Assembly: GCF_000003815.2 (NCBI RefSeq)
Contig: NC_049989.1
Location: 19,809,870 to 19,873,869 of the forward strand
Source: Branchiostoma floridae
Taxonomy: Eukaryota > Chordata > Leptocardii > Amphioxiformes > Branchiostomatidae
Direction: 5' to 3'
Length of the DNA stretch: 64,000 nucleotides
Under the pieces are notes generated by a model, which saw only the letters and a program-made list of their open reading frames with translations, did no database searches and was not told where the DNA came from. Made by a program: the position numbers and the translations under genes. Each line of letters opens with the position of its first letter. Positions within the stretch are counted from its first letter, which is position 1. Positions 1 to 64,000 of this stretch are shown here, piece by piece.

Positions 1-845
1 ACCTCTTTGGTTGGATGCAAAATGTAATGCGTAGATTTCAGCAGAAGAAGTATAAATGTGTACTGTGTAAAATCTTATTGAGTACAGACTTTTGCTAGCT
101 GTAAGTTTCTGTATATTACTGTGTCACTTGTATATATAGCAGAGAACAGTCTAAGGCGTCACTGAAACAGAAAGAAAATATTGTCTTGATCACATAACAT
201 CTTACTAGTACCAACAAAAAGCAAAAATCTACAAAAGTTCAGGTGTGACATCTTGCCAACTGCTTTGCTGATTGTTTAACAGTTAGCTACAATCCGTTGT
301 TTTCTACTATTCTTTGGAAATGTATGTTTTAATGTATTAGAATCCGATCCATCTTTTCAACTTGTACGATATTTTTACAATCAAAAATGCCCTGCATAAT
401 GCCTCGCATCGGCTCAAGCACAGTGCACCATTAAACTATCTAAATTCTCGTCAATCCCCACACACTGGTTTTACTAAAAAAACTATATACCGTTCCTTGG
501 AAATATGTTTCAATGTGTCCGAATTCATGATCACTATCTTTTCAAATTGTACGTTACTCTTACGATCGAAAATGTCCTGCAGGACCTCCTGCAGCTGCAT
601 ATATAGACGCACGCCCCCCTCCCACCCGCACGTAAACTGTTCCAATCGTTGCACAATAAACTTGACTGTATACCCTCCACAAAATCTTTCGTCAAATGTC
701 GTGCTCATTTTACTCACATGACACTACGCCTTAGAATGTAATGTTATATTTTAATACATCCGAATTCCAGAAAGATAACTTTACAAACTGTACCAATTTC
801 TGTACGATAAAAATCTCACCTCCTCCGCACCGTCAACGCCCGTGA

Positions 846-1060
846 GGGTATTTACCGGAATAACCCGAAATGACCCGGAATAACCCGGAATAACCGTAAT
901 ATTTCTTGTTCCCATGGCCATATATACATTATTTTATGCCAAAATATTGCATTCTGCGATCTTAACTTATCAAAGCACACTGTATTTCGGTAGCTTTCAT
1001 CCTTTATTAAGGTTATTCCGGGTTATTCCGGGTTATTCCGGGTTATTCCGCTAAATACCC
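846..1060. mobile_element. Short foldback element with arms of 10-bp repeats
   Basis: The left arm 846-895 and right arm 1011-1060 are near-perfect reverse complements of about 50 bp. Each arm consists of GGGTATTT, a short link, then about four copies of the 10-bp unit CCGGAATAAC. The 115-bp centre has no coding potential. Arms built from 10-bp tandem repeats recall the Drosophila Foldback (FB) architecture. The same design recurs in the larger element at 27691-29204, with a different unit sequence. Confidence 0.75.
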
Positions 1061-1236
1061 GGACCCGTCAACGCTATCGCAAAATGAACCGTGCGATTTA
1101 ACGACAACTCCTCAAATGTTACATGACCAGTGTTTTACTGCAAATCAAGAAACATTTTCCTTTCCTAGACTTTGCTAATGAGCGCTGCAATGTTTTCTGT
1201 ACGAGTAGAGGTCATGGATAAACAGTATTCTTACAA

Positions 1237-1352
1237 CGTTTATTTGAAGGGCTAAGAAGGGCTGAGAATTGTCGTAAAAACGCACGGTACATTGCGTTTA
1301 TTTGAAGGGCTGAGAAGGGCTGAGAATTGTCGTAAAAACGCACGGTACATTT
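1237..1352. repeat. 58-bp tandem duplication
   Basis: Two adjacent copies of a 58-bp unit beginning CGTTTATTTGAAGGGCT and ending near CGCACGGTACATT. They differ at very few positions. No coding role is visible; the duplication is inside the presumed P450 intron. Confidence 0.85.
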
Positions 1353-1625
1353 TGCGACCATAGCAGACCCATCCAAGGACGAACCATTAAACCGGGGACA
1401 AAGCCGGGCGCCTGCGGCGCCCCGGCAAAAAATGTTTCGATTGAACGATAAATGATGTAATTCATTAATTTACTCTCTAAAGTTATAGTTGGACAAAGTT
1501 TCATTACTTCTAGTAAGGTTATGGCTGATTTAAAAGCTATGGGACTGATGTTGATGATGATCTTATTTCATTGCTCTTATTTAGGAGTGATAGTATTTGG
1601 TTGTAGATGAACAAGATGTGGTTAC

Positions 1626-4600
1626 CTCCGATGACCAGGTAGGGCGGCAGAGCTGTAAACGTGGTGATGTCGATTTTCCTCGCATTCTCCACAAAAGCAT
1701 CCTGCGGGTTTTTGTGGGAGTTCACATCGACTCCGAACGCCGTGCTGGCTATCACGTCCATGCTGAAGCAACCGAAGACCCTCGGGGGGAAAAACGAAAA
1801 AAAACTTCACTTTTTTTTATCCTCGGTTTTGTTTAGCCAGGGTAGCCCAACTCAGTGATATCACATTGCTTTTCAGTGGGGCCCATGGAACACATGTAAC
1901 AGAAGATAAAATGTCTAGGCTATGTGTGATGTACAAAAAATCTAATAAACTGGTGGATATGTGTATGCAAACTTCTAAGTATCTGATACCAGTTCATTTA
2001 AAGAAACATGAAAATGCCATGCATTTAAGTAACAGAGTTATAAAACTTGGATTGATGTTTGGAAAAAATCGTATTTTCCAAGAGCTACCGTAGAGTGGTA
2101 AAAGTATACTGGCTTTGCCTATGCACATACAAATGTCAAGTTGCTTTTTGTTTGACCTTTCTGTCGAACAATATTTTTGCTGGTCTCATCAATTGTATTG
2201 GGTGGGATAGGGTTGTTGGTTGTGGAATAATTGTGACCGCTTTGAGCTACCATACCTTTTGACATCAAACGTCGTTCCCTCCGAGCACATCTTCTCTAGG
2301 TTCTCCATGAGATGATTCGCGCATTTGTTTATCAGAGGTACCATCTGCCACGCGTGGATAACAACAACACTGAATGTATTAGCTTCTGGGCCTTCTTTGG
2401 GCTCATAATACACTTTTGCTGACCATTTCTTTTTTGTACTGGGTCGCTGATTGCCGGCCGTCGCTGATTCATTTAATTGGCTTGGTCGAGGCTAGAATGT
2501 ATCCTTTGGGCTTTTTACATTACCTCCACTTACCTCTATACACTTCAGCTTTTCAGTCAAGGAAATATACACGACTTAATACCTGAAGTTATGTAATCCA
2601 AACGAGTGGGAAACAATGTAAATAGAAGAAAATATTATAAGTATTCTTACTATTTCTTTAAAATTGCTATTGTCGTTTAGTGCTCGACAAAACTTACATG
2701 TTTATATATCATTAATTTTCAATCCCTAAAGATGAATGTGGGATGGCAAGTGAAAGGTTTATTTTTTCAGAAAATCTTGTCTAGTTGTAAAGATTTAATT
2801 AGAGATATCAGTTTCATTCCTGGATGTACATAAACCACTAGTTGTTTGTTAGGTAAAGGTTAGTTTTTCCATAAGTACATAAACCACCTACCATTTTTAT
2901 TTTCTCCGGACTGAAAGCAGGAGTCAGAACCCCCCGGACCCGCTGATGGTCAGGAATAAATGGAGCAAAGGTCAGGCCGTGAGCAGGGAGTCCAATGGGT
3001 AAAGGGAATGGCTACGGGGATAAAAACAAAACAAAGATTTTATGCATTTCGTAAAATATATTAAGTAGTCGTAACTTTTTTCGTTTCATTCAACACTATG
3101 AACTTTTCCCCCTAATTTTGTTGTGGGTATCCTATATGGCAATGAACATGTAAATAGTAGGTCATTCTTTCTACTGCTGTGAAATTCTTTAAAAGAGGTC
3201 TCTACCGGGCGGTAACTACCAGGCCCGCCGCTAGGAGCGCGATTTAGTCACGCTGTTGCCCGGCCAGGACTGCGCAGAGTACTAGTAATATCCAGTGATT
3301 GTCTGAAGCTTTTGAACGTCTTCCGAGACGAAAAGACTCGAAGAGACATTAGAAACATCTCATATAACATTTACCTTCCTGAACGGAAAACTTGTGGAGT
3401 CCATGACGAGAATCTGCTTCACCATCTCAAGATCGCTGACAACCAGCTTGGGGTTCAGACCCTCAAATATCCTGCACAAACATGGTGGAAGACGAACATA
3501 AGTAATACAGTATTCTTTTTTCAATATATAAAACTGGAGATATTGTTTTGGTTTATGTGGACTACTATGCCTCTCGCCATTAATTTACATCTGTCTCGAA
3601 ATTAAAGTTTTCGGAACTGTAATGAATGAATTAATTGATTAAATGATGAATGACCGAAGCAATGAAGACACGCATGGACGAATGAATAAATGAATCTATG
3701 AATGAATGAATGCACGAATGAAATACATTTAATGTTTATCAACACGTCTTGCGAAAATGTATGAATTTGACTAGAGCAGTAATAAAGATGCAAACCTATC
3801 TAAATGTGCAAACCAACATGCTACATTAATCAACATGAATTAACGAATGATTAACAAATTAGTAAATAATGCAAATAATAAAACGTACCTGTATACTCTA
3901 CCGTATTTTTGGCACCACTCTGCAAATGCCGCTCTCTGTCCCTACGGACGAAAAGCAGATGATAATTGATGATTGGAAAACATTGGAGACAAATAACGAA
4001 CCCTATTCGTTCATTGGTGATCAACAATTGAGTGTCATCAATTCAGAGATACCATACACCAAGGTAAGGCCAAAGCAAGTAAATTCTATGGATAGCATCG
4101 TTACCAGCGTGCACGTTGATTACTTTCGTCCGATTTTGAAAAAGAAAAACAGTTTCCCCCTAGGGATATGGTCAGCATGACCGGAAAATGCTGAAATAGG
4201 AAAATATATGTCGGGTGGCAGCTTTGATTATAGCTGTAGAAGTGACACTATATAGTGAGACAGCCTTGAGTGTAGTTTCGAACTTGGCAGCTAGGTGATA
4301 CTAGTCTACCGTTTTATTTGTGTGTGTACATCTTATATACAGGAGTGAAACGCTTACAGTAAGACCGTACTTTATCAATGACACCAATTACTGCTACAAC
4401 GTTTATGAGATTTTTCTTTTTAAGATATAGGCATATTGTCATTTTTGTTGTTTTTCGCCCTCTCCCATCAACTTTGTAGTTTGTACATGACGTTATACAT
4501 GAAAATTATTTTGCTGTGGCCTAACCTGAAAATACCCTGACCTCACCTTTCTGTAGGTGAGAAAGTTCCCGACGAACGGCAGCGGGGAGGGGCCTGACAC

Positions 4601-5264
4601 GCCCAGTCTCCGCAGGACGGACATGGTGCGGTAGACATAGCTGGGAACAACATCCAAAACCTGATGTGAGGTACAAGACTGTAACGAGCAATTTCCTAGT
4701 AGTTGTAAACCTAATTTGTGCCACGAAGTTCTCGTTAATACCTAAATTTCATGTGTCGTCAGGATGATTTTTTATCATTGAACAGGATCTAGAGTGTAAA
4801 TGATATTTCTTTACACGTTTTTGGTTTTAAAAAGTTTTTTTTTTTACTAACGTTCGTCTTCGCATAGTCCTACACGCCACACCTGTGAAATTACTACTAG
4901 TATCTTTAAGTGAAACAAGCTGTTGACTGTTTTCACGATGTGGCAGTGTTTCAGGTCACTTCTTAATGCACTTGGCATTCACACTGGAATGTCGCCAGGC
5001 ACGTTATAGTTAACAAACAACAGACTCTTGTCTGTATTCCATTCCACGTCACTGCCAAGAAGGTTGGAAAGACATATCTTTACCAGTCGTTTGTCCAACC
5101 TTTCAATTTTCATAATTGTTACGCGCACACCGTATCTTACAACAAGAACTTTGTATGAATCTGAAGAGTGGATGTAAGAACGACACTTACATGCAAAACA
5201 GGATGATGAACAACAGAAGCAGTCCGTAGGTGAGTGACAACAGGTTCCACTCATCAGTCGTCAT
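1626..5264 (-). CDS. CYP3-type cytochrome P450, 5' part (exons 1-7), runs off left edge
   Basis: Microsomal P450 monooxygenase, N-terminal half only. Exons on the minus strand: 5191-5264 (ATG at 5264), 4547-4640, 3889-3935, 3375-3471, 2892-3011, 2256-2344, 1626-1780. All have GT/AG borders and phases that join without a stop, giving 225 codons plus one base. Exon 1 encodes a hydrophobic membrane anchor (LLLLFIILF). Exon 2 has the proline hinge GPSPLPFVGN. Exon 3 has WCQKYGRVYR, exon 5 LTPAFSPEKIK, exon 6 MVPLINKC, and exon 7 SMDVIASTAFGVDV followed by NPQDAFVENARK, a CYP3 signature. Exon sizes of 94 and 89 bp match, from memory, those of vertebrate CYP3A genes. The I-helix, ExxR and heme-cysteine exons are not in the window, so function and intactness cannot be judged. 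No lesion is seen in the part present. The gene is divergent from the MAM gene, with 1,054 bp between the two start codons. Confidence 0.88.
3619..3724. repeat. Degenerate GAAT microsatellite
   Basis: About 100 bp of imperfect (GAAT)n, with the clearest run GAATGAATGAATG near 3700. It sits in the P450 intron between exons 3 and 4. Confidence 0.7.
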
Positions 5265-6318
5265 CTTGTCTTCCTGGCGCGATTCAAACTTGGGATTTTG
5301 CAGCGAGGACTTCGACTTCGAAGCACCTTAGTCTTGCAAGAGACCTTATAAAGTTGTTCCTTGCGACGTCGCCCGATAAGCTATGTTGGTTGAGGCGTCT
5401 CAGATACGGCAGTGTATAACGGTATGAGTAGACTCACACGGATCTGATGACAGTCGGCTCGCCAGCTCAAGGACATAGACCTTGGCATTGACCCTGTATT
5501 GGCTTTTGCACACGAACGCTAGAAACATCTGATTCAATAATAAGGGGTGGATCTTTAATCTGACGGAGTGGGGTATATGGATCGAAGAATGTACTCTGAA
5601 AAGTAAATACATAATGGAGCTGATATGATATTGGGTACGCAAGAGTTTGGGGTCATCAATTATGCATCATATTGCAAGACGGCTGAAGTTATGTTATCTT
5701 ACGTTACTGTTGTTATAACTCTGCATCCGGGATATCCCGATGGTACTTAAGTGACAACTTCTTGCTCCTAATGATACTCCAGCCCGAAACTGTCATGCAT
5801 GTGTATGTGGGAGGAACGGGGGGGGGGGGGGGGGGGTAGGTCGATGGAAGGGGCGGGTAAGGTCGTAGTATATCGTACGAAAAAGGTGGACGTCCGGAAA
5901 GTGTCAAAATTACCAGGTGGAGGCGACCGACAACGAGACTAAATTAGGCTATACATAGACTTCTAATGGGAGAAAAAGTACAAGCATTCATGGTTATATT
6001 CTCTATCATCTCCATGTCATTATTTCGAGACAAGTGGTCATGCGATCTGGTCATTGCCTAATTACAAGCAGTATACGGTAATCAATCACCCTTTCAACGT
6101 TTTACAATAAAGATACAAACGTCTGTGTCGTTACCCGAGTGCAGGCGACTTTGACTAATTGCTTAGGCCGCACACCTGACGGAAAATGTACAGTGTTTAC
6201 AGTTCACACATAAATTACACAATGGTTCCTTGGGCAGGTGCCAGGGACTGATTTGTCGAGTTTGTGCAAACATTTCCGTGTGCTCGCCAGTCAGTCCCCA
6301 GGCACACATGAAAACATC
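5265..6318. promoter_or_regulatory. Bidirectional intergenic region between the P450 and MAM genes
   Basis: The P450 start (5264, minus) and the MAM-gene start (6319, plus) face away from each other here, so both promoters should lie in this 1,054-bp interval or overlap it. I recognise no reliable TATA box or other element. An 18-base G run lies near 5819-5836. A short inverted repeat (6238-6251 with 6291-6305) sits just before the MAM start codon. Confidence 0.45.
6238..6305. repeat. Inverted repeat just upstream of the MAM-gene start codon
   Basis: GTGCCAGGGACTGA (6238-6251) pairs with TCAGTCCCCAGGCAC (6291-6305), with one bulged base. It ends 13 bp before the ATG at 6319. It could form a hairpin in the 5' leader or be a paired protein-binding site; either role is a guess. 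Confidence 0.55.
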
Positions 6319-9300
6319 ATGGACTCCTGTGTGGCCGTCTGCGTTTTCTTCCTAATCGTGCGACATTTACCAACAGGTGAGAATTTCCTTTAATTTAGAT
6401 CGGTTCTTCTTGCTGTAATCGGCACTGTGGCAGTAATGACAAGTGATAGCCAAAACTGCTGCGTTTGAGGAATTCATTGTTGTGCATAGCTAGCTTGCTT
6501 GTACTCTAGATTTTGGAAATGTCATAACATTAATTTCTACGTGGCTCTGATCTTTTGTATAGTTCCATAGCATGTTTAGGTCGTAGGAGCAGTGGATATC
6601 CCTCTTTTTAGCTACATTGTCCCCCAAGGAACAGCAGGTCAGGGGTTAGATATGTAGGAGCAATGTGTCTAGGGCACCTTTTTTGGAAGGCGGATCACAT
6701 TCAATACATCCGTATTTGTATCATCAATAAGACATAATATAACGATAAATGTGCAAATACTCTGAATATTTCATTGAGGTTTAAGTTTTCCGAAGTCTTA
6801 TTAAACTGTGAATGCGATCCTTGACACCTAGGCCAATGTGCCATATGGCCGTGTGACTTTGAAACCAGTGACCTATGCGGGTACACCCAGGACACCACAG
6901 ATGACCTTGACTGGACACGTAATTACGGAGGATCGCCAACCAGCAGCACCGGACCTTCAGTTGACCATACACTGGGCACATCTTCTGGTAAGAACGGGCT
7001 TTTGTATCATTCATCAACGAATATCTTTTCAGAATACTCTTGTTATATGTGATATCTATGGTAGCTTTGTTTACAATGAGTTCAACATATGAGCTTTCAA
7101 GAAGTAAAAGTTTGTGACTTCGGTCTTCCTTGAAGTTATGTTTACTTTCACAGAAGGGAAGTATTTTTTGTTCTTTACCCTTTCTTCTTTTCCCTTCCAT
7201 GCAAATAAAGCTCAATATTTTCGAACAGAAGGCTGTTAACTACGTTGCTGATAAAGTAGCAGACACGCATTGGTGTTAGATTACATTATGTAGCAAGTAG
7301 CAGGACAGAGCGGTAGAGGCTGGCCACGTTTAATTAATTTATTTGTGTACACCATTTGGACATATTACATTAAACATTATGTAATTGCTTGTACCTTCTT
7401 GCATTTGCTTGCTAACAGTCTCGTGGTTATCTAATATTTTTCTATTCCTTATATATATATATACATTAGGTCATTACATGTACCTGGAGACATCTGTAGG
7501 CAGTCCAGGTCAAGTTGCCCGCCTTGTCTCCGCGCCCTTCCCCGCCAGCGGTACTCCCTACTGCCTGAGGTTCTACTACCACATGTTCGGGGATCACATA
7601 GAGACTCTCAATGTGTACATCAGGAAGCAAGGCATATTAGGAACTTCGGTTTGGAGTATTAGCGGTAACCAAGGAAACGCCTGGACGTTAGGACATGCGC
7701 AGTTGGACGGAAGCAGCGGCTTCAACGTCGTCTTTGAGGCCGTTCGCGGAGACAGCTACAGAGGAGACATCGCTATCGATGACGTCACCGTCAGTGATGA
7801 ATGCCTTCCGATAGCAACAACATGTAAGAGAAAGAATATTGCATATGACTCTCTCTTTCTCTCCCTCCTCTTTCTCTTTCTGTCAAAGCATACTTGAACC
7901 GTTTACTTATAGCAGGCATGACTTTTTACCTACAATATAGGGCAGTAAAAAAATCATCTCGCGCAATTTAGATCGAACTAATCACCAGTGTTATTCCAGA
8001 AGCTAAGATCATAACATTTCTGTCCTCGTTTTCAGTGCTGCCCACAACAACACCATATCCGCTAGCCTCTCCATCCTGCACATTTGAACTGTCGCCAATA
8101 TGTGGGTACAGGCAGGACATTCACGACTCTGCTGACTGGACGTGGCATCAAGGAACTACAGAGACCGGCGCTACAGGGCCTGTCGCTGACCATACACTGG
8201 GCACAACACTGGGTAAGGTCCCTTTCTTTACAATGCACACTCACATGGCTCTGACATTGTGCAGGATATTTGAATACATTGTACTGCACATTTTCTCATT
8301 GCAACAAGGCAATGTATACCGGAAGTCAAGGACGAGGAGGTGTTCAATATATAACTCAAAGGATGATCACTGTTTCGAGAAAGTCATTATAGTTGTTCAG
8401 AATCAGAGATAAACTGACGTCCAGTACACAAAAATGGACGTGCCCAAATGGAGTTATTGGTTTATGGTGTGTATGTGTGCCTATCTGTTTGTTTGTGTTT
8501 CCGTATATTTGTAGTCAGCATAACTTGATATTTGGTAGGTGGATAAGTGTCGCTACGACAAGGCTAATTTGCTAATTTGCTCTTGCAGCAATTGTTCGTC
8601 CTGGGCAAGCCATGGTCTTCATTGTTTGGTTATTATCTATCGTTCGTTACAGGACACTACATGTATTTCGAGGCTTCCGACATCGACCAAGGAGTGACAG
8701 CACGACTGTTGTCTCCTACCCTTCCTATCATCCCCTCGTCTTCAAGCCACACCAGCTACTGCGTGACGTTCTGGTACCACATGTACGGCCCCCATATTGG
8801 GACTCTTATCGTCAACAGGAAAGAGAATGGTGGCTCCGATGTTCCCTTATGGAGCCTGACTGATGAACAGGGCAACGTCTGGCGACAAGGACAGGTAAGT
8901 TATGAAAATATAAAGAATTGATTTGTTAGTACAATGATCTTGTTCACAGGTATTTTCAATGTACTCTAAATCACGTACTTACGCCAATGCATATATAGCC
9001 CTTTAGAAAAGACTAAATTTATTATGGCAAATAGAGACATTTACATACACTACATCAATCCACCATTCTATTCATATTCTTGTAATCAAACTTTTTAGAA
9101 TAGTTGTGCCCATGTGTTCATTGCGTTCTTATTGTTGCCAAAGCTTTCTATCGTATACAACCTGCGAGCAATAGAATTTGTTGACAACAAATTTACTTCT
9201 TAAACGTAAATGTATGTACTTCTCCTCTCTAATTTCAGCTTCCTCTTGACGGCACCACTGAGTCTACGGTAGTGTTTGAGGCAGTTCGTGGCAGCAGCTA

Positions 9301-11506
9301 CAGGGGAGACATCGCCATAGATGATGTTGATGTGATTCAGTACAGAGGCCAATGCGGTAAGAGATAACATTAATAAATTACTGAATTATGTGTTCGTCGC
9401 TGTCAGTTGCTTCTACAATTAATAGTAATGAATATATTAGGGACAAAATTGTATTCACAAGATAATATCGTTAGGTTACAAACATTAACAGATTTTTTTA
9501 ATTGTAGGCCTCTCGTTGATATTTACAGATTCGTCAGTTTGTAAAACTGTCTTGCTATGTTGATAGATATGCAAACAAACAAAGCATTATTCGTTTTGCA
9601 ATTTTTTTTTCAGATTTCATCCCTTCTTCTGCCATGGTTCCTTCCACTTCTACAATCGCCACCCAATCGTCCAGCACAAGTACCTATTTCTCAACGTCAG
9701 GGACACAGTCCTCAGCAACAACAACAGAGCAACCGTCTACAGCAATGCTGACAGAAAAGACATCTCCGGCTATGTCGACAGGAACATCAACGACAACTGG
9801 CAATATCGAAACTGGGACATCGTTAACAACTGAACTTGTCCTTTCTCCTGTCACTGCAATTATGTCTCCCACACCAATCATCTCTTCTCATTCACCCAGC
9901 ACATTAAGTACCTATCCCTCCACGTCAGAAACACTGCCAATAGCAACAGCATCAGGGACTACTACGACAATGTCCACAGATACGTCATCGACAGCCGCCA
10001 CCATTGCAACAGAGCTGTCTTCGATACCCGATAGACCGACCGCGTTGCAGACTGATGCTCCAACAGATGGCCAGGAAACAACAGCAGTCCGAACGTTCAG
10101 AGTAACCCCAACCGAAACTCCATATGCATCGACAACAGTCAACACTGCAACAGGACGAGCATGGACAACCGCCCGGCAAAGTGCGTCTGATTCACCTCCT
10201 CTAGAAGTGCATACAGACGTAACAACTGCAAAGTCGGTCGGTACAATGGTGACAGATTCCACGCGCTCATCTCACTTTACTGGATTCGGTGAGTAAATCT
10301 AAATCATCATGTTTCTGCTAATGACCATTGCCAAGATGTAGCCCCACGGTCAACATGGCTTAGCTTCATAACTGCTTACTTTTTCACTTGCGCTCAACCA
10401 AGACAACTTACGCGCGTTATTAATCAACTTATATTTTGTTAAAAGATTTTACTCTAAAATATAGGATTTTCTAAGCCAAAAATGGCAAAAGTTATGCAGT
10501 CAATTTGCTTAAAGGGGAAATTCAAATTGATTGGAATAGATTCTTTTCCTTGACGTGAAGAGCCCAATTTGGGATTAAATTATTCTCCAAGCAGAGGTTG
10601 AGTCGCAGGTTGAGTCGCTAGTTCCTTTCACTTGAATAGCATGCAGATGTGAACTCAACCGAATTACTAGTAATACTATTCAAATGAATAAGTTAAATTT
10701 GATTCAAACTGATTCAAATTGACAATTTCGAAGTGAACATCGCCGAATATTTAGTGCTCTACTTTTGCCCCATACTTACGCCGCTTCTGTTTACCACAGG
10801 ATTTACCACAGGAACCACAATGGGAGACAATCTTTCGGCTGGACAATCCAACAACTCGGTCACGACTATCGCCATAGCGGTGGCGGTGGTACTGAGTCTG
10901 GTCTGCGGGGGTGTGGCGGGGGTTGTTGCTACGGTATGCTACAGAAAGAAGTAAGTGCCGTTACTATTGATATTTCCTGTTAATGATTAGTTTACATGTA
11001 TATGCGTTATTATCACTCCCATACTTTGTCGTTTCTTACCTCACTATTCTTATCTTTGATAATTTCTTTGATTGAAATTGATGAAAATCATTTTTTGCCC
11101 AAGATATCGATTTCCCTGATGCCTCATAATGTCAATTCCTTCGAATAGGACAAAGTCTCGGTCTATGCACGCAAAAGTAAAGTACGTGACTGAAGAAAAT
11201 CGGTTGGCTTCTACCTGTGAATCCTTCCCCGGGGTTGTCAACGGAAGGGGCGAGTTTGAGAACCCCACATTCGAACACATCTACGAAGAGTTACCTAACG
11301 TGGTGGCAAATCACACAACGTCACGGCAAGTCCAAAGACCAATTTCATCATCGCAGACTGACGTCTACATGGAGATAAACGACGATAAAATTATCGGGGC
11401 AAAAGCGTCATCACATCAAAACGTGCCAACTAATAAGAGCAACGGTCACGTTTCCTCTCCAGTTCAAAGGAATGCGCCATCCCCATCACGTCAAATGGGA
11501 GGATGA
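6319..11506 (+). CDS. Two-MAM-domain type I membrane protein with mucin-like stalk
   Basis: Likely cell-surface adhesion or receptor-type protein; the ligand is unknown. Exons: 6319-6376, 6832-6987, 7470-7823, 8036-8212, 8653-8894, 9239-9356, 9614-10288, 10800-10950, 11149-11506. All phases join, giving 763 codons including the stop. Residues 1-19 are a signal peptide ([10 protein letters not shown]). MAM 1 starts at [14 protein letters not shown] and continues through GHYMYLE to [14 protein letters not shown] 2 repeats the same scheme ([29 protein letters not shown]). Exon 7 encodes about 225 residues rich in Thr and Ser, expected to be O-glycosylated. Exon 8 encodes the membrane span ([20 protein letters not shown]) followed by CYRKK. 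The last exon encodes a cytoplasmic tail with YEEL and YMEI motifs and ends at TGA 11504-11506. The same frame stays open beyond that stop (separate entry). The start was chosen for the signal peptide and clean splice phase. I cannot name an orthologue. Confidence 0.88.
10582..10620. mobile_element. Solo arm of the CCAAGCAGAGG hairpin family
   Basis: ATTCTCCAAGCAGAGGTTGA matches the arm of the complete hairpin elements at 34752-34833 and 59929-60051. No matching right arm is seen nearby, so this looks like a truncated copy in the intron before the membrane-span exon. Confidence 0.6.
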
Positions 11507-11974
11507 GAGAGGCAGACTGATAACAACCACGAGAAAAACGCTAAAGAAGCACTGACCAACCGAAGATGGGAAGCGGAGAACGACTATCTTTCACCGATAT
11601 CTAATAATTCAAATGTGTACAGCCCGCCGAATTTGAACCATATCATGAACGGCAATGAAGACTATGAACGCATACGTAACGATCATTATCAAGACTTGAA
11701 CCCACTTCCACCTGCAGATTATGAAAGCCTTCATCCCGATCACTATCAAAGACTTAATGTCCCTGAGCATGCGCCGAACCCGGACGGATATCAGAGTCTG
11801 CGCCACAGTCAAGAACGACGTTTTGATGTTCATGAGCATGCGCAAAATCCGGACGGGTATCAGAGTTTCCGACGTCACAACCAACATCAAAATCTGCACC
11901 ACCCACCGCATGCACAGGACGACCGCTCTGCATACATGCCAAGCTATCCTGGAGATGGGCATTTTCATGACTAA
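11507..11974 (+). other. In-frame continuation of the MAM-protein tail after TGA
   Basis: After TGA at 11504-11506 the same frame is open for 155 more codons, ending at TAA 11972-11974. The predicted peptide looks like a real signalling tail. It is hydrophilic and contains YERI, YQDL, YESL, YQRL, YQSL and YQSF, all YxxL/I/F motifs, with a short duplicated unit around NPDGYQS. It could be translated by stop-codon readthrough, by an allele lacking the TGA, or not at all. No in-frame intron that removes the TGA was found. Confidence 0.6.
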
Positions 11975-14378
11975 TGTACTATCGTGTGATAGCATGAGGG
12001 GGGGCGATGAGAGGGGCGAAATGTCGATTTAGGAGGGTCATGGTGATTTGTAAGATGGGTCAGCGGATGATTTACAGCTGTCATTTTTGGATGGGTGTGG
12101 GTGGGTTGTATACTTATGTGGCTCGGTATATGGGTGAGAGTGGGTAGTATCTGAGGAGATTTTCTCTTTAACATTGTAACGTCAGAGTAATTTCCCTGTT
12201 ACCAGCAATATTATTGACTATAGCCAAGATTATTAGAACGCAACGTATGGCTAAATACATGTGCTACTGTGATACCCTTTGTTTGTTATGGGTTAGTAGG
12301 GAACTTGGTATATATCTTGCGTCTGTTTAAGAAATTTGTTTAGGGTAAGTTTGCCGTTGTCCAATCTTATGTTCTCTGGTGCTCCAATATAAGTTGCAAT
12401 GTACTAGTTATACTTAGTGTAGCGCCACCATATCCATGTTTTATGTACCTTGATCCTAAAAAAAACATGTTAGTATACACAACTGTCTTTGTGTACATAA
12501 TTACATCGTGTAACATAGTAGCTTGTTGTTGTAAATGGTCTGGCTGGTTGCTGAGTTCCTATGTTTATATATTACCAAGATAATGTGAAATTGCTGGCTC
12601 AGTGCTGCTTATCTAGTGGCATGTTTGGACAATGATATTCAGACATTACCACATTTACCATAAGCCATCTCAGCTTTATCAACACAGTTATCTGACTTTA
12701 TTCAAGTGCCTTTGTTGGGTCTTTACTCACCTTTTTTCTGATTGGTGTTGGATGTCCATCGCTCTGCGATGATGACTTATCTGACTAATAAGTAAATAAT
12801 ACTAATACTAATGTACTAAAACTAACTTATGAACTGTTGTATTAGGGTAATACATCTAGGTAATAACGGCACACAAGGTAACAGATACTCAAACAACTGG
12901 GTAGATATTGGTAAGGTCTGAAAATGTCCAATATCTAATCAATTGCTATAAGTGAAAAGCAAATGTCCAAGATTTTGCTCTCTAGTTCAGTACAAAAGTC
13001 TTTGGAATTAGTAAACAACCGAGTATGAATATTAGTAAACAATGTCGGTTTCCAACGCTACGACACGCGCCATGCCACCTCAATTATCAAATGTTTGCGT
13101 GGTCTTTATCAATTTACCTGTCAATCGCGTACACGTACTGCACGTAAGCCAAAATACGAAGCAAGCCCCCTTTATGCTAGCCTTTGCCACTTTAACTGGC
13201 AATTTGTAACCATCGACTTCATCATTTGAATATCACTCAAAATGTAAACTCATGACTAAAAGGACACAAACGACACAAAGACTGAAAGTTTTTGAGAGCT
13301 CCTTCAAATCGTTCTGTCGCAGTGCGGTTGTGCCGAGGTCACCGCCCTTGTAAACTGTAAAATGGAGGTTTAAACAACCGATATTTAGTTAGCGATATAG
13401 CTTAAGCAACCATGGCACAAGCAGGACCGACCCTGATTAAATTATAGTTGCAAGCCTTGGTAAGCATGTGTTGGTTCAGTATTATCAGTCTACCAGTCAA
13501 TCACGTACACGTATTGCAGGTGAGCTAAGATACGAGGGGTGATCAATAAGTTCACTACGAAATAAGAAGCACAACTCAAATCTTACTGGCATGATTATAA
13601 AATCTAAAGCATTTTATGGCTGCCCACTAATTGGAGGCTCAAATCATTGCAATCTTTATGACTGTCCAGTACAAACAACCATCATCACCGTTGTATCCAT
13701 GTATACAGCACTTATCCAGTAAGGATCTGCTGAGCAGGTATTTTGTACCACCTCGGCGCGGCAAATATTTACTTACTCAATATTAGTGACCACCTTCAGC
13801 AAATACTTGCAGTTGTCCGGTGCCAAGCCAATTAACGAAGGAATTTTCTTCCTTGTTGAACATGTCAACGCGGGGGCATTGCCCGAGGTTGTTTTCTTCT
13901 AACGTCTTAAAGTCACAAACGGCTATGGATGGACTACATGAGCCGTTAGCTGACGAAGAGCAGTGTTGAAGTTCTCATGTACTATAATTGATAATATACA
14001 TATATGCCTGAGGATTTGCACTGATTTTATGAAATGCGTACTAATTTCACGGCATAAACACGCATAGATAATGGCAATGATGGTTGGCAGGCTTTTGGTA
14101 GGATCAGTCGAGTGACCGCGAACACAATTTTTTCGAGGCATTAGTTACCATTATACGTCATGCATCTAAGCTTTCCACATAAAACATTTTAGTTGTGTTT
14201 GATGCTGCCATTAGTCGCTCATATCTTTGGGATTGAAGATTTAGACAGGCATAGGCAAGATCAAACGTGCCAAGTTCTAATTGTGATGAATTGATCTTTG
14301 GACACTCAGTACACAAATGCGACATGTAAACAGACTCAAGTCTAGCGTAGGTTGGCAAAGTCGAAGTCAGTCGTCACC
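11975..14378. other. Intergenic region between MAM and Anakonda-like genes
   Basis: No coding exon recognised on either strand. It should contain the 3' UTR of the MAM gene and the promoter of the next gene. A diverged duplicate motif (CACGTACACGTATTGCAGG type) occurs near 13117-13165 and 13493-13540. The second copy runs into a partial transposon arm starting at 13533. Confidence 0.5.
13533..13680. mobile_element. Partial copy of the TA-flanked foldback transposon family
   Basis: CGAGGGGTGATCAATAAG followed by AAGCACAACTCAAATCTT closely follows the left arm of the 881-bp element at 17251-18131, including more internal blocks such as TCAAATCATTG. It starts directly after TA. No right arm was found. 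Confidence 0.65.
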
Positions 14379-17300
14379 ATGGGGCCTCTGTGGCGGCGCG
14401 TTTTTCTGTTCTCTCTGCTATGGCTTGGATTGCTATACGGGGCAGTTTCCGATGACATAGGGGGATCCATCTATTACGACCGCACTATCAGTCTGTCGGG
14501 AAGTCCGTACGACGTCACAAATGACATCATCGTCGTTGAGACGGCAACCCTGACGGTCGAGGCGGGGGTTCGGCTGCTGTTCCCGGAGGGGGTCGGCATG
14601 ACCGTGTTGGGGCGGCTGATAGCGGTGAGTGTTATGGCAGAATTTATGCATAAATTAAATGATTTAGGAATTTAGAATATGTCCATAGAGAGGAAGTCTG
14701 ATTTTTACAACGAAATTCTATTTGCAAGTTCAAATTCATGCTCAAAGGCTCAGTACAGTATGTGGTGAACAATGATATACGTTATTGTCAAATCAAATGT
14801 TGGCTATATCAAGACAAGTTGAGTTGAGTTCTTTTAAGGAAACAGAGGAAGTTTCAAAGACGAAAATTACAATATGTTTTAACATGGTTTATTGCTAGCA
14901 TGAAAAAGATGAAAGTGGCTTAACGTTCGCCCGTAAATATGTGAGGAAGTTTCGTGACGTTTTATAAACAACGCGGTTACTTTCGCCGTACATACATTTC
15001 CTGTCAAAACAAGAACTGGATTGTGCTATACAAAGCCTTCTTCACCTGAGGTGAGAAGTACACACAATTACAAGTTTACAAAACTGAAATACTAGTATAA
15101 CGATTGATTGATAATTGATGTCGATTAGTTTCTACTTAAATCTATCACCATCTTCTGCAGAGAGCAGGAAATGAAAGCCACTTGTTATGTGCACTGTCTA
15201 GCGTAAGATAAAAAAGATCGAAATGTACATTCACTACAACGTCTCGGAGCGTTTACTTATAGCAACAAAGACGTGTGGGATTTATGAAAAGTATAGATTC
15301 ATTTCTTCCTCAGATTGATATATCAAAACTTGACCACTTTCTTGCAACTTGAGCGCTGGAGCCTCGTCGACGTCGGTTTGACCGTGTGAAAGCACCTTAG
15401 GGCCTGCCGTAAATGGAAGTAACAGAAAACGAAGTAGACAATCTAAGAACTGTTCAAGGCCTAATAGAGTGTGATAACGTTATTATACAGGATTTGGGTT
15501 TTTCATTTCACCACCCAGGTGTCAGATAAAAAAAAAAATTATTATGTCACATGCAAGCGATCGAGCCCCAAAAAAGACCAGGGTCGGTAGTCTTTTTGCT
15601 AGGCTCAATCAGATAACCGGAAACAAGGCATTTTCCATGGGCCTTGTCATTCCCTGTCAGCAAAGAACAAAGTAATGAAAGGCTCGCGTTAGTTAGCAGT
15701 CAGCAATAAGTAGTTTTTTCTTGTAGTTTTTATTCTGCATACGTAGGTAACTCTGAAACAAAAGAACATCCTTCCTAAAAGAATGAAAAAAAACGTCGTA
15801 TCGCTTGCTATAACATTTATGTCGAGATTTCGATACAAAGATATTCAATGTAAACTCGAAATAAATTTAGATACTTTCTGTAACCTGTATCAGTTTTTTT
15901 TAGTTTAACGGATGAATTTTGTCCTCTAGCTTACAAGTCTTAGTCTCTCAGAAAAAAAGCGAACTCAACTATAATGCTTCAGCATGCAATAGAATTTCAA
16001 AAGTCCCATCAATGTTTAGCTTGCCTCGTTACGCCAATGAAGAAACACGTCAAGATTCACACAATAAGGGACGAACGTCAGCCTTTACTGAATTGAAAAC
16101 TAAGAGGGGTGCCTGTTGCTACCATGGCATTCATTCACAATCACAAGGGATATAATGTTGCCGGTGAAACTTTAATTAACTGCAAACATGGACGACAATC
16201 GTGTTTGTTTCATTCATAATTGACGTCTTGTTGGCCCATACGCAGGCTACAGGTAGACAGAATGTAAAGCTCCATTTCAATGAGGTACAAAGCCGGTATA
16301 AGAACCATAGTTTGCTTAATGTCGCAGTAAGAAGAGCGCAAATTTCTGTAAACACAAGAGTGGCCCTGGCAGCCATTGAAGTTAAACGAACATTAATCGA
16401 AACAATAGAACGTGCTTTTTATCATGGCTCATTAGAGTTTTATCATGGGTAATTAGAGTTCCACGAACACATACCTTTGCCATATAAATAAGGCTTATTA
16501 TGAAGAATGCCTGTTTTTGAGACCTTATAGGTCGTTGGTGTTATGGTGGTCCTGTCTTATAAATAAAATTCCTTGTTTTATCATACAGAAAATTTTCCCA
16601 AGAATGGGAGTCTTTTCTTAGCAAAGAATACAATTTTAATGTTTCCACATAAATTATTTTGATGTGACGCTAATTTGTATGACTTATGTCGAATAATGTT
16701 CTTAAACTTCATAATGCTGTAAGTAGGAAGATTCCACCATTTACCATTCTGGAATGACGATATTTTTCATTAATTAGGTCTTCGGTATTTATTTCTTTTT
16801 AGTTACATGATTGAAAAATTTGAGAGTCCTATTATGGAAGGCAGTCGGTTAATAAACGTTAACTTCCTCTTTAAATATGGAAATTGATTGTTTACTTGCA
16901 TTATTAGTATCTAATTATGTAAGTCATGACTTAGGCTTTCTATATGCCAAAAACATAACGATCCATTCACACGTCCTTTGGTTATTTCTGCTTAGAGTTA
17001 AAATTGGCACCTGCAGTTCCAACAAAGCCGCTAGGTTGCCCAAAGTTACAGCACTAACTCTGAGCTATCTACCATTTAAAAATCACCACAGCAAGTCCAG
17101 AACACGATATATCAAAAACGGCAAGTACGCCGAAATATATTCTTCTTGGCGAAGGTACATATGACGTATTTTAGAGTTCTATTCTCAATATCCGTTGTGA
17201 CTTTTTCGTCGTCCTTTACACCCTTTATCTGAGGGTGAAGAACTAACGTACGAGGGGGGTTCAATAAGTTCTTTGCCTCACCAAGAAATAACAAGCACAA

Positions 17301-20300
17301 CTCAGATTTTCAGGCACAACTTCATAGTATGAAGTCTTTTATCAATATCCTCCAAATTTCAAATCATTGGAGTCATTACTTTCCAGGCATTCGTTTTTCC
17401 TAAATTAGAAGGTAAGTGGCGAGAAAAAAGTTGTGTGAATTGTGATCAGACATGTGTGGGTCTAGTTTCCCATGCCATAAATTAACAAAAGACGTTGTCA
17501 AAATGTTTGATAATGATTCTCTTCCTATTTCAAGCAAAAAGAATTGGGTTTCTAACTTCCAGCAGCGCAAATTGACCCACACACTCAGGTCAGGTCAATT
17601 GTCCACGTTTTTTTCCTTCTCCCTCACCTAACGTTACTGGGTGTCGCCTGCAAAGTAATGATCACACTAATTTGAATTTTGGTACATATTTATGTAAGAC
17701 TTTATACTTGACATCTATGCTTCGAAATCTGAGCTGTGCTTATTTTTTCTCGGTAAAGTCGGGGACTTATTGATAACCCCACGTACATGTATAAAGTCTT
17801 ATATAAATGTGTACCAAAATTCAAATTATTGTGATCATCATGTTGCAGGCGACACCCAGTAACGTTAGGTAAGGGATAACGAAAAAAAAAGGTGGACAAT
17901 TGATCTGCAACCTGAGGTGTGAGGTCAAATTGTCTGATCACACTTCACCCTTCTTTTTCTCCCCACTTACCTTCTAATTTAGAAAAAACGAATGCCTGGA
18001 AAGTAATGACTCCAATGATTTGTAATTTGGAGGATATTGATAAAAGACTTCATACTATGAAGTTGTGCCTGAAAATCTGAGTTGTGCTTGTTATTTCTTG
18101 GTGAGGCAAAGAACTTATTGAACCCCCCTCGTAGAATATACCATGGGAATAATATTTACTATACAACAACTGGCATACTTTGTACGGGAGGGGGAGGGGT
18201 GTTTTAATCTAAACAAGCCAGGGCCAGTAAAGAAAATGATCATCTGATATTATTAATGCACACGAGGACCATATCTAAATATCGGTGGGTGAATAATACG
18301 GCACTCGAAAAGGTCAACATTATTTATATATGACGAAGGCATGTAATCGTCACGCCAGTTATAATACTTAATCACTGAAAATTTGACCCCACGTCACCAT
18401 AGAAGCAGAAATATATTACTTCCATATAGATGTAAGTATTGTTTTGGCCAATCTGTTTTTGCCATGGGCGATTTGTGGGAATATATATCAAAAACCGCTT
18501 GAAGGATTGCGATGGCTGTTGTTAGGTGAGTGGGTGGGATGTGGGATGAGTGGCGATGGTAAAGGTCGATTTTGGGCCCCCTGTTTCTTAATCTTGGTAC
18601 TGCAGCAGCACTTTTTTTGTCATATTTCTGCACCTAGACCTCCTGTGGTGTTGATCTTTTGTGGAAGGAATATGTCAAGTTGACGATTATTGGGTGTAAA
18701 TTTCGGCCTTCTTGCTGTTTACTGCGGATCTGTAGGGTCGTCTGTTTCCGGCGAAAATCTTAACGTGGTTATGTGTTGTGATCCTAATCCTTTCTACTCA
18801 CTTTATGGCCTTCTGGTGGTTCAACTTGGTACTGCATAGGACTTTCTGGTTTTGTATCTGGTTTTGGATGTCCTCTGCTGTTGATTTCTAGATGGTAGAA
18901 ATATGTTGATATAAAGGATTAAAGCAGAAGCAATGTCAACGCAGGTGTGACGCACGCTTGTGACGCATGTTTGATCAAAATTATTGCCTCTTGACTCTTG
19001 AGCAGAGACTCTGACTCTTGAGCTTGTATTGTACATTGCCCAAAATGCAGAAGTTAAAGCTTAGTTATATATATATATATATAGGTCTTGTAAGCATCTA
19101 TAAATCACTAGTAGATCAGTGATCAGGAGTCTTAAGCCTCCTGTCTTAAAGGGGTCAGTTAGGCTGTATATATGTATGATGCCAAACATCTTAGCTGTGT
19201 CCTTGTTTATGACATGGTAAGTTACTAATTACCTCCATAATAAAGGATGTTTTGTTTTTTACATGCCTGAATTTGTCAGCATAACGTAAGAACCTCTGGA
19301 TTGTGTTTACACAAGCTCTCTCGCCGGCTGGGCTTAATGACCCCCTCCCCGGGTGGCGGCAATTGTAGGGCCGGCCGCTAGGGGCTTGATTTTAGTCAGG
19401 CTACGGTAGAGAGTACCAGTTGACATTGTGCTGTAGTTGCTGCATATCTAATATGATGTTGTTCATATGGTCTAATTAAAAACTACAAGCACAGGGAAGC
19501 TTCCTACACACTCCTACAAACCATAAACAAAAGTACCCGAACACAAATGGAAACAGGAATTAGATACAAATCATGTGAATCAATACTAGATAGTTTGTAA
19601 AATGAATGATGAAAGTTTAACGACCCATGCATTTCATTATATGACACTCAGGGTGATATATGTAACTGAGGCAGAGAAAATATTGATAGATATCAATTGT
19701 GCAAATGCAGACATAGTTTGCATAATTAATTAGAAAACAATATCATTCCCCAATGACAATGGTAAAGGGTGGGAACAAGACAAAGAGATTCGGTTGAAAG
19801 ATCTGATGATTTTTGAGCTGGACAACTCTCATTAGATATGTCTTCTTTCTGTACTCATAGGAGGGCACCCCTGATGATAGAATCGTCTTCGACCGGAAGA
19901 GAAACCCTCCCGACGATCAAGCGAACAACGTGACACGTGACCACGACATCCGGTTACTCGGCCCTACCGTGTTTGAAGGACGTGTGCAGGTCAGACAGGG
20001 CGGCGTGTGGGGTTCTCTCTGTCTGCGAAATATGTGGTGGAGGAGTTCAGAAGCAACTGTAAGTAAAGTATTTGTTCACTGTTATACATTTGTTTGTATT
20101 TAGCCATTATCTAAATGAGAAAGGAATAAATGTGTCACCTATTGAATTATTTGTAGTCACCTGGGCCAAATTCACTATATACAATATTGAATTTACGAAA
20201 ATAATGTACTGTACTGATTTGGGGGGGGGGGTGCCTCGCATAAGAAAAAATTAACTTTTCATAAACACACAAAAACGTGCTGAAACTCCCGCCTGTGATG

Positions 20301-23300
20301 TGCCAAAGGTCACAACAGGTCAGAATATGCCAATACAGGGTAGCAGAAAAGAGTATTTATGCGCGACAAAGTAGTCCGATCATTCAAGGCTAGCTAGAAA
20401 GCCTTATTTTCTCAAGTAATGTGTTTATTTATTATTGCTTACTGATATTTTCAGACTCCTGGGTAGCCCGATTCACTTTTGACAAACTGATTTTCATCGG
20501 GGCCCAGGTACACATATAATGTGTAGAATCTGAAGCTTGAAAATCGTAAAGGTTTTCCAGTTCGTGTATAAATGCGGCTGATTTGTTTATTTGTTTGTTT
20601 ATTCAAATGCATTTGAAAGGGGCGGATAGGTGTGGTGATCTTTTCTTACCCAGGTACTCGGCATGAGATAAAGTCAATTTAGATCTGACCATCTATAATT
20701 AAATATTAAACAAACCTTGCATGTGACACAAAAACCAGACCAAAACAAGAGTTCGGAGACCTCATACCTGCATGAAATATTCAGTTTTTGTAAGTCTCTT
20801 GTTTTATCTTGTCTTCATGATTATGCACATTTGACTGATTATGCAAATATGGCTGTAAATCTATTTTAATGTCATTACGCAACTGCCTTTCTTGGATGAG
20901 CCGGCTGCAGTTATTTGACCACCGCAGAGCGGCGTTTCAAAGTGGACGTCAAAAGGCGATACGCAGACAGAATTCTTTTGCATATTTTTGATGTTCATTT
21001 TGAATTATAATCGTTCTTCGTATTCATCTCGTGCACGCTAATATAATAATATTTTACCTAGTCAACATGTGGCCCTTAACTATAGAAACCACTATATGCC
21101 GAAAACTATGCTCTGCTACTACAATCAGGGAACAGCAGGTGTCCTACTAGTACTAGGTTTTCTTTTAGTGAGTGAAAAGCGGACGCGAATCTGTTAGGAC
21201 AAGTGTAAGTTTGATCTAGCTGCACGAAGACTGTTGCAACATGCAATATGCTAATAAAACATTCCAGGTCAAATGTATTTTACTAATCCCATGACTGTTT
21301 GTTTCAACGCCTATTTTGAAGGTGGTCTGTCGGCAACTGGGGTTCGCAGGCGGACGGGTGGACAGCAGGTACCGGTATGGAACAGGGCGCATGGCTGTGT
21401 GTGACCTAGAGTGTCGGGGCAATGAGGACAACATCTACCAGTGCAACCACGACAACCTTGATCAGCCGCCTCAGTGTCGTGAGTTTCTTTCGCTTGATTG
21501 CATCTTGATTTTTAAAAGCAACTGCTTATCACCTCTGTGAGCAAATTTATTGTTATGCCCGGGAAAATGCTGATATTGATTTTGTCTCGTTTGCTATATT
21601 TTCTGCCCTGTCTGTTTTTCCGTAAACATGTACATTGATCAGTATTACGCATCTCAAGAACGGATAGTGCAAGCACGACGATTTTTGGTATGCGGGTTGG
21701 GGGTGGTGCCTTGACACTCAGGTTTGATTTTGGGCCTCCTGGCGTTTGAACTTGACATTGCAGGTGGCATTTTTTGTGTTTTTTGGGCACTTTTGGCGCT
21801 GTGTGTCCGGAACGATACGCGCCATTGCGACGATTTTTGGTGCATGGGTGGGGGGTTGTTGCCTGTTGCCTAGGATAGACTTTGGGCCTTGTCGCGTTTG
21901 AACTTGACACGGCAGGTCGAATTTTGTGTCCGGGAGGGGTATTTCCGGAGTTATATCTTCTGAACGGATGGTGCGGGCGCGATGATATTTGGCACATGTG
22001 TTGGCGGTGGCTGAATAATTCTCAATTTTGATTTTGGTGCCCTTGGTGCTTGAACTTGACATTCCAGGTTACCTTTTGTGCGGGCACGGTGCGTGCGCTG
22101 TATCTCCGGATTACAAGGTGCCGTTGTGTTGCTATTTGTTACGTGGATTGTTGCTGGTGTCCTGGTGGTCAGGTTTGATTTTGGGCCTCCTAGTGCTTGA
22201 ACTTGATACTGTAGGTTGACCCTGTTTTCGTGTGGTTGGGGCATCCCCCCAATATCTGCTTGGTTGTAAAAACAGGTGACGGCTGGGTTTGGGTTGATTG
22301 ATAGGTCTTTAAGCTTACGTGTAGAAGCGTCATCTGTTTTTGCACTGGCTTCTGCCACCTTCAATGTATCAGGTTACTTTGTATCAATAGTGTTTCCAGC
22401 CAGATGATGTACTAGTTCAGTTCAGTTTGTACTAGTATCTGTTGCTGTTAGGTACAATTTGAGTTTGTTTCTTAGTCTTTGTGGTTTTTTGAAAGCTGTT
22501 TAGTACTGAGTTTAAAGTTCTGGTACAAGTTCCTTTACCCTGTTTGGCAATCAGAAGAAGATACACTTTCTAAAGTGGAAGAGAATGTATAGAGCTTGAG
22601 TGTAAGAGAAAGGTATGTCTATTATCTTCCTGTGTTTCTTGTTGTTTCTTTGGGGATGCCATTTCCGTATTGTATGCAGGTAATTTGTAGTTTGGGGCTA
22701 GTCATGTTCGCTTGATTTTTGGGCCTGCTTAAGCTATAGTACATACAGGGTCAAGAGGTAGAAGCTTTGTTCTGTTTTAAATTTGGTATCGTTTGTTGCA
22801 TTTTGTCACTGCAAAAATACGATGAAATTGTTTTCCCCCTCTAAGCAACTGCTCATTGATTTTGGGGGTTATTTGCTGGGTGTTTACTCTGACTACAACA
22901 GCTTTCTGAACTTTTTAACCCTCAAACCACCGTAGCTTTTTTGTGACGTAGATTACCGTATGGGGTCAAAACTGACCCCAAAACGTTTTTTACAGATACA
23001 GTTTTTTTGTGTGACTCTTTTTGTGATTTGTATGTATGTATAGTTTCATTAATCTATGTGGGACAGCCTGACATGATTAGGTGAGAATACTTCTAGCTCA
23101 TTATAATAATTTATGCAAAAGATCATGAGGACCACATTTTGCACCAACGCTATTCAGACGGGGAATGAGGTTTTTGATGCCTGTACCAACTTCAATGTCG
23201 TACAGCGCCTGAATGGCTTATGCTAGGGCCACCAAACTTGGTAACATTTTAGAAAATGTTGATATCAAACATTTTCAGTGAACAAAGTATGTTCATAATT

Positions 23301-26300
23301 TTTCATGTTGCCATGGCAACGGAATTCTGACTGACATATTTATTACGAAATTTTCTAATTTTGTATTAAACATTAAAGTTTTAAGGTTTTCTTGGCAAAT
23401 AACAGTTGTTTATCACATCTTATAAAATCAAACATAAATTTCACGACTCAATATTCATAATTTATGCTAATTTGATTACGTCATCAGTCAAAATCCAAGA
23501 TGGCGGCCGATATTACCTAGATGACTTCATAATATCGTCATATAACATGATAATTGCACAAAAGTTGTTACAATACTTTTGGCTTACATGTAGATCATTC
23601 TCTAAAAATTTGGTGATCCTACGATAAGTAGTTTAGGTGTGGGTCGCAAATGTTTGTTTAAAAAAATGCTGGGGTCAGTTTTGACCCCACTGGACCATGC
23701 ATAAACTTTCGATGATAACTTAATCAAAAATGAACCAATCTCGGTAAAAACGTATAAGAAGTTATAGGACACATATACAAACAAACTCCTGGAAGGAAAT
23801 TCGTTTTCGACCAGAAATGCCATGATGGCACACATTGATATACGCCTGGGGTCAGTTTTGACCCCATACGGTGGTTTGAGGGTTAAAGTTGCCAGCAGCT
23901 TGCCATCTATGAATGGGAATGACAAGGACATTTTGAATAGTAAATTTTGCTGTTAAATTTGGCTTAGGTACTTCAAGAAATTTAGGCTTTAGTTGGATGG
24001 ATTGAATAAAAATATCATACCACCCTGGGGACTAACTGCTGCTGCTGGATGGGGGCTACCACTTATCATGTTGTCTATGGAACTACTGTAAAAACTTAAT
24101 TGGTCAAATTATGCAAATAACCTTCCAGTGTCAAGTGTTATAGCACTCCAGAAATAAATCTTTAATGAATATCATTGCCACACTAAGGAGATTTAGCAGC
24201 TGCATTATGATTAGGTCAGTACATTGAAATAGGAAGATATCAGTACTGAATATATCATATGTGACAGAATAACTACAAGGGCCATCTGAGACAAAAAAAA
24301 AAGTAGGAAAAGTCGTCTCAACAACTTCAAGATACTGTGGTTGGTTACATGCTTAAGAAATCCAAAATAAGTAATGTTCATCCATGCCCAAACTTACACA
24401 TTCCGAAAATGGACTTTCAAACTTTTGCATGGTGCACAACCAACACGGTAAAAATCTCACTTTTCCAACCACGCAACCACGGACAAAAAGGAAAAAAAAT
24501 ACACAATAGGTCTACAGACACCCATACATTTCATGCAGGCCTGAGGTCTACGAACTCTTGTTTTTGGTAGATTTGACTTGGTAATTGGAGTGGAATTTTG
24601 AGACGATCAAGACAAAGTTACTTGGTGAGAAAGATTAGTGGGGCGCTGAAATCATGTGTAACTTATTTCCCGTGGTAAATTAATCAGAATTTTCTCTATA
24701 GTGACCACATTTATCCAGTCCCCTGAGCAGCCGCTATAGACAGGTTTGATTGTTCACATACAAGCTAACGGCGGCGGCGGCTAAAATATTAACTCCTTGG
24801 TAGATGGAGTCATACTACCTGAGTATGTATTTATGCCGTCACTGATACAGTTAGTCACGAGGTACACGCGTTTATCTTTCTACCAGAAACTGGACGTAAC
24901 CGGAATGACCTTGGTGTAGTGTGTGAGGGTGTCAACAACAGGAGGGGAGGTGTCTACTGGAAAGGGTTGGAAATAGTCACAACGGATCCGTCGATGTACT
25001 CGGTGATAGAAAATGTAGACGTCCTTCATGGTGGTTCAAATGCCTCCATCGCTATCACGTCAGTTTCTCCAAAACTACACAACGTTGTTGTCAAGTACAG
25101 CAGACAGGCAGCCATCCACGTAATTAACCCATCCACGCCGCTACAAATGTCAAACTGCCACATCTCTGATAACCACGGCGTAGGGCTTTTGGTTGATGAC
25201 CCTTCGCAAAACATCACGGTTTCTTCCACAACTTTCGCAAGAAATTTCCCAGCGGGGATGCACGTTACAGGCGCAGAAAGCAACGCAGTCCTCTCCATCA
25301 ACACAAACACATTTACCGAAAACAGTGGCGCAGGTCTGATGCTGTCAGGTGCTCCAATGAAGATTACTGTAAATGGTTCAATGTTCAACGCCAATACCCA
25401 CCATGGACTCAGTATCTCGTCTAACAGTGTCCCGAACCTTGAGATGGACGGATGCCGTTTTGATCACAATGGACTTGACGGTGTTCACATCCGATACACA
25501 AGCGTCTCTTCGGAACCAAGCATTACAGTGATGAGGAACAGCGGGGCAGACCGTAATGGTGGTAGGGGACTGGACCTCGAAATCAGCTACCCTTACAGCA
25601 ACAGTGTGCCTTTTGGTGTGGATCAGGTAGACATTTCAGGTTCAGAATTCCTCGGCAACGCTGGCGGTTCAGTCAAAGTTACAGTCGATGGCTCTGATGA
25701 GAATCGCTACCCCGACATACAGGTCACAGATTGCATGTACCGAAACAATTCAGAAACCGTCCTCGAAGTCAGCGGTACTTGCGCAGAGCTAACAGTTGAG
25801 AACGGTATATTTGAATCAAACAAGTGTGGAAGCAAGCCAGTAATTCACATCCATGGGTTTGAGAAGAAAATTCGTCTCACGGCAAATAGCTTCGTCAGAA
25901 ACCATTGCAAACGTGTGGGGCTGTACAACACTACTAACGTCTTTCTCTCCTCGCCACCGACAGAAATAGTTGGTAACATTTTCGACAACAATGAATACAA
26001 TCCCCCCTCTCATGCATATGTCTCTGAACCGCTTAGTGAGTTCTGTACACTTGAATTCTCTGGTTCAATGACTGATTCAGTTAACGTAACAGGGAACTCA
26101 TTTCAAAGTGAAGCACCCCGGTTTGAGATCTGCAGCAATGGCCAGGACACGGGTCTAGGTGTGACACTCCTACAGGCGTCGCTGAATTGGTGGGGGACAA
26201 CAGATCCAGCCTCCATCGCGAATAAAATCTTCGATTATGACGACTGGAACAATGGTGCAATTGTTACCTTTGTACCGTATCTAAACTCACCGTCGGGAAC

Positions 26301-29300
26301 CCCTATAAACAGCGAATACAGGCCTGGCATGAGTGGAACACAGCTTGGTGGCCGCGTTTTCAACTCCTTACGTCTCACCACAGCCAACAGTCCGTACACA
26401 ATTACCAAAGACCTGACGATCCTCCCAAACGCCTCTCTCATCATTGATCCTGGAGTCGACATACAGATTCAGGAAAGGGTAGGCATACTGAACCTTGGGC
26501 ATATGGACATATCCGGGACACCCGACAACCCAGTTAACTTCAACCTCACAACTCGGAGTCACCTCAATCGAACCGGCGTCCTTCGCCTTCAAGATGGAAG
26601 TTCCGAGTCCGACGGGAGACTTGAAGTGTACCACCACGGCCAGTGGATGTGTGCTTGCTCTGAACGAGTCGGAGAATTTAAGGACATCGCATGTAGACAG
26701 CTAGGATTTGGTTCATCAAAGTCTACAAGAGGGATTTATAGTGCAAGTACTGTACCAAAAGTCACCATCAGGTGTGAAGGGCATGAAGAGATCTTAGAGG
26801 AATGTAGTTTCTACCACACAACCAGTTGCAATTACTGCACAGGTCTAACATGTGAACGTACCCCAGGATGGGGAGGCGTTCTCAGCTACTCAAGTGAACT
26901 TGTCAACATCAGTAACATAAATCTTCAGTACGTTGGGCATCTGCATCATAGAAAAGCTTCTGCCCTATCGGTGCAATATCATCCGTCCAACATACTATTA
27001 ACTGAGATTCGCATGACAGACTTTGCCCTTAGTCAATCAGGAATAGAGTTATGGAATCCGAAGGGAGAGGTAACTGTTAAGAACGTCACGATGGAGCGTT
27101 GTGTCACAGAAGCAGGCATTTCGGTTCTGGATCCTCAGCAGTCTGTCACCATACACAATGTTGATCTTACCAACACTGGAAGCGAAATTGACGCCGGAGT
27201 CAGTGTAAAGAAGTTAAGTTCTTTGTCCTGGTCAAATCTTGAGGAGCAGGTTAGTTCCAGGGTAGTTCCGTTTCAGTCGATATACGGAGGCCCGCCGATC
27301 ATCACTCTACGACCAGGGCTGGGGCAGTGGCTCGTGAATGGCATAACGAGGGGGGTTAAATCGAGCGGCTTGAAACACATTCAGGTTCCGGATGGGTACT
27401 TGATACAGATAACTTTGACGAAGAGCCAATTTAACTACCCGCCATCAGACAACAGCCTCACGGTATTCGATTCAAACACAACAAACGAGTCTCGCGTGCT
27501 GGGTACAGTGGATTATTATAATGATGACTCCAGCGGCACAAGGTCACGGGTGTTCACGTCATCGGGGTCGGTGTTGACGCTGCATATCAAGGCTGAAAAA
27601 GACCGTTACTCCCTCTTCCTCGCTGAAGTAAAGGCAGTTGCCGATACGGCAGGTAAGAACAGATGCTTATTGACAGATAGTTTTTCTTTTCACGGTGTAC
27701 CGAAAGTGCGAAAAGGAACGAAAAGGAACGAAAAGGAACGAAAAGGAACGAAAAGGAACGAAAAGGAACGAAAAGGAACGAAAAGGAACGAAAAGGAACG
27801 AAAAGGAACGAAAAGGAACGAAAAGGAACGAAAAGGAATGGAGTATGAAGCAAACTTAAATAAAATCAATGAGAATCAATGAGAATATAAGGAATCGGTA
27901 CTGCGGGCATTAGAAGCCTATGAAACGTGTTTTATTTTACCGAGAATTTGACATTATCAAAATTTTACAGCGCTGTTTCAGGCTGTTGTTTTTGTGTGGC
28001 TAAATTATTCTTTGAAGATCTGCGAAATACAAAGAAACGGAACTGAGATAAGAAAGTAAGGACTAAAATTCATTGGGTGGTAGATGAATATCGATTATTA
28101 TACATTTTCAGGATGAGGCAAGATTGTAACGTTGTTGTTGTATTTGGGTGGCTTTTATTCTCCCTAGAGGGGAGCGCCGCATGCAAATGACCCGCGAAAT
28201 CCGGTCAGGAAAGATATGCTAATAAGCTGCTGCCCCACGAGCATGACAGCTCCTTTTAACAGGGCCAACAACATGGTTTTCTGGAGACTGGAGACATATC
28301 TTCTCGCTCGTTCACAACGAAAGAAAAGCTGTAAAAGGAGAGACATATATACATTGTACCAAAGAGATTTCATCAAGTTGTACCATGAGTATTCATCATT
28401 TTGGCGGAAAGAAAGGTGCCAACGTGAGGAATTTGTGCAAAGGATATTGGTAAATACAATTTCTGTCAACAATTTTCCGTCATATTCAATACAAATAAAT
28501 TTCTGCCTCTTGCGACCGACATCAGGCCCTCGCTGATGATAAAAAATCCCAATGCCGGGTTTAGATGTCCTGGTTGCAAAACAAATTTAAGGCGTTGTAT
28601 TAATATTAATGAAAGTGTGAAAAAAAAGGAAGGAAAAATAATTCCCAACATGCTGGGCTCAAACTTCCGATCGTCGACTTCCCTGGGTTCGAACATGCGA
28701 CCTATATTTCTCTAAGGTCAAGTTCTTACAAATTGTGCAATACATATACTTGTAACTTTGCTATCATTGCATTTTTTTAACAACTATATCCACATAGCAT
28801 GGCTTTTTATGATAAAATATGCGTAATCGTTCTCGACATAATCCATTTCTTCTTGTGAAATTTTATAATATAAATGTAATATGGATATTCTAAGGAATGT
28901 TATAACCACATTAACACGTACATGAACATAGATATGCATAGATAGGTCTCATCAATATTCATTCCTCCATTGAACCATTGCTATAGGAATTTCGTGGAAC
29001 AAGCCACAAAATGCATTTGCCGATCACAGTTTACCTTTTCCTAATATTACCATCGATTTTATTTGAATTTGCTTCATACTTCGTTCCTTTTCGTTCCTTT
29101 TCGTTCCTTTTCGTTCCTTTTCGTTCCTTTTCGTTCCTTTTCGTTCCTTTTCATTCCTTTTCGTTCCTTTTCGTTCCTTTTCGCACTTCCGGTAGACCCG
29201 TTTTTCACACTGAAGCATTTTTCATCATCTTGAAACAATCCTGTATTTTACAATTATGTAATGCATAGAACTTGTGACCAATTAAAAATGCACACTCCTT

Positions 29301-32300
29301 TATCATGACATACGCAGATTTCATGATGGTTGCCCACAGTTGTAAAATTTGCAATAGACTAATCCTTATTATTCATTTCTAGTCCACAGCAGTGTAAGCA
29401 TGGTGCCTAAAACGCTTATCTTTCAAGAACTGTCGCTGACCGACTTTGCTAGTGGCGTATATATTGACATCCCCAGTGCAAATATCCATATTGAAGGTTC
29501 TACGTTCAGGTCTTGCAGCAAGGGAACACACGTGGGCAATACGGCAGGCGATAAAACTATACAGGCGTCGTCATTCGTTCAAAATACCAATGGAATTGTA
29601 ATATCGTCATCGCCAGGTGACATCTTCATCTCAGATGTATCAACAGAAAATAACTATGACGATGGAGTCTACCTTCAAGCCATCAGTGGAAATGTCACAT
29701 TGACAAATGTGTCAGCTCTTGACAACAATGGTAATGGGATTCGCTTGTATAGCATTACTGGTACTGTTGTTACTAATAGCATCGAGGTTCATTCAAACGA
29801 TGAACACGGCCTCTACCTTCAGAACGTCTATGGAACAAGTTCACTCTCGGATGTGACTGCGACTGGTAATGGAGCAAGTTCATACGCTGGTGTGTATATC
29901 TATCATTCTAGCAGCTCACAGGGGTCCTCTTACAACATATCAAACCTCACGAGTGAAGGAAATCGGGGGTACGGTGTCCGTCTGGAATTGCAGTACAAGT
30001 CTTACGTACACATTTTCAACAGCGATATCCAGGAAAATCTGAGAGGTGGAGTTTTAGTTAATATTGCGTATTACCAGCAAGGCCAAATTCCTCACATCAC
30101 CATGTTCAACAGCACTGTCGCTAACAACAAACGTATTGCTCTTCAGGCATTAGGACAACTGGCAAACTTTGAGATTTCTGGGAACTCAATCACACAAAAC
30201 AGTTGCCCTTACCATCCCGCTGTAACGTTTCAGGGACAACCAAAATACGTGAACTTTAGCTCTAATAACCTGAGCCAAAACAACGCCAGAGAAACATTGT
30301 CCGTTCTGTTTGAGGACCAGTCCCGATACAGTGAGAGAGTCGGTGTCTTTGTTGAAGATAATGTTTTCCAGGGAAATTTCTACAGTCCATCAGAAACAGA
30401 CGGGAACTTCCAATACGGCTCATATCCAGACCTCGACTCGTGCACAATAGAAATAGGAGGATACAAAGAGAATTACAGCCTTACCCATAACTTCATCGAT
30501 AGCCCAAACATGAATTACACCTTATGTAGCAGGGTAGGTACCACCTTTCCCGATGAGGCCATTGACGCCAGATACAACTGGTGGGGAACTGCGGATGAAC
30601 AACAGATTCGAAACAAAATTGTTGATTACGATGCCTGGAACGACCGTGCACCAGTAGAGTATTTTCCCTACCTGACCGGGCCTGATATAACCTCCCTACC
30701 AGCTCAGCCCCCTATTCGAAATATCACCATGACGACAGATAACATTGGAGGGCGACTGTATGAAGCGATGCACCTCACAAAAGTTGGGAGTCCGTACACG
30801 ATTAAGAAAGATCTTACTGTGATGGAGAATGCGTCCGTTACAGTGGAACCGGGTGTGTAGATTACATTCCATCCATGTGTTGGAATCTTTAACCTTGGTT
30901 CCTTTGTAGCTGTAGGAACTGAGACTGAACAGATAGAGTTTCACTCTGACCCGTCAGCTGCACATCAATACCAGGTTCGGTTGGCCGATGGTCGCTACCC
31001 ATGGGAAGGTCGTGTTGAGATACTTCATAATAATCAATGGGGTGCTATTTGTTATTACAATTATTATTGGGGCTCAACAGAAGCTAACGTCGTGTGCAGA
31101 GAGCTTGGATTCGGGGCAGCAACAACGGTAAGGACAACTGCGTTTGGTGGGGGACCGGGACCTGCATGGTTTCAGTCTCGTTACACAAGATGTACTGGAG
31201 ATGAACTGAGTATTTTCAACTGTTTTAGTCGTTCTCCAAGCCCAAATAGCTGTAGTATAAATCGCCATATAGGAATACGCTGCAACCCCGAGACGCCAGT
31301 ATCACCTCGCCTGAGGTGCACGTCTAACAAATGGGGAGGAATTAGATCCAAAAGCAGTCAGGAATTCAAAGTTGATAATGCCATCTTCTCACACACCGGA
31401 CGACTTCATGTCGGGTTGGGCAGTGCCTTGCATCTGGATGATTCGGAAACAAGCGGAAGTATTTCTAATATACAGGTGCAAGAGTGCGAGGGAACTGGCA
31501 TCTATGTTGTTGCAAAATATACGTCTGGTGCATCAAATGTGACTGTTCGTGACTGTCATGGGGAAGCCGGTATAACTCTTGAAAGGGCCAACAGAATCGT
31601 TACCGTCACAAAGAGTCTCATTTACAACAATACATTTTATGAAGGAGCAATTGCAATTATTGCAACACCAATCACGTCATCAACAGAAGTGACCACTGTA
31701 CCGGCCGATACTCGCTGTGGCACACCCATTACCTTCAGCAATTCCAGCGGAACTTTTGCGAGTCCAAACTTCGGTAGCTCTTCATATCCATCGTACAGCT
31801 ACTGTGAGTGGGTCATCCGAGCTCCTGTAGGACACGTTGTTTTACTGGATTTTAGTGTACTAGATCTAAGCTACAACACTGAGGTTAAGGTTTATGACGG
31901 ACAGGATTCGACGGCCTCATCAATTGCAACATACCGCTACTCCTCATCCCCTGGTGATCTTATCGGATCAACAGGAAACAGCATGTTCGTAGTTTTCAGG
32001 AGCCGTGGATATTCTGGTCGAGGCTTCCTGGCAAAGTACGAAATAGGTAAGTCATTTCACTGATTTTAGGACTATTGTTGTACTACCATTTGTGTCCATA
32101 CTTGTTTAAAATCTTGTGCTAGATCTAACAGATGCGTTATCAAAATAATCGTTCGGAAATAAGTTATATTTGAACTTTTTTCATATCTGTTTCTCCGTTC
32201 AGACCTTCCTCCTGTGTACAGAATCGTTGACAACATCGTGAAAGACAACTCTGGAACGGCTGTAAAAGTCACTGCACAATCGTCATATTCTATAATCGAC

Positions 32301-35300
32301 GTTCTTCGCAACATCTTTGAAAACAACCAAGAACGGGAAACAAACAATGACGAAGCAGTTATCATCGTGAACCACGAGCGATCTAATACAGTAGTGAGAG
32401 GAAATGTGATGCAAAACAATCAAATGACCAGCATACGCGTTAATGTGCAACAGCGGCAGGAAGGCAACGTCACAGTCACGGACAACCTGTTTCGATGGAA
32501 CAGCAGAAGCACGACACTGACGGTGCGCGGGCAATATTATGCATCAGGCCAAACACCTGTAAGGATCAGCAACAACGTCTTCTCAGGGAATGATGCCACT
32601 GAAACTGGCAGAGTCTTGTACTTTTATGAAGCCCCTGGCACAGTTGAAAATAACACCTTTGTCAACAACTCTGCTCGTCATGTGATAGATTGGGAAGGTC
32701 TTTATTATTCTGAAGAACAAGTGCTATCCAACAATTTCATTTATGACAATATACCGTTGACGCCAGGGATGAAATACACCATTGCAGTTTCGGGGAGAAA
32801 TACTCAGATACACGGGAATGTTTTCACCAATCCTGCAAACGACGCAGAACTAGCAACATCGACCCGCACGTCTTCCTACCCCGTCAACGCTACCGGCAAC
32901 TTTTGGGGTTTCGATTCGGATAATCTTGTCTCAGAACGAATTCGAGATAAGGACGATAACGACGACTGGGCAGAGGTCCTATACGACCCGTGGCTCGCAG
33001 CTCTACCAGCAGATGGTGAGTTGTCACGCCATTCATTTATCAACATGTTCTCTTAACTAAGTCATCATACGAGTAGCATGCAGTAAGTAGTCTATACATA
33101 GAGTAATATTCCTTGCTGCGATGTAAGTTCTCTACGTCACTCTGTAAGTACTAGTAAGTACTCTATGCCACTCAGATCTGCTGCTACTGTAGTCGATCAA
33201 GATGTTTGGTTTCAAGCTTTTCCCTCAGTCCCTGATTGCGAAACATAGAGTATGTTGTCTGAAACGTCGGGCCGTTTACAAAATTTAATCCAGTTGCTTG
33301 TATAACTGTTACTTTGCTTACTGTATTATGTTTTAACTGTATTACGTAGGCTTGGTTTTCATGAAAATACTTAACTCGTGCAATACTGTGCTGGAAATTG
33401 TGGAACCCTGAATGACTCTTGTATCACTGACTTCATACTTTCAGGTCCCTGCCCACTCGGATGGAAGTACAGCAAGCAGCTCAGCGCCTGTTACATGTAC
33501 CATAGTGGAGCTCAAGACTGGCTGGGTGCAGTTCATTCCTGCAAGGTCATAATCATCATTATTATGGTCACATTTTGCAATTACTGTTCATAGATAATAA
33601 GACGGTGTACAATGAATTTTCCTGATGGTGTACACTGTTAATCATTGTATCAAACATCAAGCTGTCTGAGTGTGTAAATCTTAATATATATATATACATA
33701 TTGTTACATCCTGTTGAGTGCTTTGTCCTGAATGCCGGATCTTATCCTCAGTTTGTCCTCAGTGCAGCATTTCAGAACAGCTTATACTAGCTTACAAAAG
33801 TTAGTTTTCGTTGTCTTTTTTTCAGATCCAGCACGCCATAGTTGCAAGGTCATTCTCGGGTCAGGAGCGAGAGTTGATTGACAGCATCATCAGAGCCAGA
33901 GAAGTTCATTTTGTATCCAATGTGCCCATCTGGAAGGACAGACCTGACGATGTAAGTAATAATGACTTCGTGATGTTCATTTCTTAAACTGCTTTTCCTC
34001 TTTTGACATGAAACATGAAATGGCATTGTAAAACCATACACACAATGCCATATAAGATGATACGTTTTATTCTATACCTCTATGTTGTACTTTGTGTAAT
34101 AGTTGTTGCCATACATTGAACCTTGTACAATTGTCGTACAAGAAAGTTCTCTCTATATTTCGTAAATAGATAATTGATAGTTTAGATTACTCTCAAATTT
34201 TCTTTGCTTTTTGTGCCAAAGATCGCAAACTCCACACATGACTGCAAAGTACATCTGCCGTCAAACGGGACACTCACAACGCTTGCTGACTGCGGCTCCT
34301 TCTATCCCTTCATCTGCAAGAGGCCAGTAGGTAAGTGTAAGGAAGCTCTCTGTTTGAAACTTTGGACTGGTGTGGTCCCATTGGATTGTCACAGTCCCCA
34401 AAACTACAGTACGAATTGAAAGCCCTTGTAATTATCTTTATGCAGTTGACGACTGTCCCAATGCCTGTTCCCATCGCGGTCGCTGCGAGGGAAGGACGTG
34501 TATCTGTGACAGAGGCTGGGAAGGAGAGGACTGTTCCAAGGCAAACTGTCGAGACAGGAACGACTGTGGGGAGTTTGGTACTTGTGTAGGACCGAACATA
34601 TGCAGATGTAGAAATGGATGGCAGGTAATTCATACTCGTATGAATGATTATACTGTCTAATACTTACAGAATAAAAGTTTCATAGTTGATCTGCAAGCAT
34701 TGTTTGAAATGAAAATTCGTATAATCATCTACAAGTTGGTACATTGATACTATTCTGCAAGCAGAGGTTGAGGGCGCCGGTAAATTTCCCGACTGCTACT
34801 ATATTTCCGCGACTATACCTCTGCTTGGAGAATACAACATTTCCTATATGACATACAGGGGCGTGCCTGCACAGTCAGCTACTGCAACCGTTTCACGTCT
34901 TGCAAGTCTTGTGCCATGGCAGTGGGGTGTGGATGGTGTGACCAGAGACAGAGCTGTGAATCCGGGTTGTACAGAGGTCCTGACGTAATGCCTTGCCAAA
35001 CATGGTTCTACCACAGTTGCTTTACCGTGGGAGAAAAAGGACGTTGCTCTCCTGACATTGAAGTAAGTTGTCCTATTTCCTTTTTTGTTTCTTTTCATGT
35101 CCTTTTAAGTTTTGTTGAATACCCTTATTACACTTACCAAGGTACATTTACATAGACAGGTTCTTGTGCAGTCAACTGACACTCTTGGTACTAAAGATAA
35201 TTTAAACATAGCGTTGTCACTGAAGATGGTTTGGATAAAGAATGTATAGGTTTTCATGAGTTCGGGGGAGGGAGGGGTCGGTGTTTAGATCCTAGCCAAA

Positions 35301-38300
35301 GGGTTTCATTCAGTTGCTGGCCTGTATCCCGGTAATGGTTTAATGTGAATATGTTCTGTAACCTTTGTACGATCCTCCGTCCTGACAAAAGGTGGAGTGC
35401 TTTTCGCATTGAATTAATGTTAATTTTATACATTGCCATGATGTCTCTTTTATTGAGGTATCCTGTGACATTCCCTTTTATTGTTATTTTTGGGCCATGG
35501 TAGGTTGTCGACTGCGAACATCGGCAGTGCAACAACTCTCTCTCAACGACAACAGTTGAGTCTTGTTTAAGGTGCCAGGACGTTGAAGGATGCTTCAAAG
35601 AAACGGTATCTGTTTTTCTAAAGTCTTATCTATTAAAATTTTAATGATGAAACCTTTGTTTGCTTTCCTTATACTACCTTTAGGCTTTGCTTCTCCATAG
35701 CCAAAGTCCCCCATTCCCCTATACAGCGATCGTACTGCGGCTTTGGTGCTCCCTACATTAGATTTGTGTAATCATTTCATTATTAGAATATCACGCAAAA
35801 TATAAAAGTATGACTGAAATAAAACATATCATTTTAATTCTGATTTTTTTTTACACCAATTAAAATCGTTGAGCACTCTATCGCCGCACAAGATCGCCCT
35901 ATAGTGGAATCTACTGTAAATTAGTAAGAAAATGACTATTCTTAAGATAATATTGACATCTTTTGTCTTGAATTAGGATAACTGTAAAGTATGGAACGAA
36001 GACCAGTGCCCCAAGGGTTTCATCCACCCACTGTACAACGACACCACGAGGATCGAGAAGATCCTGATCGGCCATAACGTAGAATACGTCCCGCGGGAAG
36101 GGAACACCTTGTACCGGTGTCCTGTCCGCTTCTCCAGCTGGGGAGCCACCATGTTTGTGAATGAAGGGATCCTGGACATCCGGATTGGACAGGTGCTGTC
36201 CAGTCCTCAGGCAAGCGGTGTACTGCACAAGGTGGAACAAGTGAGGAAGACAGGTAAGAACAACTCCTATGAAAGATGGCCGCTACAACTGAATGTTGTG
36301 CAAAATTCTATCAATTGAAGATTGTAAAATTTGTCTAGCCGCAGTTTTCAATACATTACTTGATCATGGAACGTATTGAAAATAACTGAAAACTTATTTG
36401 CAGTGAATTTCTCTTGAGGACATAATATATGGCATTCCATGATATGCAAAATGAAGAGACAGAGAAAAGAGTACACGACTTATCAACCTAGGATGTGTTA
36501 AAAAATCGTATTTTTACTACGGCTATCATGGAAATGATCTCGTACAATAGGAGTACCCATACCATAGATGAATTTAAACAACGCTTAAAGTTAGGTTTAA
36601 AAGTTTGTTAAATTCATTGATATAACCAGCTGCTGCTAGCATGCTGTACCTACAAAGCTGGCGTGTTACACCTTAGGACGATTATACTGGCTCTATAGAT
36701 ACAAACCTGACACTTGTCTTTTGTCTTTACAACAGAGGATTACACGGTGATAGTAGCACACCCCGCCACTCTGGAGGACATGCTGGATTACAGTGACTTC
36801 AGCCAGGAGGTTCAGCTGGAGATGGCTGTGGACATGAAGAGGAACGAGGGAGTTCCCGAACTGTCTGTGGTGGAAAGAGTACTGAATGGAAACGGGACAC
36901 TTGATGGGAGCGCTGTTCGTGTCATAGCTGAAGGTGTGTAGTGGCTGAATGTGTTTGTAGATGCTCTATGAATGATCTCTCAGTATAGATACAAATGCAT
37001 GTAGGTGATGTAGGGATCTTTTGAGATATAGTCGATACATTTACATTTGAATCATTATAATTGTATAGTTTTATAACCAAGATGACTGATATCAGAAGGA
37101 AAATCTTTGTCTCTGTTTTAAACATGCCATGATTGTTTTAAACAAACTTCACAGATGTCCCGGTCTACAAGTGTATCGGATCCCGGGCTATGAATGAAGG
37201 AGAGGGCAACTACCATTTACTGATGACACACATCCCTGATCACCTATCAGTTGGCGACATCATTGTCAGTAACCACAGCAATGGGATACTGGAGCAGGTT
37301 ATCCAGCAGACAACGACGACGCTTGGTGTTTTCATCCAAACTCAGCTGCAGGATTGTTTTGAAGCTTTCAAGTAAGCCTACGTCACTCACTTCCACTAAG
37401 TAATGCTGCTTATAATATCTGCTCTACATCTTTCATCTTCTCTAATGACGGACAGAGAGAGTGAAAAGCAGACATTTATACTTAATTTGGGATGCTAGAT
37501 CAAAAGAGAGTCGCCATGGCTATGATGAACTATTAATTAAGCGAGTAGCCGCTAGTATCTTTATAGTATATTCATATTCAATAAGATGAAAAATGTAAGT
37601 TAATAATGAATTATATCATCTTAGTTTCCGGCAAGAACTGCAGACAACGGACGGTGCAACCCTTCCTGAGTCCCTACCGTGTTCGGGCGGACCGGACGGG
37701 GCACACGGGCTGCTCATCGTAGACTCAAATGGAAAAGAGTTGGACCTGGAGACTGGTGACGTGGTGATAGGGAGAAAAAGTAGCAGATTGCTGGCAAAAG
37801 TAAGTATGATAAGTAAGTTGAATTAATATAATCATTAACTCATATGTCATGCAGGACAGCTTTTGATTATTTGAATCCTTAAACCACCTAATACTTTTGC
37901 CACAACTAAAAACAACCATGATTTTGTTTCTATGATTGTCTCTACATCTTTAGGTTGTGAATATCACCACTGCCTCTGAGTACACGCTAGTAGAAGTGGA
38001 GCCTATCCTGAGCAGATCCATAATGACATTGCCGTCAAGAAGAAGGCGACGGGAGGATGTTGCCGTCTCTCCAGACAGGGAGCCTTTAAACATGGTCATC
38101 GAAGACCAATTCCGGGTAGGACTTGTGGCTTTTGTAGTAATCGTCGTTGAGTTTCTCACTGTCAACTGATCGTCGATACTTGCTCGTCGGAATTTGCGAT
38201 AATCTAATCTATTAATAAGCTTAATATTCAATTTGAATTTCCACTATATATCAGAAGCGAATACTATTTGTACCATTACGGTAAAATCCCATGAGATGCC

Positions 38301-41300
38301 GGCCATGCTGATAAATAACGTATGTTGTTGATGAATCTCGTATGTTCTTGTTGTCCACTGCTCATAGATTTTGTGTAAAGCTCAATAGACAACAAACGCC
38401 TTTTAGTTAAACGACCAAGTTAGCATTGGATTTGATATAAACGGAAAATGATGCAGCTGTTTTGCAGACACGGACGAAAATTCTTGTATATATTTTGCAA
38501 TAATGTAATCTGTTTTTACAGGAGGTCACCGACAGATTTGATATCACACTGTCTACAAGTGGGGCACTCTCAGCTGGAATCAAGCTCGCGCTTGTAGTTT
38601 CGACGTCGGAGTTTTCGACACCCACGCTCAAAAAGGCAGAGGCTTCCTTCATTGGTGGACGACTAGAAGTAGGACTCCATGGCACTCTGGATGTTTCGGA
38701 GCGGTATGTACATGTATTGCTTACAAGGCATTTATTTATATCTTAGGCTTAACCTATACAAATATAGATGTCATATGTGTAGGTTATCTTACACAAATCA
38801 GACATGGTAAACATCTCTTGGCTGGGACTAACATTAATATCTGAAATACATGATTTTTTGTTATCTAATTTACAATTTAGTGTTGTGTTTTTTCTCTTCT
38901 AGACCATTATTTTACATTCAGTGATTAAAAATGTGCAATTCACTGTATGCCATAGTACTTGGACGAGAGGAGGTTTTCAGACGACATTGTCACCCAGATA
39001 CGCATCTCTGTGTGTGAGCAGCACAGTGTGCATACCAGCTAAAATATGGGCGGGCATCGAGACATCTTATGAAATATACGCTCAGGTAGGTTAGTCTGGA
39101 GTTCACATATGTAAGCTTTGGTCCACTTCCAGTGGTCTCTGCCCCGCATGTACTTTGGATAGAACTAACGTTAACATGGCTGGACTCCAGACCATCGATT
39201 GCTATGCATATGGTCAAAAGACTAACATCGGATAACATCAATGGACTACCATTCATTTGAGTGCAAAGAAAACTGCCTTCATATGTTTAATATTTCAAAT
39301 GCACATGATGACAGATAGTGGGAATGTATGTTTTTAAGCATGTCGGTTTTCAGAAAATAGCTACGGTTGCTGTAACTCTCCCTTTATCCACCCAGGGTCC
39401 AGGCAGTATTGAAATGTCTTCCAACGTGGTCAAGCCAGATATTGACGGTGGTGGAAGCTGGCAACCACAGGAAGGGAGTCAATCGTTCTCGTTTGAGCAG
39501 AATGAGGAATCCGTAAGTGAGGTTTGCGTATACCGATCTTTGCTACGGAATAATTTCACATCATCTGTATCTGTATAGCCGGCACACCAGTTTCTCAGGT
39601 ACACCTACGCCTTTGCACATATAACATATAACGTTGCTTGCAAGCTTTCTTTAAAGCTGCGTTATTCGAAAGCGCCCCTACTGTACTTGGTGGCAACGAC
39701 GAGCTCCACCCCACGATAATTGTAAGGAGAAACCGTGTTTTTGCTCCACCTGGGTTGATAACTCTGAAGACATGATTGATTCAAGTTCTTTTATGAGCTG
39801 GTATTAGATCATAGTCAACTATATTAAAAGCTTCAACCTAAAAATCCTCATTCTATACATTCAGTATACAGGTAACTGCTCTTGATACTGGCCTCTACAT
39901 TGATCTTTAAACTACTGAGTACTATCAGGTTGTTGACGTAGTTGCATTTCAACTGAAGGCCAATGTAATGCATTTCAACTACAGAACGATGCAGATGTCC
40001 TAATATCGTCCTACTCTGGAACGGCAAGCGAAAGTGACCAACTCATCATACTAGAGCTAAAAGTGAAACCGACGTTTTCCATCGAGTTTCCCACATCCGG
40101 AGAAAGTGAAGAGGATGCCAATTTGATACCGTCACTGGACGAGATATCGGGTATGCCGGTTTCTGAATATGTACTATTTATTGAGACGGTGGGCGCTATA
40201 AACTTCCTGGCACGTTTGACCAATTTCTAACGTCAAGTATTTGCAAGATCACATGTCAATAGGATCGCGCGTCTGTAACTCTCGTGAGTTTACGTTCCGA
40301 AGTGATTGGTCATTAGTATTCCTCCTATAGAAGTTCACAGTGGTCGTTGAAAAATTGATTCGTGTATACCTTTGTGTTAAATTGGAAGAAAGTTAAAAGC
40401 ATTTTGCTCTGATTGGTACCAACCTAGCTTCCATGATAACATTGTACTTTTTGTGTAGACAGCTTAGAGTGCTCTTAGGATATTTATTTTTCACTTCAAC
40501 AAACTCCAACAAACAATATCTTTTAAGGAAAAACTAAACTTTACTTAACCAACACCAAGTTTGATTGGGACTTACCCCAAATTTTCATGAGACGGACAGC
40601 AGATGGGTCCATTCCATGAACAAAACTGACGGAGTCGGCTGAAAATTTGGGGTAAGTCCCAATCAAACTCGGTGTTGGTTAAGTAAAGTTTAGTTTTTCC
40701 ACAATGTCATTTACCAACACAGATGAAATTTCATGCTAAAACAGCATCTTTTGTATCAATAAATACCAATGGAATCAGCCCTCATTCAAAAGATTAATGT
40801 GTTTTTTTTAAATCGCTTTATATCTTTTTCTAGGTCAGATTGGTCAAGGCGATGCTTTTGGGTACAGTATCACTACATCCCTTCAATCACAAGCTCTCCT
40901 GCGTGTATCAGCCCAGTCGTGTTCTGCCGAGTGCCCATATTCAGACAGACCACAGTACGTTGGTGTCACGTCATCGTTGGACTATCTGAAGGGAGCGTTC
41001 AACGTGGTAGTTGGAAACAACGAGTACTACGAGGAACAACAATGGAGACGTGAGGAGTGGATGGAGTCCGACAGGTTGGAAATCATATCTTACGGATAGA
41101 TTCTTTGACACTGTGTATAATGGGTACATATTGAAGCAGCAAATAAATTTTGAATGCAATTGTCGATATGTGGCATTTAGATGGGTACCTAATGGCTATA
41201 TCACATACATAGAATTATGTTAGCCCTTATTGTTCTGTTAACTAAGTTGTTAAGCTTTATCCTATACCTCTATTTTGTACTTTATGTAATAGCTTTGCCA

Positions 41301-44300
41301 TACATTGTATCATGTACAATTGTCCTGCAATAACCTTCTTCTTCTACATAAAGTGGAATGAGAGCTTTGAAATATTCTTTGTAAAGCCAACAGCCCGGAG
41401 GCTGTCGCAGTTACTACTGTGTGCAAAAATATTTTGTTCCAGTGTAAAGAGAGGAAACCAAGACTAAAACATCTATATCAGTGACCCAGGTGTCATCAAA
41501 CGTCATTTTGTGTATTCTACTAACCGAAATTCTACCATGTTTCAGGAATTGCAAGGCGCAGCCGTCAAGTATTGATACCTGTGAGGAAATGTGTCTATGT
41601 TCTGGTGTAGCAACAGGGAGGCGACACCCTACTGACGACAGTTTCTGCATGTGCCCTTGTGACTGTGGAAGTGGGAACATTAGCTTCACGGTATGAATAA
41701 CCTTCCTTTATGCAATGATAAATACATGTAGATGATGTGTCCATTTTCAAGTATAACCGATTCATCGTTTCTAGATCTTACACTAAAGGGAAACGATATC
41801 ATTCATTGTGGTCCCGAGTTAGCGTAGCGTTCAGGGTGTCTGGACCAAAGAGATCCTGGGCTCGAATCCCCTGACAAGGCACATGGCTTTTCAACTCACT
41901 CAGGCTTTAAAATGGGAAGGTATTATGCGAAAACGGAGAGGGTTTGGATCCGCCTTAAAACACTGTGCCCTAAACACAGTGGATAACAACCCACTGCCTC
42001 TTCGGCAATTTTTTTATCTTACGTGCAGCTTTTGTCGTTTCTTCAAAACAGCACCCAGACATTTCAGACGGAGACGGATGCAACTGCGACCTATGCCCCA
42101 ATGGTGACTTCAAAACAGTCAACAGTCAGGGACATCTACACTGCCCATGTCTCTGTCCTGATAACAGCACATCAGAACTGACCAGCAATGGGAAATGTGA
42201 CGTACGTATTGTTGTGTATCACATGCTATAATCCTAAAGTTATCTACAGTAGTATGAGTTACTGTAGAGAGTAGATCCTACTTTTATTTGAGGTCATAGA
42301 CGTACGGATTAAAACAGGACTTGCCGTCATTCAGTGATGCCATGACGTTAAGGGTAAGACATCGTTAACTGAAAATTACTTTTTTACTGGTTTGCAGTGT
42401 TCCTGCCCCTGCCCTGACGGTAGCAGTGATGTGTTGATGAGTGACGGTAGCTGTCCGTGTAGGTGCACATGTAACAACTGCCACGAGTCGGTTCTTGGTC
42501 CTCAAGGCTGCATCTGTTCAGATAGGTGAGGTACCATCTAATCTAGCTTGATGTCAATAGTACTGTAATAAAACCCAAGAATTTCTGATACATGTATCCC
42601 CTGAAAGCAGGAGCTTTACAATTGATGCAAAATACCTTTAATACGAAAAATAATTTATCATTATGATAGGGTACTCTTCGCCATATATCTCTGAGTGCAA
42701 GTAAGAACGTTGTCTTATAATGATCAAGAGATTCCAACACCTACCTACAGATACGTAATTTCCTCATTTGTACCGGATGAAGTGCATTGGTATATCAAGG
42801 ATTCCCAGTGACATTTTCAAAATGCATGTATAAACCGCACACAGCTGTCCTGACTGTGAGAATGACGAGGAACCTGAGTGGCAAGACTGCGTCTGTAGGT
42901 GTCCACAGAAGACAGAGTGCGGGATCCCACCTACATGTGTGGTGGGGAGGATGGGGTCAGACTGCAGACAGCCAGACTGCAGGCCATGCCAAGGTACAAT
43001 CACCAGAACGTATTTTTACCGTATGATTCCAATTGCAACCTTTAGCAGGCTTTGGTTTTCTATCATGTATTAGAGTGTGATGCCTATAGCTAACTGCTGC
43101 ACTGCACTGCAACCTTTCAGGCTGCTCCGGGAATGGACTATGCACCACATCTACAGACAGCTGTCAGTCATCCTGTGTCTGCTGGCCCCAGTGGTTCGGA
43201 GACTGTTGTGAGCTACGTCGTCCTCGTCCTATTGGAGGGGACCCTCATCTCCAGACGTTGGACGGTAACGATTTACATCATTTGTCGTTCCATGGTCTCA
43301 AAACGACATGTGAATCAACGCAGATTTTCAAGTTGTGCGTAGAAGGTAAAAGTAAAGGTGACTTCTTGAGACTGTAAGGCAGTGGGTTGTTAAATACAAT
43401 GTCTAAGACACTGTAGTGGAAGGCAAATCCCATTACTCACGTTCTGGCCTCCTCTTACCTCCTCAATCGAAGTCATGTACCTCTTTTACACTGAGTGGTG
43501 AAAGGAAATTACTACAGATTGCCTTAAGCAAGGACACCACTTTGGACTCGACCCCATGTTCTGGATCTATCACCCCAACAGTACGCAAACAAGACGCGTT
43601 GTTCACACAAGAATGGTTTTCTGATGATCACGTAGTACATATCAATCAATGCCTGAATTGCCGCCACGTACACAATAAGTAAATTCTCTAAGGGAAATAG
43701 TATATATAAAGTATGTAACTTTGTAGCTATCCCTATTACTGCTTTCGTCCTCCCAGAACCTTAACCCCCCGTTTTACATAATTCACCATCCGTTAGAGGT
43801 CATATCTTCAAAAATTCTTTCTGATAATGCCAATAATCATTTGATGCATCAGGGATCTCCTACGACTACCATGGCATTGGTGAATTCTGGGACTGTAAGA
43901 GCGTGCCCAATGACTTCGGCGTACAGACCCGGATGTATGCGTACGAGAGGGCTTCTCTGATAGGTGGAGTTGCAGTAAAGGCAGGGCATAGTGTTGTCAC
44001 TTTGATGACATTACCGAATACAACGGAAAAGGACGTTCCTTCTATGAGGTAACCTTTTGCATGTACTGGCAGGTTGCTATTGATCGTATTCTGTTGACAT
44101 TTACCGTTAACGTTGTTTAAAATTTTTACTAGCGATTTATAAGACAACAAATGTTCCCAAATGCCTTTGATTGTGGCTGTCCTCAAACACGTGACCCAAG
44201 AGCTTTCAGCTCTGGGCAAAATACCCTACCCATATGCCACGCCGACGCTATCTATCTATCATTTGGTCACTTTAGGATTGATGGTGAACTGTGTCAACTT

Positions 44301-47300
44301 TCTGTCGGAGAGAAGTATCTTCTCAACAACGGAACAATACATCTGCTTGCTCAGCAACCCTCTACAAACGCTACGGAGTCAGGGGCTGTTATCATCGTCT
44401 CTATCACCTTTGCATCAGGTGAGGTTGTGTCCCTTCAATTAGAACACGTCTATGTGCTTAGTCGAGCTAATGAAATGTGTAGAAACCTATCCAGTACCTA
44501 TTATATGATTCTATGCAGTCATTCTTTTCAGTCTACGTTTTTCATAGTGAGACTGTGTTTTAGCGGTGTTTTTGTCAACATTTCTGCTATTGACATTAGG
44601 ATATATTTGTATATTCTAGACACATGAACATAATTAACATAGAATTGGATCAAAAGTCCTAGAATATAACCCCACACAATAGGCAGACGCAGGAAGTGTA
44701 AGGTAAGAGTTGGTATAACTTAACTTATTTACGGGAATATACTGTTATTGGTCTGTCAATTAACTTGTGTTTTCAGAGTTGTTTATTTTTCATAAGCAAT
44801 TTTCCCTATGTGCTATTTGATAATGGCAGTGGTTTGCAATGGTATCGATTTTGAATACTACTACTACTACTACAACCATCGTTTTTCTTCTCAAATATAA
44901 CAGGAGCAACTGTGTCATTTGACGTCCGGTACTCACCAAAGATGGGCCGGCAGTTTGTAAACATTCTGTTCAGCCCCACTGCCACGTTCAAGGGCACAAC
45001 GGAGGGGCTGTGCGGGCTCATGGATGACGATGATGCCAATGACTTCACTGGTCCGGGCGGCACTGTGTACAACGTCAACGACTCTTCGGTATTTGCTGAA
45101 ACCTGTAAGTCGTGATATATAAAATAATATGTCATAGAATGAAGAGTATGGCTCCGAATCACCTTTTTTTATTCAATTGTCAAAATATCTTATTCAGCGC
45201 AAAGGGATACTGTTTTTCCAACAATTTTGAACAGTTTTATAAACGTGAGTAAGCAATAGTATACTATTACATGTACTCATCAGACTTAAGAGTCACTTGT
45301 TGATTTATAGGGCGTATAAATCAAACTCACTACGGCTCTGGTCTGATGGGGTCCTGGTCATGGAACTCTTCTAACTTCCATCCTGATGATGTCATGGATC
45401 CTGCCTACTCTGACCCGGCACACCGCCCTTCTGTGGGCATAGATGGGCTGACACAGGAGCAAAAGGAAGTAAGTTGGCTGATCTGACGACTGCTCCTGAT
45501 CTTTTTTCTAATATCTTTAAGTACTAGTAGACCTAATCTCCAAGCAGATCCTACGGTGCCATAATATAGTATCAAAGGCAAGCTGGCCAAGGAGTATAGC
45601 CAGCCAAGGGAGTCAAACGTTGGGTTTGATACTATATTACGCCACCGTGGATCTGCTTGGAGATTATAGTAGACCCACAATTTGAGTATTGCAACACCTT
45701 GCCCTGGTATAAACGTTATAAACAATAGACTATCGATGTCGGTGGATAACACACAATACATAATATCTTGTTCGTTTCTTGTCTTTCAGAAAGCTGAAGA
45801 GATGTGCATCGCTCTCGGGTTGACCGGCATTCTGCTGAATGAATGCATCTTTGACGTGTCGATCACCAATGACACAACCTTCACTGAGCAGGAGGCTTTT
45901 AAAGGTATAAATTTAGCTTTCTTGCTATTCAGTACTGGTTTTGCAAGCAATGATGATGGTTTCTTCACTTTTCCTAGCCTGGTATCCAGCCGTAATATAG
46001 CTCCCGAGTCTTTTTGGGCCTCTTCGCAATTAGTAATAGGGAGCTATATCACGGCTGGATACCAGGCTACACTTTTCCAGCAGTTAGACAGCTAACTGAA
46101 AATTTCTCTTTAACATTTTAATAGGTTGTTTTCTTGTAAAAACAATTACAATGCAATCCCTAGCGTATTTCCACACACAATTATCACAAACTAATACGTG
46201 TACCATCGCAGGTTGCCCAAACCAGTGTTCAGGTAGGGGTCGCTGTGTAAACGGAACCTGTGACTGCATAACGGGCTGGTCTGGTGAAGACTGTAACCAT
46301 GGAAACTGCACAGACTGCTCCGAGGATCACGGCAGGTGTGAGCTGGGGTTCTGTAGGTGTGAGCCCGGATGGGAGGGAGCAGCCTGTGATCAACAAGGTA
46401 ATGTGTAAATGCTTTATGAATGGCGCTTAGAATACATTGAACTAAAAGGACATTCAATACACATAGTAATTCATGTTTATTACTTTGTATAACTAATGCG
46501 AATGTACCATAGTGCTGACGTGGTCTTTTCTGTTTCATCCATTGTAGCTACATGCGACGCCCTACGAAACTGTACCAGCAAGGACCACGGGATCTGCATA
46601 GGCACAAATGTCTGCTGGTGTAAACCAGGCTACATCGGTAAGTCAACATGATGACAGCTTATGATTTTTATGAATGAAGACTACTTTTATGTGAAGAATG
46701 GAAACTAACCCAAATTTTCATGGAATGAACCCATTATTTGCAATTTCCGGGACTTGACATTACAGCCACACGACGTCGGCATTGGGTCTCAAGGGCCATA
46801 TAGCCTTTATCACACCCCGTCTCTATTCAATTTGCGCAGAGGTTATCTCCTTTCTTTACTTCTTTTGCAAAGAGATCCTGCTCTGAATATAGTATTGTGA
46901 CTTTGTGAGGCAAAAAGGAATGTCCTAGAGGCTCTATGTGAGAATTTTGAGAAACTTATGAATTGTGATTAAGTGTTGGCCACGAAAAGTTTCATCTCCA
47001 CTGATAATGTCATTTACACATACATACTGATGGACTTGGTACATTTATGACATCTTCATCAGATTCTATGTATTCAAATTTTCTTATGTGAACTTATAGC
47101 TATTCGAGTATATAATTAGTATTCGAGGCTACTGTTAAAGACAACATGGTTCACTACTTCTTATCGTCAACATCTGTATTACCTAGGTGAAGACTGCAGC
47201 AAGGTACCCACGTGCGGAAACGTTGCTAACTGCACAGACCACGGAGTTTGTGTAGACTACGACACCTGTCTGTGTGATAAGCAGTGGACAGGTGACAAGT

Positions 47301-50300
47301 GTGACCAGTTCTCGTGTGCAGCATTGGATCACTGCTCTGGTAAGTTGGACTCATCACATATTTCTTTCCTAGTTTTACATGAAACCCATTTCTGTAGCCC
47401 TGTGCCACAACGCGTTGCAGCAGGGGGGCTAGTCTATCCACTGATAGTGGTCTGTGTGTTCAATTGCAACTACACTCTTATCCAAATGATGAGTGCTAGT
47501 ATAGACAGAGAAAGCGATAATTGGAAACGCTTAAATTATTTCCTAATGGAAAAACATAATTTTACACATAGGACACGGCCGCTGTGTGGACATAGACGTC
47601 TGCTACTGTGAGCAGGGCTGGACGGGTAGCTCCTGTGTCACACCCGACTGTCCTGCTGTCAACCAGTGCTCCCGCCAAGGAGACTGCATCGGTCCGAACA
47701 CCTGCCGGTGTTACAGTGGGTATCAAGGTCTGGACTGCAGTCAGGTTCAAAGCTGTCCTGAGTTGCAAGAATGCAACGAAAATGGTGCTTGCGTCATCAG
47801 TTCTGGTGGGCAAAAGGAATGCCGGTATGTCTTCCTTAAGCAATAAAGTACACTCATAAATGTCGCTGTTAGAGAAACTACAACATGCTTGCTGATGTAC
47901 GTTTAAATATCATTATATATTGTATAACACATATCCACTATCATTAGTTTCTGCCGCTAAACATGTCTCCTGTTATGCTTGTCTATGTTGGTTAAAGTGA
48001 TTTTGAATCAGAGTTTAGACTCAAAAACATTTCGACATACTCCAGTCTTTGTCAAGGAAAAGGCATCCAGAAAGAAATCTACTTTTAATCCAAAATTTTG
48101 TTAGGTCCAATTTTTCCAGAAGTTAAGGACCAGCTCCGATTGAGATTATTTTTATGTTACAGCTGCTTTTCAGGGTTCAGCGGTGCAAGCTGTGATCACC
48201 CAGACTGCACTGAACAGAATAACTGCACTAACCACGGCAGCTGCATAGAGCCCAACCTGTGTCAGTGTGACAGTGGGTACACCGGAAATGACTGCGCCAG
48301 CTTCTCTTGTGAAGCATTGCTCTACTGCTCAGGTGAGTGCTGATGGGTTACCGTGCATCAATGTATGGTAGTCCTATCTGTAACATGTTTTTCAACTGAC
48401 TTACGTCACTCTGGAACATCATCTCTTCACGCCACTCGCACTGCCACCACGGCTGCCTCCTTCCAAACGCTACTCTGGGACTGTATAGGAGACCTTTCAG
48501 AGCGCGCATTAAACGTGAAATCTTGCTGATGGCAATGATAAGAGGGCTGTAGATAATGTTATAGACCATATAATTATATGTTATTAGCATTCCATATCAA
48601 TGTATTAGTGAGTGGTTTGTACAAATTCCAGCTTTTTCAGCAAGGCTAGCCCTATGTACATGTGTTTTAATTATCTCAAATGTTGTTTAAATGCTTGTTT
48701 AGGCAACGGACGATGCGCTGGATTCGACACATGTAGCTGTGATCCTGGCTGGTCAGGTGGCTCTTGTAACATTGCGAACTGCAGCAGCAAGAGCGATTGC
48801 TCCAGCCAAGGCAACTGTGTCGCCCCCAACACATGCGAATGCTTCCCTGGGTTCCAAGGGGACGACTGCAGTGAAGAGAACTTGCCAAATGAGAACCCAC
48901 CCATATTTCAGCAGGACATATACGCTATCACAATACCCGAAAATCAGCCGGTCGGTACGGCAATAGTAACAGTGCTTGCAAATGATACTGACAGTGGACG
49001 TAACGGTGAGGTCAGGTACAGGCTTGTCCAAACAGGTTTGGATGATGAAAGCTTTACGGTACATCCTACTTTAGGAGTTATAACTTCAGCCGTTGAGTTT
49101 GACTTTGAATCGTTGGAGCGCGATTCTTTTAGTCTCATTGTCGAAGCATTAGACCATGGGGTACCGACACTTACGGGAACAGCCACATTAATCATAAATG
49201 TAACGGACCAGAATGACAACAAACCGGTCATCAACATTCCTCCTAACACTGAGTATAACCTTCAAACCACCACCCCTGTCGGCTTTCACGTGACTACTGT
49301 CCAAGCCTCTGATGCTGACAGGTCCTATGATAACTCCAGAATCACCTACGGAATCGCAAGTGTCAGCCCCCTTGTTTCAATAGATGCCACAAACGGCAGT
49401 ATAACCGTTAGGAGCGCCTTGGTAAGTGGTACCCACATTGTGAGGATCAGTGCATCAGACCATGGTTCACCACCAAAAACAGACGAAAGAAGTATCCGTA
49501 TGATTGTGACAAATGTAAGCACCAACACAGCTCCGCAGTGTCCAGAAGATCAAAGTCTTGAGATTTCTTCTCGCAATCTTACAGCAGGGTTAACAGTTGC
49601 AACCATAGAAGCAGATGATCACGACAACGGTGCAAACGGTGACGTTTCCTACAGCTTTAAGTCCAAAACAGGAGAATGGGCAAGCCTATTCAGCATTGAC
49701 CCGTCAACTGGTCGCATCTACGTTGATACTGATTCAGTCCCGCAGTTTAGCGACCCTTTCTCAGCTGTCTCAATGACAGTTGAAGTCAGAGACAACGCCG
49801 TGGATTCCATGTCCTGTGAAACAAATGTCGTAGTGATAATAACGTCTCCTGGGTTCAGCGGAACCGTGCCAGATAACGTATTCCCGACAACAACGCCGCT
49901 AGCCACGACATCTGATCCACAAACGACACCTTTCGATAGGTCTACCGCAGGTTATACCACGCAGCCAGACATCACGACAGAGGAATTGGAAAACTCTACC
50001 GCCCTTCCTACAACAGAAAGAGCAACTACAGAGGGTAAGAGCGAATTCCTTCAATAACTTCTGAATCAATAGTGTAGAAGATATGATCCACAAGATAACA
50101 AAACAGTTACACGTAGTCGTAGTTATGTGTTACTCAATATATTTTGTATTTCTCTCCCAAGGCCTTTGTAATAGCCACGGCTAGTTGGACGACCTTGGCT
50201 GCTTGTAATGCGAAACAAATAGATACATGTAAATACATAAAATAGTTGCAAGACTAGAACTTTTCCTTTACTAGGTTCATATGCATTGACCATATCACAT

Positions 50301-52780
50301 GTTGTTAATATCAGCTGTTGATATTGTATTAATTTCCGTACACATCCTCTCCACCTAGATCTGCCTGTGGTAGTGGAAGCACGTTCGTTCAGTGGCATGG
50401 TGAAAATAGTGAATCGGGATTGGAAGGAGGAACTGAGAGATAGAACATCTGATGAGTTCAAGGCTTTGGCTGCGGAAGTCGAGCAAGGGGTTAGTAGAGA
50501 ATTTAGAAAAATGACATCTATCCATTGTCATTGTCTTCCCCTGTTTTCTAATTGTTTTTTATTTAATAAAAAAGCTCATTCAATCCCAGAGTGTATGTTT
50601 TGTTCTATAGCTGGATGATGTGTTCGGCCATAGCGACCTCGGGGATACATACGACTCTGTTGACGTTACCAGATTTTCGTAAGTTAGTTCATATCTTTAT
50701 TTATTTCTGTCATTTATACCCAGAGTAGTCCACTCAGTGGTATACACTACTTGTGCAAACAGAAAATTACAAACAATAAATGAAATTAATAAATAACAAT
50801 AGTAATAAAACTGATGTAAACAATGATAATAACAAATGAATGCTACTAATGATAACAATATTGATACAAATCATGAATGAATGATAATGATCATAATGAT
50901 AATAAAACTAAATCAAAACAACAACAATGATAATAAAATTTTACCTTCTATCCCTGTATGATTTCTTTCTGTATGTATTAGACACGCGCATTGTATTTGA
51001 AAATAATCAAAAACAACAACAATTGGTAAACGCTTTCTTACCCACTTGGCATAGCAGCAGCATCGTTTAATTCACAGTAGTTTGAAAACCCAAAAGTGCT
51101 GTCGTAAACCTCCGTCTTTATTTATCTATCTATTTATCCGTCTTTATGCAACGGCATTCAACGTCTGTTCTAAGATTCTGCTTCGTACGTTTGTCGATTC
51201 AGTCCCGGAAGCATCAATGTGGAGTTCATGGTGCGTTTCAAAGCACCCGTTTCCAACGATACCGTCCTGGCTGTGTTGTCTGGGAAGACAAACATTGGTG
51301 ATCTGGAGATAGATGACACAGTCACCAGCATCACAGGTATGTCCACTCTTCTCACTGAGCCTTTATGTATAGTTAAAAGTTAAAGATGCCCGACATCTGT
51401 AACAGATGCTTAGGGTTGGCGCCCATCTCCATTTCTGTAGCCCTTGGGCCACATATTTGTGCAAGGCATTACAACAGGGGGCTGGTCCGTTGGTAGTGAT
51501 GTGTGTTTAACTCCCCTACCCTTCCTCATTGATACTGAGTGCTAAGCAGAGAAAGCAGCAAGTACCATTTTTAAAGTCTTTGGAATGACTCGGCCGGGAT
51601 CGAACCCACGACCTACTGAATGCAAGGCGAATACTCTATCCACTCGTTTAATGCCCTTTTGTTGTATATTTGATAAATCAATGCGGTATATATGTACTAA
51701 CTGTTGTCTCTTTCTAGTATGCTATATAGCGAAGGGTGTTTAATTGGCTTTACTGATATTGATTTTGAATATACAATTGCGGATGGTAACTAATTTCTTA
51801 TGAATATATTTAAGTGATATTGAAATCAATATTGATGGACGATATTAAAATGTCTTTAACAGTACAGGGTCTTATAAACATGAATGTTATATTTCTCCTC
51901 TTATTCAACGTCTTTATGTGTCCTTGTGTTATTTCCAGGGGTAACTGAAGATAAACACAATGCAGGTAAGCATATTGTTTTCGTTGTTGATCGCCCATGG
52001 ACTTTTTATGTTGAAAGTTTCAAATGAGCAGGAAAATGAGATATTATACAACAAGGTTCTAAAGTAACTGTTTCAGCCAATCACAAGACTTTTGTAGAGA
52101 TGAGTGCATTGCTATAAAAGACTAACCATTTATAGTATACTCTTTATAATTGCTGTGGAGGTGGAAGGAGGACCTACTTGTTCAATGTAACATTTATAAA
52201 CATGGTACTGCCAGCGGAGACTGGTTAAGTTTGGTTACATTGGTTTTCCTACATTGATAATGACTAATCACCATACTACACAGGCCCACAAGGCAATGAA
52301 TAAAAGGCAGTCGCAACAAGATTTTAGCTCTAAAAATAAACATTTCTTTTTTTCAGCATGGTACAACGACCCGATTTACATCTCAGTCATCTGTGTCGGA
52401 GCTGCAGTCTTCGTCACAGTTATTGTAGTACTTGTGATTTGCTGTGCTACAAAGGTAAGGAAACAGTCGGGAAATCAAGACGTGAATGATAACTAGTACA
52501 CATGCACAATAAAATGCTAACATTAGTTCTGTCACGAGAAAACCTAACAAGAACAGAACAGGCAAAGTCCTAAATTTGTATGTATAGGTAATATGACTTT
52601 ATTGTTAACCAAACTATCCCACTATTTTTCAATTGACAGAGCCGTCGCAAGCCCACGCCAAGGCGCAAGCAATGGCCTTCAGAAAGAGTACAACAGAGCA
52701 TGCTGATTCCACGAGCGAAGCTCTCGCGAGAACCTGCGAGACAGATGTACCAGAACCCTGTGTACAGCGTCAACGAATGA
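14379..52780 (+). CDS. Giant Anakonda/Bark-like multidomain membrane protein (44 exons, internal TAG)
   Basis: Exons: 14379-14624, 19861-20058, 21322-21478, 24887-27652, 29383-32046, 32203-33015, 33445-33545, 33826-33951, 34222-34330, 34446-34624, 34859-35062, 35504-35605, 35977-36253, 36736-36933, 37155-37371, 37625-37799, 37954-38115, 38522-38703, 38956-39085, 39354-39512, 39985-40150, 40834-41074, 41546-41690, 42052-42201, 42398-42525, 42845-42993, 43121-43264, 43853-44048, 44276-44418, 44904-45104, 45311-45468, 45790-45904, 46212-46397, 46548-46637, 47187-47339, 47572-47824, 48163-48332, 48703-50034, 50359-50489, 50611-50678, 51203-51336, 51939-51965, 52357-52454, 52640-52780. The sum is 13,884 bp (4,628 codons) with every phase matching, so it reads as one gene. 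Order: signal peptide, three SRCR/beta-helix/CUB repeats, C-type lectin, EGF, PSI-like, unknown triplicated domain, Cys-rich block, VWD, EGFs, three cadherins, SEA, membrane span, tail. The triple repeat plus lectin matches Drosophila Anakonda/Bark beetle, a tricellular septate-junction protein. TAG at 30858 (codon 1615) interrupts the frame. Junction or barrier adhesion is the likely role, inferred from architecture only. Confidence 0.85.
14625..19860 (+). other. Intron 1 of the giant gene (5.2 kb)
   Basis: No exon recognised on either strand. It contains the foldback transposon at 17251-18131, a TA dinucleotide run near 19068-19082, and a GC-rich patch at about 19320-19400 that resembles a patch at 3200-3270 (both include GGCCCGCCGCTAGG-like sequence), a dispersed repeat. 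Confidence 0.55.
17251..18131. mobile_element. 881-bp TA-flanked foldback transposon (Tc1/mariner-type, non-autonomous)
   Basis: The ends are CGAGGGGGGTTCAATAAG and its exact reverse complement, directly flanked by TA on both sides as expected for a TA target duplication. The outer arms are inverted repeats of about 180 bp. A second inverted pair of about 100 bp lies inside (near 17610-17705 and 17780-17880, including CACCCAGTAACGTTAGG), so nearly the whole element can fold on itself. No transposase is encoded. Confidence 0.85.
20059..21321 (+). other. Intron 2 of the giant gene
   Basis: Splits the first SRCR domain. No coding signal is seen. A short GGGTAGCCC...GGGGCCCA motif near 20460-20515 also occurs near 1840-1890, indicating a dispersed repeat. 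Confidence 0.45.
21650..22220. repeat. Diverged tandem repeats of about 130-180 bp
   Basis: About four units each contain a GATTTTTGG(T/C) block, a G-rich block (GGGTTGGGGGTGG type), then GATTTTGGGCCTCCT and TTTGAACTTGACATTGCAGG. Open frames across it are by-products of the repeat. A weaker relative lies near 18470-18860. Confidence 0.7.
22919..23882. mobile_element. 964-bp piggyBac-type non-autonomous element
   Basis: TTAA lies on both sides (22915-22918 and 23883-23886). The ends are CCCTCAAACCACCGTA and its exact reverse complement. A second inverted match, TGGGGTCAAAACTGACCCCA-like, lies just inside both ends. TTAA target duplication with CCCT-type ends is the hallmark of the piggyBac superfamily. 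No transposase frame is seen, so it is a MITE or deletion derivative. Confidence 0.88.
27653..29382 (+). other. Intron 4 of the giant gene, mostly one foldback element
   Basis: The donor GCAG/GTAAGA at 27653 ends exon 4. Nearly the whole intron is the foldback element at 27691-29204. The open frame running on from exon 4 into Glu-Arg-Lys-Gly repeats is only translation of its 10-bp repeat. Confidence 0.8.
27691..29204. mobile_element. 1.5-kb foldback element with 10-bp tandem repeats in both arms
   Basis: The left arm carries 13 units of AAAAGGAACG (27711-27840). The right arm carries 10 units of the reverse complement (29081-29180). The match continues outside the repeats (TACCGAAAGTGCG against CGCACTTCCGGTA) and inside (GTATGAAGCAAACTT at 27842 against AATTTGCTTCATAC ending 29079). 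So these are true terminal inverted repeats with a minisatellite embedded in each. The 1.2-kb centre encodes nothing recognisable. The architecture resembles Drosophila FB elements. Confidence 0.82.
30720..33015 (+). other. Giant gene, repeat 3: SRCR, beta-helix, CUB, NFWG motif
   Basis: About codons 1570-2281, in exons 5 and 6. It starts IGGRLYEAMHLTKVGSPYTI and VTVEPGV, immediately followed by the in-frame TAG. A canonical SRCR lies at about 30978-31290 (GRVEILHNNQWGAIC, VVCRELGFGAA). A beta-helix stretch follows, then a canonical CUB at about 31711-32046 (CGTPITFSNSSGTFASPNF, YCEWVIRAP, VKVYDG). Exon 6 is beta-helix ending GNFWGFDSD near 32893. Confidence 0.8.
30858..30860 (+). other. In-frame TAG inside exon 5 of the giant gene
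   Basis: TAG follows VTVEPGV. The equivalent position is Asp (GAC) in repeat 2 and Arg (CGG) in repeat 1. The exon continues in the same frame for more than 1.1 kb with intact SRCR and CUB domains, and the other 43 exons show no lesion. It would truncate the product at codon 1615 of 4,628. One substitution (for example from CAG, AAG, GAG or TGG) explains it. The cause could be an allele, a sequencing error, readthrough or editing. Confidence 0.9.
33445..34330 (+). other. Giant gene: C-type lectin-like domain (exons 7-9)
   Basis: About codons 2282-2393. It begins CPLGWKYSKQLSACYMYHSG with a tryptophan (DWLGAVHSC) typical of the second helix, and ends CGSFYPFICKRP, the usual C-terminal strand. 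The long-loop EPN/QPD and WND sugar and calcium motifs are not seen, so carbohydrate binding is doubtful. The exon 7 donor is AAG/GTCATA and the exon 9 acceptor AAAG; both are weak but keep phase. Confidence 0.78.
34446..35605 (+). other. Giant gene: EGF pair and PSI-like Cys-rich modules (exons 10-12)
   Basis: About codons 2394-2555. Exon 10 encodes two EGF-like units (CPNACSHRGRC, CICDRGWEGEDC, CGEFGTC, CRCRNGW). Exon 11 has the cysteine spacing of a plexin-semaphorin-integrin (PSI) module (CKSCAMAVGCGWCDQRQSC). Exon 12 is a short Cys-containing piece with a second partial PSI-like pattern (CLRCQDVEGCF). Confidence 0.75.
34752..34833. mobile_element. Small hairpin MITE, CCAAGCAGAGG family
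   Basis: ATTCTGCAAGCAGAGG at the left pairs with CCTCTGCTTGGAGAAT at the right. It lies in the 234-bp intron between EGF exon 10 and exon 11, leaving the acceptor only about 25 bp away. Family members are at 59929-60051 and 10582. Confidence 0.8.
35977..38115 (+). other. Giant gene: unrecognised domain in three copies, then RRRRR site
   Basis: About codons 2556-2898, exons 13-17. I see three related beta-rich units sharing an L-x-x-G-D/Q-x-I/V core followed by a strand ending in V-x-V/I. Unit 1 is LDIRIGQVLSSPQASGVLHK, unit 2 LSVGDIIVSNHSNGILEQV, unit 3 LDLETGDVVIGRKSSRLLAK. The core loosely recalls Hint/intein-type strands, but no catalytic Cys/Ser start or terminal HN/HC is seen. After unit 3, RRRRRED at 38038 onward resembles a furin-type cleavage site. 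I do not recognise the family. Confidence 0.6.
38522..41074 (+). other. Giant gene: beta-rich region of unknown family (exons 18-22)
   Basis: About codons 2899-3190. The peptide has alternating hydrophobic strands (FDITLSTSGALSAGIKLAL, IATVAVTLPLSTQGPGSIEM) with few cysteines. It ends with QSCSAECPYSDRPQYVGVTS and a charged segment (EEQQWRREEWMES). All five exons join in phase. No known domain is recognised; a repeated beta-sandwich is possible. Confidence 0.6.
40527..40700. mobile_element. 174-bp near-perfect hairpin MITE
   Basis: Arms of about 61 bp start GGAAAAACTAAACTTTACTT and are almost exact reverse complements around a 50-bp loop. The near-identity suggests recent insertion or gene conversion. 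A fragment sharing CCCAAATTTTCATG occurs near 46707. Confidence 0.85.
41546..42993 (+). other. Giant gene: CPC-type Cys-rich block (exons 23-26)
   Basis: About codons 3191-3381. Each exon carries a unit with CxC or CPC clusters: CEEMCLCSG, CMCPCDCGSG, CNCDLCPNGD, CPCLCPDN, CSCPCPDGS, CPCRCTCNNC, CVCRCPQKTEC. The pattern suggests four repeats of a small disulfide-rich module. It does not fit EGF or VWC spacing well, and I cannot name it. Confidence 0.65.
41808..42005 (+). mobile_element. tRNA-derived SINE
   Basis: The head resembles a tRNA with box A-like TTAGCGTAGCGTTCAGGG and box B-like GGGCTCGAATCCC. The body continues to a segment ending AACCCACTGCCTC. A reverse-oriented relative of the body (GGCAGTGGGTTGTTAAATAC) is near 43379. 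It is too diverged for a functional tRNA gene. It lies in the intron before exon 24. Confidence 0.65.
43121..45904 (+). other. Giant gene: von Willebrand type D domain (exons 27-32)
   Basis: About codons 3382-3700. The classic start GGDPHLQTLDG closes exon 27 and YDYHGIGEFWDC follows in exon 28. GLCGLMDDDDANDF in exon 30 is the VWD calcium/CGL signature. Exons 31-32 (GSGLMGSWSWNSSNFHPDD, MCIALGL...ECIFDVSI) fit the C-terminal tail that follows VWD in MUC4/SUSD2-type proteins. Together with the later EGF and SEA modules this half looks like a membrane mucin or matrix adhesion protein. Confidence 0.82.
45534..45666. mobile_element. Hairpin MITE, CCAAGCAGATC subfamily
   Basis: TAATCTCCAAGCAGATCCTA at the left pairs with GGATCTGCTTGGAGATTA at the right. 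Inside, a second inverted pair TATAGTATCAAA / TTTGATACTATA continues the hairpin. It lies in the intron before exon 32. Confidence 0.83.
45975..46069. mobile_element. Hairpin MITE, AGCCTGGTATCCAG family
   Basis: TAGCCTGGTATCCAGCCGT pairs with ACGGCTGGATACCAGGCTA, and the pairing continues into TATAGCTCCC / GGGAGCTATA. A related hairpin lies at 63399-63503. It is in the intron before EGF exon 33. Confidence 0.83.
46212..48872 (+). other. Giant gene: EGF-like string (exons 33 to start of 38)
   Basis: About codons 3701-4040. Tandem EGF units of the tenascin or teneurin pattern: CPNQCSGRGRCVNGTCDC, CELGFCRCEPGWEGAAC, CICIGTNVCWC-like spacing, CVDYDTCLC, CVDIDVCYC, CIGPNTCRC, CIEPNLCQC, CAGFDTCSC, CVAPNTCECFPG. 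Most lack the calcium-binding D-x-D/N-E prefix. Exon borders cut the EGF units in phase 1. Confidence 0.85.
47375..47545. mobile_element. Fragment related to the SINE body at 51385-51655
   Basis: CCCATTTCTGTAGCCCTG, followed by GCAGCAGGGGGGCTAGTC and TGAGTGCTA...AGACAGAGAAAGC, parallels the SINE at 51385-51655. The tRNA-like end is missing. Confidence 0.55.
48873..50034 (+). other. Giant gene: three cadherin repeats and Thr-rich stalk (exon 38)
   Basis: About codons 4041-4428, nearly all in one 1,332-bp exon. Cadherin motifs include PENQPVGTAIVTVLANDTDS, YRLVQTG, DQNDNKPV between repeats 1 and 2, ASDADRSYDNSRITY in repeat 2, and EADDHDNGANGDVSYSF in repeat 3. The DxNDN linker after repeat 2 is degenerate (TNVSTNTAPQCP). 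A Thr/Pro-rich stretch (TTTPLATTSDPQTT) follows, probably O-glycosylated. Confidence 0.87.
50359..51336 (+). other. Giant gene: SEA domain with autocleavage motif (exons 39-41)
   Basis: About codons 4429-4539. VVVEARSFSGMVKIVNRDW opens an SEA fold. EFKALAAEVEQGLDDVF is its helix, and FSPGSINVEFMVRFKA holds the G-S-[VI]-x-V motif at which many SEA domains cleave themselves (MUC1 type). Gly4497-Ser4498 would be the scissile pair. This predicts a two-subunit, non-covalently joined receptor. Confidence 0.83.
50740..50940. repeat. Degenerate AATGATAATAA simple repeat
   Basis: About 200 bp of imperfect AT-rich repeats with ATGATAATAA-like units, in the intron between SEA exons 40 and 41. No coding content. 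Confidence 0.6.
51385..51655 (-). mobile_element. tRNA-derived SINE, minus orientation
   Basis: The reverse complement of the right end reads GTGGATAGAGTATTCGCCTT and, further on, GTGGGTTCGATCCCGGCC, good box A and box B sequences of a tRNA-derived Pol III promoter. The body extends leftward. A body fragment recurs at 47375-47545. It lies in the intron before microexon 42. Confidence 0.72.
51939..52780 (+). other. Giant gene: microexon, membrane span and cytoplasmic tail (exons 42-44)
   Basis: Exon 42 is only 27 bp (GVTEDKHNA) and symmetrical in phase 1, so it could be skipped without a frameshift. Exon 43 encodes one membrane helix (IYISVICVGAAVFVTVIVVL). Exon 44 encodes a 46-residue basic tail ending MYQNPVYSVNE and TGA. 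YQNP fits a YxN Grb2-type SH2 site and the overlapping NPVY fits an NPxY PTB/endocytic site. Confidence 0.85.
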
Positions 52781-52798
52781 TTAGAAACATGTACATGT

Positions 52799-52804
52799 AA
52801 TAAA
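52799..52804 (+). terminator. Polyadenylation signal AATAAA, giant gene
   Basis: AATAAA lies 19 bp after the TGA. If used, the 3' UTR is only about 40 nt. A second AATAAA at 53417-53422 would give a UTR reaching the caspase 3' end. Confidence 0.5.
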
Positions 52805-53210
52805 TGTCCCACCAACGTTCCAAGAAAAGTGGAAACGTAAAATTCTTTAATTTCCAACTATGATCAGTTTTTAAAAAAGATGATCAATTGAGGAAGGCAT
52901 GTTAGATGCAACTACATTTGTTGCTGTGAATTGCTTTTGCGATGCTGTTTTGGCACGTAGTTTGACTGGTGTTCACTGTAAAATGTATGCTTTATCAATA
53001 GAGTTGCAGAAATGTTATAGATTAATGTGCTTTGAATTTTGATTTTGGTTCACTACTTTTATTTTAATAGATTTTTTTCACGTCTTTGACTTGTTTACAA
53101 GTAACTTCACCAGTGACATTCAGAGAATGTATTCATATTTCAAACTGTTTGTCATGTCTTTTGGTCAAATGGATTCAACTTTCATTTTTCCGCCAAATGA
53201 CTTACAGACC

Positions 53211-53216
53211 TTTATT
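53211..53216 (-). terminator. Polyadenylation signal AATAAA (minus), caspase gene
   Basis: TTTATT on the plus strand, 236 bp beyond the caspase stop. Another copy is at 53058-53063. Confidence 0.4.
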
Positions 53217-53451
53217 GATGTTTTTGTTGGCTATTCTAGACTATTTTGCGACCTCCTGTATCATGGCATTGAAGCTAAATATCTTGAAACTTTTTATGAG
53301 GTGCCTTAAACATGTACCCATAGGAACTCATTTATACTTTTGGCATGAATTAATGAATATCATTACAAATGAATTTTTAACTGGCATAGAAAATACTTGA
53401 TAGTAAACGTCATGCCAATAAAACCATGGTTTGTCTCCTACGGACTCTTCG

Positions 53452-56400
53452 TTACTTTGTAATGCCAGGGAAGAAGTACAACTCTTTTCCCAGACGGTGG
53501 ATGCACTCTGATGATTGTTTCCCACCACGATATGCAGGATCCGATGTGCTTGCTGTATTCTCAGACACAAGACGATTCACCTAAAGACAGAAGTTGAGAA
53601 TAAGTCAAGAACTCCCATTTGCAGCAGCATTCATTACTTCCTAGAATCAACATCTATTGGAAAATGACACTGTGTTTAGTGCTCCATGAAAACTAAGAAC
53701 CTGAATATATATATTGATGAACCGAGCTGGTGAAAACATTGACGGGTGGAATGCTTTTTTCACTCTATTTTTGTTAAATACAACAAGATGGTTGACAAAT
53801 ACCGTTGTCATCATGGACAGAACAGTTTGGTCCTTAGCTCGATTCATGAAGACCTTGGTGAGGGCTTGGATGAACCAGCTGCCACAGGCGGGGTTGCGGA
53901 AGGACACGTTCCCTGAGTAAGAGAAAGTTTTGTTATCTATCATTGGTAAAACCAATCATTAAACCTAGTACTTATCGGCAATTTTCTCGGTGTGTATAAT
54001 CACTATGGCGACAGGAGCCATTGTCACTTCATGTTACAACCGTTACGCCCGTGATATGGCTTTTGTCAGCATACATGTACATGTCACCATATGCACTTTG
54101 AGTCAGGACAATAACCTTATATGAACTTTACCGAGTTGCGTGGGGTAACATATCAGCATGTCTGTGTTGCTTGGTTGATCAGGCGCGCCGTCAGGTTCGT
54201 CTTGACCAATGGCATTCTCCAGAAAGTTACTCGGCAACAAAGACCCAGAATCCGGCACGGCTGGAACTGCCGTGCCCTTGTCAACTGTTTCTGAAGAGCA
54301 GGAAAGAGACATTAGCACATTCACGACTTCTATCAGTCTGTACCTTCTGTGGGCGGGGTGGGCAGGCCCATTTGAGACTAGCACTAACTGTCGTTCAACG
54401 TCTGAACGTATAAAACAACCCAACCTATGGACTTGGAAAGAATTTGGGGTGTTCTTTTTGGCTAAAAATTATGTTAAAAGATGTTAGAAATGTTAAAAGT
54501 GTTAACGAATTCAAGATTGCCAATCAGCTGACAGATTCAATATACATTTTCATTATTACGTCGTTTTAGTTACTCTTGATGCAGTACAATGTGTACCAAT
54601 CAGACTTACTATCCTGAAGAAACGGTTCACTGACTAAATGTTTCAATTAGAGACTTCAGATTTCCACTTACCTCCACGGCAGGCCTGGAAGAAGAAGAGC
54701 TTGGGTTTCCCCCGCAGTGGAGTGCAGTTCGTGTTGTTGAACATGTTGATGATGTTGGGGATGTTGACCAGCTGCCCGTCCCTGCCGTAGATGTGTTCCG
54801 GCACGCCATGTGACATCATCACCACCACGCAGCAGTTGGCAGTCTTGTGTGCTTCATCATTCGCGAAAGACTGAATACCATCTTTAATTTCCTGTCGATA
54901 AAAAATGTCGTTTTCTACATTATTCCTACATACTTTCCTCGGAAATCAAACTTTAAAGAATTTTTTTTCATCACTAAATGATTTTAGTGGATGCTAACTG
55001 CTCTGTAATCTAACGCAATACAGTCAAACCTGTATTAGCGGCCACCTTTGCATAACGGCCACCTGCCCATAGTGGCCACTTTTTGTCGGTCCCTTGGATT
55101 CGTAATGATTAAGAAATAGGCTTAGCGGCCACCTGTCCAACACGGCCACACGATTTCCGGTCCCGCAGGTACAAAAACACTGCCGATTACGGCCACGCGG
55201 ACCGCTGATCTATGTTTCGGCACGCGTTCGGCCATATACAGCGGCCGTATCGTCACCCTACGCCGGATTTAAAACCTCTTTGATTTGTTTTCAAAACGAA
55301 ACTTCGTAATCTGGCGCTACCCATACCTGCTGACAAACGAGGTCATATAAGGTCCAAAAAAAGCAGTCCAGAAAGAGTGCCTAAATGCGTAATTATAACA
55401 CAGCAATTGTGCACGGTACGCTTGTAGACAATCAATAATGGGAAGGACTGCTATTCTTAACGATACGTGCTTGAGATGTGGTTTTCTTTAAACTCACCTT
55501 TGCTGTTTTGTCACAAAGTTCCCTCACTACAAACCCGAGCTTCTTGAAAAGTGTTGTGATGTTCTTTAGGTCGACTTTCCCCCCATTCCTAGGCTTGTCC
55601 TTTAGCTCGGTACTGGCATCAAACACGGTGTTGCTCACGACACAGGCCAGACCACGGGGCTGTTTCACCATGGTGTAACAAATTTCCTGAAACAAATATA
55701 CAGTTGCATGCACTGCATTCATTGCACCTACCTCACATTCTACTATTGGGGCAAAATGAGGAACATTTCTACTGCTAAATCACATAAGTGGTGAACTGAT
55801 ATTTCATTTCAATTTCATACCACGGCAAAGTCAATCTTTATTTCATAGTATATCTCACATGGCTTTACCTGTGAGTTCATGTTGTGAAAGAACTTCTCCG
55901 TACACGGCTCTACGTTCACCTGAATAGGGCCGTCTGTGTCATCCAAGCTGACGGTCGCAGGAGTTGATGGTCCTGAAAGAAAAATGCCAGGCAAAAGACC
56001 AAAGTAGCATGTCGATATTTGTATACAATACTGTCAAGAGACTAGTACTATTTTTGTCATCACCAGCATGCGTATAACCTTGCGTATTTAGCTACAACAG
56101 TATAGATGCTTTAAAAAAGAAATTGTGACAGACATTGTTGGTAACGTGTTAAAGGTAAAGGCCCCTGGCCCTGACTTGTAACAGTTCTTGTCTGGACCAT
56201 TACCTTTATTTGTATAGGAATGTCCAGACGTGTCTTTATGTCTCTATGGCCTTCACCTTTGACATATTGTCCACACTTCTTGTGTTATTCTGAAGGGTAA
56301 GCATGCTTACACTTCCTTCACAGAGCTAAAATCCTCTCATAACCAACTCCTTTATAGATACTTGAATACAGCAGAAGCCGTTTAACTGCACATCCAATTT

Positions 56401-57371
56401 GCCAGCATATTCCGTGGAATTATCCGGGTGGTGTAATAGATTATGCGAAGTTATACAACTGGACTGCACCAGTTTGGGGATTTAGTGCAATAAACAGAAG
56501 GTAATCCGTTGTGCAATCAACTTCTACTGTAAAAGTGTTTAGCGCCATAATAGAGGTCTTACCGCTAGGTTCCCCACTAGCACCGCTAATAGCGATCTGG
56601 CTTATTCCCTCTTCTATCTGTCTTGTTTCTTGAACATTTGAGGACGCTCCTTCTGGAGTGGTTGCTCTTCCCAGGAGTTGGTCCACGATGTACTTCTGCT
56701 TGACATTCTCGTGCTCCAGAGCGTCGCAGAAGGCTTGGAACGCCTGCGGTCCCCTGCGTGGCAGCAACTCTAGTAGTGCTTTACGCTTCTCTCTGAGGGT
56801 AGCTTTGCTCTACAAAGAGATGACCTCAGTTTACTTAGCAAATACAAATCAACATACTAGTAGCATTATCAACAAAATATTGCAACGTCTAATTCTAGAC
56901 CCTCTATAGCTAGGTTCGATATACGTGTTTAGCCTTACGGACTAGTATAGTGCTATGCCAATGACGCCACACGATACCTGTGCGACGGCATTTGGGGGAC
57001 AATTGTAGGTACGTGAGTTGAACAAACGCTATGTGTTTGGTGGCAAAAGGGGACCACAAAATGTGCCGACGGTCTGTCCATAATGGCCTCGCTGAAAAAC
57101 CCGTACGAAAGAGGTTAAATAAGGGTTTAACCTCCTTGTCCGTACCAACAAAAAGAAAGAAAAAAACGTCTACGACGAATGTGAACTCGCTTGAAAAAGT
57201 TTGTGCTAACAAGCACTATTAAAGTGGGCTCACCTTCAACACTGCAACGTCTTCATCTTGTAAAATATCCCTGGCATCTTCATAGAGGACCTCTATCACC
57301 CTCTCAATTTCTAAGTTATTCAAAAGGTACAAATGGTTCGTCTTGAGCAGCTTTCTGTCTTTGTTGTTCAT
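53452..57371 (-). CDS. CARD-containing caspase, caspase-2-like
   Basis: Initiator-type cysteine protease of apoptosis. Exons (minus): 57234-57371, 56563-56809, 55869-55972, 55498-55686, 54672-54891, 54132-54290, 53803-53912, 53452-53580. They join in phase into 431 residues. Residues 1 to about 93 form a CARD (VLYEDARDILQDEDVAVL, LLELLPRRGPQAFQAFCDAL), closest by eye to the caspase-2 CARD. The large subunit has QPRGLACVVSN with the S1-pocket Arg, catalytic His254 in MMSHG and catalytic Cys297 in FFFQACRGG. The linker has candidate Asp cleavage sites (VPDSG, EPDG). The small subunit has DMLICYPT, VSFRNPACGSWFIQALTKVF with the substrate-binding S-x-R, and ends GKELYFFPGITK. All key residues are present, so it should be active. 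Chosen ATG: first Met before the CARD helix, in a clean exon. It is tail-to-tail with the giant gene, with no sign of functional linkage. Confidence 0.92.
55021..55260. mobile_element. Fragment of a pogo/Tigger-like DNA transposon end
   Basis: CAGTCAAACCTGTATTAGCG followed by repeated GGCCACC-type motifs (AACGGCCACCTG, TTAGCGGCCACCTGTCC) matches the style of Tigger/pogo terminal repeats as I remember them. It lies in the caspase intron between exons 4 and 5. No transposase is seen. Confidence 0.6.
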
Positions 57372-58260
57372 TTTAAGAGATAACGCTTGTGAGCACAAAG
57401 TGAGGACAACTGTTTAAGTTTGTAGGTTTCGAAACTACACCTGCGTTTCCGGGTTGTATCCATGTCAAAGGTTAATGTTTCCAATCAGAAGTCGGTATTA
57501 ATTGGCGAAATTGGGGTGAAATCAATATTCAAGGATGCTTTGTAAGACCAGAGTAATGGTACATATGAGTGAATATGCAGCGGGAATGTGTTTGACCACA
57601 CCCACCAAAAATTTAAAAAAATTGCAAACAAAAAACATTAAGTGGTACTGGCCAGGTACACCTTGAACTCGCAAGGTATGCTGGGAGATCCCGTTAGCAA
57701 CTTCTATCAAGGCATAAGTACATGGGGTGGTACTACGGGCATAAGTACAGCCGAATAAATCAAATCAAACCTACATCCTAACGATACTCGCACTCACGTG
57801 ACCAAAACGCATTGTACGCCATGCTTAAACGTACACATTACCAGGTATCATTTCAATTCATCTATACCACTGGATAATGTAAATAGGTATCAGACGTTTC
57901 CAAAGTCATCCTACTTCTTTCTAGTTTGCTCAGTTATCCTTCTTGAACGATTTTTTCACTGATGAAAGAAGTCGGATGACTTCTAATACTTCCTTTGTAT
58001 CATCCACTGGTATAGATTGAATTCAATTATTATTCTTCAATTCTTGGATGATTTATCTTCACAAGTTTGTTATACCAAGTAGATTTGAGCTACAACGGTC
58101 ACGTGTTTATACTTTGTAATTTGATAGGTTGGCTTCTTGCAAGTTCCACCAACTAGCATGGCGGCTTTGTCATATATCTTTGCATAAAACTGACCAACCC
58201 CAGAATGGTTAATATTTCTTGACTTTGTCCAAGATAATACTACGAGGGAACACAAGATGC
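57372..58260. other. Intergenic region upstream of the caspase
   Basis: Should contain the caspase promoter (minus strand) and the far 3' end of the SPPL3 transcript. No exon seen. A hairpin element occupies 57851-58026. Confidence 0.5.
57851..58026. mobile_element. 176-bp imperfect hairpin MITE
   Basis: TTCAATTCATCTATACCACTGGATA pairs imperfectly with a right arm containing ATCCACTGGTATAGATTGAA. An inner pair, AAGTCATCCTACTTCTTTC / GAAAGAAGTCGGATGACTT, extends the stem, so almost the whole element folds. Confidence 0.78.
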
Positions 58261-61200
58261 AACTTAAACTACAGCTTGGAACAGGAAACGTTACTGTTTC
58301 ATCTCTTTATTCTCATAATTTGGAGACACGATTAAAACTGTACAAAATGTTAATAATACTTGTGTGACTGCCCATCTGCAAATAATACACACTTGTTATT
58401 GAAGTTTACATCCATATACAAGACACGGCTGGAAACAAATCAGAAAGAAAACTGTGGCTGCCTATCTTGACCAATCCAATGTTTCTATTTATATCTGCTA
58501 TGATGTAATTTCCTCCATACATGCTACCAATTATAAACTTCTGTCAGTTAACAGGAGATATTCATATGTACTTTTATGGCTTGTTATTTGTCTCAGCGTG
58601 TCAACAACTAAAGATAAAAACAATATGCATTTAACAAAAAGAGAGGTAAATTCGAACCTTCACTAAGTACTTGACAAGAGCAAGTCCACCAACTGAAGAT
58701 GATAAGTAGTTTTTACAGACCGAGTATCGTTGGAAGTACATTAAATCTTTAAGGACAGAGATTCAAGTAAAAGAGGCAATGTACATGTAACAGAAGCTTT
58801 TGTGGTCTGAAACTTTGCAGATATCCATAAACGCTGCAAATACATATGTATAGTCAGTGACATTATTATACAACAGCAACTATACTATGTAAGCATGCAC
58901 ATACAATCTTTGAACATTTCTGTGATCATATGTATAATATTGCAGTTGCATCCTTGTATGTAAGCACCAAACAATGGAAATGCTGAATAATTTCACAAGG
59001 CCAATCCTTCAGAAATGTGAATAAAATTAGTGTAATGCTTTTTTGTGAAGATATAACTTAGAGTTTACACGAATTGTATCGCAGTGTTGTACCGCATGTT
59101 TAACATCAACAGAACAACTCAAATGGGCAAAGAAAATGAATGCATACCAATAGCTTCACTTTTTATCTCAACATTTTAACACTATACAGTCACACAGCTA
59201 AAACATTTTAAAAACGCCTTTATCATGTGTACATGTGTTCTACACCATCACGCTAGAATTGTGCTGTGGGAGCTATTGCATCACAATTCATACTATGTAC
59301 TGTGTTAAGGAAAGAAGACTGTAAGGTCAATAAAAGGAGCACCAGAATTTATGAATGTACATTGTCTAAATGTTCTATACTATACTGCCATAGTGAGACG
59401 ACTGTGTACAGGTAAAATGTAGAGCCTATAGAGGCTTTTCCCAGTTCCCATATATCTTGAACAGCAGCTCGCAATGCCTAGATACTAGGCTACATTTCTA
59501 TTGCAGACTATCTGTGATTTACTCGTCAATGTTAACATCAGGGAGAGGAAAGGTGGGGCACAATCAGCTTTGTTTGCAAATATAGCCAACATTAAAGATA
59601 CTACTGAATCTGAGGCATGCATTTCTATCACAAACTGCTAGGGGGCACTTAAGAACATCACCAATGCACCCACTTGGCATGGTTAGACAGAACTGTGCAG
59701 GGGCTTTGGTTTCTGGTCCAAACACTGTAATTGCAACTTACGCAAACACGATGCCACTCTTTTAGTCTCCATCCATATGAGTAAAAACTTAAGTCAATTT
59801 ATGGACCTTAAGAAAGGAACTAGCTTGTTCTGATGATCGACTAATCTATTGAGACACTGATGTTTTGAGTAAGTTTTCTTGTTTCAAAACCTCCTCTCCT
59901 TGAAACTAACATTGACAAGAGCACAAGACTATTATCCAAGCAGAGGTTGGGTCAGGGAGATAGTAGTAGTCAGGATTTTTACCGGTTTGCTCCATGGGTA
60001 AATATCTTGACTACTACTATCTCTGCAACCCGACTTCTGCTTGGAGAGTAGCACTAGACAGACTCACAACAGCAAACCTTACATGGAAGATCAGAGGTAA
60101 TCTACAGAGAGAGAGAAGGGTTCATTTGCTCCATCTGCAGTTTACTATACACTGGTTATATGTTGCACTGATTCGTCATCATCATAGACATAAATACATA
60201 TCAATTACGTCCGCTAGCAGAGAGAACTTCATAGTTCTGGAAATGGAAAACATGACTTAACTATACGTATTCCCTAAGTCTCGCTACTTTTTAATAGAAC
60301 AGACAGCAATCACTATAAGATGCTATCCTTCACATCATCAAATACAAAATCTTAAAGGTATTCTTCGTCCATGATTTGCCTCGTTCTACAATCAATGTGA
60401 AACATCTGACCTGCAATAAGAATCGCGATAATCGTAATAATGCACAACCAATAAAAGCTTATAAGACAATACAGAGTCACTCTGAAGCTGAAGTTTAAAA
60501 ACATTGAATTTCCTATTCATATACATGACAATATCCTAACTTTCTTTACATATTAATCTAGACATAGTTAATAGATGCACAGTATTCACTTTATACTACA
60601 CACTGTCAGATAATACCTTCTGCCCACAGGGACTGCACAACGGGGACAGATACGGGAAGGGATATCCGCATATATCTGGGATTATTTTGTCTTTGGAGGC
60701 GGAGACTTCGAGCAGATACGCCACCCTATAATATGTCTACAATATTCACAATGCAGAGTCTCTTATAAGATACCTAACGAGCCAAGCAAGTATGTTTTTA
60801 TTGAAGGAGGAGGATGTGAAATGGTATGTTTGAGCGCTACACTCACATAAGCAAAGGGAGAGACACACTTTTACTGGCCTAAAAGAAAAAAAGGTGCGAA
60901 CAATACAATAAAATCACCTTTCCTTCCAGACAACAAAATATATCCATGAACAGTTGAACATTCATAATCCGGATACATTTTTTTTCATGATGGCTCTCGA
61001 CATTGCAATTTTGTTTCTGACATGACACCATGGGTGAAAATGCTGTCCTCTTTTCCAAATTTCCAGACGAAGCTTGCTTCTTGGTTTGTCGCTCCTTTCC
61101 GGTACACTGTCTGAGAACTAATATGCTATATCCTCTGTTGTCATGTTCACAAAGAGCTTCTTCCATCCCAAATATTTCTTCTTTCACCGATGTGCAGTGG

Positions 61201-61371
61201 GTGTCCTGTACACGTCAGAGGCAGACTGTAACTTTCTTTCCTTTTTTTTTGCTCCTCTGTTTTTGCAATAACTTTGATGATGATTTTCTTTTGGAAATGT
61301 TGCAATGTCTACTGGAATAAAACTCAAATCCATGGAATCTGTCGTGGCTGTGAGCCTACCTCGGTGCTGTG
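58261..61371 (-). other. Probable long 3' UTR of SPPL3
   Basis: No exon recognised in 3.1 kb after the SPPL3 stop. A minus-strand AATAAA (TTTATT at 58306-58311) is a candidate end of the transcript. One hairpin MITE is at 59929-60051. Extent is inferred; it could equally be intergenic. Confidence 0.35.
59929..60051. mobile_element. Hairpin MITE, CCAAGCAGAGG family
   Basis: Arms of about 53 bp: CTATTATCCAAGCAGAGGTT at the left, the reverse complement of CTTCTGCTTGGAGAGTAG at the right, with AGATAGTAGTAGTCA paired further in. It is the longest member of the family also seen at 34752-34833 and 10582. Confidence 0.85.
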
Positions 61372-63960
61372 TCATACCTCCAGGTACTTGGGCAGAGTCG
61401 GAGCCAGGAAAGGCTCGTTCCACATCCGTTTCAAATCGCCCTGCCAGAGTCAGAGAAGTGTGCGTAAGTTACCAACCGATGTTACAAGACAAGGTACAAT
61501 CATTATGGTGCATCAAATGAATTATGAATCGTTTCATCGACTTCTAGAATCATTATTTCAGAATCATTCATTTAGCAATGAATGTCAATCAGCAACACAT
61601 AAATGTCATTAGGTTGGAAAATGAGTCAAATTTTCTTCGACAAAGAAGTGAATCATTCACCAGCACAGTTTATAGTGGAAAATGGTTTTAAGTCAAAGAT
61701 ACAGATATGAGTCATGCATATAATACTTTAAATGATATTTGAATTGCTGAAGTTGTTGTGTCCAAGATTCTTTAAAAGGACTCCATGAGAATTCTTTTTA
61801 ACAGTAGTGAGAAAATGACATGTTCATGGTGGTTTTGAGTTCAATGTTGAAACAGTAGTAGTGTTACAGCAACATTTTGGAAACAAAGGCTTTAAGTTTG
61901 CGATGAAGAGGTCAGCAACTTAACCACAAAGATATATGAATTAAGATAAAATAGGACGTTTACTCACTTTTAGGTAAGCCATGGTGAGGAGAGGGAGTAG
62001 CGTGAACGGTACCAGGTACAGCAGGGCAGGCTGGGCCGCACGGTACACCTCTGATGCTATCGTTGCCGTCAGTAACCCTATGTACAAGAAATAAACATGA
62101 ACATTTATTCTACATCAATGAAGCTTAGACATCCAGGTAATCCAGATACACAAAATAGCAGGTAATAAGATATACAAGAAAGCAATTACTCAAGCAACTG
62201 GAGTGTCAATGGCAAAAGGTAGTCAGTTCTGCCTGAAATGTCTGACCATTTCCAAGTTCATATCCAGTTGCTTGAGAAACTGCTAGTAGAAGACTGTGAC
62301 CTCTCTGGCAGTAATTTTACCCCACAGGATACCTTAGAATGCACTATTTTAATTTGGAAAGTCTCTTAAAGGTGGATGCCTCCGGCACCCCTACAATAGT
62401 CGTTCCTACATCACTTACCATGACTCACTAAGAAATTTGGACCCCCTATGATAAAATCCTATAGCTAACAGCCTGGTGAATAGGATTTTAACAGTTAGCA
62501 AATGATTGAAACCAGAAGCTCAACTGTCAGACAGTTAAGCAACAGGGACATCAATATCAAAACTTTAGATTATATCAATAAATACCTCTGTAACAGTTAA
62601 ATGTTTTGTCTGACCTCTTTTACCTCTTCCTTTAAGACCTCAATGAAAAGAGGCCTGCGAGCCAATTTGAGCTTTCATGAATAAACAAAGATTCAAACAA
62701 ACAATAACAGTTAGTGCCTGCCTGCTTTACTGAAACAGAAAGTGACTGAATACGCCCTGTATATAGTGTATGTACTTACCTATGAAGTATCCTATAAGAG
62801 AGCAGTGAAAGTAAGTCAGCTTGTGTACAACAGTCAGGTTGGGGACCATGGGTTTGGGCGGCTGTTCCTGGACTCCGTGCTTCTTCTTCCAGTGGTCATA
62901 CCGCATCACGAAGCACAGCAACAGGCCTGGCATCACCTGCAACACACAAGTCAACAACTTATCTAGCTATCTATCAATAGGGCTCAAAAGTCATTTTTGG
63001 GAATAGCTGCACTGGTGTTTGAAGACTAAGTTAAAAAGTGAACCTCAAAATATGAATATGTCTGAACTGTCAATTTTTTTGCTTTTAGGTAAGTGGAAAA
63101 TGTACAAGAAAATCTTACAATGTCTCCAAGTCCTAACATCGAGAAGTGTCCGTTGTTGTGGTAACTGGAGAAAAAACAAGACAGAAAACATTATTCTCTT
63201 GTCATGACACAAATCTTTGCAAAAGGTAGAAGCAGAATCATTGTTTGTATATGCCTGACAGTGAGTCACTAACAAGCGCTGATTAATAAAATTTCCTATC
63301 CATATGTGTGATATCATCATTTTGCTTGACTAAGAATTACTCATGTTCAAAATTATGCAAATTGAAATTCTACAATTCATCAAAATGATTGTTTCACAGC
63401 AATTGCTAGCCTGGATACCATACCCCAACCTCAAAATATATCTTTCGTGCACGATAGATACTTGAGATCGGGCTGGGGTTTGGTAACCAGGCTAAGCAAT
63501 TGCACACATAATGAGCATGGAAAAAAACGAGTTAGAAATATATTTCATGTGTTTTAAGGTTAGAATACACTTACTTCATGTAAACAACATCTGAACATTA
63601 CATCTGAATGCATCTACTTTTGCTAGGGTTTCTTTTTGTGTGAGAGATGGAATGTGGAGTATTTGCACTGATATTCTTCTAGCGATAGCGCGATAGCCAC
63701 ACACTGTATTGTTAAGTCCAAAGCTTGATGCACACAGCCTTTAGCACATTGAACATTTGTGGTTAGTTGTCAAGACTGCTTGCAAGAAGACTTGCCATAA
63801 TTTCTATTCTTACTATTGTACAGAGAAACTTGGTTTTCTACAGAAAAAAAAGTAATAAGAACACGACCCACCTCGGGAACACTAGTTTTCCAGGTAAGGA
63901 CAGTTGAGGAGCATCCTTGACAGCCCGCGGCAGGTTCAACTTCTGTGCAACAATTCCAAC
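61372..63960 (-). CDS. SPPL3: Signal peptide peptidase-like 3, C-terminal exons (5' part off right edge)
   Basis: Intramembrane aspartyl protease of the secretory pathway; family members shed Golgi glycosyltransferases. Exons (minus): 63872-63960, 63119-63164, 62780-62936, 61968-62077, 61372-61440, phases joining without a stop. They encode [20 protein letters not shown], then [20 protein letters not shown] with the second catalytic Asp in the GLGD motif. RYDHWKKK and [20 protein letters not shown] follow, then [20 protein letters not shown] with the PAL motif. The end is [22 protein letters not shown] and stop. The match to vertebrate SPPL3 is close throughout. The YD-containing catalytic helix and N-terminal membrane segments are outside the window. 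Confidence 0.93.
63399..63503. mobile_element. Hairpin MITE, AGCCTGG...CCAGGCT family
   Basis: GCAATTGCTAGCCTGGATACCA-type left arm pairs with TGGTAACCAGGCTAAGCAAT. It is related to the hairpin at 45975-46069 and lies in an SPPL3 intron. Confidence 0.75.
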
Positions 63961-64000
63961 CTGGGAAGGACAATAAAACAAGTCAAGTTACTTACATGTT

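Follow-up and report, generated by a model that had tools for sequence, protein, structure and literature searches.

Anakonda and Bark proteins and the amphioxus locus

The original papers on Anakonda (Aka) and Bark are said to be those of Byri (2015) and Hildebrandt (2015). In flies, Aka is known as a protein of tricellular septate junctions (PMC11698045, PMC8006247), and the Drosophila protein makes homophilic contacts via its triple-repeat ectodomain (PMC11698045). Its layout is given there as signal peptide, SRCR, CUB, beta-helices, C-type-lectin-like domain (CTLD) and transmembrane domain. A crab member, SpBark, is described as a protein of 2,863 aa with SRCR domains at residues 106–210, 976–1082 and 1797–1914 and a CTLD at 2512–2608 (PMC6716108).

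We analyzed a window of 64,000 nt from the genome of Branchiostoma floridae, in which a chain of 45 predicted exons extends over positions 14379–52780 of the plus strand. Consistent with the initial annotation, the domain content and order of its first half fit the published Aka and SpBark descriptions as far as these extend, and the head of the predicted protein is almost certainly of the Anakonda/Bark type. Shared features are the signal peptide, three SRCR domains (as in SpBark), beta-helices and CUB (as in Aka), the CTLD and a C-terminal helix. However, whereas the Aka and SpBark descriptions place the transmembrane helix after the CTLD, here the two are separated by ~2,140 residues comprising EGF, VWD, cadherin and SEA domains. 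Furthermore, CUB domains are plural in the Aka description but supported in only one repeat here, and the CTLD of SpBark lies ~255 aa from the C-terminus, whereas here it ends at residue 2393 of 4602, a difference not known to define the family. The stalk is absent from both Anakonda/Bark descriptions, the comparison with arthropods being one with descriptions alone. Head and stalk (EGF, VWD, EGF array, cadherins and SEA) are predicted to lie in one exon chain with a single transmembrane helix, an architecture that was not found described in open-licence PMC titles and abstract starts, among the matches listed. The features are as follows (window coordinates; E-values in parentheses).

14379..14624, +, exon 1: signal peptide (14379–14450) and start of repeat 1
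19861..21478, +, exons 2–3: most of SRCR domain 1 (Pfam SRCR, 1.9e-17)
24887..27652, +, exon 4: last part of SRCR1 and beta-helix 1 (Pfam, 1e-20); repeat 2 begins here, with SRCR2 (8.2e-9) and a 129-aa insert
29383..30852, +, exon 5: beta-helix 2 (Pfam, 9.2e-18); repeat 3 begins here
30853..30909, +, 57-nt GT-AG segment with in-frame TAG at 30858–30860; alignable to repeats 1 and 2 when translated
30910..32046, +, exon 6: SRCR3 (7e-20) and CUB (2.6e-13), both by Pfam
32203..33015, +, exon 7: beta-helix region of repeat 3, by alignment to repeats 1 and 2
33445..34330, +, exons 8–10: CTLD, without EPN, QPD or WND motif
34446..35605, +, exons 11–13: two EGF domains plus a PSI-like segment that narrowly misses the Pfam cut-off (2.2e-4)
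35977..41074, +, exons 14–23: ~600 aa with no credible match in Pfam or the PDB; RRRRR at 38038–38052
41546..43264, +, exons 24–28: cysteine-rich stretch and first part of VWD, including GDPH at 43237–43248
43853..45904, +, exons 29–33: remainder of VWD (Pfam, 1.7e-7) and linker
46212..48881, +, exons 34–39 (part): EGF array (Pfam)
48882..50034, +, exon 39 (rest): cadherin repeats (Pfam, 4.7e-40, three stretches) and Thr/Ser-rich linker
50359..51336, +, exons 40–42: SEA domain (Pfam, 7.8e-17), GSINV at 51207–51221
51939..51965, +, exon 43: 27 nt, in frame, recovered in just 4 of 10 settings
52357..52454, +, exon 44: transmembrane helix (52386–52442)
52640..52780, +, exon 45: basic cytoplasmic tail ending in NPVYSVNE; negative coding score in its frame

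Gene model

The exon chain was derived with a Viterbi gene finder whose coding model was of third order and whose splice-site matrices were set by hand, with a penalty on short exons; an initial version, which produced 56 exons, many of them tiny, was superseded by the version with this penalty. The program was supplied with the start codon (ATG at 14379) and with the range in which to stop (50500–53400), and initial training used the long open frames of the window. With these inputs, the gene finder returned a single in-frame path of 44 exons with a stop at 52496. The last exon was added by hand, joining a strong donor at 52454 to an acceptor at 52640 and so reaching the stop at 52780 proposed in the initial annotation, an extension that we accept as good. 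The final model has 45 exons and, with the 57-nt segment spliced out, a CDS of 13,752 bp. The remaining 43 introns are all at least 115 bp long, the shortest being exactly 115 bp.

The exon chain is well supported. When the coding model was retrained on these exons, 43 of the 45 recurred in all 10 settings, exon 39 in six and exon 43 in four, a recurrence that is partly circular as the model had seen the forward exons. The same holds for the path score, which, under a model trained on the forward exons, was 1322.6 for the forward sequence versus 94.8 for the reversed sequence and 18.6, 29.6 and 19.3 for three shuffles; the reverse complement yielded no path with the gene finder. Leave-one-exon-out training is therefore the fairer test, and under it the coding score was positive and best in its own frame for 41 of the 45 exons. 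The exceptions were exons 28, 40, 43 and 45, with exon 28 scoring positive but better in another frame.

The locus had previously been described as 44 exons joining in phase over 13,884 bp. Its start at 14379 with a signal peptide was borne out, and the chain was recovered together with the named domains by the gene finder and Pfam, but a fully open 44-exon join is ruled out by the in-frame TAG at 30858–30860, which that description does not mention. The 44-exon version, in which our exons 5 and 6 are merged, as the earlier numbering of the CTLD–EGF junction (‘exons 9–10’) seems to imply, has a CDS of 13,809 bp with TAG as codon 1615. The 13,884 bp reported before exceed this by 75 bp.

Two 3' ends can be drawn. 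If the exon 44 donor at 52454 is unused, translation stops at 52496, followed by AATAAA at 52508; the spliced alternative carries the NPVY tail, stops at 52780 and is followed by AATAAA at 52799. The exon 45 tail is uncertain because of its negative coding score.

Repeats, CUB and CTLD of the head

The three repeats are homologous, with pairwise local alignment scores of 331, 301 and 339 where 100 shuffles of each pair gave at most 78, and Pfam detects SRCR in each of them (1.9e-17, 8.2e-9 and 7e-20). Beta_helix is matched by Pfam in repeats 1 and 2 only (1e-20 and 9.2e-18). The corresponding region of repeat 3 has just a sub-threshold match to the P22 tail-spike and is assigned by homology: exon 7 aligns to repeats 1 and 2 with scores of 126 and 110, whereas 300 shuffles for each comparison gave no more than 70 and 72. 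CUB is significant in repeat 3 only (Pfam, 2.6e-13). The 129-aa insert of repeat 2 looks CUB-like by eye, but 780 of 2,000 shuffles aligned as well to the CUB of repeat 3, and the best PDB match of the insert (0.23) was taken as chance; no CUB was seen by Pfam in repeat 1. Thus, of the triple SRCR/beta-helix/CUB repeat proposed earlier, the SRCR domains and the beta-helices stand in all three copies, the third helix by homology, whereas a CUB domain in every repeat was rejected, support being confined to repeat 3.

Pfam detects no C-type lectin in the CTLD. Its N-terminal half matches NKG2D in the PDB, with single-copy chains starting at 6.6e-4 (the top row, 6.3e-9, adds up two copies), and its C-terminal part matches langerin at 0.07, which is the level of chance rows such as pleckstrin, although in the correct order. 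By these NKG2D and langerin matches, without Pfam support, the lectin domain of the initial annotation keeps its place after the repeats.

The in-frame TAG in repeat 3

The TAG is most simply avoided if the surrounding 57 nt (30853–30909) are spliced out. The segment starts with GT, ends with AG and has a length divisible by three, such that its excision would remove the TAG in frame together with 19 codons in total, presumably about one beta-helix coil. Its splice-site sum of 10.4 is reached by 19 of the 43 other introns of the gene and by none of 2,069 real coding positions (highest 10.2), while 108 of 12,820 synonymous-shuffle positions (<1%) reach it; this statistic was picked after the segment had been seen. 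An earlier, threshold version of the splice test gave 0/2,141 positions under strict and 124/2,141 under loose settings. The 57 nt appear to derive from coding sequence, since, when translated, they align to the corresponding stretch of repeats 1 and 2 with scores of 29 and 35, matched by 1 and 0 of 20,000 shuffles, respectively.

This homology also fits a locus that is otherwise as described but where a nonsense change or a sequencing error interrupts repeat 3 in the sequenced haplotype or the assembly, the normal protein reading straight through. That explanation, which we regard as a serious one though short of an even chance, also agrees with the 2,970 codons downstream of the TAG that are otherwise open, against ~139 stops expected by chance; any loss must be recent, and the locus is not an old pseudogene. 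Moreover, at 57 nt the segment is shorter than every other intron of the gene. Against a nonsense change or an error stands the in-frame splice pair, which is as good as those of real introns and rare among synonymous shuffles. On balance, we give roughly even chances to the segment being spliced out, as a young in-frame intron born from coding sequence rather than an allele or error. Retention of the 57 nt would shorten the product to 1,614 aa, leaving two full repeats and no transmembrane helix.

One gene or two

The joined protein has an N-terminal signal peptide and one strong transmembrane helix (residues 4534–4552). Among its hydrophobic windows of at least 1.6, the C-terminal one reaches 3.22 and all others stay at or below 1.77. 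We consider it quite likely that head and stalk belong to a single gene. The alternative is that of two neighboring genes, or alternative ends, with a Bark-type receptor whose end would lie somewhere from the CTLD to exon 18, and a distinct VWD–EGF–cadherin–SEA receptor behind it. SpBark ends 255 aa past its CTLD (PMC6716108), and exons 13–27 contain no Pfam domain that would bridge the halves, both of which would suit two genes; by contrast, the intron between CTLD and EGF measures only 115 bp, which is too short to hold the end of one gene and the start of another, and the coding signal continues through exons 11–27, with exon 28 positive though not best in frame.

Further signs of a second gene were sought in the region in between. 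If the intron after exon 18 is kept, 17 more residues are added that are hydrophobic (2.06) and end at a stop at 38169; this region (38092–38169) lies just after the RRRRR motif and could represent an alternative membrane-anchored end before the VWD half, which we regard as possible. Because of it, we lowered our confidence in a single gene slightly. No AATAAA or ATTAAA follows within 400 nt of that stop, which speaks against two genes. Read-through of exon 8 is likewise hydrophobic (2.18), and read-through reaches 1.6 in 7 of the 44 exons, including exon 44 with the true helix, versus 0/44 and 3/44 in the two wrong intron frames, a control that starts in the intron and is not fully like for like. 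None of the 10 hydrophobic windows of at least 1.9 in the three plus-strand frames of 33016–43300 is centered in an exon in its own frame. Five weak signal-peptide-like ATGs, which would favor a second start, occur on the plus strand of 33016–43264 and none on the other strand; two of the five reach a phase-matched exon, only by skipping exons, and none splices in phase into the next exon. The five ATGs and the hydrophobic read-throughs were weighed and not preferred as signs of a second gene. Overall, the single gene claimed earlier is favored by the coding signal through exons 11–27, the 115-bp intron and the one strong helix and disfavored by the exon 18 read-through, and we rate two genes as improbable.

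Stalk and candidate cleavage sites

Downstream of the first two EGF domains, exons 14–23 gave nothing credible in Pfam at E up to 10 (a Dak1 match of 0.094 for one piece was taken as chance, and the other piece had no match) and exons 13–23 gave no PDB matches at E up to 10. The cysteine-rich/VWD piece had no PDB matches at E up to 1; the Pfam VWD match (1.7e-7) begins at GDPH, a motif that occurs once in the whole protein. The EGF array comprises nine EGF_2 stretches by Pfam, or ten by eye, and fits the teneurin EGF model (1.7e-53). Ahead of the membrane lies the SEA domain, with a G-S-x-x-V site (GSINV); GSxxV-like strings occur at two other places in the protein. A PDB search with the SEA domain returned TMPRSS6 (0.0025) among its matches, with MUC1 absent.

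Three candidate cut sites can be placed by residue: RRRRR at 2873–2877, which we take to be furin-like, GDPH at 3396–3399 and GSINV at 4472–4476. VWD domains with GDPH have been reported to be cut between Asp and Pro, and some of them are without the disulphide that would hold the pieces together (PMC10880436). The SEA site of MUC1 is GSVVV, and in MUC16 a SEA site matching that of MUC1 was not found to be used (PMC4456727). Owing to the MUC16 case, the GSINV motif alone is no proof of cleavage; we nevertheless think it somewhat probable from the sequence that the SEA domain is cleaved, with GSINV as the candidate site. In a Notch chimera assay, contact-dependent proteolytic switching was seen with the SEA or SEA-like regions from dystroglycan, PCDH15 and CDHR2, whereas SEA regions without a structured neighbor, including that of MUC1, were reported to be cut constitutively, without a ligand cell (PMC6586460). 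The Thr/Ser-rich linker before the SEA domain may leave it without a structured neighbor, such that both switch-like and MUC1-like behavior would be possible.

Proposed function

If the locus is one gene, its product could be a giant type-I membrane adhesion receptor, for which, as for an adhesion or barrier role, we see about equal chances either way. By analogy with Drosophila Aka, the head would make homophilic contacts between neighboring epithelial cells, and the stalk would space it from the membrane. A tricellular-junction role would likewise be an extrapolation from insects. The precursor may be cut at RRRRR, GDPH and GSINV into subunits held together non-covalently or by disulphides, with the SEA joint serving as a tension-limited fuse or as a proteolytic switch. 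The NPVY tail, if used, would link the receptor to endocytic or PTB adaptors, which we presume to be the role of such a motif. In the most elaborate version, which we consider very unlikely as a whole, the vertex head on its self-cleaving stalk would seal three-cell contacts and release or signal under tension, and retention of the 57-nt intron would supply a secreted two-repeat form.

Instead of a junction protein, the locus might encode a pattern-recognition receptor for microbes. SpBark is described as binding bacteria and lipopolysaccharide, with the CTLD as its strongest binding part, and as reportedly promoting phagocytosis (PMC6716108). The cadherin/EGF/SEA stalk, however, resembles cell-contact receptors, and the CTLD here lacks EPN, QPD and WND, although the CTLD of SpBark is also described as lacking WND (PMC6716108); we rate an immune receptor as unlikely, while giving it some weight. 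The protein could also be mucin-like, residing at the apical membrane with the Bark head as its shed part. MUC4 contains VWD and EGF domains, and other membrane mucins contain SEA (PMC5039420). The Thr/Ser-rich linker ahead of the SEA domain would agree with this, but it is short and the tandem repeat scan found no array in it. Moreover, cadherin repeats are, to our knowledge, not a feature of mucins, and a mucin-like protein seems distinctly improbable to us.

Neighboring genes and repeats

Upstream on the plus strand (7469–11974) lie one or more genes with MAM domains (Pfam, 4.4e-33, 3.9e-7 and 1.2e-19), followed by a Thr/Ser-rich stretch without Pfam match and then by repeated NPDGYQS tyrosine motifs, perhaps a signaling tail. 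Downstream on the minus strand (54646–56809) is a caspase gene with CARD (Peptidase_C14, 1.2e-22 and 8.3e-6; CARD, 9.4e-6). Intron 4 contains an inverted pair of 10-bp tandem arrays (27694–29201), with 13.0 copies at 27709–27838 and 10.4 copies at 29080–29183; the arms, of up to 138 nt, are 94% complementary and separated by 1,169 nt, and there are several possible short target duplications, the longest of 7 bp, such that the pair resembles a foldback-type element. At 855–1050 there is another, shorter pair of inverted 10-bp tandem arrays, CCGGAATAAC and GGTTATTCCG, whose flanks match; it is built like that of intron 4 but from a different sequence. On the minus strand of intron 3 (21512–22373), long open frames display a repeating proline-/basic-rich pattern that is absent from the tandem repeat scan. 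PADLOC, Rfam and tRNA scans returned none.

Comparison with other receptors and implications

The stalk combines features of several receptor types. Dystroglycan, PCDH15, CDHR2 and CADH23 likewise have adhesion domains upstream of a juxtamembrane SEA or SEA-like domain that is a candidate proteolytic switch (PMC6586460), but here a Thr/Ser-rich linker lies between cadherins and SEA, and EGF and VWD domains and the Bark head are added. MUC4 is a membrane protein described as cut at GDPH in its VWD domain, with its EGF domains in the other subunit (PMC10880436, PMC5039420), and SUSD2 is similarly described as a membrane protein cut at GDPH; in contrast to both, the amphioxus protein has no NIDO, AMOP or sushi domain by Pfam and does have cadherins and SEA. 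The EGF array is shared with teneurins by the fit to their Pfam model, yet the transmembrane helix is C-terminal here, and Pfam detects no other teneurin domain.

If the same head sits on a cadherin/SEA stalk in another animal, one form must have lost the stalk or the other gained it. Furthermore, if the reading proposed here is true, the locus would offer a concrete candidate for two questions: how far beyond insects tricellular sealing extends, and whether adhesion and force-triggered release may be joined in one molecule.
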